From Acanthopleura granulata (lineage: Eukaryota > Mollusca > Polyplacophora > Chitonida > Chitonidae): a DNA stretch of 64,000 bases. The notes beneath the pieces are model-generated. The model saw nothing but the letters and a program-made list of their open reading frames with translations, was not told the DNA's origin and did not search any database. Below are positions 1-64,000 of this stretch, piece after piece. The stretch lies in assembly GCA_016165875.1 (NCBI GenBank), contig JABBOT010000080.1, positions 7,548,759-7,612,758 of the forward strand, written 5' to 3'. The translations under genes were made by a program, and so were the position numbers. Position 1 is the stretch's first letter, and each line of letters opens with the position of its first letter.

Positions 1-5
1 TGGCA

Positions 6-112
6 GGCGTTTTACGCGTATTCCAGAACAATTCACTTATACGACGGTGGCCAGCATTATGGTGGGAGGAAACCAGGCAGAGTCCGGCGGAAACCCACGA
101 CTGTCAACTGGA
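6..112 (-). repeat. SINE fragment (3' body)
   Basis: The minus strand matches the 3' body of the tRNA-derived SINE that recurs through the window: the stretch around the CCACCATAATG box, then CGTCGTATAAGTGAA, then the near-terminal TACGGCG. It is repeated at 50,931-51,030 within the segmental duplication. Confidence 0.8.
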
Positions 113-186
113 CTTGAAGACAAAGCGATCGCGTTCGTCAGAGGCTCCTGGGCCCTGCAGTGTACGTAATATAATGCCTTTACTTA

Positions 187-458
187 TATTTATTCATTTA
201 TTTATTTGATTGGTGCTTTACGCCGTACTCAAGAATATTTCACTTATACGACGGCGGCCATCATTATGGTGGGAGGAAACCGGGCAGAGCCCAGGGGAAA
301 CCCACGACCATCCGCAGGTTGATGGCAAACCTTCCCACGGACAGCCGGAGAGGAAGCCAGCATGAGCTGGTCTTGAACTCACAGCGACCGCATTGGTGGG
401 AGGCTTCTGGTCATTGTGCTGCGAAAGCGCGCTAATCGACTGAGCCACGGAAGCCTCC
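187..458 (-). repeat. Full-length tRNA-derived SINE, minus strand
   Basis: Read on the minus strand it starts with a tRNA-like head with a box A (TGGCTCAGTCGATTAGCGC) and box B (GTGAGTTCAAGAC). The central body follows, then CGTCGTATAAGTGAAATATT and an AAATAAATAAAT tail. It sits in the first intron of the partial SULT-A gene. The same insertion is in the other duplication copy at 51,115-51,380, so it predates the duplication. Confidence 0.9.
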
Positions 459-566
459 GCCGTTACCTATAGGCAGAACGCTAGTAACCTATATGGTATG
501 TATAGTTCAAGAACAGTGTACAGGCATACAATATGCCATCTAGCCTGGGAAATGCGATGGTCTTAC

Positions 567-738
567 CGGCTTTGGGGAATGCGACGATCACCACGTCATC
601 CTCGCGGCAGGGAAGATTCGGCATCCTCGTGAGAATTTCTTCTTGCGATTTTGTGGGAACGGGCGGATATTTCTTCCCCTTGAACTCATAGCAGGTAAAT
701 GTGTCCCCGTTCGGGTCGGAGATGACAGCCAGCGGCAT
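567..738 (-). CDS. Cytosolic sulfotransferase A, exon 1 (partial gene)
   Basis: Coding exon 1 of a cytosolic sulfotransferase, an enzyme that transfers sulfate from PAPS to a small acceptor. The 172-nt exon starts MPLAVISDPNGDT and ends in AFPKAG at a GTAAGA donor. This splits the PAPS 5'-phosphosulfate-binding loop (family pattern PKxGTTW) exactly as in the other four copies here. Later exons would lie to the left, outside the window. It is the duplicate of SULT-D exon 1 at 51,536-51,707 and differs by a few codons. No lesion is visible in this exon, so the state of the whole gene cannot be judged. Confidence 0.85.
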
Positions 739-3189
739 GATCTCCTAAAGTTTAGATACCTCTGTGTATGGAAGCTGTGAGTATGATAGTGGTTTAAGTA
801 GGTCAAGCTCACTGTCATTCTAAACTGAGACTCATTTCTAAGCTGGCTAGCGAGCAACACAGCGACTCTCACATAGATATACGCCATTTGGAAAATATGA
901 AGATTAGGGGACGCTACTCTGCTTGATTCGTCGATTCTCTGGACGTAGCCATCTTGAATTTCGAAGACAAATCATGCAAATTTCGATTATAAAAGATACT
1001 GTATTAAACCTCGATTTTGCACAACTATTCCACATGTTGTGTAATTTGTTGAATTAAAGTTATTGTTTCATCTCTTTACTAAGAACTAAAATACATCAAA
1101 ATACAAAAAACTAGTGCGTTGAATAAGGTGCCGGAACAACCAAGACGTAAAATATATGTGGCCTTAGCACGCCCTGAAATTTTGAGGAAATGATGTGTAT
1201 TTAGTCCACAGCATCATCACGGAGAATCTCGTAGTAGACAAATCTCGTGGTGTGCAGAATAGCTCGCTGTGACCGATTCTCCACTCGTGTACATTTATAT
1301 AGAAATAATAAACAACGGCAGGCTGAGCCTCCCACCCCCCACCCCCACGCCTACTACATGTGCGTTAAGGTTATCGTCTAGCTCGATCACACAGACACGG
1401 TCATGATACTGTTTAAAGTTGTACAGACATCTGGAATGAACTTAATTCCACACATATCTGTTCCTCTCGTTGTCTAGCTATTCCCCAGTCGCCAAAAGTT
1501 TGACGGAAATATCTACAATTTTGGTATAATCCACCACATCCAAAGCAGCTACATTACAGCACCTGGACACACAGCCATTGTTCTCTTATTGTCCTATCCA
1601 ATAACACTATATCCGAGCCTTCTGTGTTAATGGTCATGCGCACATTTTTCTGAAATAACAAAGCCCAGTTGTACTTTGGGCACACATATTTTCTTTGGAG
1701 GCTTGAAAGGGTCGCACGAAACCTACACAACATTGCAAACAAAATTAACCACGAATAGGAGACTTATCAGCTGGTATTTACTGGATTCTTGAAAAGTTTA
1801 ATAAAGCCTGTTTGAATAAAGGCTTAGTTGAAAAAAAATGTCAGCTTTCATGTATTTATAATACAGGTACATCTACAACTCTTTAGTCCTGAAATATGCT
1901 GATCACGTTCTCAGCTTAGCTTCTACACTAACGGCCCTGAATCGTTACAATCACTAACCTGGAGCAAGGTTCCTGTTGCCTGCTCCGTGGTCAAAAGGTA
2001 AAGTACGCCAAGAAAAGCGGTTTCAGGTGAACTTATAGTATTTCAGGGTTCATCAAGCCCTCGTTAATATTCGTGCATAATAAATCTTGCATTGTCACAG
2101 TCAACACTAATGTAACCAACGCATCCAGTCAAACAACATCTCATCTTTGCATTTTCGAATCATCTCCAACAGTACTGCTAAGATGGACTCGACTGCCGTT
2201 TCCAAATTCAGATTTCCTGTTCTCTTTCAAAGCTAGTTGCTATTATAATTCCATCTATTCATTATTAAAATAGTGATCAAAGATAAAATTCCCAAACTGT
2301 CTCTGATTTAGTCAGTTACATCTTCTTGGATTTGTTCCACTCCTTCAACACGGCTTAAATGTCCCGGACAGTAGGTAGTGCGACAGACTCGATTCGAGGA
2401 AAACAGCAGATAGTAAAGCTCGGCTGGTCTTGGAAATTCACAAATCACTAGGTGGTATGAAGTTCAAATTACTTCAAAATTAAAGAAAAGCTGTTTTGCA
2501 GCGTACAGTTGAGGACAACATTTACATCGGGAAAGACCGAATTCCAAGTGAGTGAATACAAGAGTAAAAACCCCAACCCCAACTGTTTATGCCAAAAAAG
2601 TGACCTCTCTAAGTAGAGACGAACGGCCCTACACAGTAAGTAAACATATAATACGTGCATTATGACAAATCTGCATAGTTGATTGATACGAAGACCACTG
2701 CCCACACCTACTTGGTCAGTGACGCAAAATTGTTGCTTTCGTGGCAAGTTCCACATGTTTTCTTGTGTTAACAAATGTATTACCAATCTATCCAAGTCCG
2801 ACCTACATGATGTTGTTACCTTTATTGGACACCTATAACATTAAAAGGAATAAAGGTCAGCTCCGGGGAAAAATGATTAAGTATAACAGTCTATTTAAAA
2901 AACGTCTTGGCTGCCATGTCCCTCTATTGGAATCTGCTTTAAGGCGTCTTTTCGTTGTGATTACAGTTATGCTCAAATTTATGGCTCCCGGTTACGACTT
3001 TAAGTCGGGGCTGTTTGACGGGTATTTGGGTACTATCCGTCTAGATGGGCATTCACTGTGACACTGAATCTTTTGAAAAGATCACACACACACACCCAAC
3101 ACACACTCGTTGCTTGCTTGGCACTGGTAACAATACGTGGCTGACGATTCTGGCGTGGTTCATTTGAACAGTTTATCGTTCGTTGAAGA

Positions 3190-3385
3190 CCACCTCAACG
3201 TCTTCCATCTGACTGAATATGGCGTGCTTGTCTGTATGTCACATGTGGGGAAGTCAGTCAGTGACTAGCCAAAGGGCGCTGGTTTTTACTCCGGCACTTC
3301 TTTTGCATCCAGGGATAAAACTCACCGCCATCTTATAAGTGAAAGACTTTTTTGAGTATTTTCGGTGAACAACAATCAGATAAAT
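3190..3385 (+). repeat. Diverged SINE
   Basis: Weak match to the SINE 3' body: ACCGCCATCTTATAAGTGAAAGA, then TTGAGTATTTTCGGTGAACAACAATCAGATAAAT. Duplicated at about 54,070-54,260. Confidence 0.55.
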
Positions 3386-4120
3386 CTGATAATCTCGCAC
3401 TGCCTCGAATGCCTACTCTGCGGAACAACCTATGTAAGAAGTTGCCTTAGGCTCAACACAGACTTGGTCTTAACTTCAGAGCTAAAATTGTGACTCGTCT
3501 TAAGAAATATTTTAATCTGAAGAGTTGTCATTTCAAAAATGAAAACTCAAATTTAGGTTTAGAAAGAATACTGCAATTTACAAGAGCACGCCTGACGTCT
3601 GACTAAGCCAGACGTATGTCTAAAACAGCGTCGTGATACTGAAGCATGTTTCAACATATGCGGCTACTAGCAATAGGCTATGAAAATAACGTACTTTTTA
3701 GGACGTTTTCAGTTCCGGCATACAACTGGATTTTAAGAACCTCACATAGGTCATGACCTATACTTGAGGTTACGTTATAAGCGAGATAATGTAGTGTGAT
3801 ATTATCAATACACTATTAAAATGGGCATCGTTTTTACCACGCTAATTAACTCCTGTATTTATACGAAGGTTTTACCAAGCACTACAGACGTTTTAGTAGT
3901 AAAACATCTGTAACAGGAGACACACCTCTGTGGAGTTCACATATTATTTCACACGATAATATTACGGTTATGACCGTTATTTCACAGTAAAAACGAAAAT
4001 TTTATACTAGTGTGTGTCGCAGACATTTGATTGCATTTAATTCACTGAGTGAAAAAACGCAATTTTGCAGTTAATAAATTCATATAAAGCTATCATACGT
4101 GTTTCCGCTTCTTAAATTAA

Positions 4121-4268
4121 CCTGAGCTCACTTCCACGAAGCAATCTTAACGTTACTAGCTCGTCATAGCACAGCTACCATGGCGACGTAATAACCACAG
4201 AGCATGCTGGTCGGCATGGTAGTTACGAGCTCATAAGGTTAAGGGGACTTCGTGGAAGTGGGCCCAGG
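4121..4268. repeat. Fold-back MITE
   Basis: The ends are inverted copies of each other (CCTGAGCTCACTTCCACGAAG and CTTCGTGGAAGTGGGCCCAGG), and the arms continue toward the middle with GAGCTCGT and CTACCATGG-like segments. There is no coding capacity. It is duplicated at 55,004-55,152. A relative with CGGGCCCGTTTTACGAAG ends sits at 50,045-50,164. Confidence 0.8.
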
Positions 4269-4540
4269 CTCCTAGCTGGTGAGCCATACAAACACTGCGA
4301 GTGAGATAAAAGCTATAGTTGTGTCGTAGTCATATGACTGAAAAATGACGACGTAAACCCGAAGTATACATACCTACATGAAAGTTGTGTGTGGAGCCAC
4401 TGTGTGAGGGAGTTAACGTCGCTGCGACTGAACTCTCCCAACTACTCAAAATCGGAAACCGTCCACTCGAACTATCGTCCGTATGATTGAAAGCTGAGGC
4501 GAAACTGTTTATCGGGTCAAACATAAGATATCTATACACT

Positions 4541-4772
4541 TATGGCTCTCCTTTCGCCTCGGGTGAGGAGGTCCGGGATCAACCCCGGTTGGGTCATACC
4601 GAAGACTTTCGCGCTCAGCACTGAGCGGCTAGAGCGAGGAAAGAGGATTGGTAGATCCGGTGGCAGTATAATGTGACTGGATTGGGTGTCATGCCCGGTG
4701 TCATGTTTTTGGCATGATGTTTCAGTGGCGGCAGCACTTTTGCGGCATGAATTCGCCCTGTCATCAGGAGAC
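4541..4772 (+). repeat. Second SINE family, plus strand
   Basis: Starts with a tRNA-like head (GGTCCGGGATCAACCCCGG resembles a box B region). A body follows that contains CACTGAGCGGCTAGAGCGAGG and GGCAGTATAATGTGACTGG. The same family occurs at 45,487-45,745 (minus), as a fragment at 37,425-37,500, and as the duplicate at 55,425-55,656. Confidence 0.75.
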
Positions 4773-5487
4773 ACTGTATTTACATACATTGCAAAAATAA
4801 ATTTCCGTGCGGTTTACCTGGGATATACCGTCCGTGCATGTGAAATGTCACACTGACCGGGTCACGCTCCATGCAGAACTAATTTAAGGCCCATTTAATA
4901 CGCTTCAGGCGATTGCGCGTCTTGACCTTCGTTGGTGCGAGAGGCTAACGGTGAGTATATTCAGTGGTAATATATGCTTAGAATTCTCAGCGTTTCTGTG
5001 TCACGTGTAAGCGAATTAATTAGGGAATGAGAGTAATCTCTATTCAAACTTTCACGCAGTTAACTACATACTCCGATATCGGCCTAAGACATGCACAGAT
5101 AGACTACAGTTTATTTCATCCTTGACCGAAACAGCGTGACGAAAAGCAATACGTAGCCTACAACTAGCCTCAACCCTACAAGTTCCTAATTAAGGCTGGC
5201 TATCGACTTGAGTGTGTCTCATGACCAGACTGACAACATTTTCAGAGCCTTGGGGAAGAGTTATGTTTTAGACTCAGCTGGAATAATTATAATCATTATC
5301 TTAGGCTATAATATTTGTGGCCGGTCATCTTGTATATTCATATTTAGTGACCGTCTTATCGTAATTCGTTTTAAGATCTTCATCCTTAAGAGTTAGTTGT
5401 CAATCTCCATCATCATACCCAGGAAATAGCACGCGAGCCACGGGATTGTGCGAAGTGTATCAGATTGCGGAGAGGCCTGGCATTTTA

Positions 5488-5663
5488 GCTGGGCTGGCTT
5501 CCTCTCCGGCCGTACGTAGGAAGGTCAGCCAGCAACCTGCGGATGATCGTGGGTTTCCGCCGGGCTCTGCCCGGTTTCCTTCCACCATAAAGCTGGCCGC
5601 CGTCGTACAAGTGAAATATTCTTGAGTACGGCGTTAAACACCAATCAAATAAATAAATAAAAC
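5488..5663 (+). repeat. SINE, head-truncated
   Basis: Begins in the SINE body (GGCTTCCTCTCCGGCCGTACG) and runs to the AAATAAATAAATAA tail. The tRNA head is missing. Duplicated at 56,371-56,545. Confidence 0.85.
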
Positions 5664-6054
5664 ATTGCTCTTCTCACCACACTGGTCTTCAAATCAATCA
5701 AATATTATTATTATTTATCAAATAAATAAATAAATTTCAGCTGAATTCCTCGTTTTAACACTTGTGCATTCACCACTGTTCTGAACTGGCGTCTCCCTTT
5801 GATATATGTACATTTATAAAGTACAAGATGAATGCATCCAGTGTCAAATAAGCATCAATACAAATAACAATGACACTGTCCTTGCAAATCCAGTGTAAAG
5901 TGATGGGTCGTACCGCAATCAGTTACCCTTACCTGCAAACTGCAGTGGATCTCGCGAGATTTCCGCGACCCTTTGTTTACCGTTTATGGAAATGCCAGGG
6001 AAATCCGGATTGAATGCGATTCCTGAGAGTTCAAATCGAGCTCTGGTTGCATTG

Positions 6055-6205
6055 ATCTCCGAACGTACGTGGGGAAGTCTGCCAGCAACCAGCGGTTTGT
6101 TGTTGGTTACTCCGGACTCTGCCCGGTTTCCTTCCACAATAACGCTGGCCGTCGTATACGTGAAACATTCGTGAGAATACGGTGTAAAACACTAATCAAA
6201 CAAAA
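6055..6205 (+). repeat. SINE, diverged
   Basis: A diverged copy of the SINE body (CTCTGCCCGGTTTCCTTCCAC, then GCCGTCGTATACGTGAAACA and GTAAAACACTAATCAAAC). Duplicated at 56,938-57,090. Confidence 0.75.
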
Positions 6206-7137
6206 AAATAATGTTGCAGCCGTCAGCTGATTTCGAACCTGTGACCGCAAGCCCTAGCGCTCTTAACCCAAAGTGATATCCACCAGAAGGACGTGGCGGC
6301 CGAAAACCTTTACTTTACCTGTTTTCCACTGAGGTTGATCTTCCTTGCCTTTCAACATCTGACGGGTCATACATACTATGTGCAAAGAAGACAACAACAC
6401 CAAGTACTTTGGAATTTGGTATATTTGGCATACCTTGTAAAACTACAAGCTACTGCAATTAGAGGGTTTAATCTTTTCTAAGTATAGGTTAGCCAGGGCC
6501 AGTATTATATTATATTAGTGTACATTATTTACTCCGGGATTGTGCCATGTAGCCTATAGTGAAAATTTGCACTAGGCACGATAAATGAGCTTTTATTCAA
6601 ATCTCAAAAGAAAGGCAACTTTTCTTACCACAGTGAGCTAACCCCATATTCACCACCTACAAATTTACATAGGTATAAAAACACTAAAAAATTCCTTACT
6701 ATTTATGTAGTAATTTAACAAAGAAGACCCACCTAAACTGTATTCCCGAATTTTTGTTGGCCCAAATGAAACATACTGTCATATAACTAGATGCCTGGCC
6801 TACACCATATCTAAATATCATCTGTGGTTGACCACGATTTTCTCAAAATAAATCACCTGGAATGCAGGTACTAACGCTCTATCGCCATAGAAATGGGGCG
6901 AAGGGGGAACTTTCTCATTGGACTATATTTTTTTCTGTTTAATTGTACCCACAAGTAATGGACTTTTTTTCAATTACTATTTGTCATAGTCTATACCTGC
7001 AAAAATTATCTGACAGTACTTCAACACACTTCACAGATACAGCCAATCCCCACCCGTCCCTATCCGTCCGTTTTCTGTGCGCCTGAATCGAATTAGTGGT
7101 TTTATACCTATATGTAGGTTAGTGCAACTTCAGCATC

Positions 7138-10100
7138 ATGCCACGGGTTGTCATATCAGACCCGAATGGCGACACGATGAACTGTCATGAGTTCAAGGGG
7201 AAGCATTATCCAGTCAGACCCGACAAAGATCAAGATGACATTCTCACGAGACTGCCAGACCTTTCCTGCCCCGAGGATGACGTCACCATTGTCGCTTTCC
7301 CTAAAGCAGGTAAGCTATAACATTTGTGACATTGGCGTTTAGAGGGTCAGATCGAGGTGTCGCAAGGCTTGTGGTGTCTTGGCAGCCAATGTTGGCAATT
7401 CTTGATTTCTCCACATGTTTTTGGAGATAGGAGCAGTTCAGCTGTAGAAGTCTTTTGATTTATATGTTGTAGTGTGCTGTGCAAGGAAAATTAACGATAA
7501 TATAAAAAGCAGTGCTTCCGCTTCATCAAATAAGCTCTCCTTGCGTCTGGATCTTAGTTTTTAAAATGGAAAGACTACGAAAAATTGAACTTATGGTGAG
7601 CGATTAAAAACAGTTCACTGATTTTTCAGATTTTTTTTCACCAAACTTAATGTAGACAATTGTAGTCCAAAAGAAAAAGGTAGTACATTGAATATCAAAC
7701 TTACCGAACTGAATATATTCTAATTCCATGCTTGCTATACGTACTTTCACATTATCAGTAACAGTATAAACATTTAGTTGTAGTGGAAATAGAAAAGAAC
7801 ACAAAGATAAAGTACAAAGCGAATTGTAGGGAATACATTTTATTTCATTTCATTGAATCATTTTACTTTATTTTATTTTTTCCTTCTCTGTCCATGGCTG
7901 GAGGACAGCGGCCTCATACCGACCTTTATACCATGTTACATACTGACGATCTTCCCCACGTTTGACACACAAGCATGCATGCCATATTGGTAGAATACAA
8001 GCTATCTTCTGTGGTCTAACACTGCAGGCAACTGTATACAAATTCCGTGGGAAGTCATGTTGATAAACTGTTTAGTTTTCTTGACGTCGTGATTAGAACA
8101 ACTCTGTAGTAAGGTGACTGGTCAATGATTACAACGACGTCTACCTTAAGGATTATCCCGAAGGCACTTTTGAAATCCTTACTATGTCAAAGAACAAAAT
8201 GTACCTTCACTGTTCGTGAGATGAACCTAGATTCCTAAATGATATTACATCTTCCGACAGGTATTCTTCACATCGTTCTAACAGCTGTGTTAAATGCTAA
8301 TGTCAACCAAGTTACCTCCTTGAAGAAGTGAGCACATTTGTTCTTGAAACATTTACTACTGAATCGCGTGTTTGTAATACGGATTTCAACATCTCCAGGA
8401 ACGCATTGGGTTTGGGAGATGTGCAATATGTTGCTGACGAGAATAGCTGAAATACCAACAGATAACGACAAAGTCGAGACAATGCTGGAGGTCTGGACAG
8501 CAGATGAACTCGACTGTCGGCCATCCGTCCGTGTTTTGAACACGCATGTCACACCGGAACTGTGCCCTAAGGACCTAATCAAACACAAATCAAGGATCAT
8601 ATATGTCGAACGGAACCCTAAAGATGCTACAGTGTCATTCTTTCACCACATCAGGAAAATGAAAAATGCGAACTATTGTGGAACTTGGGACGGATTTTTG
8701 GATGTGGCCATGGCAGGGGATGGTAAGACCTATTTATTTATTTATTTATTTATTTATATGGAGTTTTATGCTGTTTTCAGGAATATTTAAGCTAAACAAG
8801 GTTAATAGGCCTGTAAGGGGAATGACAGATACTTGATGATATAGTGGTTGGAAACGGCCGTTCATTTCTGTCTTGCAAGCCAAACCTTCCAATCTTCTCC
8901 AAAATCAGATTCTGTGGCCACTAGTGACTGGTTAAGCTCACTCACTGGCCATTGTCTGGTGTTTTTACTCTGCTAAGATCTCTAAGACGCTCAAATCTAC
9001 ATTTCTTTTGGCTCATAGGTCATAATGTCACAAAAAACTTCTATTAACTTGTCGTAGATCGACAGAAATCAATGCACGAGATAAAACACTATATCTTGTC
9101 TATGTATGCTGTCTTATATTAGAATTGATGAAGGGTTGTTCAGGAATAGGGGCTTTGAAATGGCACCGTGACTGGCACTAAAAGCCATTGAGGGAAACAA
9201 GCTCTTCATGTAATAAGGAAACTCTCCCTCCATCGTGATTCGGGCCCTAGCTGTCTAGTCTGTTGTTCAGTCCTCCGTTTGCCACGAGAATATAACTGTG
9301 GGCAAACTGATAACATATACTCATGTATAACAAGAGAACAATAGTCAGTCCGACTTAGGTGCGAATCGCAATTGGGCGGGAAAAGGTACCCATATGGCAG
9401 AGTCGTCCCTTAAAACCAGGCAGTGGAATCCACTCTATTTTAGGAAGAGAATAAGGTTTAAACACGGAGATATCAACCAACTGTTGAATAATTTTGGCAC
9501 ACAGTTCTAGAAGTTATATTTTTCTACTTTTGTATTTCTATAGAATTTTAATACATACCATGCATCAGTGCATTTGCGTTTGTTTTAAAGTATAAATTTT
9601 AATATCGTTAGACATGTTATAGCGCATTGAAAATATTTCAATCTTAATTTCAATCTGGACATTTTTTTCAGAAGTAGAGTTTTTTTTAGAGTTTTTGTTA
9701 GAAGTATCTAAATAGTTCTAACCTTTGCGAACAAAATTGTTCTTAGTTAAAACAATAGCTTTGTCTTGAAATTTGAATGATATGGACCAAATAAACAAGA
9801 TTGTTCTGATTCGGTTTACTGTATGTTATGAATAGCGGGGCACTCTATAAAAATTAACTTATGGTGAGTGAAAAGACAATTGAAAACCTTATCTGAAAAT
9901 ACTGAAGTTTTTAGATTTTTTTCACCAAAATAAACACAGTCTAATGGTTTGATTGTATGGTGGGTTTTGTGGACCAAATTAATAATGTGGTCCACCAGTG
10001 GCGTCACACAACTTTTGTACACATTTATATTCAGCTCCGAATAAAGGTATCGTGAAGAGTGCTCCTGTAAAGTTCGCCTGGGTGTGGAAACGCTAACAAG

Positions 10101-10815
10101 ACATTAAATTTCTACCCCAGTAACATAGAAAAGTCGGCGCGACATCACTGGTGAACCACATCCTCAATATGGTCCATAAAACCCACCATACAATCATAAT
10201 ATTTGACTGCATCTATTTTGGTGCAATAACATGTAAAAAAATCAGTGAAGATATCTTCAGATACAGTTCTTAATGGTCTTTTCACCCATCATAAGTTCAT
10301 TTTAGAAAAGCCTTCCTTTTAACCTAACCGGAATGTCATGAGTTTATGATGTCCACATTTGTCATTTATGGGCAGATTAGATTTTGTTTTAAATGCCAAA
10401 TTATGACTTAATACAAAATAATTTTGAAATTTTCTAATAGTGTTCGTGAAGAACTTGGTACATGCTATATTCTATATGTTATTACATAGCTATTGCATGT
10501 TGATGTCTGTCTAAAGTCTAGTAAAGACCATTGAAGTGGCATTTTAGCATAGTAACACTGTAATGCCCTAGTTAATACCAATAGCTGGCGGTATTCAGAT
10601 ATAGTGCGCTCTTAAAATGATGACAGGGTTCCTTTAAACTTTTTTATATTACAAGAATAAAATTTTTGGTTTTATTACATAAATATATTTTCAACCACAT
10701 ATTTCATGCAGCTCTTTATGGATCCTGGTTCGATTATGTGACACCTTGGGATGAATTTTTCCTGACTCAAGAGGGCATTCCCGTTCTAAGGCTCTGTTAC
10801 GAGAACCTTAAACAG
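7138..10815 (+). pseudogene. Cytosolic sulfotransferase B, truncated (exons 1-3)
   Basis: Exon 1 is 7138-7309 (ends AFPKAG at GTAAGC), exon 2 is 8399-8722 (begins G-THWVWEM) and exon 3 is 10712-10815 (ALYGSWFDYV to YENLKQ). The reading frame is open through all three. Exon 2 has the catalytic-His region RVLNTHVTPEL and the 3'-phosphate-binding motif YVERNPKDATVSFFHH. The exon 3 donor reads CAG-GA where the duplicate at 61,239 has CAG-GT. No exon 4 or 5 follows, because the sequence switches near 11,020 to a gene on the other strand. The C-terminal RKGxxGDWKN PAPS-binding segment is therefore absent. Most likely a rearrangement-truncated pseudogene. The first exons could still be transcribed. 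Confidence 0.85.
9855..10320. repeat. Fold-back repeat in SULT-B intron 2
   Basis: The left arm (from CTTATGGTGAGTGAAAAGAC through TGGTGGGTTTTGTGGACC) reappears inverted in the right arm (GGTCCATAAAACCCACCA to TCTTTTCACCCATCATAAG). A related single arm lies at 7,585-7,690 in intron 1. The element is present in the other duplication copy at about 60,285-60,735. Confidence 0.7.
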
Positions 10816-11232
10816 GAAACATATGAAGTAAAATTTACAATACCGAAAAAAATCACCCCCAACAAAACTAAATGATGAAAAGAGGCCAGCGTTTACTCAT
10901 GGAAAGTTATAAGTTTATGTTGGCAATAAATGCGTAATCAGCAACTGGAAAAGTCACACAAATGAACAACAGACTACAAAGAGCGCACCTGAATTTCTTA
11001 AGACTGCATTACTGGAAACTAGAATATTAAAATCTTGAAAATGAGACACATGATGTTCTATTTTTATGACTCAGTTTTCACTACAGGTCACATTTTTCCG
11101 TATCTTAAAATTTTCCTTCACATTTTACCTGTTTAAGGTTCTCGTAACAGAGACTTAGGACTGGAATGTCTTCGTGAATCCGGAAAAATTCGTCCCAAGC
11201 TTGGACATAATCGAACCAGGAGCCACAAATAA

Positions 11233-12411
11233 CCGCATAAAAATATATACCTATAGGTAAAATAGCACTGTAATAAAATCGCAACTTCGACGAACAATCA
11301 TGTAAAATTGTCTTGGAAATAAAAGATAATTAAAAAATTAAGCCCAGATTCTGAGTGTGCCAACAAGCTTGCTATATAGTTTCCTCTCGTGTGACGACAT
11401 GCAGAGTGGGGCGTAAAGCGGTTGTAGGGAGCGGGTCAATAAAATTCATGTAAGAGAAAATGAGGCTTTAGAACGACATTTGCAGTTCGTGTGTATCGTG
11501 CTGACTCGTACATTCTAAAACAAAACTAATCCTACTTCCTTCATCAGGCCTGCGTTAAGATATCAGCTCTAAGATACATATGAGGAAATTTATTCCGCCG
11601 GACTCAGAGGTCATCCGGTAAGGTCAATTGATCACATGCAAACCTCATGTAATTTAGAACCACGTAACCATTGGATATGTTGTCGTTGTCAAACTCCTGA
11701 GCACCACCTTATTGGCACTGCGTGGTGCAAATTACATTCATTTTCATTCGCTAATACATCGCTCGCGTTTATTCCAAGTTCCTCTGTAAGGGTACTTTGA
11801 GGTCAGGATTGGGATTTTCTTTTAATGGCAGCGTTCAAAAATTCCGCCCCATTTTTGTGGCGATTATCAATGTGCCAATTGCTCGTCAGTGCTGCCGAGA
11901 GCTGTCTTATTTCTCGCGACAATGCCACTGTTGACGTGTGGACACCCTACCACAATAAGACACAGCACATATATACATATCACCCAAGCATACATAACTT
12001 CCTATATCACCTGCCTATAGAATGAGTTTGTGAGTGGCACTGTTGACATCAAGTCACTCCAAAATATCAAAGGGAACACCTTAATAACTCCAATAAATGA
12101 ATCAGACGGTGTGTTTCAATGGCTACCTATATACATACACACAGTGATAGCTGAGACAGACAGGTAAGGCCACGCGCTACACCTATCAACATCCAATGAC
12201 CGAGGTGTATGGGCACTCTGCATATTACGTTTTCCACGAGACATATCGATTTTCCGAGATTTAGCGGTTCAGTGGAATTATATAGAGTGTCCAATCCAAC
12301 TGGTACCCTGATTACGTAAAACTTCAAACACATACAGGCACGCACTCTCACACGCACTCTCGCACGCACGCACGGAAAGGCATTCATGTGTAAACACACT
12401 TTAGGCCTTAC
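11233..12411. other. SULT-C intron 2
   Basis: No gene is supported here. The part from about 12,172 to 12,411, with CA/CG-rich CACGCACGCACG runs, matches 48,517-48,738 of gene D, so the intron was copied together with exon 2. Confidence 0.6.
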
Positions 12412-13165
12412 CTTTTCCTGTCATGGCTAATTCGAAAAAAACATCCCATTTCCCAGAATAGTCTACGGGTCTCATTTTACTGAGGTGGTGAAAGAATGAC
12501 ACTGTAGCATCTTTCGGGTTCCGCTCGACATATATGATCCTTGATTTATGCTTGACTAGGTCCTTGGGTTACAGTTCTGGTGTGACATGCGTGTTGAGAA
12601 CACGAACGGATGGCCGACTGTTGAGTTCCTCTGCTGTCTGCACCTCCAGAAATGTCTTCTGTTTGTCGTTATCGGTTGGTATTTCGGCTACTCCCGTCAG
12701 CAACATATTGCACATCTCCCAAACCCAATGCGATCCTGAAGACGTTAGAACGAAAGTATAAATATGACCTATCTATTCGCGACAAATGTGTGCTTAATAT
12801 TTGTTCTCAATGTGATTTTGTCCTCTTCTACAAAGAGTATATCGCAAAACAGTTGGCTGGCGTCAGCATTTCATAACCACGTTGTCGTTAGAACGACAAG
12901 GCGAACCTCTCACTCTTTCCCAAACAAATCTAAACATTTTCTATCAGTCTGTCTTGTTTGTAGTATCTCAAATAGAAAGAAGAATCGTTTTCAAAATCCG
13001 GAACCAAGTCAATAGGAAAATTGAATGGATTGATCCTCATCACAGGTGCACATACCCATTCACAACACTTCATACACACCCTTGCATTATTTTCGCCATA
13101 AAGTTGCTGACCAATAGAGAGACAAATATACCTTTTCTGGCTGTTACTGAATGTAGATGACGAAC

Positions 13166-13275
13166 TGTTATTTTTACCACATACCAAATCGTCGCCGATC
13201 AACTGCTATTATTACCACATACCAAGGCGTCGCTGATGACCTGATATTATTACCACGTACCAAGGCGTTGCTCTT
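13166..13275. repeat. Tandem repeat, ~45-bp unit, about 2.5 copies
   Basis: The block ATTATTACCACATACCAAGGCGTCGCTGAT recurs with small changes at about 13,166, 13,208 and 13,247. Intronic to SULT-C. No function is evident. Confidence 0.7.
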
Positions 13276-13774
13276 TATTTATCTTTGAATGGCAAGCACA
13301 TTAAATACATCAGTGATCGGTATATTAGATGTATATATCTTCATTGGTGTCAAGATCTTAGACAAAATGATAGAGAGCAGACAGCATCAGCAAACTAGCT
13401 AAACAGTCATTCTGCTATCTTTTCGAAGTTTTCCGCATTTGTTGTGCAGATGTATTTCATATAACAGTGGATGAAAAATGCACCCCAATGAACTTGCATA
13501 GGGCTATCTGAACGGTCATGGTCGATGGTCGACCCCTCACTGTCAACAATGCCCTAACAACAACGCGAACAGGCGTTGCAAATATAAGCTTGAATAAATG
13601 AATAAATAAATAAATAAATACATCTGTATCTGTAAAGTGAAAATATACATATATATACCGTGCAATGCTCTTAAAACTCCTCAGCCTTAAGCACATGTAC
13701 AATGTAACGATTAGATACGAATTCCAAGAGACATTATGTATAATACCATCCATTCATAAAATGTAATTTAAATG

Positions 13775-14335
13775 ACTGTAATGGCCTTGATAAGGTCAAG
13801 GTCGCCGAAAATGAATAGGGTTCTTAATCAGGCCGGACTGTATGTGTGGTATAAGCTTAGTGAATGTGGGACAAACTGTTCAAAACACAGAACGTTCCCG
13901 AACCTTTTATAAAATTTGACCTAAATGACCCCAACGGCCTTGGAGAAAGCCAAGGTCGCTGAAAATCAATAGGGTCATTCTTTATGCCAAAGTATAAGTG
14001 TGGTTAAGTGTGGTGAACTTGGTCTAAGCCCGACTAGAGATAGAGGGTTTACAAGAACTTAGCCTAAATGATCCCAGTGACCACAAAGAAAAACGTCAAG
14101 TTTTTCCTCACACCAATGAGTAAGTGTAGTGTAAGTTTGGTGAACCAATACCAAACAGTTCTGGAGATAGAGCGTTTACGAGAATTTAACTTAACTGACA
14201 CAAACTACGTTGAAGAAAGAAATCAAGGTCCCCGAAAATCAATAGGATTCTTCCTCATGCCAAAGTGTAACTGTGGTGTAAGTTTGGTGAAATTGGGCTA
14301 AACCCGTTCTACAGATATAACGTTTAGAAGGATAT
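13775..14335. repeat. Degenerate ~130-bp tandem repeat, about 4 copies
   Basis: Repeated series of CCTAAATGACCCCAA, AAGGTCGCTGAAAATCAATAGG, ATGCCAAAGTATAAGTGTGG, GGTGAACTTGG and GATAGAGGGTTTACAAGAA. Units are diverged. The short open frames inside are by-products of the repeat. Confidence 0.7.
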
Positions 14336-15008
14336 GGACATTAGGACAGTAGGACATACGGGTAAAAAGCTTAAGAAAACAACTACGGATACCTGTTCTT
14401 GTACCTTTTAGATACATTTGCATTTTCTAATAACGCCAAAAATACGATTAACGCAAGTTTTGATTTAAAAACGGCCAGGAACGCTTTACTCGAGACAGGA
14501 TTATATCTGCATTGACGCGTCTCTGTAGTCGGTCTAGATATTCTGTTTCTCCGGCCTTGGATCAGGCCGATATTGTCCAGCTGTATACTTTACCCCTCAA
14601 AGTGTCCATGCTATCCACTGTTTCAGTTATGCACATTGACGTTTTTGCCTACAGAGTATGCAGTGTAATTCTCTTAACTACAGACAGAATGTTAGAACAC
14701 TGCATGTAAGTCCGGAAGCGAATAGGAGCCCTAATATATAAAGAAACAGAACGTCGTCATATTCGTTGAGGTACATTGTGAACCCATGACCTCACATAGA
14801 GTATGTCTTCTCTCTTGGGAAATGCGATGATCTTACCTGCCTTTGGGAATGCGACGATCACCACGTCATCCTCGCGGCAGGGAAGATCCGGCAGCCTCGT
14901 GAGGATTTCTTCTTGCGGTTTTGGGGGCCTGGGCGGATAATTCTTCCCCTTGAACTCATAACAGTTCATTGTGTCCCCATTCGGATCGGAGATGACGGCC
15001 AGCGGCAT

Positions 15009-15285
15009 GGTCTCCTGTAGCTTAGGTACCTCAGTGTATGTGAGCAGTGAATAAGATAGTGGTTAATGTTGGTCAGTCTAGCTTTAGAGTATTAGCCAAG
15101 TGTACACATTTAGATACGAGGTCAACTGTACCGTCACGAATGGTCATCCCTCAGAATGAGGGTCGCCGTACTGCGCTACACTAAAAAGGGACGTAACTCA
15201 TCCGGCATTTCTGATATCTAGCGCTATAAACGTCCGATTAGCACATAAAACACTGGTTCCCATAATTTACTTGATTTACTTTATT
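15009..15285. other. SULT-C upstream region, cut short by the Polinton
   Basis: Only 277 bp separate the SULT-C start codon from the left target-site copy. No TATA box is obvious. The last bases before the insertion (TTGATTTACTTTATT) resemble the complement of the SINE AAATAAATCAA tail. The rest of that SINE continues right of the element from 35,555. Confidence 0.65.
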
Positions 15286-15291
15286 GACGTT
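15286..15291. repeat. Polinton target-site duplication, left
   Basis: GACGTT directly before the first base of the element. The identical hexamer follows the last base of the element at 35,555-35,560. Six base pairs is the duplication size typical of Polintons. Confidence 0.95.
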
Positions 15292-15435
15292 AGTAGTATA
15301 AAATGTGGCCCACACCGCTCATTCCTATCTTTTAACCTGGGAGGTACGGAGGTACGTGGAGGTACGTGGAGGTACGGTGATGACGTCATATGACGTCATA
15401 TGTTTTGGTAAGGTAGAGTGTGGTTTTTTTCCTAT
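15292..15435 (+). repeat. Polinton terminal inverted repeat, left
   Basis: About 144 bp, near-identical to the reverse complement of 35,408-35,554. It contains four short direct repeats of GGAGGTACGT type at about 15,341-15,377. A perfect palindrome of two CRE sites (TGACGTCATATGACGTCA) follows at 15,381-15,398, then TTTTGGTAAGGTAGAGTGTG. Similarity stops after TTTTTTTCCTAT. Confidence 0.95.
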
Positions 15436-15647
15436 CAGGCGGTGTGCACGTGATCGGTTCATTCCGTGAGGTGGATTATGCGTGCATATAGAGAGATAGG
15501 GCTTATCAATCGATTGTTTTTACAGAAATATAGTATACAATACATTGTGAAATATTAGCTTTTAGTTGATTAAAACCATACATACATAACTCACCTATAT
15601 ATATCATGCTTAGATTTTTTGAAAGTTCCTTTCGGGAAGACATGGTT

Positions 15648-15663
15648 GGTCCTGAAAAGGACC
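15648..15663 (-). terminator. Histone-type mRNA 3' stem-loop (SL1)
   Basis: The minus strand reads CCAAC-GGTCCTTTTCAGGACC-AACCA: a 6-bp stem with a four-base TTTC loop, as in replication-dependent histone mRNAs, with the usual A/C-rich flanks. It begins 38 nt after the stop codon of the small gene at 15,701. A purine-rich CCCGAAAGGAACTTTC, resembling a U7 histone downstream element, starts 13 nt after the hairpin. Confidence 0.85.
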
Positions 15664-15700
15664 GTTGGGAATTTGGGAATGTGGGAAGTGGAGAGGTTGG

Positions 15701-16018
15701 CTATGGGTGGTTTTCTCCCCCCTCCTCCAGCTCTATCGTGCTCTCTGTCTCTCCCCCGCTCTCGGCCTCTCGCCCGCTCTCCGACTCTCCCCCGCCACCT
15801 CCTCGCTGAGGGTAGAAGATTATTCGTGAAATCCTTTGGGCATCTAACCTTAGGAGCGCCTGTACAAATCGCTCCCAAGCAGTTAGCTTCTGTCCCCTAG
15901 CGGTGACTAGTTGGGGGTAAATCGCCTCCCCCTGCAGATAGGCGCGGCGCACACGCTCGTGCTTGACGCATGCTACTCCGTATTCCGCTATCGCTCTTAA
16001 AACTGGGCTCATTTCCAT
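15701..16018 (-). CDS. Small terminal-gene family protein, copy 1
   Basis: A 105-residue protein of unknown function. I place the start at MEMSPVLRAIAEYG (16,018) because the longer open frame would read through a TATA box at 16,064-16,057. Residues 1-60 look helical and share the pattern AxxYGxACxxxE...AWERxxQAx with the gene at 31,784. The C-terminal third is a Gly run followed by an acidic Glu/Ser-rich tail. The gene points outward toward the left end of the element and ends in a histone-type 3' stem-loop. It is the best preserved of the left tandem units. The N-terminal similarity to its paralogues is visible, but I recognise no named family. Confidence 0.65.
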   Translation of the reverse strand: MEMSPVLRAIAEYGVACVKHERVRRAYLQGEAIYPQLVTARGQKLTAWERFVQALLRLDAQRISRIIFYPQRGGGGGESESGREAESGGETESTIELEEGGENHP

Positions 16019-16056
16019 TGTGACCGCTGGATATGAAATGTTTAGCGCGGGCTGGC

Positions 16057-16064
16057 TTTTATAC
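16057..16064 (-). promoter_or_regulatory. TATA box of terminal gene copy 1
   Basis: TATAAAAG on the minus strand, ending about 38 nt before the ATG at 16,018. The upstream stretch (TTTGCTCTCT, then CTTTACAAGCC) matches the promoter of the plus-strand paralogue near 31,690-31,730. Confidence 0.75.
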
Positions 16065-16178
16065 AAATCAGGGGGCTTGTAAAGTCCGGTGAAGTTCGGT
16101 AAACTTCGGTGTCGCGCCAAAAAGCGGGGCGGTCACAGAGAGCAAATTTTCAGAAACAATTCATGCATAACTAAGATA

Positions 16179-16400
16179 TCATGCTTAGATATTGAAAGTT
16201 TCCTTCGGAAGGGTTGGTTGGTCCTGAGAAGGACCGTTGTTTCACCCAGCTAACCTCTCGTTTTATTTGATTTGTGTGGATTCTGTTATTTTTAGAAGCT
16301 GTGCTAGTTAGCCAACCAGCGCGGACCGAAGAGAGAACAGTTACAAGCGTCGCAGTGCCATCTATCGGACAAAACACAGACATTAAAACGATACATACAT
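16179..16400 (-). pseudogene. Terminal-gene unit lacking its coding region
   Basis: The middle of three tandem units that each begin ATCATGCTTAGATATT. The minus strand shows the unit's promoter segment (CGATAGATGG, GCGACGCTTGTAAC and CTTCGGTCCGCGC, shared with about 16,890-16,981), a weak TATA-like AAATAAAA and then, after only a few dozen bases, a histone-type stem-loop at 16,220-16,235. No reading frame lies between them. It may be a deleted copy or, less likely, a short noncoding transcript unit. Confidence 0.55.
16220..16235 (-). terminator. Histone-type stem-loop variant (SL2)
   Basis: Minus strand GGTCCTTCTCAGGACC followed by AACCAACC. The 6-bp stem is perfect. The loop is TCTC instead of TTTC, one change from the canonical loop. 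It sits in the unit that lacks a coding region, which fits relaxed selection. Confidence 0.65.
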
Positions 16401-16406
16401 AATTCA

Positions 16407-16408
<2 letters not shown>

Positions 16409-16453
<45 letters not shown>
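16409..16453. repeat. (TA)n microsatellite
   Basis: Uninterrupted TA dinucleotide run at the junction of the second and third tandem terminal-gene units. Confidence 0.95.
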
Positions 16454-16455
<2 letters not shown>

Positions 16456-16496
16456 TGCTTAGATATTTTGAAAGTTCCTTTCGGGAAGACATGGTT

Positions 16497-16512
16497 GGTC
16501 CTGAAAAGGACC
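16497..16512 (-). terminator. Histone-type mRNA 3' stem-loop (SL3)
   Basis: Minus strand CCAAA-GGTCCTTTTCAGGACC-AACCA, with a canonical stem, TTTC loop and flanks. CCCGAAAGGAACTTTC follows at the same distance as in SL1. It belongs to the unit with the start codon at 16,829. Confidence 0.85.
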
Positions 16513-16676
16513 TTTGGAAATGTGGGGAGTGGGGAGGGTGGTTGGTTTTTAATTTCCCACTCCACCCTGCTGTTCCCCCTTCTGCTTGTCCTCCTCCCCT
16601 GGCGCGGTGTTTGGTGTTGGTGTGGCTGGAGGTGTCCACGAGGGAAATGGCTTCCCCTGCGCCACACACGCCGCTC

Positions 16677-16829
16677 TCATTCCCACCAGCTGGCCACCTC
16701 CGCTCGACTATTCTCTATTTCCACTGCACCCATCGCTAGCAATCTAGCGTTGATGTTGAGACTCGGTTCATACCGTTCGTATGCCTTAGCATACTCCGCA
16801 ATGGCTGTCGCTAGCACTGCGTCATCCAT
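16677..16829 (-). pseudogene. Small terminal-gene family protein, copy 3 (interrupted)
   Basis: From the ATG at 16,829 (MDDAVLATAIAEYAKAYERYE) the N-terminal helical region resembles copy 1 (AIAEYxxAxxxxE). The frame reaches a TGA after 50 codons, at the point where the paralogues have the AWER segment. Open sequence rich in Gly, Arg and Pro continues in other frames to the stem-loop at 16,512, so an indel has probably broken the gene. A TATA box lies at 16,880-16,873. Alternatively it is a genuine 50-residue product with a long 3' UTR. Confidence 0.5.
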
Positions 16830-16872
16830 GTTATTCTTGAGTGAATGGTACAGTCCCGCTTAAACGCTGCTG

Positions 16873-16880
16873 CTTTTATA
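16873..16880 (-). promoter_or_regulatory. TATA box of terminal gene copy 3
   Basis: Minus strand GATTCATATAAAAGC, about 44 nt before the ATG. The GATTCATATAAAAG context is nearly the same as at the plus-strand gene at 31,742. Confidence 0.75.
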
Positions 16881-16991
16881 TGAATCGGGTGGATTCTGCT
16901 ATTTTTAGAACGTGTGCCAGTTAGGCAGCGCGGACCGAAGGGAAAACCGTTACAAGCATCGCAGCGCCATCTATCGGGATTCACCGTCTGT

Positions 16992-17129
16992 GGGGAATCC
17001 CCATTTTGTGACAGTTGTTTTTGTCATTATGTCAAATTTGGACCTACCTGCTGCTATTGGGGAATTTCCACAAGTTTTTGCGTCATACCAAAAAAATTTC
17101 CACAAGTTTTTTGCGTCATACCAAAAAAA
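16992..17129 (+). repeat. Displaced inner part of the inverted repeat, left
   Basis: GGGGAATCCCCATTTTGTGAC and AATTTCCACAAGTTTTTTGCG-TCATACCAAAAAAATT are the inverse of 35,310-35,406. At the right end this block directly adjoins the terminal repeat. Here it is separated from it by ~1.55 kb holding the three outward small-gene units. The TTCCACAAG-TTTTTGCGTCATACC motif is itself doubled on this side. Confidence 0.8.
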
Positions 17130-17135
17130 TTGTCC

Positions 17136-17143
17136 TATATAAA
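17136..17143 (+). promoter_or_regulatory. TATA box of the PC4-like gene
   Basis: TATATAAA, about 160 nt before the ATG at 17,303. It lies directly at the inner edge of the inverted-repeat block. The leader between them contains a (CCTG)n run. Confidence 0.65.
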
Positions 17144-17206
17144 GCTGCTCATTCCCACACTTCACCCAGCAGTCTACCTCGGGACTTCTCGCCCGTCAAC
17201 TAGCAT

Positions 17207-17275
17207 AGCCTGCCTGCCTGCCTGCCTGCCCGCCTGCCTGCCTCCCTGCCTGCCTGCCTGCCTGCCAGCCTGCTT
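17207..17275. repeat. (CCTG)n microsatellite
   Basis: About 16 CCTG units with a few substitutions, in the presumed 5' leader of the PC4-like gene. The long open frame on the opposite strand here is a by-product of the repeat. Confidence 0.9.
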
Positions 17276-17302
17276 GACTTACTTTTTTTTTCCCTCCTCA
17301 TT

Positions 17303-18259
17303 ATGCCAAGAAGTAAACAGCAGCCATCAACAACACCGACTGGGGCAATGAATACTTTTTTATCTGCCAAAGAAGAAGAAGTGGATGTACAACCCCCGCC
17401 TAAGAAGCGAATTAAACTTGGTCGGCCTGGGAAGAAGATTTCGGCGAAAACCTGTGATATCGATATTCCTAATGGGTATCGTATTCGGGTTGGAGAAGAT
17501 AAAATCACCTTCGCTCAACATGTTAACCAACCTTACGAACGGAATATAGCCATCCCGGTGAGTGCCTGGGACGAGTTTGAAAGCCTCCTACAATCACAAA
17601 CCGCTAGATGAGTAATCGGGCCTATACCAGCGAATGAAGATGGGACTGACATTAGCGTACCGTCAGAACAGCTGTTTCGGTTGAATGATGACGTTTTCTT
17701 CAGTTTGTCAACATATAACGACCCACAAACTGGGGAGCGGTGGTGGTATTTGAATATCAAACAATGGATGCACTACAGCAAGGAGGGAAAATATTATCCT
17801 AGAAAAGGTGGTATCACTTTCCGAGCTGATAGGTGGAAACACTTGAGTGAGGCCTGCCAGCGTATTCGGGGGATACTTGGAAAGACAGATGAGGGAGTGT
17901 CCTATACAGCTAATGCGTCGCCTATCTCCCCACAGCCACCAATGCCTCTCACTGATGAGGAGAACAGCTTACTTGATAATTTAACGTGGCGTATGATGAT
18001 CCAGCATATGACCCCGCTACTCAATCAAGTCAAAGAGGAACAGTGTGAGGGTTGCCGCGAGCAGCATCCTAGTCAAAATCGCCATTCGTGTCTCCAGGCA
18101 TTACAACACCTGGATATGGAGAGTGAAATTGTAGTTGAGCAAGCGGCATTACGTTTGGCTGAGACTAAGGTGCTCGATGCTTTTCGAGATGCAGCTAAAG
18201 ACGATCAATGGAGCGATGATAAAATCCGCCGGTATCTGGACAGGTGTGACATCCAGTAG
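17303..18259 (+). pseudogene. Double PC4-like ssDNA-binding protein with in-frame TGA
   Basis: Starts MPRSKQQPSTTPTGAMNTF. A Lys/Arg-rich segment (PPPKKRIKLGRPGKK) looks like a nuclear signal. Next comes a first compact beta-rich unit ending IPVSAWDEFESLL. A TGA stands at 17,609-17,611, after which the same frame stays open to the TAG at 18,257. The second part (from about 17,681) is a clear PC4/Sub1-like domain: GERWWYLNIKQWMHY, then YYPRKGGITFRADRWKHL. PC4 domains bind single-stranded DNA and act in transcription or replication. A helical tail has CEGC and C-x2-H spacing that could bind zinc. The one stop may be a nonsense mutation or read-through. If two genes, the second lacks a good start before MNDDVFFSL (17,681). 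Confidence 0.7.
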
Positions 18260-18280
18260 CGTAATCCAGATTTCTCCGAT

Positions 18281-18750
18281 ATGTTCCTCCAGCGGTTGAC
18301 AAGCGGAAAGTGTGAAGGTGACGGAGAAGGGTAAGTAAGTATTCCTTTTTTTTTTTAACAAAAAAAATATGAAAAGTCATTCTTTTTACACTGAGCTATA
18401 TGTAATGTTTAATTAATTTTATACACTAGTGTTTTCCAGGTATACTATATAAACTATGGTGCAAAGTCATGTGAGCTTATACTGAATTATAGACATGTAT
18501 ATTTATTTATTTATTTATTTATTTACTTATTTACAGACCACCTACATCTTCCCGCAAACGATTTCAATTTAACTCGGACCATGGAGGAAATATTAGAGTG
18601 CTTAATTTCGACAATTGTAAGGGTTTTCATTTGGGGAATACATCGATATCAACAGTGAATACGTATCAGGGGACTGGACGTGTGGAGACGAAGAGTACAA
18701 CAAAACTAAGCCATTACATGGACAATTTATTGAATTTTGAAATTTGGTGA
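18281..18750 (+). CDS. Spliced small protein with RHIM-like motif
   Basis: Exon 1 is 18,281-18,330, ending in a strong GTAAGTAAGT donor. The 206-bp intron ends TTATTTACAG, and exon 2 is 18,537-18,750. The product has about 87 residues. Exon 2 contains LNFDNCKGFHLGNTSIS. This resembles the RIP homotypic interaction motif, whose core is (I/V)-Q-(I/V/L)-G in an N-rich beta context; here the tetrad is F-H-L-G. RHIM segments build amyloid-like signalling contacts in innate immunity and cell death. The exon 1 frame is the same as that of the PC4-like gene, separated only by its TAG, so this exon could also be the 3' end of that gene. Motif assignment is by eye. An AATAAA follows near 18,994. Confidence 0.5.
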
Positions 18751-19330
18751 CATGTTGTTGTTGTTGTTGTTGTTGCTGTTAACTAATAGTGCTAGTTTTT
18801 GCGAGTTCTTTATATTATCGACATACTCTACGATTTTTGAATTTTGCGATTTGGTGAGAAAAAAAAAATGTTATTGTTAACTCTTAGTTCCAGTTTACGA
18901 GTTCTCGATTTATTCTTTCTGTACATATCTTGAAGGTTGAATACTGTAAAACATCGTTATCTTGTTCAGTGCGTTTGTAATGTTCGAGTAAAAAAATAAA
19001 AGAGAAAAAAAAAAGTGTGGAAAAATATGTGTTTGTTTGTTTTATGATGTAGCAGTTTATCTTGATAACCGGTCTTGATCTGATTGATGTTTAGTGTCTT
19101 TTATCGTGGGCTAAAAAAAAAAGATTGGTGTTGATTTCTATTTATTCCTAGTCTACGACTCCCAGGCTTACTGCGTGATTTATGGTGCGAAGAGTATCTC
19201 CCCTTGAAACGGGAAAAGGTTTGGCTGACAGTCAATGGGAGGTAACTCATGCCAAACCTCACTTTAGCAGTTTTCGTACATGTACGTATAAATATCACTA
19301 AATATTGAGGCTCCGTATATATGTATACGT
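18751..19330. other. Spacer before the Bcl-2-like gene
   Basis: AT-rich. It has a GTT repeat (18,752-18,780), a likely poly(A) signal AATAAA near 18,994 and a TATA-like TAGTATAAGA at 19,340-19,349 serving the next gene. No protein gene seen. Confidence 0.6.
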
Positions 19331-19414
19331 CGGTCAAGGGTAGTATAAGACGTGTGGTGCTCTACAATATTTCATTATTATTTCACTAGCTACACAGGTG
19401 ACAAGACGTCTAAG

Positions 19415-19774
19415 ATGAAATCGCGGGTTTTAGAATGGAGAGAACTTGTTGATTCAGTAACCGACCTCCAAGCATATAAGGGGGTAGTGGAATCTATGTT
19501 TGAAGATCAACTGGTGAATGAAGGACGCTGCACTATTCTCCGACTATTCACCAAAGACGTTTGTGACCGGCTAGAGAATTCTAATCCGATTCGTAAATAC
19601 TATCACCAGGAAGTTATACCGAAACTCATGGACTTACAGCGCAAGTCACCCACTACAACCCCTATAAAACCTGAATCAATATCTCTCACGCCCCGGATGC
19701 TTTACACATCTCTAGCTGTCTGTATCACTTGCGCCGCTACTTGTTGGTTTTTAGTGAAAATGGGTATAAAATAA
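19415..19774 (+). CDS. Tail-anchored Bcl-2-like protein (tentative)
   Basis: A 119-residue protein. The ATG at 19,415 is preferred because upstream in-frame codons lack an ATG. Residues 1-75 are helical and include VESMFEDQLVNEGRCTILRLF, reminiscent of the BH1 signature (F-x-D-x-x-N-x-GR). The C-terminus MLYTSLAVCITCAATCWFLVKMGIK is a single hydrophobic anchor with a short basic end, the layout of tail-anchored Bcl-2 proteins on mitochondria or ER. Bcl-2 homologues are known in some adintoviruses, which supports the reading. The protein is short for the family and no BH2 is apparent, so it might be an unrelated tail-anchored protein. Confidence 0.5.
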   Translation: MKSRVLEWRELVDSVTDLQAYKGVVESMFEDQLVNEGRCTILRLFTKDVCDRLENSNPIRKYYHQEVIPKLMDLQRKSPTTTPIKPESISLTPRMLYTSLAVCITCAATCWFLVKMGIK

Positions 19775-19790
19775 AACGAACCTGACCAAT

Positions 19791-20960
19791 ATGACTTACC
19801 GCCGAGGAAGGAAGAAGAGAGTTCGATTCCATACGAGGACAAAGAAGAAGAACAAAATGGGCATAACAAAATCTCAGGATACACTCGCTAAAGTCTTACA
19901 ACAGCTGTATTATGACCCCCAAAGTGCAGCTGCTTATAGTGGAGTGGGTGCTTTATTACGGACAGCACGTCAGCATGATTTACCTGTGTCACGTGACGAT
20001 ATAAAGACTTGGTTGGCCGAACAGGAGGCGTATACACTTCATCGGCCGGCTCGGCGACACTATGCTCGTAATAGAGTTATTGTGGGTGGAATAGACAGTC
20101 AGTGGCAAGCTGACTTGGTTGACATGAGTAAACTAGCCAGGTATAATTCAGGTAACCGGTACTTGCTCACATGCATCGATATTCTTTCTAAATACGCTTG
20201 GGTAGTCCCCGTACCTACTAAGACAGGTGCTAACCTCATTGAGGCACTTAAAAGGATATTCAAGTCTGGACGAAAACCATTATTTTTACAAACTGACGAG
20301 GGAACAGAGTTTCTCAACAAGCCATTTCAGACATTTTTAAAGAAACATGGGATTTTTTATTTTCATACATTTAATGAAACGAAAGCTTCCGTAATTGAGC
20401 GGTTTAATCGCACCTTTAAAGGTCGGGTGCATAAATATTTCACCACTAATAACACTCGACGTTACCTGGATGTTTTACCTGGCTTAACGGAGGGTTACAA
20501 TCGTGCGTATCACCGCAGCATTCAGCGAGCCCCGATTACCGTTACAACTGACAATGGACATGAAGTTCGGGCTATATTATATAGCTCTATGAAGTCCTGG
20601 TGCAGTCGGCGAATTTATCGGTATAAAATAGGAGATCTCGTTCGCATTAGTAAAGTCAAGAGAACTTTTGAGAAGTCTTACCTATCTAACTGGAGTCAAG
20701 AAATTTTCCGCGTTGTAGCACGGCATCCTCGCGAACCTGTGGTGTATACATTAGCTGATTTGAATGGAGAAAAACTCTCGGGGACATTTTATGAGGCAGA
20801 ACTCCAACCCGTTAAAACAACACTGGTATCGTACTATCAAGTGGAGAGAGTATTAGGTAGCAAAAAAGAACGTGGCAAAACATATTACTTGGTGAAATGG
20901 CGAGACTGGCCAGCTAGTTTTAATTCGTGGGTGCCAGCGAGAGATGTTAAACGTATTTAA
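19791..20960 (+). CDS. Polinton integrase with chromodomain
   Basis: Retroviral-type integrase, 389 residues, which joins the element's ends to target DNA and produces the 6-bp duplication. The N-terminus is very basic (YRRGRKKRVRF). A helical region follows (KVLQQLYYDPQSAAAYSG). The catalytic core has D108 (WQADLVDM), D169 (LQTDEGTEF) and E203 (VIERFNRTFK), giving an intact D,D-E triad. The last ~45 residues form a chromodomain (YYQVERVLGSKKERGKTYYL, then VKWRDWPASFNSWVP), suggesting targeting through modified histones. The frame is intact. It starts 17 nt after the preceding stop, and MGITKSQ at codon 23 is an alternative start. Confidence 0.95.
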   Translation: MTYRRGRKKRVRFHTRTKKKNKMGITKSQDTLAKVLQQLYYDPQSAAAYSGVGALLRTARQHDLPVSRDDIKTWLAEQEAYTLHRPARRHYARNRVIVGGIDSQWQADLVDMSKLARYNSGNRYLLTCIDILSKYAWVVPVPTKTGANLIEALKRIFKSGRKPLFLQTDEGTEFLNKPFQTFLKKHGIFYFHTFNETKASVIERFNRTFKGRVHKYFTTNNTRRYLDVLPGLTEGYNRAYHRSIQRAPITVTTDNGHEVRAILYSSMKSWCSRRIYRYKIGDLVRISKVKRTFEKSYLSNWSQEIFRVVARHPREPVVYTLADLNGEKLSGTFYEAELQPVKTTLVSYYQVERVLGSKKERGKTYYLVKWRDWPASFNSWVPARDVKRI

Positions 20961-21000
20961 AAACAGTTTTCATTCTACCTGTGCTCAGTCTCCTCTCACG

Positions 21001-21117
21001 ATGCCTAAGTGTGTGGGTGACTGTGTGCGAAGTGTACGTGAGAATAAAGGCCCCGCTATAGTTGCAGGTGTCGTCCTGTTGTATATTGGATTGTTATATC
21101 GGTGGAGTGGGAATTGA
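21001..21117 (+). CDS. Small membrane protein
   Basis: A 38-codon frame from ATG at 21,001. It has a cysteine-containing polar N-terminus and one hydrophobic span (AIVAGVVLLYIGLLYRW). The +1 frame stays open from here to 21,736 and encodes a charged region (LTSQLTEDKYFLRILQERLN) and then a Pro/Ser/Thr-rich stretch, without an ATG of its own. The two may be one gene split by a frameshift near 21,080-21,117. Polintons commonly carry a short membrane protein near the ATPase, but I cannot name this one. Confidence 0.45.
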   Translation: MPKCVGDCVRSVRENKGPAIVAGVVLLYIGLLYRWSGN

Positions 21118-21640
21118 TTTAACATCCCAACTGACTGAAGACAAATATTTTCTACGCATCCTGCAAGAGCGATTGAACAAGACGCTATTTGATAAGTTAT
21201 TGATTAATAAGACGGAGCGCTTGCCCTCGGTATTTACCAGGCGTCATAGATTACTCGGGAGGACGGACATTACCGCGATTCCTTCTTCTTCTCCAGTCCC
21301 TACTCAACCCCGAACTTACCAAAGCCCGAACACAGTACCTAGTATTCGAGATATTACTAGCCCAGTTTGGCCTGGCGGTATTACTGAGCAAACTAAGCGC
21401 AAGACTGAACTTACTACTGCACCTGCACAGGTGAATTCATCTCAGCGCAGTACCGTAAACACTGAACCTACCAGCCCACCTGCTCCAGCACCTGTACAGG
21501 TGAATTCATCTCAACACAGTTCCGTAGAGACTGCCCCTACGAGCCCGCCTGCCCAGGAGAATTCATCTCAGCACACCTCCGTATCTTACCAGCCCCAACC
21601 TCGTCAATCCCAGCCAATTTCCTTCAACTTGACTTTACCA
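21118..21640 (+). pseudogene. Pro/Ser/Thr-rich frame upstream of the ATPase
   Basis: Open frame (21,062 to 21,736, coding-like to about 21,640) with no ATG. A charged helical part leads into a low-complexity region with three ~60-bp tandem units encoding QVNSSQ-S-V and PTSPPA. It is probably either the C-terminal part of the small membrane protein or a linker to the ATPase that begins at 21,649 in another frame. An indel must separate it from one or both. Confidence 0.45.
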
Positions 21641-21648
21641 CTGAGCCT

Positions 21649-22249
21649 ATGGATGTACGATGGAGCCACCCATTTACCTGCCTTGTCAGCGGACCGACCG
21701 GAAGTGGTAAATCGGTCTTCGTCAAACGTGTTATAGAGCATGCTAGCCAACTTATTCACCCATCTCCCCACCGCGTGGTATGGTGTTACGGCGAATGGCA
21801 ACCCATGTATGCTACCTTACCAAATGTCGAATCTCAAGAAGGTATACCTAGTCCGACAGCGTTTAATCCAGAGGAACGGACTTTAGTAATTGTTGATGAT
21901 TTAATGGCTGAAGCAGACGTGTGTAACAGCGCTATTTACGAAGGGAAGTCACCCTCGTAATATCAGTGTGATCTACATTGTGCAGAATCTGTTTAACAAA
22001 AGCAAAGACCATAGAACGATTAGCTTAAACGCTCATTACTTAGTCGTATTTAAAAACCCCCGAGACTCTTCTCAAATTACTACCATTGCTAAACAAATGG
22101 CCCCAGGTAAAACTCAGTACGTGCAAGAAGCCTTTAAAGACGCCACGAATATTTGCTTGTTGATTTCAAACAAACTACACCCGATCATCTCCGTTTGCGC
22201 ACGCATATTTTTCCTGATGATTCCATGCAGTTTGTTTACCTCCCCAAAT
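21649..22249 (+). pseudogene. Packaging ATPase (FtsK/HerA type), frames broken
   Basis: DNA-packaging ATPase of the virion module. The first frame (21,649-21,960) has Walker A (GPTGSGKS) 15 residues from its start and Walker B (LVIVDDL). The match then shifts one base near 21,945 into the frame beginning around IYIVQNLFNKSKDHR. That frame keeps the conserved sensor-like segment up to about 22,160. The last ~30 codons, to a TAA near 22,248, lie in yet another frame. At least two indels therefore interrupt the gene. All motifs remain recognisable, so decay is recent. Confidence 0.85.
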
Positions 22250-22352
22250 CATAAAAATATGAACTTTCAGGGGGGAATAACTCTCACAGGCATATGCAAT
22301 AAAACCTCCCGACATATCACTTACTGCGTCATTATATAATTAGACACTGACC

Positions 22353-22694
22353 ATATCAGCACGATTACGTCGCTTTGCACCTTTGATAAAACTTCTGGTC
22401 AAGGGTGATCGGCAAGTGAAGGACGCAATTCTTCATGGACCTAATGGTGAATTTATTCGCTGTATATGCGAGGTTTGTAAGAACATTTTAAATGGGAATA
22501 TCCCATTGACACCAGCTCAGAAGGCTCGGTTACGTCCGCACAAGATACATCTACGTGCACTAGTAAACAAGCGCACTCCGCTTCACCGCAAACGGACAAT
22601 TATACAGAGAGGTGGAATAGCACCCCTCCTTCTGGGGGCCCTTCCGCTTGCTGCCTCTTTTCTAGGTAATTTGTTTAGCGGGGGCCGTCGTTAA
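22353..22694 (+). CDS. Virion core-like protein, start codon apparently lost
   Basis: An open frame of about 114 codons between the TAG at 22,341 and the TAA at 22,694. It has cysteines in IRCICEVCKNIL, then IPLTPAQKARLRPHK, a Lys/Arg-rich middle and a hydrophobic Gly-rich end (GGIAPLLLGALPLAASFLG). This layout recurs in Polinton/adintovirus virion clusters and is likely DNA-associated. No ATG precedes the conserved part. The codon at 22,353, in an ACC-x context where a start would be expected, is ATA. Translation may use a non-AUG codon, or the gene is dead. It lies between ATPase and capsid genes, as usual. Confidence 0.6.
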   Translation: MSARLRRFAPLIKLLVKGDRQVKDAILHGPNGEFIRCICEVCKNILNGNIPLTPAQKARLRPHKIHLRALVNKRTPLHRKRTIIQRGGIAPLLLGALPLAASFLGNLFSGGRR

Positions 22695-22707
22695 GAAAGA
22701 AAAAAAA

Positions 22708-23256
22708 ATGTCTCATATGAAGAAAATGGCCCTAGTTGAACCTCGTTTGTTGGACGGATTGCTTCGCCCCACTTCACCTTACCCTGTGCCGTCTACTGTC
22801 AAACTCCTCAACACATTAGATGGAGATATGGAAAGAATTTTAAAGAATGGGACATTGTCAAATGAAGATAAAATTTACCAGTACCAACAAGCCCTTCAAC
22901 GCTACTTGACATTTCACAACCAGTACCAGCAAAGTCTCAATCCCCCACCACCGCCGCCGCCGCCGGCTACGCCATCTGTACCCACTCAAGCACCCTGGGA
23001 CGTGGGAGAAAAAGAGAAGGAAGCAACAGACTTAGGATATCGGGCGGAAGGCATGTTGACACCTCATAAACCAAAGGGGTCATCTCCAATTTCCCGGTAC
23101 AAGAAGCGTAAATCCAAGCCTAAAAAATCAAAAGCTGAATGGGAACGACTACGGGAGGCGTGGCGGCATACCGCCACCCCAATCAAGACCTCATCTCGTG
23201 GTGATTCAAAAACCAAACGTAAAATTACCAAACCTCTGCAGTGGTCTCCTTATTAA
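22708..23256 (+). CDS. Conserved Polinton virion-cluster protein
   Basis: 182 residues from ATG at 22,708, 14 nt after the preceding gene. The N-terminus KKMALVEPRLLDGLL and the helical LLNTLDGDMERIL and YQQALQRYLTFHNQYQQ are typical of an uncharacterised protein found beside capsid genes in many Polintons. A proline tract (NPPPPPPPPATP) then links to a very basic C-terminus (YKKRKSKPKKSK). It probably has a structural or DNA-binding role in the virion. It overlaps upstream leader sequence of the minor capsid gene. Confidence 0.7.
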   Translation: MSHMKKMALVEPRLLDGLLRPTSPYPVPSTVKLLNTLDGDMERILKNGTLSNEDKIYQYQQALQRYLTFHNQYQQSLNPPPPPPPPATPSVPTQAPWDVGEKEKEATDLGYRAEGMLTPHKPKGSSPISRYKKRKSKPKKSKAEWERLREAWRHTATPIKTSSRGDSKTKRKITKPLQWSPY

Positions 23257-23312
23257 AAACGGGTTCCTCATGCTGTAGAATTAGTCGGACTCTGAGACGT
23301 GGGATAAACAGC

Positions 23313-24161
23313 ATGTTTTATATGACGTTACCGAGCAACAGCTCGATGGACTATTTCCCAAATAATACATTAGCTAATTACACAACTCAACTGCCTAGGC
23401 CAATTCATCTCTCAGGTGACTGGGAGTGTGGTTTAGTGGAAATACAGTATCCGCGATTGTGGTCTAATGTCGCAGTTGGTGAGATTTGGTTTACGGTGCA
23501 CAAGGACGATCTCAGTCGTAACGAGCGAGTTGTATTACCCAAAGGCTATTACCCAACACCGGAAGCTATCACCTCTGCCCTCAACGCTCAACTGATGAAT
23601 AGCAATAGTGCTTTTCTTAGACCTAAATCAGGTGAAATTGTGTTTGGGTATGATAGGGTTTCTGAAAAATATACACTGGAATTTAAATCACGCCAAACTG
23701 TAAGTTTTAGTCCACGCTTACGTGAAACGTTTGGTCTCACCCCTGGGAATACGCAGATAATGGGAGAGGGAGAAAACAGATCACGCCAAACTGTAAGTTC
23801 TAGCCCACACTTACTGGCTGGGAATAGGGTGATAACAGGAGAGCAAGAAAAGATCCGCTTTGGTTCGACTCAGGCGACACGGACGGTCCCCACCCTTTAC
23901 ATATATTCAGATGTGCTCGAACCCCGTGTAGTAGGGGATGTATTAGCCCCACTACTCCGTGCAGTAGCTGTTCGTGGGACGCCTGGAGATCATGTTAGCA
24001 AGTCATTTTCACATATTAAGTATGTTCCTGTACTCAAGAAGAATTTTTCGACCATTGAAATAGATATTAGGGATGACACAGGTAAACCCGTCCCATTTGT
24101 GCATGGCAAAGTGTTGGTAACACTTCATTTTCGAGAGCGGCGGAGTCTACCTCTTCTCTAA
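23313..24161 (+). CDS. Minor capsid protein (penton-like single jelly roll)
   Basis: 282 residues. I use the ATG at 23,313 (MFYMTLPSNSSMDYFPNNT) because the longer open frame begins with GTG. Conserved stretches include YTTQLPRPIHLSGDWECGL near the N-terminus and YIYSDVLEPRVVGDVLAPLL and DDTGKPVPF near the C-terminus, the usual landmarks of Polinton minor capsids at vertices. Residues ~128-175 contain an internal tandem duplication (SRQTVSFSPRL and SRQTVSSSPHL). The frame is intact. Confidence 0.9.
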   Translation: MFYMTLPSNSSMDYFPNNTLANYTTQLPRPIHLSGDWECGLVEIQYPRLWSNVAVGEIWFTVHKDDLSRNERVVLPKGYYPTPEAITSALNAQLMNSNSAFLRPKSGEIVFGYDRVSEKYTLEFKSRQTVSFSPRLRETFGLTPGNTQIMGEGENRSRQTVSSSPHLLAGNRVITGEQEKIRFGSTQATRTVPTLYIYSDVLEPRVVGDVLAPLLRAVAVRGTPGDHVSKSFSHIKYVPVLKKNFSTIEIDIRDDTGKPVPFVHGKVLVTLHFRERRSLPLL

Positions 24162-24184
24162 CACGTGACCAAAAAAATTCAAAA

Positions 24185-24245
24185 AACTTAACGCTGACCG
24201 TACGAGGATTCGAACCTGTGATCTCCCACTTGCTCATATAAGATG
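24185..24245 (-). other. tRNA-like tract with Pol III box B, antisense
   Basis: The minus strand reads CACAGGTTCGAATCCTCG and then TACGGTCA, a perfect box B (GGTTCGAATCC) and acceptor-like end. Preceding bases resemble an anticodon-to-variable-loop region. The T-stem pairs only partly and no complete cloverleaf can be drawn, so I do not call a tRNA gene. It fills the gap between the minor capsid and pVI-like genes. Confidence 0.5.
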
Positions 24246-24731
24246 TCAGATACGCATCAACCTTACATCACGTATTACTGCAACCAAGCTTGGGGCGGTA
24301 ATTTTCCTGTCTTTCACGGTGCTCCGATACAACGAGGTCACGGATTAGGGAATGTCTTAGGTGCGCTTATCAAGGGGCCACTGGTGCCCATTGCCAAAAC
24401 CGTGGGAGAAACGGTGCTACGGACGGCTCTGGAGGTTGCCGGTGATACGCTGTTTCGCGGTAAGTCACCGAAGGAAGCCCTGAAGCAACGTAGTAAGGCT
24501 GCCGGTAAACGGCTGCTAGGGAGTGCTAAACGTGCGCTGGCGAGGGAAGTCCCTCGTATTCTCGGTGTATCTACACCTGGGGCAGGCCGACGTACGCCAG
24601 GTAAACCAGCTCACCGGCGCCGTATAAAACACCCTGCTGCACGTCACCTGATCAGTCAGCGTAGAAGGCGTGTTGGAGCACACACGGGGCGAAAGGGATC
24701 AGGTAGACTCCCCAGAGATATTTTCGCATAA
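24243..24731 (+). CDS. pVI-like virion protein
   Basis: 162 residues. The N-terminus has small-residue glycine sites (WGGNF, RGHGLGNVLG) that resemble adenain cleavage sites. An amphipathic helical region follows (ALIKGPLVPIAKTVGETVL, then LEVAGDTLFRGKSPKEAL) and a very basic C-terminus (RRRIKHPAARHLISQRRRR). This matches the small virion-associated protein of Polintons compared with adenovirus pVI, which can disrupt membranes after protease processing. It lies between minor and major capsid genes and ends 19 nt before the major capsid ATG. Confidence 0.8.
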   Translation: MSDTHQPYITYYCNQAWGGNFPVFHGAPIQRGHGLGNVLGALIKGPLVPIAKTVGETVLRTALEVAGDTLFRGKSPKEALKQRSKAAGKRLLGSAKRALAREVPRILGVSTPGAGRRTPGKPAHRRRIKHPAARHLISQRRRRVGAHTGRKGSGRLPRDIFA

Positions 24732-24750
24732 CACCCATATCCATCCTGCC

Positions 24751-26100
24751 ATGGCTTTACAGCACCCAAATTCAGCCCCATCAGTGAACAGTGAATTTGA
24801 TTTGTGGACTTTACCCCCAACTCAAAGAAGTGTACAGGAAGGACGATGGGATACCTACAACCTTATAGCTAGCATTGTGGACGGTGGGCCTGTAGAATTT
24901 TTTATTAGCAACGGGGATCCAGACACTTACTTGGACTTGGCTAACTCGTATTTGTATGTGAAAGCCAAAATAGTGAAAGGTAATGGGGATGATTTGCCGG
25001 AGAATGCTGCCGTGGCACCTGTTAATTTATGGCTACATTCCCTGTGGCAGCAAGTAGACGTTGCTATCAACGATAAATTGATTACTCCGTCAACGAATAT
25101 GTACCCTTACCGGGCGTACATCGAAACCTTACTTAGCTATGGGCAGGAAGCTAAAAGAACTTGGTTGAAAGGAAGTGGGTGGTATAAGGATACTTCTGGA
25201 CAAATGGAGACTAAAACTAATCAAAACGATGGATTTCACAAACGAAGGGCCTTGGCTGCTGGAAGTCGATCGATTAATATGATGGGGAGATTACATTGTG
25301 ACTTGTTTCAACAAGATCGCTATTTGTTAAACAATGTCACGGTTCGAGTGCGTTTCACCAGGAGCGGAAACAGCTTTGCAATTATATCAACTCTCCGACA
25401 TGGAGAAGGAGACGCTGCAGAGGAGGCTGATTACAAGACAGTCCCTGAGGAAGTGACAATGTTTATACGGAAAATCAAAGTCAACCCAGGTGTTCTGCTG
25501 GGGCATTTGAAAGCCTTGAAGAAAGCCCCAGCCAAGTACCCGATTCGGCGTGTATTGACCAAGTATTTCAACGTAGGTATAGGGCATACCACAGTGAATG
25601 AGCAAAACCTATTTTTAGGCACTCTTCCGCAGCGTCTCGTCATAGGGTGTGTACAAAACTCGACATTTAACGGACGATATGATGAAAATCCCTTCGCATT
25701 CAACCCGCTTAACATAAACTACGTGGCCTTACACGTGAACGGACATCAGATACCAGCCAAGCCACTCACCCCAAATTTTCCAGCTCATAATTACATCCGT
25801 TCGTATATGAACTTATTCGCTGCCGCGGGTAAAGTTGGAACAGATGGGGGAAACGATATCACATATAGTGATTTCCGCGCTGGGTACACCCTGTTGGCCT
25901 TTGATTTGACCGCTGACCAGCACGATGAGCAACAGTTGAACGTCAGTCAGAAGGGTGATCTCCGCTTGGAAATGCGATTTTCCGCACCTTTACTTCAATC
26001 TACCACCATCATTTCCTACGCTGAATTCCAGAATATCAATGAGATTGATAAGACTCGTACAGTCTTGTGTGATTTCACCAATTCACAAAATCGACATTGA
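24751..26100 (+). CDS. Major capsid protein (double jelly roll)
   Basis: 449 residues from ATG at 24,751 (MALQHPNSAPSVNSEFDLW). The ORF extends upstream, but that part overlaps the previous gene. Landmarks of the Polinton hexon-like capsid are present: VEFFISNGDPDTYLDL, WQQVDVAINDKLITPS, YPYRAYIETLLSYG and a C-terminal FDLTADQHDEQQLN with NLRLE-like GDLRLEMRFS. Trimers of such proteins build the capsid shell. The frame is intact, so the main structural gene is better preserved than the ATPase and polymerase genes. Confidence 0.94.
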   Translation: MALQHPNSAPSVNSEFDLWTLPPTQRSVQEGRWDTYNLIASIVDGGPVEFFISNGDPDTYLDLANSYLYVKAKIVKGNGDDLPENAAVAPVNLWLHSLWQQVDVAINDKLITPSTNMYPYRAYIETLLSYGQEAKRTWLKGSGWYKDTSGQMETKTNQNDGFHKRRALAAGSRSINMMGRLHCDLFQQDRYLLNNVTVRVRFTRSGNSFAIISTLRHGEGDAAEEADYKTVPEEVTMFIRKIKVNPGVLLGHLKALKKAPAKYPIRRVLTKYFNVGIGHTTVNEQNLFLGTLPQRLVIGCVQNSTFNGRYDENPFAFNPLNINYVALHVNGHQIPAKPLTPNFPAHNYIRSYMNLFAAAGKVGTDGGNDITYSDFRAGYTLLAFDLTADQHDEQQLNVSQKGDLRLEMRFSAPLLQSTTIISYAEFQNINEIDKTRTVLCDFTNSQNRH

Positions 26101-26160
26101 CCGCTCCAGGATTTGAACTCTCACCCTAGACCGGGATCTCATAATTCTAACAGATGACGT
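26100..26160 (-). other. tRNA-like tract, antisense, second copy
   Basis: The minus strand reads GTGAGAGTTCAAATCCTGG and then AGCGGTCA, a degenerate box B and acceptor-like end. The pattern and orientation match the tract at 24,185-24,245, with the shared plus-strand pattern TGACCG then AGGATTYGAAC. It fills the gap between major capsid and protease genes. Stem pairing is poor. Confidence 0.45.
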
Positions 26161-26161
26161 C

Positions 26162-26668
26162 ATGAACAGCGAACAATTATTACAATGTCTTCAAACGGAT
26201 CCTTATACACGTGACTTGGTGCAAGGTGTGCTCCCTTGGAATGATTTACCTGCACGAATGCTGCATCGACCTGCTATATATATTTTAAACACCGATCCTT
26301 GTACGAAACCTGGTACACATTGGATTGCATTATATATAGATTATGAGGAAACCACACATCACTTGTCTGAAGATTATTTTGATTCTTATGCGCTTCCACC
26401 CTGGCGTAAGGAGGTAGAAACGTGGCTAAATCGGGGTACGGACCATTGGCAATCGAATCATTGCCCCTTACAATGCTTAAATACCGCTGTGTGCGGTCAA
26501 TATTGTTTGTATTTCGCGCTCCATCGAGCGAGAGGACGAACAATGAACTGTATTACGCAAACATTTAATTCCCAACCCACAGATTATACGAATGATCTAT
26601 TGGTTTATGATTGGGTCGAAAGATTGTTCGGTATCCACCCTCCTTTCTTTGGTGATTACAAAACATAG
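26162..26668 (+). CDS. Adenain-like cysteine protease
   Basis: 168 residues. The C5/C48-type triad is in order: His53 in GTHWIALYID, Asp74 in DYFDSYALPP, Gln104 in NHCPLQCLN, and the probable nucleophile Cys111 in VCGQYCLYF. It would process virion precursors such as the pVI-like protein. It is the last gene of the rightward virion block. AATAAA follows at about 26,691. The frame is intact. Confidence 0.93.
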   Translation: MNSEQLLQCLQTDPYTRDLVQGVLPWNDLPARMLHRPAIYILNTDPCTKPGTHWIALYIDYEETTHHLSEDYFDSYALPPWRKEVETWLNRGTDHWQSNHCPLQCLNTAVCGQYCLYFALHRARGRTMNCITQTFNSQPTDYTNDLLVYDWVERLFGIHPPFFGDYKT

Positions 26669-27020
26669 ATGCCCATTGTTGCCAAGATTGTAATAAATCA
26701 TAATCGAATGAAATCACCAGTTAATCAGACATTTTTTTTTATCTATTCTCCCATGTTTATTGTTGTTGTACAAACATATACTGATAACAAGGGATATACT
26801 AGTACAATGTTGCACAGAGGCTGTATTTTTGCTGATTAGAACAATGCATATATACAATGATGAGTGTTGTTAAAAAAAAAATGACATGTTTCATTCCAGT
26901 TGTTTGTTCTTGTTTATTGAACCAAAAAATTAATGAAAACTGAGATCTCACCAAAATAACATGTTTTCTTTGTTTTATTTACAAAATATTCGGAATCTTA
27001 AAATATATTTACATATGTAT
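26669..27020. other. Convergent 3' region between protease and polymerase
   Basis: AT-rich spacer where the rightward virion block meets the leftward polymerase. Poly(A)-type signals occur for both strands: AATAAA near 26,691 (plus) and TCAATAAAC on the minus strand near 26,913-26,921. No gene seen. Confidence 0.65.
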
Positions 27021-28106
27021 CTAAATATCCAGGTAAGTCGTGCTTACCCCATCAGGCAAAATCTTACGTTTAGCATAAAAATACGTGAAAGCGTCCTTAT
27101 GCTGTGTATAGGAACACATTTGATGTCCACGTACACGCATGCCACGATTGACTCCCGCTGCACTTCGTCCCTCCTGGAGCACCGAGAGATACAAACCCTT
27201 TTGAGCACTGTGACGGTTTACTCCTTTGCATGAAAATTTATCACCATCTCCACTGTCCCCAGCATAGCAGTAATATGTTTTGGAACATAAAGCGATAATA
27301 CCATCTCCACTCCATTCTACTTTAAACAGACCAGGCGTACGTTTGTCATGTTGATAATAATCTCGACGAGGTAACCAGCGGTCACGCTCAGCTTCGTAAG
27401 CTTCTCGCAGCTCAGGTTTAACCAAGGATTCCCAATTAGGCTCCGACCATGCAATGTATGCTGAATCTGTATCTGTTTCCACGAGTTGATAATCACAGGA
27501 ATGAAAATATTTTGCCAGGAAATCGTAATAGAATTCCAGCATGCGGAGTTTGGCGTACTGATATACCATACACCCTATCTGTAAGGGTGAATTATAAGAG
27601 ATCCGTTTCTTAGAGCACGTGACCTCATACGTAGCATCATCAATTTCCTCCACGTTAATACATGCATCTGAATTAACTAATTTCCGAGCTTTCTCTAGCG
27701 TACACACTTTCACATTCACATGGCGATCTTGATTAGTAATTGTCTTTCCATATCCCGAATTTCCTAATAGCTTCATCGTTTCACCTATTAACACCTTGTT
27801 GGGATCTACATCCCCTTGACGTCGGGCTTGAGTCACGTGATCGGCAAAGGTGCGAAAGCAGGTTTCAGGTGTGTATTGCACAGCTTGATACACGCGAGTT
27901 ACAACCAGTCCATGAGCCAAATACCATCTTAGCAGAGGGGTGCCCAAGAGAATTTTCGTTCCACACATACTTCCTATTAATGTACGGCGGGGCTGAGTCA
28001 TAATATTATTGGCCTTGGCATATTCTTTCATAGTCGGACCGATATCTTCTACAGTGACATTCGCGAATGATACAAGCATACGTATATAAGTATAAAGCGT
28101 GTACAT
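27021..28106 (-). pseudogene. Polymerase B, C-terminal (palm/thumb) part
   Basis: The second half of the protein-primed B-family polymerase, coding-like from about 28,077 down to the stop at 27,021. Motif B is KLLGNSGYGKT, motif C is ETDTDSAYIA (the metal-binding TDTDS), and the late KxY-like motif is CSKTYYC. The first ~12 codons of this open frame read AT-rich microsatellite and are unlikely to be genuine. The preceding half lies at 28,265-30,666. The segment normally linking the two is missing (see the gap entry). Without it the gene is probably not functional, though both halves keep catalytic residues. Confidence 0.88.
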
Positions 28107-28264
28107 TGTTCTATATATGTATATATATAAGTATGTATATATGTATATACATGCATATATTCCACATGTTATAAATTATAGCGCTACATTTACCCAATCT
28201 TTTTTTTTTCATACATACATAATTATTTTATATATATTACATATACAAGAGATAATACATTACC
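28107..28264 (-). repeat. AT-rich microsatellite filling a gap in polymerase B
   Basis: TATATATGTATATA-type repeats lie between the codons for RRTIFQ and the segment beginning VSFANVTVEDIG. The RRTIFQ side runs into GTAATG, a weak donor-like sequence. The best AG (near 28,115) does not keep the frame. Intact relatives encode on the order of a hundred residues here, as far as I recall the family, so I read this as a deletion with microsatellite growth. A degenerate intron is the alternative. Confidence 0.65.
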
Positions 28265-30666
28265 TGGAAAATAGTGCGTCGACCGTTCACCACAGCAAAG
28301 CCGTCAACAGGGAGCCGACGATCACCAACTCTCCGTTCCACATCGGTCAGCCGATGACGAATAGGGACGCCCAGCTGAGCCGCTTGCCAGTCTAGCCACT
28401 GTTCAGCCAGTCGAGGTTTTTTGGACTCTTTCGGATAAAAATTTATAGTGTCTTGTCTCTCTTCTTCTATGGGTAGCCAGCGGATATAATGTCCAGCCGG
28501 CATAGGTGATGCTAAGCAAGCTAGGTATGACGCATTAGCGTCAAAACCGACAATTCCCTGGCATAATTTTCCTCCCCTAATACGAGTCACCCCCTTCTCA
28601 TGAAAGCGATGAAATACAATACTTGATCCCCCGACAATATTCGATCTCAGACATTGATAAAGATCTTTATCCCCTTCTCCTATTAAGGAAAAGTAAGTTG
28701 GGAGATTTTGAAAAAAGTAACGTAAAGTGACCCCAGGAATACTAATACAGTCTTTAAATAGATCTACACGCATGGTTTGATAAAACGCTGACATCTTTCC
28801 CAAAGCTTCAAGAAATGGAATGACGTCGAGATTATTGTACCAAATCAGAAAATCACGCAGGGTCTTCATTCCGTGTGATTGCCACACATTCTCCAAAGCC
28901 TGGTAATCTTCTTCAGAGCAAAAAGTCCCTTTTAACTTGTTATGGAAAGCTTCACGCGGTGGGAGATTTGTCTCATCTAAACGTGCTAAACTATCGACGT
29001 ATTCGTAACAAAACTGTCCTTTGGTCACCTGACATTCATAAGCTTTGACCCATTTATCATCACTATAATTCGGGGCTAAATAATTTCGCACGTCTAAAAA
29101 TCTCAGCTGACCTGTAGACGCACTCATGTGATCGTTATTCCGCTTGATAACGTATTTTAACCCATCAGTTTTCACTAAATACGGATACAGCTGTCGCTTT
29201 ATTAAATTAAAATCATATTTCCCAGGATTAAAACCCAAAACAGGGAGTTCGGTTAGGTATGTTAAAAATCGCTCCTTGAGTTTTTCTGTGTAAGATTTCT
29301 TTTTGGTTTCGCAGGAAAAGTCACATAGTGCGGCTATACCTATACACTCATCCAAGCTGTCTAACACGTGGTGGTAATGTTGACATAACAGCTTAAAACT
29401 AGCTTCACTGATCTCAGTGAGATATGCCATCATAGTTTCAATCAAAGCGTGCGGATCACCCGTTGATACAAAACACATCGGTTTGTCATATCCAGGAACG
29501 TTACTGTTAACAGACACGCTCATGGGAATATGGAGGGCAGTCCATTCTGTGTTTTCACCACTGTTAGCTGCAGAAGGGTCTAATTTTTGGAGATAGGCCT
29601 CAAAATCAAAACAAGCTCTATATGGGAAATACCTGTCCTCTTCAGCGACATCAATAATTCCTTCGTCAGCTAACTCCTCGAAAACAGTGGCTTTGTTTTT
29701 AAACACACCGCCTGGATACACTCGTTTGATAACCCCATCACAAGTCCGTGCATGCCGTTTTAATTTCCAGGCCTTGGGAAATGATTTATGACAAACCCTG
29801 CACAGATAAGAACGAGCGTATAAATTCATATCTTTCACCACGCTAAAATGCTTCTCGTGTAAATTAAGAGTCAAAGTAGTAGCGTATCGCTTGGCGGACC
29901 TATGAAGAATCTCAGCGCACAAATCTGTATCAACTACTAATAGTTCATACACAAATATGTTTACGTTAAATAAATCCTCCAAAAAAAACAGTTCGGTGAG
30001 CGGGACACCTCGGAAATACCTGGCTTCCATACCTTTAGCTTTCAAGTAAATTTTTAAATAACCCTTAGCTTTAACAGTACAGCATCTGGGGTTAGTGTTG
30101 TCTAGGTGAAAGGCTAAGCAACGGAAGAAACACAAATGATCATCGTAAGCACCATGTCCACCACTCACCATGCTGTGCAAGCCTTTATTATTCTGCACGT
30201 GGGCAGGTAAATCTACCGGTGCACCGATGGGTGTGGTATGTGGTTTATGCACATAAAACGCAACATTAGTCACACTGTCTACCACCCATTTGGTATTTGG
30301 GCGCTGTTGTCGGGCTGATTCGATCGGATCGATAGCTGACAAATCAGCAGTAAGTGTTTGTATATCCCCATAGGTGTGAATATATCGACATTCTGAAAGT
30401 ATTCTTGTATTTGTACTCGGATAGAAATAACGCAATTGGTCCGTATCTCGATGACGTAAAATGAAACCGTAAGCTAGGTTGATACGGAAAGCTGAAGGCT
30501 GGTCAAGAAACACCTGTTCCAGGTGTGTAGCTAAAGGATAGAGTCCCTTGATTCGGAAATTATACACATCCTGCAAAGGTCGATGGCAATGAAATTGCTG
30601 GTGGATAGCGCCCCCAGTGACGTTGATATATGTCACGTTATGCCGGGTCTGTAGGTAACTCATCAT
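28265..30666 (-). pseudogene. Polymerase B, N-terminal and exonuclease part
   Basis: About 800 codons from ATG at 30,666. An N-terminal region with CFFRCLAFHLD is followed by a C2H2 finger near residues 288-308 (YLCRVCHKSFPKAWKLKRH). The 3'-5' exonuclease motifs come next: ExoI FDFEA near 353-357, ExoII GFNPGKYDFNLIK and an ExoIII-like YECQVTKGQFCYEYVD. Polymerase motif A follows near the end (GFDANASYLACLASP). The frame is open throughout but runs into the microsatellite gap at its 3' end. The polymerase would replicate the element by protein priming. Motifs are intact on this side. The gene is transcribed opposite to the virion block. Confidence 0.88.
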
Positions 30667-30943
30667 ATGAAGGTGTGATAGGGTTCAAGGGAAATGAATT
30701 AGGGCCGTTATTGAGGTTAACCTGACCCTTTACATTACCGACCGAGGCAGTATGAAGTTCACCCTGATCATCCACATCGCTTTCTGGCCCCAGCGGACTA
30801 AACACAGCCTTAGGTGAGGGCGCTTGATTGACAGGTGAGAGTAATGAGGAGCCCTTGGAGCGTTCGGATCTAGCAGCAGACTGGCCCCGGCGCTTTGATG
30901 TTGAAGTGGTTACACGACCTCCAGTCTGTGAAATGGGCTGCAC
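30638..30943 (-). CDS. Low-complexity exon upstream of polymerase B
   Basis: Open frame with Ser/Thr/Pro/Arg-rich composition (STSKRRGQSAARSERSKGSS, then NQAPSPKAVFSPLGPESD), overlapping the polymerase start by 29 bp in another frame. A probable 71-bp intron precedes it (31,014-30,944: GTAAGC donor, poly-T tract, TTATACAG acceptor). It could be an alternative or original N-terminus of the polymerase or a separate small product. The 5' exon has no start codon in a matching frame, so the coding status is uncertain. Confidence 0.4.
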   Translation of the reverse strand: MQPISQTGGRVTTSTSKRRGQSAARSERSKGSSLLSPVNQAPSPKAVFSPLGPESDVDDQGELHTASVGNVKGQVNLNNGPNSFPLNPITPSYDELPTDPA

Positions 30944-31089
30944 CTGTATAACCAAAAAAAAAAACCCCCAAAAATCATAAAATACTGGCATAGTCCTACT
31001 ATTTAATAGCTTACCGTATGTGCATAAATATAACACACAAAGTGTATACCTTATCAGTTTAACCTAGAACACAGGTAAGAACGGACGTC

Positions 31090-31278
31090 ATGCCTCTCAA
31101 GAAGAAACGAAATCGACCGAGGAAATACAATACATACAAACGCCGGAGTCGGAGGAAGATGAAGAAGACTCGGGGAAATAATTTACAGCTAGCTATGCGG
31201 CGAAAATTCCGACATCGGAGACTTAGAAATAACTATGAATCGCCTGGAGATTTCTACCACTGTGTAACCCATATCTAG
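31090..31278 (+). CDS. 62-residue very basic protein
   Basis: MPLKKKRNRPRKYNTYKRRS and onward: close to 40% Lys/Arg, with no acidic stretch until the end. The start sits in an ACGTC-ATG context. It is transcribed divergently from the polymerase leader, so the ~55 bp between may be a shared promoter. Composition and size recall small viral core peptides that condense DNA. No homologue is recognised. A poly(A)-like AATAAA lies at 31,350. Confidence 0.6.
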   Translation: MPLKKKRNRPRKYNTYKRRSRRKMKKTRGNNLQLAMRRKFRHRRLRNNYESPGDFYHCVTHI

Positions 31279-31612
31279 TGATTTTTGACTACCCAACGAA
31301 AACAAAACGGACGAACCAACCAGCCAACCCGACCTGACCATAGACCTTATAAATAAAAGGTCGCCCTATTCTGTCGAAAGAGTCTTTCTAATAGAAAAGC
31401 ACTACATTATTTTCACAGTTACTTATTTGTCTTTTATATGTGTCAAATAATAAATATATGTTTTGTGTTGTGTACATCGTAATTATACTCTATTATATAT
31501 ATATAAACAAATTGTATTATGTCTGTATTATTAAGTTTGATATGTGTGCTGGAATATATGTGCGTGTGTGTATTTAAAATACGCAGTTCACATAGGCGAT
31601 ATCGCTATGTTA

Positions 31613-31749
31613 GTAAAACACAAGGGATTGAAAATCCACAGCCGCTGGTACGGTATAGTCCCTATCATCCAATCAGATGCATGGGATTTTGCTCTCTATT
31701 TGGTCCGCAGCGCTGTCAAACTTTACAAGCCGACCAATTCATATAAAAG
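31613..31749 (+). promoter_or_regulatory. Promoter of terminal gene at 31,784
   Basis: CCAAT boxes (ATCCAATCAG at about 31,667 and ACCAATT at 31,732), TTTTGCTCTCT, CTTTACAAGCC and TATAAAAG at 31,742-31,749. The last three elements recur in order upstream of the left-end copy 1 on the other strand. The upstream GTAAAACACAAGG-ATTGAAAAT block recurs at 32,633 without a gene. Confidence 0.7.
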
Positions 31750-31783
31750 GGAAACTCACTCACTTTCCACTACACACGTCAAC

Positions 31784-32065
31784 ATGGCTGACGAAGAGCT
31801 GCAGCGACGTGGGATTGCGTACGGCCAAGCCTGTGCGCGATATGAAGAAACCGTAAAATACGCTATGTACGATTGCATGGGGGAAAACAGAGAGGTGGAA
31901 ATCAGCGAGGCTAGAGCGGTGAGAAGAGACGCCTGGGAGAGGCTGCTGCAAGCAGTCATATCCGTAACGGCTGAAATGGCGATAACATCGGGCAACCAGC
32001 TAGCCAGCCAGCGCCGGAGACAAAAGCCGGGCAGCGCGGTGAGGCGAGTCGGACCGCTACCATAG
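31784..32065 (+). CDS. Small terminal-gene family protein, right copy
   Basis: 93 residues, MADEELQRRGIAYGQACARY. The start is chosen 35 nt after the TATA box; the longer open frame would include the promoter. The N-terminal two thirds are helical with AYGQACARYE and AWERLLQAV, matching left copy 1 (EYGVACVKHE, AWERFVQAL). The C-terminus is Arg/Gln-rich (ASQRRRQKPGSAVRR) instead of acidic. It points outward toward the right end and is followed 30 nt after the stop by a histone-type 3' stem-loop, the spacing seen in histone genes. The function is unknown and it is not a histone by sequence. Confidence 0.72.
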   Translation: MADEELQRRGIAYGQACARYEETVKYAMYDCMGENREVEISEARAVRRDAWERLLQAVISVTAEMAITSGNQLASQRRRQKPGSAVRRVGPLP

Positions 32066-32095
32066 CCGTCCCTGGAGTGAACCGTGCAATCCAAA

Positions 32096-32111
32096 GGCCC
32101 TTTTCAGGGCC
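32096..32111 (+). terminator. Histone-type mRNA 3' stem-loop (SL4)
   Basis: CCAAA-GGCCCTTTTCAGGGCC-AAACCA: a perfect 6-bp stem, TTTC loop and canonical flanks. The purine element CTGAAAAGATTTT starts about 11-14 nt downstream. It lies 30 nt after the stop codon of the small gene at 31,784. Confidence 0.88.
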
Positions 32112-33110
32112 AAACCAATTCTTCTGAAAAGATTTTGCTTTCAAAATTTGACCACGTTATATATGTATATATATTGAATTATGTATGTCTCGTTTTAATG
32201 TTTGTGATTTACCCGTTTTATGTAAAAACAAACACAAAAAAAAAATCAACCCTCCTAACATGCAGCCCCATGATAACTGGTTCGCTAGTGATTTATTTTT
32301 TACATACATGCATGTACATACATACATATATGTGCATACATGCACAGCAAATTATACTAGTTTTTTTTTTCATCCCCCATGTAACACTACCATTTACACC
32401 CATACTAGGGAAAACAAATTATGTACATATCCTTTCTAATGATTAAATTTATATGTCAAAACTAAAAAGCTGATATTTTCACACCGCATTTGTTTTTTAT
32501 TATATTTCTGTACATACAAAGAAGCTATTGATATCTCTCTATATGCTGGCATAGTCCTGTGTACTCTATGATCCCAAATATTGTTTTCAATATCAGCACA
32601 ATATACTATAAGGCAAACGGCTATGCTATAGTAAAACACAAGGATTGAAAATTTCCTAGCACTGCTCAGACATCGCCCACTATCGACCAATCAGAACAGC
32701 AGAATTTGCCCTGCCTTCAGTTTGTACCGATAGAGCGTACATCTACTGTTGTGCTTCTCTGGGGGTGTAAAACACCAATTATCTCTTTACCTCTTTCATA
32801 TTTTATACACACGTTGACGAATTATGTATATTAATGAGTTCTATTTTTTAATTATTAGATTATATCTCAATAAAAGTTGATATTTAAACCTATATTCTTA
32901 TATTTCCACCCAAAAAAGAGACACGGTAAAAACACAATGCTTGTAAATGCAGAAAGCCCACGTGACCGCTATAAACCAATGCGAAATGGTGAAATCGTTC
33001 TCTCTCACCGTCGCGCTTTTTGGGCATTCCGCTGCGGGAGTTTACGAGCACCGGTATATTTATTTCATAAAAACAACTCCTGGAGTACACCCGTCCGCGC
33101 ATTTTTTTTT
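32112..33110. other. Spacer with orphan promoter remnants
   Basis: AT-rich spacer. A second copy of the terminal-gene promoter block (GTAAAACACAAGGATTGAAAAT, then GACCAATCAGAACAGCAG) lies at 32,633-32,735 with no reading frame or stem-loop after it. A third CCAAT-bearing GC-rich patch lies at about 32,960-33,060. No protein gene is supported. Confidence 0.55.
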
Positions 33111-33177
33111 CTTTCTTCACCAATCACTGCTCAGATAATTCCAAAACCACTGCTTTTGTTTAGATCCGCGCTGCTGT

Positions 33178-33184
33178 TATATAG
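33178..33184 (+). promoter_or_regulatory. TATA box of the terminal gene at 33,272
   Basis: TATATAG 88 nt before the ATG, with a CCAAT motif (CACCAATCACTG) about 65 nt further upstream. Confidence 0.6.
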
Positions 33185-33271
33185 TCTGCGAGCATTGGTG
33201 ACAGACGCACAGTCACTCTACTGCATTTCTGCGGGAGCTGATTTCACGACAAAAACCCAGAGAGGAAGATT

Positions 33272-33610
33272 ATGGATTCACTCACGGAGATGATTATTCG
33301 ATTACGAGACTGCCCCAGCATCTTAGTACGTACAGGGGACCCTGAAACGGATAGACTACCGTTATGGCGATTCCTCCTGAAGAAACGACTGGAATACTTT
33401 TACAAGGAGTATGAAACAGCCTTTTTAAAATACATGGAAGCCTTAGAGCAACAAGTTATGGTGGGCCCAGGACCAGAGTTTACAAGACTCCTCCACTTAC
33501 ATGCAGCAGAGGTGAATGAACTGGAGCACATCATGGAACGGAATCGTGTGAGACTTTTACGTGCGGGGGTGGAATATAGACATTTGGAAGAACCGCCCAA
33601 CAACAACTAA
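33272..33610 (+). CDS. Terminal gene, rightmost copy
   Basis: 112 residues, largely helical and charged (LKKRLEYFYKEYETAFLKYM, then HAAEVNELEHIMERNRVRLL). It has weak resemblance to the other terminal genes (YE then a second helix of similar length), so common origin is plausible but not certain. TATA box upstream, outward orientation, and a perfect histone-type stem-loop 191 nt after the stop link it functionally to them. Confidence 0.65.
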   Translation: MDSLTEMIIRLRDCPSILVRTGDPETDRLPLWRFLLKKRLEYFYKEYETAFLKYMEALEQQVMVGPGPEFTRLLHLHAAEVNELEHIMERNRVRLLRAGVEYRHLEEPPNNN

Positions 33611-33801
33611 CCATCTCGTTATTGCACATTTGTAGTTGTTGTGATATTTATATCAAATTCCCAGATCTGTCTTTCAGATCTTCTACTCCACCGATTCAAC
33701 AACAACAAGAACTAAGTCTCATAACCAACGGCTTCTCTCCCATTACGGACTCTCGTTATAATCACGGCTTCTCTTCATCACGGACTCTCCCTATATTCAA
33801 A

Positions 33802-33817
33802 GGCTCTTTTCAGAGCC
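33802..33817 (+). terminator. Histone-type mRNA 3' stem-loop (SL5)
   Basis: TTCAAA-GGCTCTTTTCAGAGCC-ACCCACC. The hairpin and ACCCA flank match the metazoan histone consensus exactly. CGAAAGGATTTTTT starts 13 nt downstream as a likely U7-pairing element. Confidence 0.9.
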
Positions 33818-33839
33818 ACCCACCCTGTCGAAAGGATTT

Positions 33840-34780
33840 TTTCCGAAATATGAGCACTATGGTTTTCGCATGTTTTTTGCATGATTTTTTTTTTGTGCAT
33901 GTTTTGGCTATTTTGGGGTTATTTTATTTATCTATTAGTTATTTTTTCATTTCATTTTATGTTGTGTTTTTTTTTAATTTACCTGTTTCTTTCTGTCTAC
34001 GCCTGACGTCACCAACCCAGTTTATTGTACACTGGGTGGCCTCGACTGTTCACAGTGTAGTATAATTTGTGAGCGTCTGATGGTTACCCAGCGCACGATG
34101 GACCATGTCAACACTCCAGAGATGGATGAAGCACAACCACGCTGTACACTATGCTACATCCCCGACTTTCCACATTGTCTATTTATAACTGTGGACGGTC
34201 GGAGACGTAGTTAGTGTGCGACGACCAACTCCACCTACCAGAAAAACCTACCCGGACGGAGCGGCAGCTATATGGGAGGGACACTAAACTCTGGTCAATA
34301 CGTGAGCATTATAATTATAACTGTTCACGTATTTGGACTTGAGTATAGTGTTCCATCTCCTCAACACCACCTACCTGGAAAATCTACGCCAATGGATCAA
34401 TGGGGATGTGCCTGGTACGCTTTACACGGCCTATGTTCGTTAACATTATTTAAACTGTTATGAACATGGGGCCTGTGCATTTGTGCCACGCCCTCAACAC
34501 TGATGGGTATATGGCTGGTACACTTCACGAAGCCTATGCACATTCACATTATTTTAATTGTCAATGTTCATAAGCTTTGTACATTGTACCACGCCCTCAA
34601 CACCGACTACCCCTGAAAACCCTACACCGATGGATAAATGCTTGTTTGTTTGTTTTTCATGTACTCTCTGTTATGTATTGTGTTTCTTTGTTATTTATAT
34701 GTCTGTCTGTGATTTGTCGTGACATCACACACCGTGATGTCACATAATCAAACAAAGATTAGCCCCTAACATTCACTCCC
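33840..34780. other. Right subterminal region with repeats
   Basis: T-rich stretch, then a diverged ~130-bp tandem pair at about 34,350-34,610 (CTGGTACGCTTTACACGGCC / CTGGTACACTTCACGAAGCC and CCACGCCCTCAACACYGA in each). An inverted repeat TGACATCAC / GTGATGTCA lies at 34,717-34,743. A 44-codon frame at 34,080-34,214 is listed separately. Otherwise nothing is recognised. Confidence 0.55.
34080..34214 (+). CDS. 44-residue Cys-containing frame (doubtful)
   Basis: From ATG at 34,080: includes CTLCYIPDFPHC, a CxxC plus HxC arrangement that could bind zinc, and ends GRRRS. There is no clear promoter or partner exon. The small size makes chance likely. Listed because the cysteine spacing is unusual for random sequence. 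Confidence 0.25.
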   Translation: MVTQRTMDHVNTPEMDEAQPRCTLCYIPDFPHCLFITVDGRRRS

Positions 34781-34852
34781 CCTTAACTTATCATATATAT
34801 ATATAAATATAAATACGACACACTATGCTCTGAAAATGTATACTCACAACAG

Positions 34853-34883
<31 letters not shown>

Positions 34884-34888
34884 TCACC

Positions 34889-35094
34889 AGTCTTTCTCCA
34901 CTCATATCACTTTTCTCTCCATGTCCAGTTCGATGATAATGCCGTTTCAGGTTTGACATACGGGTAAACCGCTGAGCACAATCCTTACAACTATACGTAC
35001 AGCTCCCCGATCCATGAACTTCCCGCTTGTGACGATTTAGCGTTTGACGTGCCTTAAAAACACGCGAACACAAATCACAGGTAAATCCCATCAT
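34889..35094 (-). CDS. Two-finger C2H2 zinc-finger protein, first exon
   Basis: From MMGFTCDLC at 35,094: finger 1 FTCDLCSRVFKARQTLNRHK and finger 2 YSCKDCAQRFTRMSNLKRHY, each with C2-H2 spacing. After GEKSDMSGERL the sequence is GTGAGTAC, a strong splice donor, and then a TA repeat. The open frame beyond it (STYIYIYI) is therefore intron. The next exon is not identified. A TATA-like TATAAAAAG lies upstream at 35,181-35,173. Possible transcription factor of the element. It is transcribed inward from the right end. Confidence 0.7.
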
Positions 35095-35184
35095 TTAACA
35101 ATCTCCACCACTCATCCACGCCTACGTGCTTATACACTGCCAAACACAGTGAAAAATGACAACCACCCCCACTTTTTATACCTT

Positions 35185-35270
35185 TTAATGTTATTATCAC
35201 GTGCATATCGCATGATAGGAAAAAAACAAATAACACCTAGTACCTTACCAAAACCTATGACGTCATAAAG
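35185..35270 (-). repeat. Secondary partial copy of the terminal repeat
   Basis: The minus strand reads TATGACGTCATAGGTTTTGGTAAGGTA, then TTTTTTTCCTATC, then GCACGTGAT, repeating part of the terminal repeat ~190 bp further in. The CCTATCAGGCGGTGTGCACGTGAT after the left terminal repeat (15,431-15,454) matches what follows this inner copy, not what follows the right terminal copy. Confidence 0.65.
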
Positions 35271-35309
35271 GTAATCCTGATCACGCCCACACCACCCCTC
35301 CGTTGTAAT

Positions 35310-35406
35310 TTTTTGGTATGACGCAAAAAACTTGTGGAAATCTTTTTGCGTCTTGCAATAACTGGTACATATAATGCAACAACTGGGTCACAAAATGGGG
35401 ATTCCC
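35310..35406 (-). repeat. Inner part of the inverted repeat, right
   Basis: Inverse of 16,992-17,129 (GGGGAATCCCC and the TTCCACAAGTTTTTTGCGTC block). Here it directly continues the terminal repeat. Confidence 0.8.
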
Positions 35407-35407
35407 C

Positions 35408-35554
35408 ATAGGAAAAAAACAAACACACTCTACCTTACCAAAACATATGACGTCATATGACGTCATCACCGTACCTCCACGTACCTCCACGTACCTCCGT
35501 ACCTCCCAGGTTAAAAGATAGGAATGAGCGGTGTCGGCCACATTGTATACTACT
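35408..35554 (-). repeat. Polinton terminal inverted repeat, right
   Basis: Reverse complement of 15,292-15,435 with a few mismatches in the outermost 40 bp (for example TATACAATGTGGCCG versus TATAAAATGTGGCCC). The paired CRE palindrome is at 35,448-35,465. Confidence 0.95.
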
Positions 35555-35560
35555 GACGTT
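35555..35560. repeat. Polinton target-site duplication, right
   Basis: GACGTT, identical to 15,286-15,291. The bases that follow (TTACGCCGTACTCAAG) are the complement of the SINE 3' end, so the target was a SINE tail. Confidence 0.95.
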
Positions 35561-35640
35561 TTACGCCGTACTCAAGAATATTTCACTTCCACGACGGCGG
35601 CCATCATTATGGTGGGAGGAAACCAGGCAGAACCCGGCCA
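35561..35640 (-). repeat. SINE interrupted by the Polinton
   Basis: Complement of the SINE 3' body (TTACGCCGTACTCAAGAATA, then TGGTGGGAGGAAACC). Its tail lies on the far side of the element, before 15,286. Confidence 0.85.
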
Positions 35641-35737
35641 AACACCTGCCGTTATCTGTGCACCTGAATCTTGGATACAAATTCGAATTACTGTTTCTAT
35701 ACCTATAACGTCCGTGATGCCTGGGGATTCACACTTG

Positions 35738-35915
35738 GCCTTCATTCTGGGCCTTCCTTCTTGACCTTCATTCTGGGCCTTCATGTTTGACCTTCATTCT
35801 GGGCCTTCATGTTTGGTCCTCATTATGGGTCTTCCAGCTTGGTCTTAATTATGAGTCTTCCTGCTTGAACTTCATTCTGGATCTTCATGCTTGACCTTCA
35901 TTCTGGGCTTTAGAA
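35738..35915. repeat. ~26-bp minisatellite, about 7 copies
   Basis: Units of the type TTGACCTTCATTCTGGGCCTTCATG, increasingly diverged toward the middle (TTGGTCTTAATTATGAGTCTTCCTG). Confidence 0.9.
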
Positions 35916-38900
35916 CACATGGAACACACTCACTTATTTATTGGAAAGTTCAGGCCGAAATAAGGCATATTTGAGTGTGTTCTACAAATACTGCTTTTTT
36001 TTGGAGATGGTGAAAACATGTGTCTCGAAGTGATATTGGCTGCCCACATGTATACCTATAATGTGGTCTCTGCGAGTTCAAGCCCAGCTCGAGTTAGCTT
36101 CCTCTCCTGCCGTGCGTGGATACGGCGAAAACCACCAACGAAATTAAATCAATAAATACATATAGTCTTGCGTGTTACATGTAGGAGAAGCATACAGTAC
36201 ACAATATAGAGAACTTGTGTGCACTTGCATGTAAATTGTGTATGGCAAATCTGAACCGCGCTCACACCACACCGCACGGCAAACGACTTCTCTAGTGGAA
36301 CTGCCTGAATGCACTGAAGTAATACTTCCTCACATTCTATAACTCCTTGTAGAAATTATATTGAGTTTTTGTACAGTTTGTAAGTTGACTTCAACTTTGC
36401 TGATTGTATAATATAGCCTACATGTAGTTTGCTTTGTATGCATCAGGTCAGAATGACATTTCTTAGTGTGTTCCATTTACCACGTAAAGTTCAAGTTTTT
36501 CTCACGCAGTGTTCGTAGGTTTATGAACTCTTGGTTAAGTACTGTGGCTTGTTTACTCTGGAGATGATAAAGCATGATCATAGCCAAATGGTATCGTAAA
36601 TATCATTTATGTTCAGCCAAATATAATCTGTGTGTATATCTACATTAAAGAGGCGGTTGGTTACCATAAAACTGTCGGGAAGCGAAAAGTAAAGGAGAAA
36701 TAAATTAATGAAGTTTTGCTAAATAGGCTATGGTTTATAAAACGACAGAATGGTGTTCTTTTCAACCACACATGACCATGAATTTCTCATTACTGTCTTA
36801 TCTTCATTGAATTGGAAATACGTACAAATTCTCATCACAAAGATGCCTAGTTAACGAAATACCGGGCAATTTATATTTTTACGGTCTCTTCCCATCCGCT
36901 TTTTAATTGCTGTTTAAAGCCGGAATCAAGAATTTTTAACTTATACTATGGCTGTCATTTGTATGGGTACAGGAATCCTTGCAGAGTGCTCGGGTTAAAT
37001 CACCGACTTTTGGTAAGTTCCCTGACGGACTTTTCTACGTGTGAGGTACGAATTTATATGCCATACTGGTGGACGACAAGGAGCCTTCAACAAACGTTTT
37101 TTTCGGCGTCACAAATTAGCGGCAATACGAGCGTCGGTGTGTTACTGTGGCATTAACAAGCCGCCACGAAATTCGCTGCCCAAAACTGGACCAACATGAT
37201 AAATCCATGACAATATACCGTGACTTCTGTTTATTTATTTATTTATTCATTTCATTTGTGTGTTTTTGTGCGTGGGTTTTTTTTTTTTTTCTTTTTGGTC
37301 TTTTGTTTTTTTAATTGATTGGGGTTTGAACTTGGTTTCAACATTATTTGAGTCATACCAAGACGACGTCTTGTAGCAAGCCGGACCCTATGACAACATA
37401 TTTATAGTGCTTCATCATTGGAACACCATGCCAAAGACACCAGACACGACACCCAATCCAGTCAGATTATCCTGATACTGGACCGGCAAATAGTATGTCT
37501 GGGCACAGTTGAAATAATGCTTAAAAATTAACGACGTCATTTCCCGGACAAATAAACGAAAATATTAACCAACACGGATACATTAGGCAAAAAACAACAA
37601 GAACAAGAGAACAAATGCGAATGAAGATTTGATCGTGGGTAAACCCAGACATGTTGACATTTCACACCGTTACAGTTGCATATTCTGAGCAAAGGGATTG
37701 TTGAAAAATAAATGACGGATTAAGATAAAATTGGTTTATCCTGCTACATACATGGCCACAGTCGTGCGGGGAAGGTCTGACACTGTGTGTTTCATTTAAA
37801 CCTTCATATGATTCATATCGTGCTGAGGAAATAAGATATCGGAAAGCGAATAATAGCGCACGTGGCCATGCCTTGTTGTCATGTTTTGTCCCGGATATAT
37901 CGGCTGATCCGTTTGGGGATAATCTTCAGTAAACCGTTATTATGGAATTAATGCGAAATTATTTTTAGATACACACTATATGTGTTTCTTTATGTTGTGG
38001 CGGAAATACATTGCGCTTATAAATTTATTGTTCTCACTTGGAGACAATTTTATGACAGCTCATCACATTTTACCACAGTTTTGAGAATTGCACATTTATT
38101 AAACAAAGGCTTTCAGAACAATAATACCAATGTAGTCAAATTGACTGAAGGGACGTTACCGATTTGTTGTAACACTGTCACATGAATACTCAAGGTTTCA
38201 GTTCTTTATGTTATAGTCACAGTAGTGTCAACACTGTTTGAAAGTGTCTTTATCGTTCAATGTTTTCTGTTCTGATTGTTTCAGTTTTGGTTTTGAGAAC
38301 AATACACCACAGATTATTTCAAGCCAAAAGTATGGACAATAGCGGACTTCGTGGTTCCTTATGTATAATATATGTATTTTCTCACAATGTGATTCGCTTA
38401 TCCTTACAGATCTTATACGTTCAAAACGACCTAAAATTATAAAAGACTTATAATTTTGCAAGATTCTGTGAGTTTCACTGATCTTCGAAACATGGATCGA
38501 GGTTTCTTGGAAGGAAGGACGATATTCTGCTGAGAAACGTAAGCTCCAACAATTTCAAAACACTTACATCACTATCCATCCGTTCAACTGTTTTACTTCT
38601 TCGCCTGTTTCTCCATCGCTGTACGTTTAGTTTACATAGGTTGAATGTAATTAACATAAATCATTCCGTTTCTGTGCTCATTGGTCGCTTTTTTATTTGT
38701 TTTACTGACGTTTCTCTTGCATTCAGACTGAGTAAGTGGTTGGCTGATCGACTGATTGGTTGACTGATTGATTGAAGGAAATAACTGCTGATTGACTGAT
38801 CAACTAGTGCGGAAAGTGGCCCAGTGGTTAAGCTGTGCCCCTTCCTTATAATCAATTTGTCACATCAAACATGTTTCTAATAAACATGACTTCCGAACTG

Positions 38901-39020
38901 GAATGTTTTGATATTCCCATGTTCCTGTTCTTTTCTGATCATTGATGGCAACTAGAAGTCGGCGAAGCTGTTTCGTGCAGTCTTACATGATGTTCGCTGG
39001 AAGCCGATTACCTTTCATTG

Positions 39021-39270
39021 GGCCTCCCTGGCTCAGTCGGTTAGCGCGCTAACGCAGCGCAATGCTGGAAGCCTCTCACCAATGCGGTCGCTGTGAGTTC
39101 AAGTCAGGCTCATGCTGGCTTCCTCTCCGGCCGTACGTCGGAAGGTCTGCCAGCAACCTGGTGAGTTTCCTCTGCCCAGTTTCCTCCAACCATGATTCTG
39201 ACCGCCGTCGTATAAGTGAAATATTCTTGAGTACGGCGGAAAACACCAATCAAATAAATCAATAAATAAA
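39021..39270 (+). repeat. Full-length tRNA-derived SINE, plus strand
   Basis: Head with box A (TGGCTCAGTCGGTTAGCGCG) and box B (TGAGTTCAAGTCAGG), the body, CCGTCGTATAAGTGAAATAT and the AAATAAATCAATAAATAAAT tail. The clearest plus-strand copy in the window. Confidence 0.92.
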
Positions 39271-39432
39271 TGACCTTCCACCAATATAACTTGCCATACG
39301 TGGGAAACATCGTCAGTATAACATGTAAAAGGTGACCATCTATGTGGTCGTGGGTTGGAGCGTTCGCGTCGGGTTCAGGTGATACCAAAGACTTTAAAAA
39401 TGGTACTTTGTTGAATCATTCGTCGCTCAGCA

Positions 39433-39436
<4 letters not shown>

Positions 39437-39479
<43 letters not shown>

Positions 39480-39626
39480 TGTGTCTTCTTATACCACGGC
39501 GGCCAACATTCTGGCAATCTGGTGGCAGAAAACCACCAGAACCCGGGGAATGCCCACGACTATCCGCATATATATATGTATACATATATATACATATATA
39601 CATATATATATGTGTGTGTATGTATG

Positions 39627-39666
<40 letters not shown>

Positions 39667-39765
39667 GAGGAAACCACCAGAACCCGGGGAATACCCACGA
39701 CCATCCGCAGGTTGCTGGCAGGCGTTCCCACGTACGGTCGGACAGGAACATACTTGAAACAGGTA
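39437..39765. repeat. TA/TG microsatellites interleaved with SINE fragments
   Basis: A (TA)n run, then SINE body pieces (CCACCAGAACCCGGGGAATG-CCCACGA) at about 39,485-39,565 and 39,665-39,760, flanking TATATG/TGTG runs. The duplicate SINE pieces suggest a local duplication with microsatellite expansion. Open frames here are repeat by-products. Confidence 0.75.
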
Positions 39766-41444
39766 GGTGGTTTAAACCGCCCCCTTGGATTTCTTCCGCC
39801 CATAATATCCTGACTGGTAACACTTGTAACACTGTTTGACTACATATGGCGTTTAGGAACAACCCATCAGATGTAACGCGCCCAGAGGTTACCTGCAGTA
39901 AGGGGTCAGTACATACGCCATACTGGTGGGAGGCCAGCGGTTTCCAAATAACCCTCTTATATGACCAACAAATCAACACTGCAAGTGTTGTCGAGGGCTC
40001 ATTGCCATCAGGGCCAAGAAAGGTGATACGGGGTAAGGGTTTGTGTGGCTACTTGATCCGAGCGCAGAGTTTGTAGAGGAAGCGTTTTGAGTGGAAGCGT
40101 TTTAGGGAAACCCTCACGATGGAGCCTATATAGTCTTGTCAGACACAACTAGGTAACACAACGTGCAGAGTGGAAACTATGCGCTGAGGTTGCCACTAAC
40201 TATACCCGTAAGCTTTATAAAGCTATATAGTTTTATAGATAGACCGGTGGACAAAGTGACTCCAACGACAAGGGGTTAAATAACAAGAAAAGAGTTCTTT
40301 AATATATACTTACTACTTATCTTACTATGTGCCGCTGTCCCGGGTTCAAGGTGGAGAGAGAGCGAACGCCAGACAAAACAAGTCAATCCCAGTTCAATTT
40401 GGTGAAGTCCGAAAGCAGAGGGTATCTCCAAGGGAGAGAAGTTATAGTCTTAGATCGGGGGTATCAGGAAGCACAGTAACGTAGCGCGTGAGTGGCCAAA
40501 GACTTCTGCTTCTCTTTTTTTACTGAAACTGGGGGATTCGCTTATATAGCAGTGAACAAGTAAATCTTTTGTTTCTAAATTACCGGTCGTAAATTTTGAA
40601 GCCTGCGTTATCTCACTTAATGTATCGTCTGGAGGTGCTCTCTTTCCTTCTTTGGGTAACATTAATGGGGACCAACGGCGAGAACCATCTCTGATACATC
40701 TGTGGGAATTTCAGCTTGGTCCATGATGTAGCATTGTCCCATGTGGACAATCAGCCACGCCAAACGAACTTAAACCCGACCGTGAATTTAATCACCTTGT
40801 GTGGGCCTTAAACTTACGCGGTTAATAAACCCGGACACATGTAATCACGACATGTTCCTCGTAACAAAGGATAGAATGAATGATTATGGCTTAACGCCAC
40901 GTCTGTGGTATATCAGAAATGTCGTGGCGAGGGAAGCACAGGAGGCACGGAAATCTCGAAAATCCATTATTCTCTTCCAATACTTTTCAAAAACAAGCAT
41001 CTTCTCGGTAATCTGCTTCCGCATTTCTCTTAAAATAGCAGTATATAGAGAATACAATGCATGGTATATCAACATAATTTTGCAGTTACTTTCTGGAGTA
41101 AGTTAATATAGGATGATAAAGTAAAACGCCTGCATGCGTAGGAACAATTTTCTGTTATAATTTTTCCTTTACCATTCCCACATTTTAAAATGCATTGACA
41201 ATATTTTCTTGAATTTACAGCGATTTATTAAACCTGTTTGCACTTTTGGAATAAGCAATAGCAGCACAGTGCCGTTGTAGAAATATATATCTAAACTGTA
41301 AATAACGTGCCTATGTATATTTCATCTTTACTGACAAATTTACTGTTCCCTGTATAGAATGGCGCATCGATCACTCACGGGTCATCATTATTAGGTCATA
41401 TCATGATATATACGTTGTACATCATACGTGTTACACCATCTGTG

Positions 41445-51707
<10,263 letters not shown>

Positions 51708-54700
51708 GATCTCCTGAAGTTTAGATACCTCTGAGTATGGGAGCTGTGAGTATGAGAGTGGTTTAAGTAGGCCAAGCCCACTGTCATTCTAAACTGAGAG
51801 TCATTTCTAATCTGGCGGCAACACAGCGATTCTCACATAGATATACGCCATTTGGAAAATATGAAGATTAGGTGACGCTACTCGTTGTGTTAAACCTCGA
51901 TTTTGCACAACTATTCCATATTTTGTGTAATTTGTTGAATTAAAGTTATTGTTTCATCTCTTTACTAAATACAAAAAACTATTGCGCTGAATAAGGTGCC
52001 GGAACAACCAAGACGTAAAATATATGTGGCCTTAGCACGCCCTGAAATTTTGAGGAAATGATGTGTATTTAGTTCACAGCATCATCACGGAGAATCTCGT
52101 AGTAGACAAATCTCGTGGTGTGCAGAATAGCTGGCTGTGGCCGATTCTCCACTCGTGTACATTTATATTGAAATAATAAACAATGGCAGGCTGAGCCTCC
52201 CACCCCCCACCCCTACTACATGTGCGTTAAGAGCACAGGTTATCGTCTAGCTCGATCAGACACGGTCATGATACTGTCTAAAGTTGTACCGAGATCTGGA
52301 ATGAACTTAATTCCACACATATCTGTTCCTCTCGTTGTCTAGCTATTCCCCAGTCGCCAAAAGTTTGACGGAAATATCTACAATTTTGGTAGAATCCACC
52401 ACATCCAAAGCAGCTCCATTACAGCACCTGGACACACAGCCATTGTTCTCTTATTGTCCTATCCAATAACACTATATCCGAGTCTTCTGTGTTAATGGTC
52501 ATGCGCACATTTTTCTAAAATAACAAAGCCCAGTTGTACTTTGGGCACAAATATTTTCTTTGGAGGCTTGAAAGGGTCGCACGAAACCTACACAACATTG
52601 CAAACAAAATTAACCACGAATAGAAGACTTATCAGCTGGTATTTACCCGATTGAAAAGATTTATAAAGCCTATTTGAATAAAGGCTTAGTTGAAAGAAAA
52701 GTGTCAGCTTTCATGTATTTATAGTACAGTTACATCTACAACTCTTTAGTCCTGAAATATGCTGCTCACGTTCTCAGCTTAGCTTCTACACTAACGGCCC
52801 TGAATCGTTACAATCACTAACCTGGAGCAATGTTCCTGTTGCCTGCTCCGTGGTCGAAAGGTAAAGTACGCCAAGAAAAGCGGTTTCAGGTGAACTTATA
52901 GTATTTCAGAGTTCATCCAGCCCTCGTTAATATTCATGAATAGTAAATCTTGCATCGTCACAGTCAACACTAATGTAACCAACGCATCCAGTCAAACAAC
53001 ATCTCATCTTCGCATTTTCGAATCATCTCCAACAGTATTGCTAAGATGGACTCGACTGCCTTTTCCAAATTCATATTTAATGTTCTCTTTCAAAGCTAGT
53101 TGCTATTATAATTCCATCTATTCATTATTAAAATAGTGATCAAAGATAAGATTCCCAAACTGTCTCTGATTTAGTCAGTTACATCTTCTTGGATTTGTTC
53201 CACGCCATCAACACCGCTTAAATGTCCCGGACAGTAGGTAGTGCGACCGACTCGATTCGGGGAAAACAGCAGATAGCAAAGCTCGGCTGGTCTTGGAAAT
53301 TCACAAATCACTAGGTGGTATGAAGTTCAAATTACTTCAAAATTAAAGAAAAGCTGTTTTGCAGCGTACTGTTGAGGACAACATTTACATCGGGAAAGAC
53401 CGAATTCCAAGTGAGTGAATACAAGAGTAAAAACCCCAACCCCAACTGTTTATGCCAAAAAAGTCACCTCGCTAAGTAGAGACGAACGGGCCTACACAGT
53501 AAGTAAACATATAATACGTGCATTATGACAAATCTGCATAGTTGATTGATACGAAGACCACTGCCCACACCTACTTGGTCAGTGACGCAAAATTGTTGGT
53601 TTCGTGGCAAGTTCCACATGTTTTCTTGTGTTAACAAATGTATGACCAATCTATCCAAGTCCGACCTACATGATGTTGTTACCTTTATTGGACACCTATA
53701 ACATTAAAAGGAATAAAGGTCAGCTCCGGGGAAAAAATGGTTAAGTATAACAGTCTATTTAAAAAACGTTTTGGCTGCCATGTCCCTCTAATGGAATCTG
53801 CTTTAAGGCGTCTTTTCGTTGTGACTACAGTTATGCTCAAATTTATGGCTCCCGGTTACGGCTTTAAGTCGGGGCTGTTTGACGGGTATTTGGGTACTAT
53901 CCGTCTAGATGGACATTCACTGTGACACTAAATCTTTTGAAAAGATCACACACACACACCCAACACACACTCGTTGCTTGCTTGGCACTGGTAACAATAC
54001 GTGGCTGACGATTCTGGCGTGGTTCGTTTGAACAGTTTATCGTTCGTTGAAGACCACCTCAACGTCTTCCATCTGACTGAATATGGTGTGCTTGTCTGTA
54101 TGTCACATGTGGGGAAGTCAGTCAGTGACTTGCCAAAGGGCGCTGGTTTTTACTCCGGCACTTCTTTTGCATCCAGGGATAAAACTCACCGCCATCTTAT
54201 AAGTGAAAGACTTTTTTGAGTATTTTCGGTGAACAACAATCAGATAAATCTGATAATCTCGCACTGCCTCGAATGCCTACTCTGCGGAACAACCTATGTA
54301 AGAAGTTGCCTTAGGCTCAACACAGACTTGGTCTTAAGTTCAGAGCTAAAATTGTGACTCGCCTTAAAAAATATTTTAATCTGAAGAGTTGTCATTTCAG
54401 AATGAAAACTCAAATTTAGGTTTAGAAATAATACTGCAATTTACAAGAGCATGCCTGACGTTTGACTAAGCCAGACGTATGTCTAAAACAGCTTCGTCAT
54501 GCTGAAGCATGTTTCAACATATGCGGCTACTAGCAATAGGCTATGAAAATATCGTACTTTTTAGGACGTTTTCAGTTCCGGCATAGAACTGGATTTTAAG
54601 AACCTCACATAGGTCATGACCTATACTTGAGGTTACGTTATAAGCGAGATAATGTAGTGTGATATTATCAATACACTATTAAAATGGGCATCGTTTTTAC

Positions 54701-55003
54701 CACGCTAATCAACTCCGGTATTTGTACGAAGGTTTTACCAAGCACTACAGACGTTTTAGTAGTAAAACATCTGTAACAGGAGACACACCTCTGTGGAGTT
54801 CACTTATTATTTCACACGATAATATTACGGTTATGACCGTTATTTCACAGTAAAAACGAAAATTTTATACTAGTGTGTGTCGCAGAAAATCCACCATGGA
54901 AATATAACATTTGATTGCATTTAATTCACTGAGTGAAAAAACGCAATTTTGCAGTTAATAAATTCATATAAAGCTATCATACGTGTTTCCGCTTCTTAAG
55001 TTA

Positions 55004-55152
55004 ACCTGGGCTCACTTCCACGAAGCAATCTTAACGTTACGAGCTCGTCATAGCGCAGCTACCATGGCGACGTAATAACCACAGAGCATGCTGGTTGGCA
55101 TGGTAGTTACGAGCTCATAAGGTTAAGGGGACTTCGTGGAAGTGGGCCCAGG
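55004..55152. repeat. Fold-back MITE, duplicate
   Basis: Counterpart of 4,121-4,268. Here the left end reads CCTGGGCTCACTTCCACGAAG, a better match to its right end. Confidence 0.8.
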
Positions 55153-55424
55153 CTCCTAGCTGGTGAGCCATACAAACACTGCGAGTGAGATAAAAGCTGT
55201 AGTTGTGTCGTAGTCATGTGACTGAAAAATGACGACGTAAACCCGAAGTATACATACCTACATGAAAGTTGTGTGTGGAGCCACTGTGTGAGGGAGTTAA
55301 CGTCACTGCGACTGAACTCTCCCAACTACTCAAAATCGGAAACCGTCCACTCGAACTATCGTCCGTATGATTGAAAGCTGAGGCGAAACTGTTTATCGGG
55401 TCAAACATAAGATATCTATACACT

Positions 55425-55656
55425 TATGGCTCTCCTTTCGCCTCGGGTGAGGAGGTCCGGGATCAAGCCCGGTTGGGTCATACCGAAGACTTTCGCGCTC
55501 AGCACTGAGCGGCTAGAGCGAGGAAAGAGGATTGGTAGATCCGGTGGCAGTATAATGTGACTGGATTGGGTGTCATGCCCGGTGTCATGTTTTTGGCATG
55601 ATGTTTCAGTGGCGGCAGCACTTTTGCGGCATGAATTCGCCCTGTCATCAGGAGAC
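55425..55656 (+). repeat. Second SINE family, duplicate
   Basis: Counterpart of 4,541-4,772, nearly identical. Confidence 0.75.
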
Positions 55657-56370
55657 ACTGTATTTACATACATTGCAAAAATAAATTTCCGTGCGGTTTA
55701 CCTGGGATATACCGTCCGTGCATGTGAAATGTCACACTGACTGGGTCACGCTCCATGCAGAGCTAATTTAAGGCCCATTTAATACGCTTCAGGCGATTGC
55801 GCGTCTTGACCTTCGTTGGTGCGAGAGGCTAACGGTGAGTATATTCAGTGGTAATATATGCTTAGAATTCTCAGCGTTTCTGTGTCACGTGTAAGCGAAT
55901 AATTAGGGAATGAGAGTAATCTCTATTCAAACTTTCACGCAGTTAACTACATACTCCGATATCGGCCTAAGACATGCACAGATAGACTACAGTTTATTTC
56001 ATCCTTGACCGAAACAGCGTGACGAAAAGCAATACGTAGCCTACAACTAGCCTCAACCCTACAAGTTCCTAATTAAGGCTGGCTATCGACTTGAGTGTGT
56101 CTCATGACCAGACTGACAACATTTTCAGAGCCTTGGGGAAGAGTTATGTTTTAGACTCAGCTGGAATAATTATAATCATTATCTTAGGCTATAATATTTG
56201 TGGCCGGTCATCTTGTATATTCATATTTAGTGACCGTCTTATCGTAATTCGTTTTAAGATTTTCATCCTTAAGAGTTAGTTGTCAATCTCCATCATCATA
56301 CCCAGGAAATAGCACGCGAGCCACGGGATTGTGCGAAGTGTATCAGGTTGCGGAGAGGCCTGGCATTTTA

Positions 56371-57090
56371 GCTGGGCTGGCTTCCTCTCCGGCCGTACGT
56401 AGGAATGTCAGCCAGCAACCTGCGGATGATCGTGGGTTTCCGCCGGGCTCTGCCCGGTTTCCTTCCACCATAAAGCTGGCCGCCGTCGTACAAGTGAAAT
56501 ATTCTTGAGTACGGCGTTAAACAACAATCAAATAAATGAATAAAACATTGCTCTTCTCACCACACTGGTCTTCAAACCAATCAAATATTATTATTATTTA
56601 TCAAATAAATAAATAAATTTCAGCTGAATTCCTCTTTTTAACACTTGTGCATTCACCACTGTTCTGAACTGGCGTCTCCCTTTGATATATGTACATTTAT
56701 AAAGTACAAGATGAATGCATCCAGTGTCAAATAAGCATCAATACAAATAACAATGACACTGTCCTTGTAAATCCAGTGTAAAGTGATGGGTCGTGCCGCA
56801 ATCAGTTACCCTTACCTGCAAACTGCAGTGGATCTCGCGAGATTTCCGCGACCCTTTGTTTACCGTTTATGGAAATGCCAGGGAAATCCGGATTGAATGC
56901 GATTCCTGAGAGTTCAAATCGAGCTCTGGTTGCACTGATCTCCGAACGTACGTGGGGAAGTCTGCCAGCAACCAGCGGTTTGTTGTTGGTTACTCCGGGC
57001 TCTGCCCGGTTTCCTTCCACAATAACGCTGGCCGTCGTATACGTGAAACATTCGTGAGAATACGGTGTAAAACACTAATCAAACAAAAAA
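56371..57090 (+). repeat. Two SINE pieces, duplicates
   Basis: Counterparts of 5,488-5,663 (here 56,371-56,545) and 6,055-6,205 (here 56,938-57,090). Confidence 0.8.
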
Positions 57091-58016
57091 ATAATGTTGC
57101 AGCCGTCAGCTGATTTCGAACCTGTGACCGCAAGCCCTAGCGCTCTTAACCCAAAGTGATATCCACCAGAAGGACGTGGCGGCCGAAAACCTTTACTTTA
57201 CCTGTTTTCCACTGAGGTTGATCTTCTTTGCCTTTCAGCATCTTACGGCTCATACATACTATGTGCAAAGAAGACAACAACACCAAGTACTTTGGAATTT
57301 GGTATATTTGGCATACCTTGTAAAACTACAAGCTACTGCAGTTAGAGGGTTTAATCTTTTCTAAGTATAGGTTAGCCAGGGCCAATATTATATTATATTA
57401 GTGTACATTATTTACTCCGGGATTGTGCCATATATAGTGAAAAGTTGTACTAGGCAGGATAAATGAGCTTTTATGCAAATCTCAAAAGAAAAGCAACTTT
57501 TCTTACCACAGTGAGCTAACCCCATATTCACCACCTACAAATTTATATAGGTATAAAAACACTAAAAAATTCCTTACTATTTATGTAGTAATTTAACAAA
57601 GAAGACCCACCTAAACTGTATTCCCGAATTTTTGTTGGCCCAAATGACACATACTGTCATATAACTAGATGCCTGGCCTACACCATATCTAAATATCATC
57701 TGTGGTTGACCACCAGTTTCTCAAAATAAATCACCTGGAATGCAGGTACTAACGCCCTATCGCCATAGAAATAGGGCGTAGGGGGCACTTTCTCATTGGA
57801 CTATATTTTTCTCTGTTTAATTGTACCCACAAGTAATAGACTTTTTTTTCAGTTACTATTTGTCATAGTTTATACCTGCAAAAATTACCTGACACTACTT
57901 CAACACACTTCACAGATACAGCCAATCCCCACTCGTCCCTATCCGTCCGTTTTCTGTGCGCCTGAATCGAATTAGTGGTTTTATACCTATATGTAGGTTA
58001 GTGCAACTTCAGCATC

Positions 58017-61000
58017 ATGCCACGGGTTGTCATATCAGACCCGAATGGCGACACGATGAACTGTCATGAGTTCAAGGGGAAGCATTATCCAGTCAGACCC
58101 GACAAAGATCAAGATGACATTCTCACGAGACTCCCCGACCTTTCCTGCCCCGAGGATGACGTCACCATTGTCGCTTTCCCTAAAGCAGGTAAGCTATAAC
58201 ATTTGTGACATTGGCGTTTAGAGGGTCAGATCGAGGTGTCGCAAGGGTTGTGGTGTTTTGGCAGCCATGTTGGCAATTCTTGATTTTTCCACATGTTTTT
58301 GGAGATAGGAGCAGTTCAGCTATAGAAGTCTTTTGATTTATATGTTGCAGTGTGCTGTGCAAGGAAAATTAACGATAATATAAAAAGCAGCGCTTCCGCT
58401 TCATCAAATAAGCTCTCCTTGCGTCTGGATCTTAGTTATTAAAATGGAAAGACTACGAAAAATTGAACTTATGGTGAGTGATTAAAAACAGTTCACTGAT
58501 TTTTCAGATTTTTTTCACCAAACTTAATGTAGACAATTGTAGTCCAAAAGAAAAAGGTAGTACATTGAATGTCAAACTTACCGAACTGAATATATTCTAA
58601 TTCCTTGCTTGCTATACGTACTTTCACATTATCAGTAACAGTATAAACATTTAGTTGTAGTGGAAATAGAAAAGAACACAAAGATAAAGTACAAAGCGAA
58701 TTGTAGGGAATACATTTTATTTCATTTCATTGAATCATTTTACTTTATTTTATTTTTTCCTTCTCTGTCCATGGCTGGAGGACAGCGGCCTCATACCGAC
58801 CTTTATAACATGTTACATACTGACGATCTTCCCCACGTTTGACACACAAGCATGCATGCCATATTGGTAGAATACAAGCTATCTTCTGTGGATTAACACT
58901 GCAGGCAACTGTCTACAAATTCCGTGGGAAGTCATGTTGATAAACTGTTTAGTTTTCTTGACGTCGTGATTAGAACAACTCTGTAGTAAGGTGACTGGTC
59001 AATGATTACAATGACGTCTACCTTAAGGATTATCCTGAAGGCACTTTTGAAATCCTTATTATGTCAAAGAACAAATTGTATTCACTGTTCGTGAGATGAA
59101 CGTAGATTCCTAAATGATATTACATCTTCCGACAGGTATTCTTCACATTGTTCTAACAGCTGTGTTAAATGCTAATGTCAACCAAGTTACCTCCTTGAAG
59201 AAGTGAGCACATTTGTTCTTGAAACATTTACTACTGAATCGCGTGTTTGTAATACGGATGCATGATTACGGGTATGATTTTCCTTTCAACATCTCCAGGA
59301 ACGCATTGGGTTTGGGAGATGTGCAATATGTTGCTGATATATTGCTCCTCCAAAATCAGATTCTGTGGCCGCTAGTGACTGGTTAAGCTCACTCACTGGC
59401 CATTGTCTGGTGTTTTTAGTCTGCTAAGATCTCTAAGACGCTCAAATCTACATTTCTTTTGGCTCATAGGTCATAATGTCACAAAAAACTTCTATTAACT
59501 TGTCGTAGATCGACAGAAATCAATGTACGAGATAAAACACTATATCTTGTCTATGTATGCTGTCTTATATTAGAATTGATGAAGGGTTGTTCTGGAATAG
59601 GGGCTTTGAAATGGCACCGTGACTGGCACTAAAAGCCATTGAGGGAAACAAGCTCTTCATGTAATAAGGAACCTCTCCCTCCATCGTGATTCGGGCCCTA
59701 GCTGTCTAGTCTGTTGTTCAGTCCTCCGTTTGCCACGAGAATATAACTGTGGGCAAACTGATAACATATACTCATGTATAACAAGAGAACAATAGTCAAT
59801 CCGACTTAGGTGCGAATCGCAATTGGGCGGGAAAAGGTACCCATATGGCAGAGTCGTCCCTTAAAACCAGGCAGTGGAATCAACTCTATTTTAGGAAGAG
59901 AATAAGGTTTAAACACGGAGATATCAACCATCTGTTGAAAAATTTTGGCACACAGTTCTAGAAATTATATTTTTCTACTTTTGTACTTCTATAGAATTTT
60001 AATACATACCATGCATCAGTGCATTTGCGTTTGTTTTAAAGTATAAATTTTAATATCGTTAGACATGTTATAGCGCATTGAAAATATTTTAATCTTAATT
60101 TCAATCTGGACATTTTTTTCAGAAGTAGAGTTTTTTTACAGTTTTTGTTAGAAGTATCTAAATAGTTCAAACCTTTGAGAACAAAATTGTTCTCAGTTAA
60201 AACAATAGCTTTGTCTTGAAATTTGAATGATATGGACCAAATAAACAAGATTGTTCCTATTCGGTTTACTGTATGTTAATTAACTTATGGTGAGTGAAAA
60301 GACAATTGAAAACGGTATATGAAAATACTGAAGTTTTTAGGTTTTTTTTCACCAAAATAAACACAGTCTAATGGTTTGATTGTATGGTGGGTTTTGTGGA
60401 CCAAATTAATAATGTGGTCCACCAGTGGCGTCACACAACTTTTGTACACATTTATATTCAGCTCCGAATAAAGGTATCGTGAAGAGTGCTCCTGTAAAGT
60501 TCGCCTGGGTGTGGAAACGCTAACAAGACATTAAATTTCTACCCCAGTAATATAGAAAAGTCGGCGCGACATCATTAGTGAACCACATCCTCAATATGGT
60601 CCATAAAACCCACCATACAATCATAATATTTGACTGCATCTATTTTGGTGCAATAACATGTACAAAAAATCAGTGAAGATATCTTCAGATACAGTTCTTA
60701 ATGGTCTTTTCACCCACTATAAGTTCATTTTTGAAAAGCCTTCCTTTTAACCTAACCGGAATGTCACGTTATGATGTCCACATTTGTCATTTATGGGCAG
60801 ATTAGATTTTGTTTTAAATGCCAAATTATGACTTAATACAAAATAATTTTGAAATTTTCTAACAGTGTTCGTGAAGAACTTGGTACATGCTATATTCTAT
60901 ATGTTATTACATAGCTATTGCATGTTGATGTCTGTCTAAAGTCTAGTAAAGACCATTGAAGTGGCATTTTAGCATAGTAACACTGTAATGCCCTAGTTAA

Positions 61001-63117
61001 TACCAATAGCTGGCGGTATTCAGATATAGTGCGCTCTTAAAATGATGACAGGGTTCCTTTAAACTTTTTATATTACAAGAATAAAATTTTTGGTTTTATT
61101 ACATAAATATATTTTCAACCACATATTTCATGCAGCTCTTTATGGATCCTGGTTCGATTATGTGACACCTTGGGATGAATTTTTCCTGACTCAAGAGGGC
61201 ATTCCCGTTCTAAGGCTCTGTTACGAGAACCTTAAACAGGTAACATATGAAGTAAAATTTACAATACAGAAAAAAAATCACCCACAACGAAACTAAATGA
61301 TGAAAAGAGGCCAGCGTTTACTCATGGAAAGTTATAAGTTTATGTTGGCAATAAATGCGTAATCAGCAACTGGAAAAGTCACACAAATGAACAACAGACT
61401 ACAAAGAGCGCACCTGAATTTCTGAAGACTGCATTACCAGACAACTAACAGCGTACACATGCAACAAAACAAACAGTAGGAAAGGTCTTACTACAAAAGA
61501 TACACTGCTGTTTAATTTACTCAAAGCGTTGGTCAATAAACGGTGACCTTGCACGTTCAAATCCAAGTAATTCTCGTTGGTTCGGCTGCGCCCGGTGTTT
61601 TTCGGACACCGGGAGAAGCCCGGTAGTTTAAATCGGACACGTCTTCTCCAATCAGTATATAACTCACTAGCCTGGTATAAGTGGAAAAAATCTCGAGTAT
61701 GCGGTCTAGGGAAAAGACCCTCCAAAATACACACACCAGTCCAAAAAAATCTGAAGAATGCCGAATGCATAGGCACTGGCGCACCCTATGCTCAAGAGGA
61801 AAGCTTGAAGATCAGACTAGGAGATTGGATCATCGTATATGTAAGTGAAGAACCCCCCCCCCCCAAGTAATACTGGTCCACGCTGTGTATTCTGTTGTAC
61901 ATTCCTGCTTTAGCGATGACGTCTTCTGAACAAAATGATGACGTATTACTCGAATCGCTATTGCCAGGGAAAAGGTAATAAAATAAGGAAATATTTTTTT
62001 TCCGTCCCTTTTCCAACATAGTGGACAGCAAAGATAGGATTGTACAAGTTTTAGGGCAAAACTGATAAAGTATTACGCGTGCGGTGCAAGAGAACAATAG
62101 TGAAGTCAGCTGGATGCCGAATCGCCATTGCGTCGGAAAAGATATCCCACTAAACTTATTGAGAAATATTGTCATCCCTTTTCCAACGTAGGACAACAAA
62201 ACTTGGATTGCACAGATCTCAAAGTTCCTTGGGGTGAACCGGGATTTATCCTTTCGGCTGAAAGTGGCAGAAAAATGCGGGTTTGAGAATATGAGGAAAA
62301 GTCGCACTTTATCTCCGTATTTCCAAAAAAATTGGGACAACGCAGTCGCATCGAATATTTAGAAAAGGTAACGTGCCTGTTCCTAATTCTCAACAGTCCA
62401 TCTCTACTCCGGTAATACTTCGTTACAAGCAAAAAGATCAGTTTTATACACTTGTATTACTAAACACAGTCGCCAACAAAGGTGCCGACAAAAGTGTTTC
62501 GTGACGTCACATGCCTCTCTGCGGCAGTACAAATCATATCGAGGCGTCGTCGTCATATGACTAAAACATGGCTAAGTATGACGTTCAACCCCAAAGCACT
62601 CACTCCCTCACTCATATCGAGCCGAGATGCTGTTAGTCGAGAGCCAGAACTCGCTTACGCTCACATTATCAGTGAGTATGCCTCATCATGCATTTCGCTA
62701 GTACCCGCTGATAAAGACGAGTGTGTATATCGTCCGTTTGGTGTAGTCTAACATGCTGCTTGCGCAGTTTAACCTTATTTAAATCCTATACTCGTCTTTC
62801 ACCAATGTGGTGTGTATGTGTGTACGTCTCATTTGGGAAGGTGCCGAAAGTCAGTGGTTTTTCTCGTGCGCTCCAATGTTCCCCACATGTAGCGCTGACC
62901 GCCATTTTATTAGAAGTGAAAAAATCTTGAGTATGGTGTTACAAACAACCAAGGAAATAGAGAGATAAACACCAACCAAACAATCCGGTTGTTGTCACGC
63001 TCAGGTGCTGTAGGAGACTGGAAGAACTACTTCAGGGTGGCGCAGAACGAGAGGTTCAACGCCGAGTGCGGCAAACAGATGACCGGATACAGCTTTGCAT
63101 ATGAACAAAACATGTAA
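58017..63117 (+). pseudogene. Cytosolic sulfotransferase B', exon-deleted copy
   Basis: Exon 1 is 58,017-58,188 (MPRVVISDPNGDTMNC onward). Exon 2 survives only as about 59,299-59,337 (G-THWVWEMCNMLL) before a deletion junction. Exon 3 is 61,136-61,239, with an intact GT donor. Exon 4 is 62,192-62,367, one base longer than the D exon because of an A-run near 62,324-62,330 that shifts the frame. Exon 5 is 63,005-63,117 ([16 protein letters not shown] to FAYEQNM). Loss of exon 2 removes the catalytic His and the 3'-phosphate motif. It still has the 3' exons that its twin SULT-B lacks. A decayed extra copy of the exon 4 start is visible near 62,020. Confidence 0.88.
62806..62965 (+). repeat. Very diverged SINE
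   Basis: ACCGCCATTTTATTAGAAGTGAAAAAATC, then TTGAGTATGGTGTTACAAAC, a worn SINE 3' end in SULT-B' intron 4. Confidence 0.5.
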
Positions 63118-64000
63118 CATAGATGTATTAACATAGACACGGATAATTTCGAAATTATTGTATATCATGATACATTTGTTGATAATTATATAGTCAAATA
63201 TCACATACATGCTTCCTGAATAAACTGTGTGCAATTAGTGAAGAGGCCAGTAAATTTGTCATCCTGCGGGTGATCGCGGGTTTTCCCCGGGCTCTGTTCA
63301 GTTTCCTCCCACCATAATGCTGGTCGCCGTCGTATATAATTGAAATATTCTTGAGTGCGATGCATAACAACAATCAAGTAGCTAAATAAAGTGAATCCTT
63401 CACAGTCATTTAGCAGATTTTTTGAAACACAGTGTGGTAGTAAGTCGCATATTATCAACCGAATCAACCCATTTCTGTTGATTTACTAGCAATATTAATT
63501 CCTGAATAATTACTTATGATTTCTAAGGAAATATATGTATTTCTGTTGCTGTTTACACGTTTAGGTCACATGAATCATGAATCCTAAACGTGGGATGAAA
63601 ACGTGCCACTTGTGCCTTTCGACCACACTGGTTGAATTCTACAAGGCAGACGTTACAAACTTTTCTACGTGATCAAGATTTTACTCCTCGTGCGAGTATT
63701 GGTGAGTTTGTTGAGTATTTCGCCAAGCCATGTGTGGAAGTGTTATACTTTTAAATTATGGTTCCAGTGGGAACCGTTCTAAGCATAAAGGACAAGAATA
63801 AATGAATTACTTTGACTCCTCAAAAGTATTTCAACCACGTCTTGCCTTGAGCACGTTAAAGTAAAAAGTTAACTTTAAAACCGACAGATATGTTTTCAAA
63901 ATAATATTGTTTATTGAGTGTGAGAAACTAAGTCTTCATGTATACACTAATGACGTCACAATACTTATTTTTATAGATCAATTATCCACACAATATCCGA
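63118..64000. other. Right end of the window
   Basis: Downstream of SULT-B'. A plus-strand SINE piece lies at 63,257-63,390 (CGGGTGATCGCGGGTTTTCC to AACAACAATCAAG). Nothing else recognised. Confidence 0.65.

Follow-up and report, generated by a model that had tools for sequence, protein, structure and literature searches.

Terminal small genes of a Polinton carry the 3' signals of replication-dependent histone mRNAs

The small genes near the ends of a Polinton/Maverick element appear to bear the 3' ends of replication-dependent histone genes, each with an SLBP-type stem-loop, a cleavage region, an HDE-like element and, in most cases, a downstream box specific to the host. We put at about 0.85 the probability that host SLBP/U7 processing ends the mRNAs of these non-histone genes without poly(A). 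The element lies in a window of 64,000 nucleotides, the whole stretch of DNA analysed, and its features are collected in Table 1.

Table 1. Features of the element and of its terminal genes, in window positions
Feature	Position	Strand	Details
Polinton/Maverick element, 20,263 bp	15292..35554		ends AGTAGTATA...TATACTACT; TSD GACGTT on both sides
Left TIR	15292..15430	+	arm 15287-15430 takes in flanking TSD letters; 97% complementary to 35416-35559
Purine element (HDE-like) of A	15626..15633	-	GAAAGGAA; 14 nt past stem
Stem-loop A	15648..15663	-	GGTCCT TTTC AGGACC; Histone3 29.8 bits (15622-15668)
Gene A, 105 aa	15701..16018	-	TATA-like box 16056-16068
Purine element of B	16200..16206	-	GAAGGAA
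Stem-loop B	16220..16235	-	GGTCCT TCTC AGGACC; Histone3 27.8 bits (16195-16240)
Purine element of C	16475..16482	-	GAAAGGAA
Stem-loop C	16497..16512	-	GGTCCT TTTC AGGACC; Histone3 30.2 bits (16471-16517)
Gene C, 50-aa open frame	16677..16829	-	second short frame closer to hairpin; promoter box ATTCATATAAAAG 16873-16885
Integrase (rve + chromodomain)	19791..20960	+	rve 53.3 bits, Pfam cut-off 32.6
Candidate minor capsid protein	23241..24161	+	37% identity to L002
Candidate major capsid protein	24670..26100	+	44% identity to ORF of L002
Adenain-like protease	26162..26668	+	Peptidase_C5 20.1 bits, below Pfam cut-off 21.3
DNA polymerase B	27021..30666	-	two open frames (28237-30666, 27021-28106)
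Gene D, 93 aa	31784..32065	+	promoter box ATTCATATAAAAG 31737-31749
Stem-loop D	32096..32111	+	GGCCCT TTTC AGGGCC; Histone3 34.8 bits (32091-32136)
Purine element of D	32126..32132	+	GAAAAGA
Gene E, 112 aa	33272..33610	+	not detectably related to A/C/D
Stem-loop E	33802..33817	+	GGCTCT TTTC AGAGCC; Histone3 39.0 bits (33797-33842)
Purine element of E	33830..33836	+	GAAAGGA
Right TIR	35416..35554	-

Polinton/Maverick elements are recognised by long TIRs, AG..CT ends and a 6-bp TSD, all of which are found here together with a viral-type PolB and a retrovirus-type integrase. The first PolB frame matches DNA_pol_B_2 at 34.5 bits, above the Pfam cut-off of 25.8, and the second has no Pfam model match above cut-off. 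Further marks of such elements are capsid proteins of double and single jelly-roll type, a packaging ATPase and an adenain-like protease. The ATPase and capsid candidates here have tblastn matches to ORFs of another PolB element, and these candidate ORFs may encode the major capsid protein, the minor capsid protein and the packaging ATPase. Searches of IMG/VR with PolB, a PolB alignment or capsid queries, and of phage records with the integrase, returned no relatives. A Polinton on contigs of a tubeworm endosymbiont MAG (L002 and L003) has no Histone3 match, although its ends are missing; the sole finds of two stem-loop patterns (L001, L004 and L005) were rejected as relatives, being phage-like coding DNA without Histone3.

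The initial annotation had described five hairpins, all of which are present at the positions and on the strands it gave. A cmscan search matches every one of them to Histone3 (RF00032), with no further match at E<=1 within the 64 kb; D and E exceed the Rfam gathering score of 34, and A, B and C, at 27.8-30.2 bits, have library-wide E values of 1e-4 to 9e-4. A strict hairpin rule finds five sites in the window, all within the element; 300 Markov sequences of its composition gave 0.003 on average and never more than 1, and a chance origin is rejected by this null, by the reversed-pattern search of the host genome and by the background of the E-like loci given below. Covariation inside the window alone is weak, with 11 of 500 shuffles attaining the score. 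A purine element is found in all five units and starts 12-14 nt past the stem, inside the 10-18 nt that had been claimed, and a strict RAGCAY box is present in A, B, C and E, with GACCAC instead in D. The flanks are more varied than had been described: CCAAA does precede the hairpins of C and D, but A has CCAAC, B ACAAC and E TCAAA, and AAACC, rather than AACCA or ACCCA, comes after D.

The hairpins had also been placed 3' of sense reading frames, which is the case for A, C, D and E but not for B. The distance from stop to hairpin is 30 nt in D, 37 nt in A, 36 nt from the second short ORF of C, and 191 nt in E; the initial annotation had given 30 and 38 nt for its two best genes. Since A, C and D are paralogues, with modules that in A and C are 98% identical across 45 nt, the five hairpins do not represent five independent gains. 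Between A and D the similarity is at the protein level and in the coding frame only, their coding DNA being 61% identical, which is chance (null 63%), and the stem-loop plus HDE 80% identical (null 60%). A longer open relative of C is present in L018. None of A, C, D and E has a Pfam histone match, to the histone fold or to linker histone, in a search that recovered Linker_histone in the control L015, and capture of a whole histone gene by the element was rejected, since none of the scanned ORFs matched a histone. The D protein is predicted to be a two-helix hairpin and gave no match in a fold search at E<=0.001; the structure model of E is poor (mean pLDDT 64), and neither protein has database relatives at E<=10.

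Within 370 nt past the stops of A, D and E there is no AATAAA or ATTAAA; in C, an ATTAAA lies 123 nt past the first stop, ahead of the hairpin. The hexamer AATAAA is found 82 nt after the stop of the integrase, 23 nt after that of the protease and 41 nt after that of the second PolB frame, and also after a small basic ORF (23-82 nt for all four). Because the integrase, protease, polymerase and small basic ORF have this ordinary signal, the element would possess two modes of 3'-end formation, one histone-type and one dependent on AATAAA. E2F-like sites were rejected as a mark of S-phase promoters, since they are not enriched in the window (7 versus 5.1 expected).

The host genome (606.5 Mb) contains 295 matches to the strict stem-loop pattern and none to the reversed pattern. 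The same 3' module is found at the ends of its H4, H3, H2A and H1 genes; it comprises the stem-loop, a purine element about 13 nt further on and mostly a RAGCAY box near +32. The first three of these genes were recognised by their sequence, and the H1 gene, in L015, was identified by Pfam. Among loci hand-picked from those positive for the stem-loop, 9 of 10 histone rows have the purine element and 8 the RAGCAY box; for the Polinton rows the counts are 25 and 20 of 25. In the host histone genes seen, the stem-loop lies 30-50 nt past the stop, and that of E is farther away. Through the Histone3 matches and this likeness to host histone 3' ends (in D, the downstream box excepted), the initial assignment of the hairpins to the histone type is supported. 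The SLBP domain is found in the host as two neighbouring matches above cut-off, no more than 0.3 kb apart, which we read as exons; with Rfam, U7 snRNA gave no match in the host, nor did it in any control genome. The module is not limited to histone genes and Polintons, and the earlier statement that it is almost confined to histone genes fails in this genome: it is also borne by a dispersed repeat family and by a non-histone gene family that includes a tandem array, with 11 stem-loops among the matches listed. That this gene family is a domesticated E gene is unsupported (hhalign probability 10%).

Absence of the hairpins from all related elements, which the initial annotation had named as a possible outcome, is not what we find: they recur in other Polinton copies of the host genome and in E relatives with compensatory stems. 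Fragments included, the host genome holds 131 protein-level matches to E and 103 D-like matches. When 70 of the 131 E-like loci, found by protein, were examined for a stem-loop scoring at least 22 within 500 nt, 37 had one downstream and none upstream, compared with 1 of 172 background segments; the other 33 loci had none at this score and distance. There are 17 distinct E-like stems, in which 93% of cells are paired; shuffles give 84%, with none of 2000 reaching the observed value. Several relatives at 33-54% protein identity have re-paired stems (GGCCTT/AAGGCC, GGTCTT/AAGACC). An independent cmscan of E-like loci below 60% identity detected Histone3 in 10 of 20, all on the sense strand. Divergent D-like genes are mostly without the stem-loop: 3 of 20 have Histone3 at E<=1, and by our own stem-loop score 1 of 20 reaches 22 and 4 of 20 reach 21.

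In the mechanism that we propose, SLBP would act at the stem-loop and the U7 snRNP would pair with the purine element, and the pre-mRNA would be cut a few nucleotides past the stem to give a non-polyadenylated mRNA ending in the stem-loop. For the Polinton mRNAs we infer the cleavage itself, the absence of poly(A), the use of U7 and cell-cycle gating. Histone-type messages are produced and translated when SLBP is present, and the A, C, D and E proteins would therefore appear chiefly during S phase, or else in oocytes and early embryos; this may be the time of greatest benefit to a DNA element that depends on host replication and on access to the germline.

The modules might instead be hitchhiking relics, spread by duplication after an ancestral Polinton acquired a histone gene's 3' end, for which the host genes offer donor sequence, and now functionless. 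The paralogy of A, C and D and the near-identity of the A and C modules fit such a history; however, E carries the signal without detectable homology to these genes, the stems of its relatives are altered on both sides yet remain paired down to 33% protein identity, and among E-like copies the stem-loop is commoner beside open frames (29 of 45) than beside broken ones (8 of 25; Fisher p = 0.013). Already weakened by the compensatory stem changes, this account strikes us as quite improbable. It is likewise very improbable that the hairpin has some other function, for example as a stem-loop RNA that decoys SLBP, or as DNA that directs replication or packaging at sites near the termini. All five signals of the window do lie in the element's terminal quarters and point outward, and unit B consists of a promoter-like remnant and a stem-loop, with a TATA-like AATAAAAC beginning 32 nt upstream and no ORF in between, but four of the five are on the sense strand 3' of ORFs, and all are accompanied by the purine element seen in host histone genes, which would be needless for a decoy or a DNA signal.

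A further proposal modifies SLBP/U7 processing and is compatible with it: the stem-loop would operate during S phase, with other cells using a weak poly(A) site further downstream, so that the mRNA would not be strictly non-polyadenylated. Dual ends of this kind are on record for some histone genes, and in D an ATTAAA occurs at +376 and an AATAAA at +803; neither hexamer, however, occurs after A in the 414 nt up to the element end or within 1 kb after E, and we regard dual 3' ends as possible but unlikely.

More broadly, we lean, by a little, towards seeing the histone-mRNA pathway as an open niche for selfish DNA. In this view, Polintons use non-polyadenylated mRNAs to restrict several non-histone proteins to cells that contain SLBP (S-phase, oocyte, embryo), their type of 3' end has also been taken up by the dispersed repeat and the separate non-histone gene family, and the class of stem-loop mRNAs extends beyond histones in this host. 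Stem-loop ends count as a hallmark of histone mRNAs. A mobile element that bears the signal on several of its protein genes would clearly illustrate a virus-like parasite linking its expression to host DNA synthesis through mRNA 3' ends; our findings suggest that the Polinton borrows the replication-linked message machinery of the cell. Standard libraries miss non-polyadenylated mRNAs, and stem-loop 3' ends could help explain how such genes, like D and E with no protein-database relatives, have escaped annotation. The natural variation among the E-like and D-like matches of this one genome would make the SLBP/U7 code directly testable.

The element has TIRs, a 6-bp TSD, PolB, an rve-chromodomain integrase, a candidate adenain-like protease and capsid candidates in common with the Polinton/Maverick elements and adintoviruses of animals. 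Literature searches found no description of histone-type 3' signals in Polintons in print, as the initial annotation had supposed, and a term search of two papers (PMC8097293, PMC11071308) returned 0 occurrences of words for polyadenylation, histones or stem-loops. Compared with the 3' end of replication-dependent histone mRNAs (RF00032; SLBP plus HDE/U7), the Polinton units are alike in the 6-bp stem, the 4-nt loop, the A/C flanks and the purine element, and four of five share the RAGCAY box of host histone genes, but A, C, D and E, unlike those genes, encode no recognisable histones. Virus-encoded histone-like genes, such as the adomavirus 'Histoid' (PMC11071296), are likewise a case of a DNA virus drawing on histone biology, but there it is the protein that is histone-like, and in the Polinton it is the mRNA end only.

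The small terminal genes of the window's Polinton are probably processed by the histone mRNA route, a reading to which we assign a probability of about 0.85. The element has both of its ends, with terminal inverted repeats that are 97% complementary, and is flanked by a 6-bp target-site duplication, GACGTT, without mismatch. Among its genes are an rve-chromodomain integrase, a PolB split over two open frames, capsid and ATPase candidates, and an adenain-like protease scoring slightly below the Pfam cut-off; the closest named PolB relative, a hint as to the element, belongs to a chiton, Liolophura sinensis (53% identity). Eleven ORFs or ORF pieces match, at 35-66% identity, another animal Polinton on contig L002, where the element ends are missing and genes A, D and E find no match. 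Both L002 and L003 come from the MAG of a bacterial endosymbiont of Escarpia laminata, and the Polinton-type DNA in them is most likely host contamination. Close to the right end of the window's element lies a small C2H2 zinc-finger ORF, and a minisatellite with 13-base spacing lies beside that end.

The five histone-type hairpins reported in the initial annotation were recovered at the same positions and strands, all as matches to Rfam Histone3 (RF00032), with two exceeding the gathering score and the rest of the 64-kb window giving no match at E<=1. A strict hairpin rule predicts 0.003 occurrences in sequence of the same composition, against five found. Stem positions 3 and 4 vary in compensated fashion (UA/CG, CG/UA) and 30 of 30 cells pair, with 11 of 500 shuffles showing covariation as high, a weak control given five sequences only.

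Sequence comparison makes paralogues of genes A (105 aa), C (a 50-aa frame) and D (93 aa), and E (112 aa) has no detectable relation to them. The local D-A score of 71, versus 27.5 for shuffles, is reached by 0 of 2000 of these, and the D-C and A-C scores by 14 and 25 of 2000, respectively. The D-A similarity is limited to the annotated frames and peaks at codon position 2; the coding DNA of the two genes is at chance identity, but their stem-loop plus purine element (the HDE-like tract 3' of the stem) is 80% identical. A 13-base promoter box, ATTCATATAAAAG, is identical in C and D, 43 and 34 bases upstream of the respective ATG, and a near variant lies 37 bases upstream of that of A. D is predicted to form a two-helix hairpin (mean pLDDT 82.7) with no significant fold matches; none of the four proteins came close to a Pfam cut-off, and a protein search with D and E returned no relatives. 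Unit B lacks an ORF: its promoter-like stretch, similar to that of gene C, leads straight to a stem-loop and its purine element. Other copies (L018, L044, L050, L053) have stem-loops of this sort, and the unit possibly yields a very short stem-loop RNA.

Because copies found by stem-loop carry it by definition, E-like loci were chosen by protein. We examined 70 of 131 matches (30 excised by the search, 40 hand-picked across identities), some of them near-identical tandem copies and thus not all independent. A stem-loop scoring at least 22 lies within 500 nt downstream in 37 of the 70, upstream in none, and in 1 of 172 background segments. Downstream occurrence was 17/21 at >=85% protein identity, 10/27 at 60-85% and 10/22 below 60%; three further loci, two of them broken copies, have the stem-loop at 522-601 nt. 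The most distant relatives have altered yet paired stems. Across 17 distinct stem-loop sequences (score >=21, 40 loci), 93.1% of cells pair, compared with 83.9% (sd 1.8) after shuffling (0 of 2000 as high), which is support rather than proof because the score itself rewards pairing. Under cmscan, of 20 loci below 60% identity (from 22), 10 matched Histone3, all on the sense strand. A stem-loop accompanies the reading frame at 29 of the 45 loci where it is open and at 8 of the 25 where it is broken (p = 0.013). Such a distribution is the one expected if selection maintains a working E signal and the signal erodes in dead copies.

The same test gave a weak result, counting against the reading, for D-like loci of 40-65% identity: Histone3 was found in 3 of 20, and by our own score one of the 20 reached 22 and four reached 21; the relatives without a stem-loop either represent another gene or lineage lacking the signal, or have lost it. 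AATAAA lies 23-82 nt 3' of the stop in 4 of 21 tabulated ORFs (integrase, protease, PolB C-terminal frame and a small basic ORF). Neither AATAAA nor ATTAAA occurs in the 414 nt from A to the element end or through 1 kb 3' of the E stop; the earliest for D is at +376, and C has ATTAAA 123 nt past its first stop, ahead of the hairpin. The use of two kinds of 3' end, AATAAA versus stem-loop, is suggestive only, since the remaining tabulated ORFs likewise lack AATAAA within 100 nt; these perhaps sit in polycistronic or degraded stretches.

In the host genome (606.5 Mb, 87 contigs), the strict stem-loop pattern gave 295 matches and the reversed pattern none; placements rest on the 100 listed. Among these, outward-pointing pairs 15-18 kb apart recur at several places, as in the window. 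Protein matches, including fragments, numbered 131 for E, 103 for D and 66 for PolB, of which 73, 55 and 55 entered the pairing analysis. There are 40 D-E pairs, spaced 943-1773 nt and on the same strand in every case; an E-like match lies within 12 kb at 29 of 55 PolB places, and 34 of the 66 listed stem-loops outside two clusters are within 20 kb of a PolB, D or E match from this set. One C27 stretch holds at least five tandem copies of the D-E pair or parts, mostly ~10 kb apart.

Locations of features (C, contigs of the host genome assembly G000; L, fetched loci)
Feature	Sequence	Position	Strand
Polinton, 20,263 bp	window	15292-35554	
Hairpin	window	15648	-
Hairpin	window	16220	-
Hairpin	window	16497	-
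Hairpin	window	32096	+
Hairpin	window	33802	+
Unit B	window	16195-16300	-
C2H2 ORF	window	34783-35094	-
Minisatellite	window	35696-35937	
Outward pair	C9	4420482/4438725	-/+
Outward pair	C12	18176968/18194475	-/+
Outward pair	C5	27555269/27572725	-/+
Tandem D-E copies	C27	3239813-3295156	
Stem-loop cluster	C3	36.594-36.705 Mb	
SLBP domain pieces	C1	6020119-6020610	
Non-histone family	G000, L064	4120-4440	-
Non-histone family	G000, L067	397-873	
Non-histone family	G000, L028	218-592	-
Non-histone family	G000, L037	239-538	-
Dispersed repeat	G000, L021, L022, L030, L034, L054, L061, L065		
Re-paired stem GGCCTT/AAGGCC	L128, L130, L131, L132		
Re-paired stem GGTCTT/AAGACC	L138		
Re-paired stem AGCCTT/AAGGCT	L120		

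Two other carriers of the stem-loop were seen. One is a non-histone gene family (100-159 aa) with no Pfam match near cut-off, three members being 44-46% identical to the first; L064 belongs to a C10 tandem array with a period of ~1.86 kb and at least 11 stem-loops. The other is a dispersed repeat, alignable over ~360 nt, in which varying stems (GGCTCT, GGTTCT) are followed mostly by AACAGTTAT or a near variant.

In histone mRNA processing, the stem-loop is bound by the stem-loop binding protein (SLBP), the purine element is recognised through base pairing by U7 snRNP, and the cut falls 4-5 nt past the stem. Polinton pre-mRNAs would similarly engage SLBP and U7 snRNP through these two parts and be cleaved 4-5 nt beyond the stem. 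The SLBP RNA-binding domain is present in the host as two neighbouring pieces, which we read as exons of one gene. An Rfam search for U7 snRNA gave no match in the host, nor in any control genome. Histone-type processing would, on somewhat better than even odds, confine the Polinton genes to S phase. The element would plausibly gain by this: its copy number depends on host replication, and it needs to reach germline or embryo, where SLBP is plentiful.

A search of 5.39 million open papers gave none linking a histone stem-loop or SLBP with a Polinton, subscription journals being mostly outside the search; broader term combinations gave none either, by title and start of abstract, in the part of the open-paper results covered. 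Passages of the adomavirus/adintovirus-related PMC11071296 concern histone-like proteins and not mRNA ends, and a term search of PMC8097293 and PMC11071308 found no stem-loop, histone or polyadenylation terms.

One C3 cluster takes 23 of the 100 listed stem-loops and has histone-like genes within the 7.5 kb examined (L032). By their sequence we take other loci to be H4 (L017), H3 (L068), H2A (L072) and H1 (L015, L020, L057, L066); L015 is H1 also by Pfam. These histone gene ends run from stem-loop through an AAC-rich stretch to a GAAAG-like element at +12-14 and mostly a RAGCAY box at +30-33, and the Polinton genes, in the window and other copies, have the same order of parts, with RAGCAY, where present, at +31-38. 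The purine element occurs in 9/10 histone and 25/25 Polinton rows and RAGCAY in 8/10 and 20/25, hand-picked rows from stem-loop-positive loci whose counts describe the module, not its frequency. In the window, RAGCAY is found in A, B, C and E, with GACCAC instead in D; the box had no place in the initial annotation's description, and its presence is independent support. For the bivalve histone mRNAs that it treats, PMC6210712 reports a stem-loop in every one and a purine element in some.
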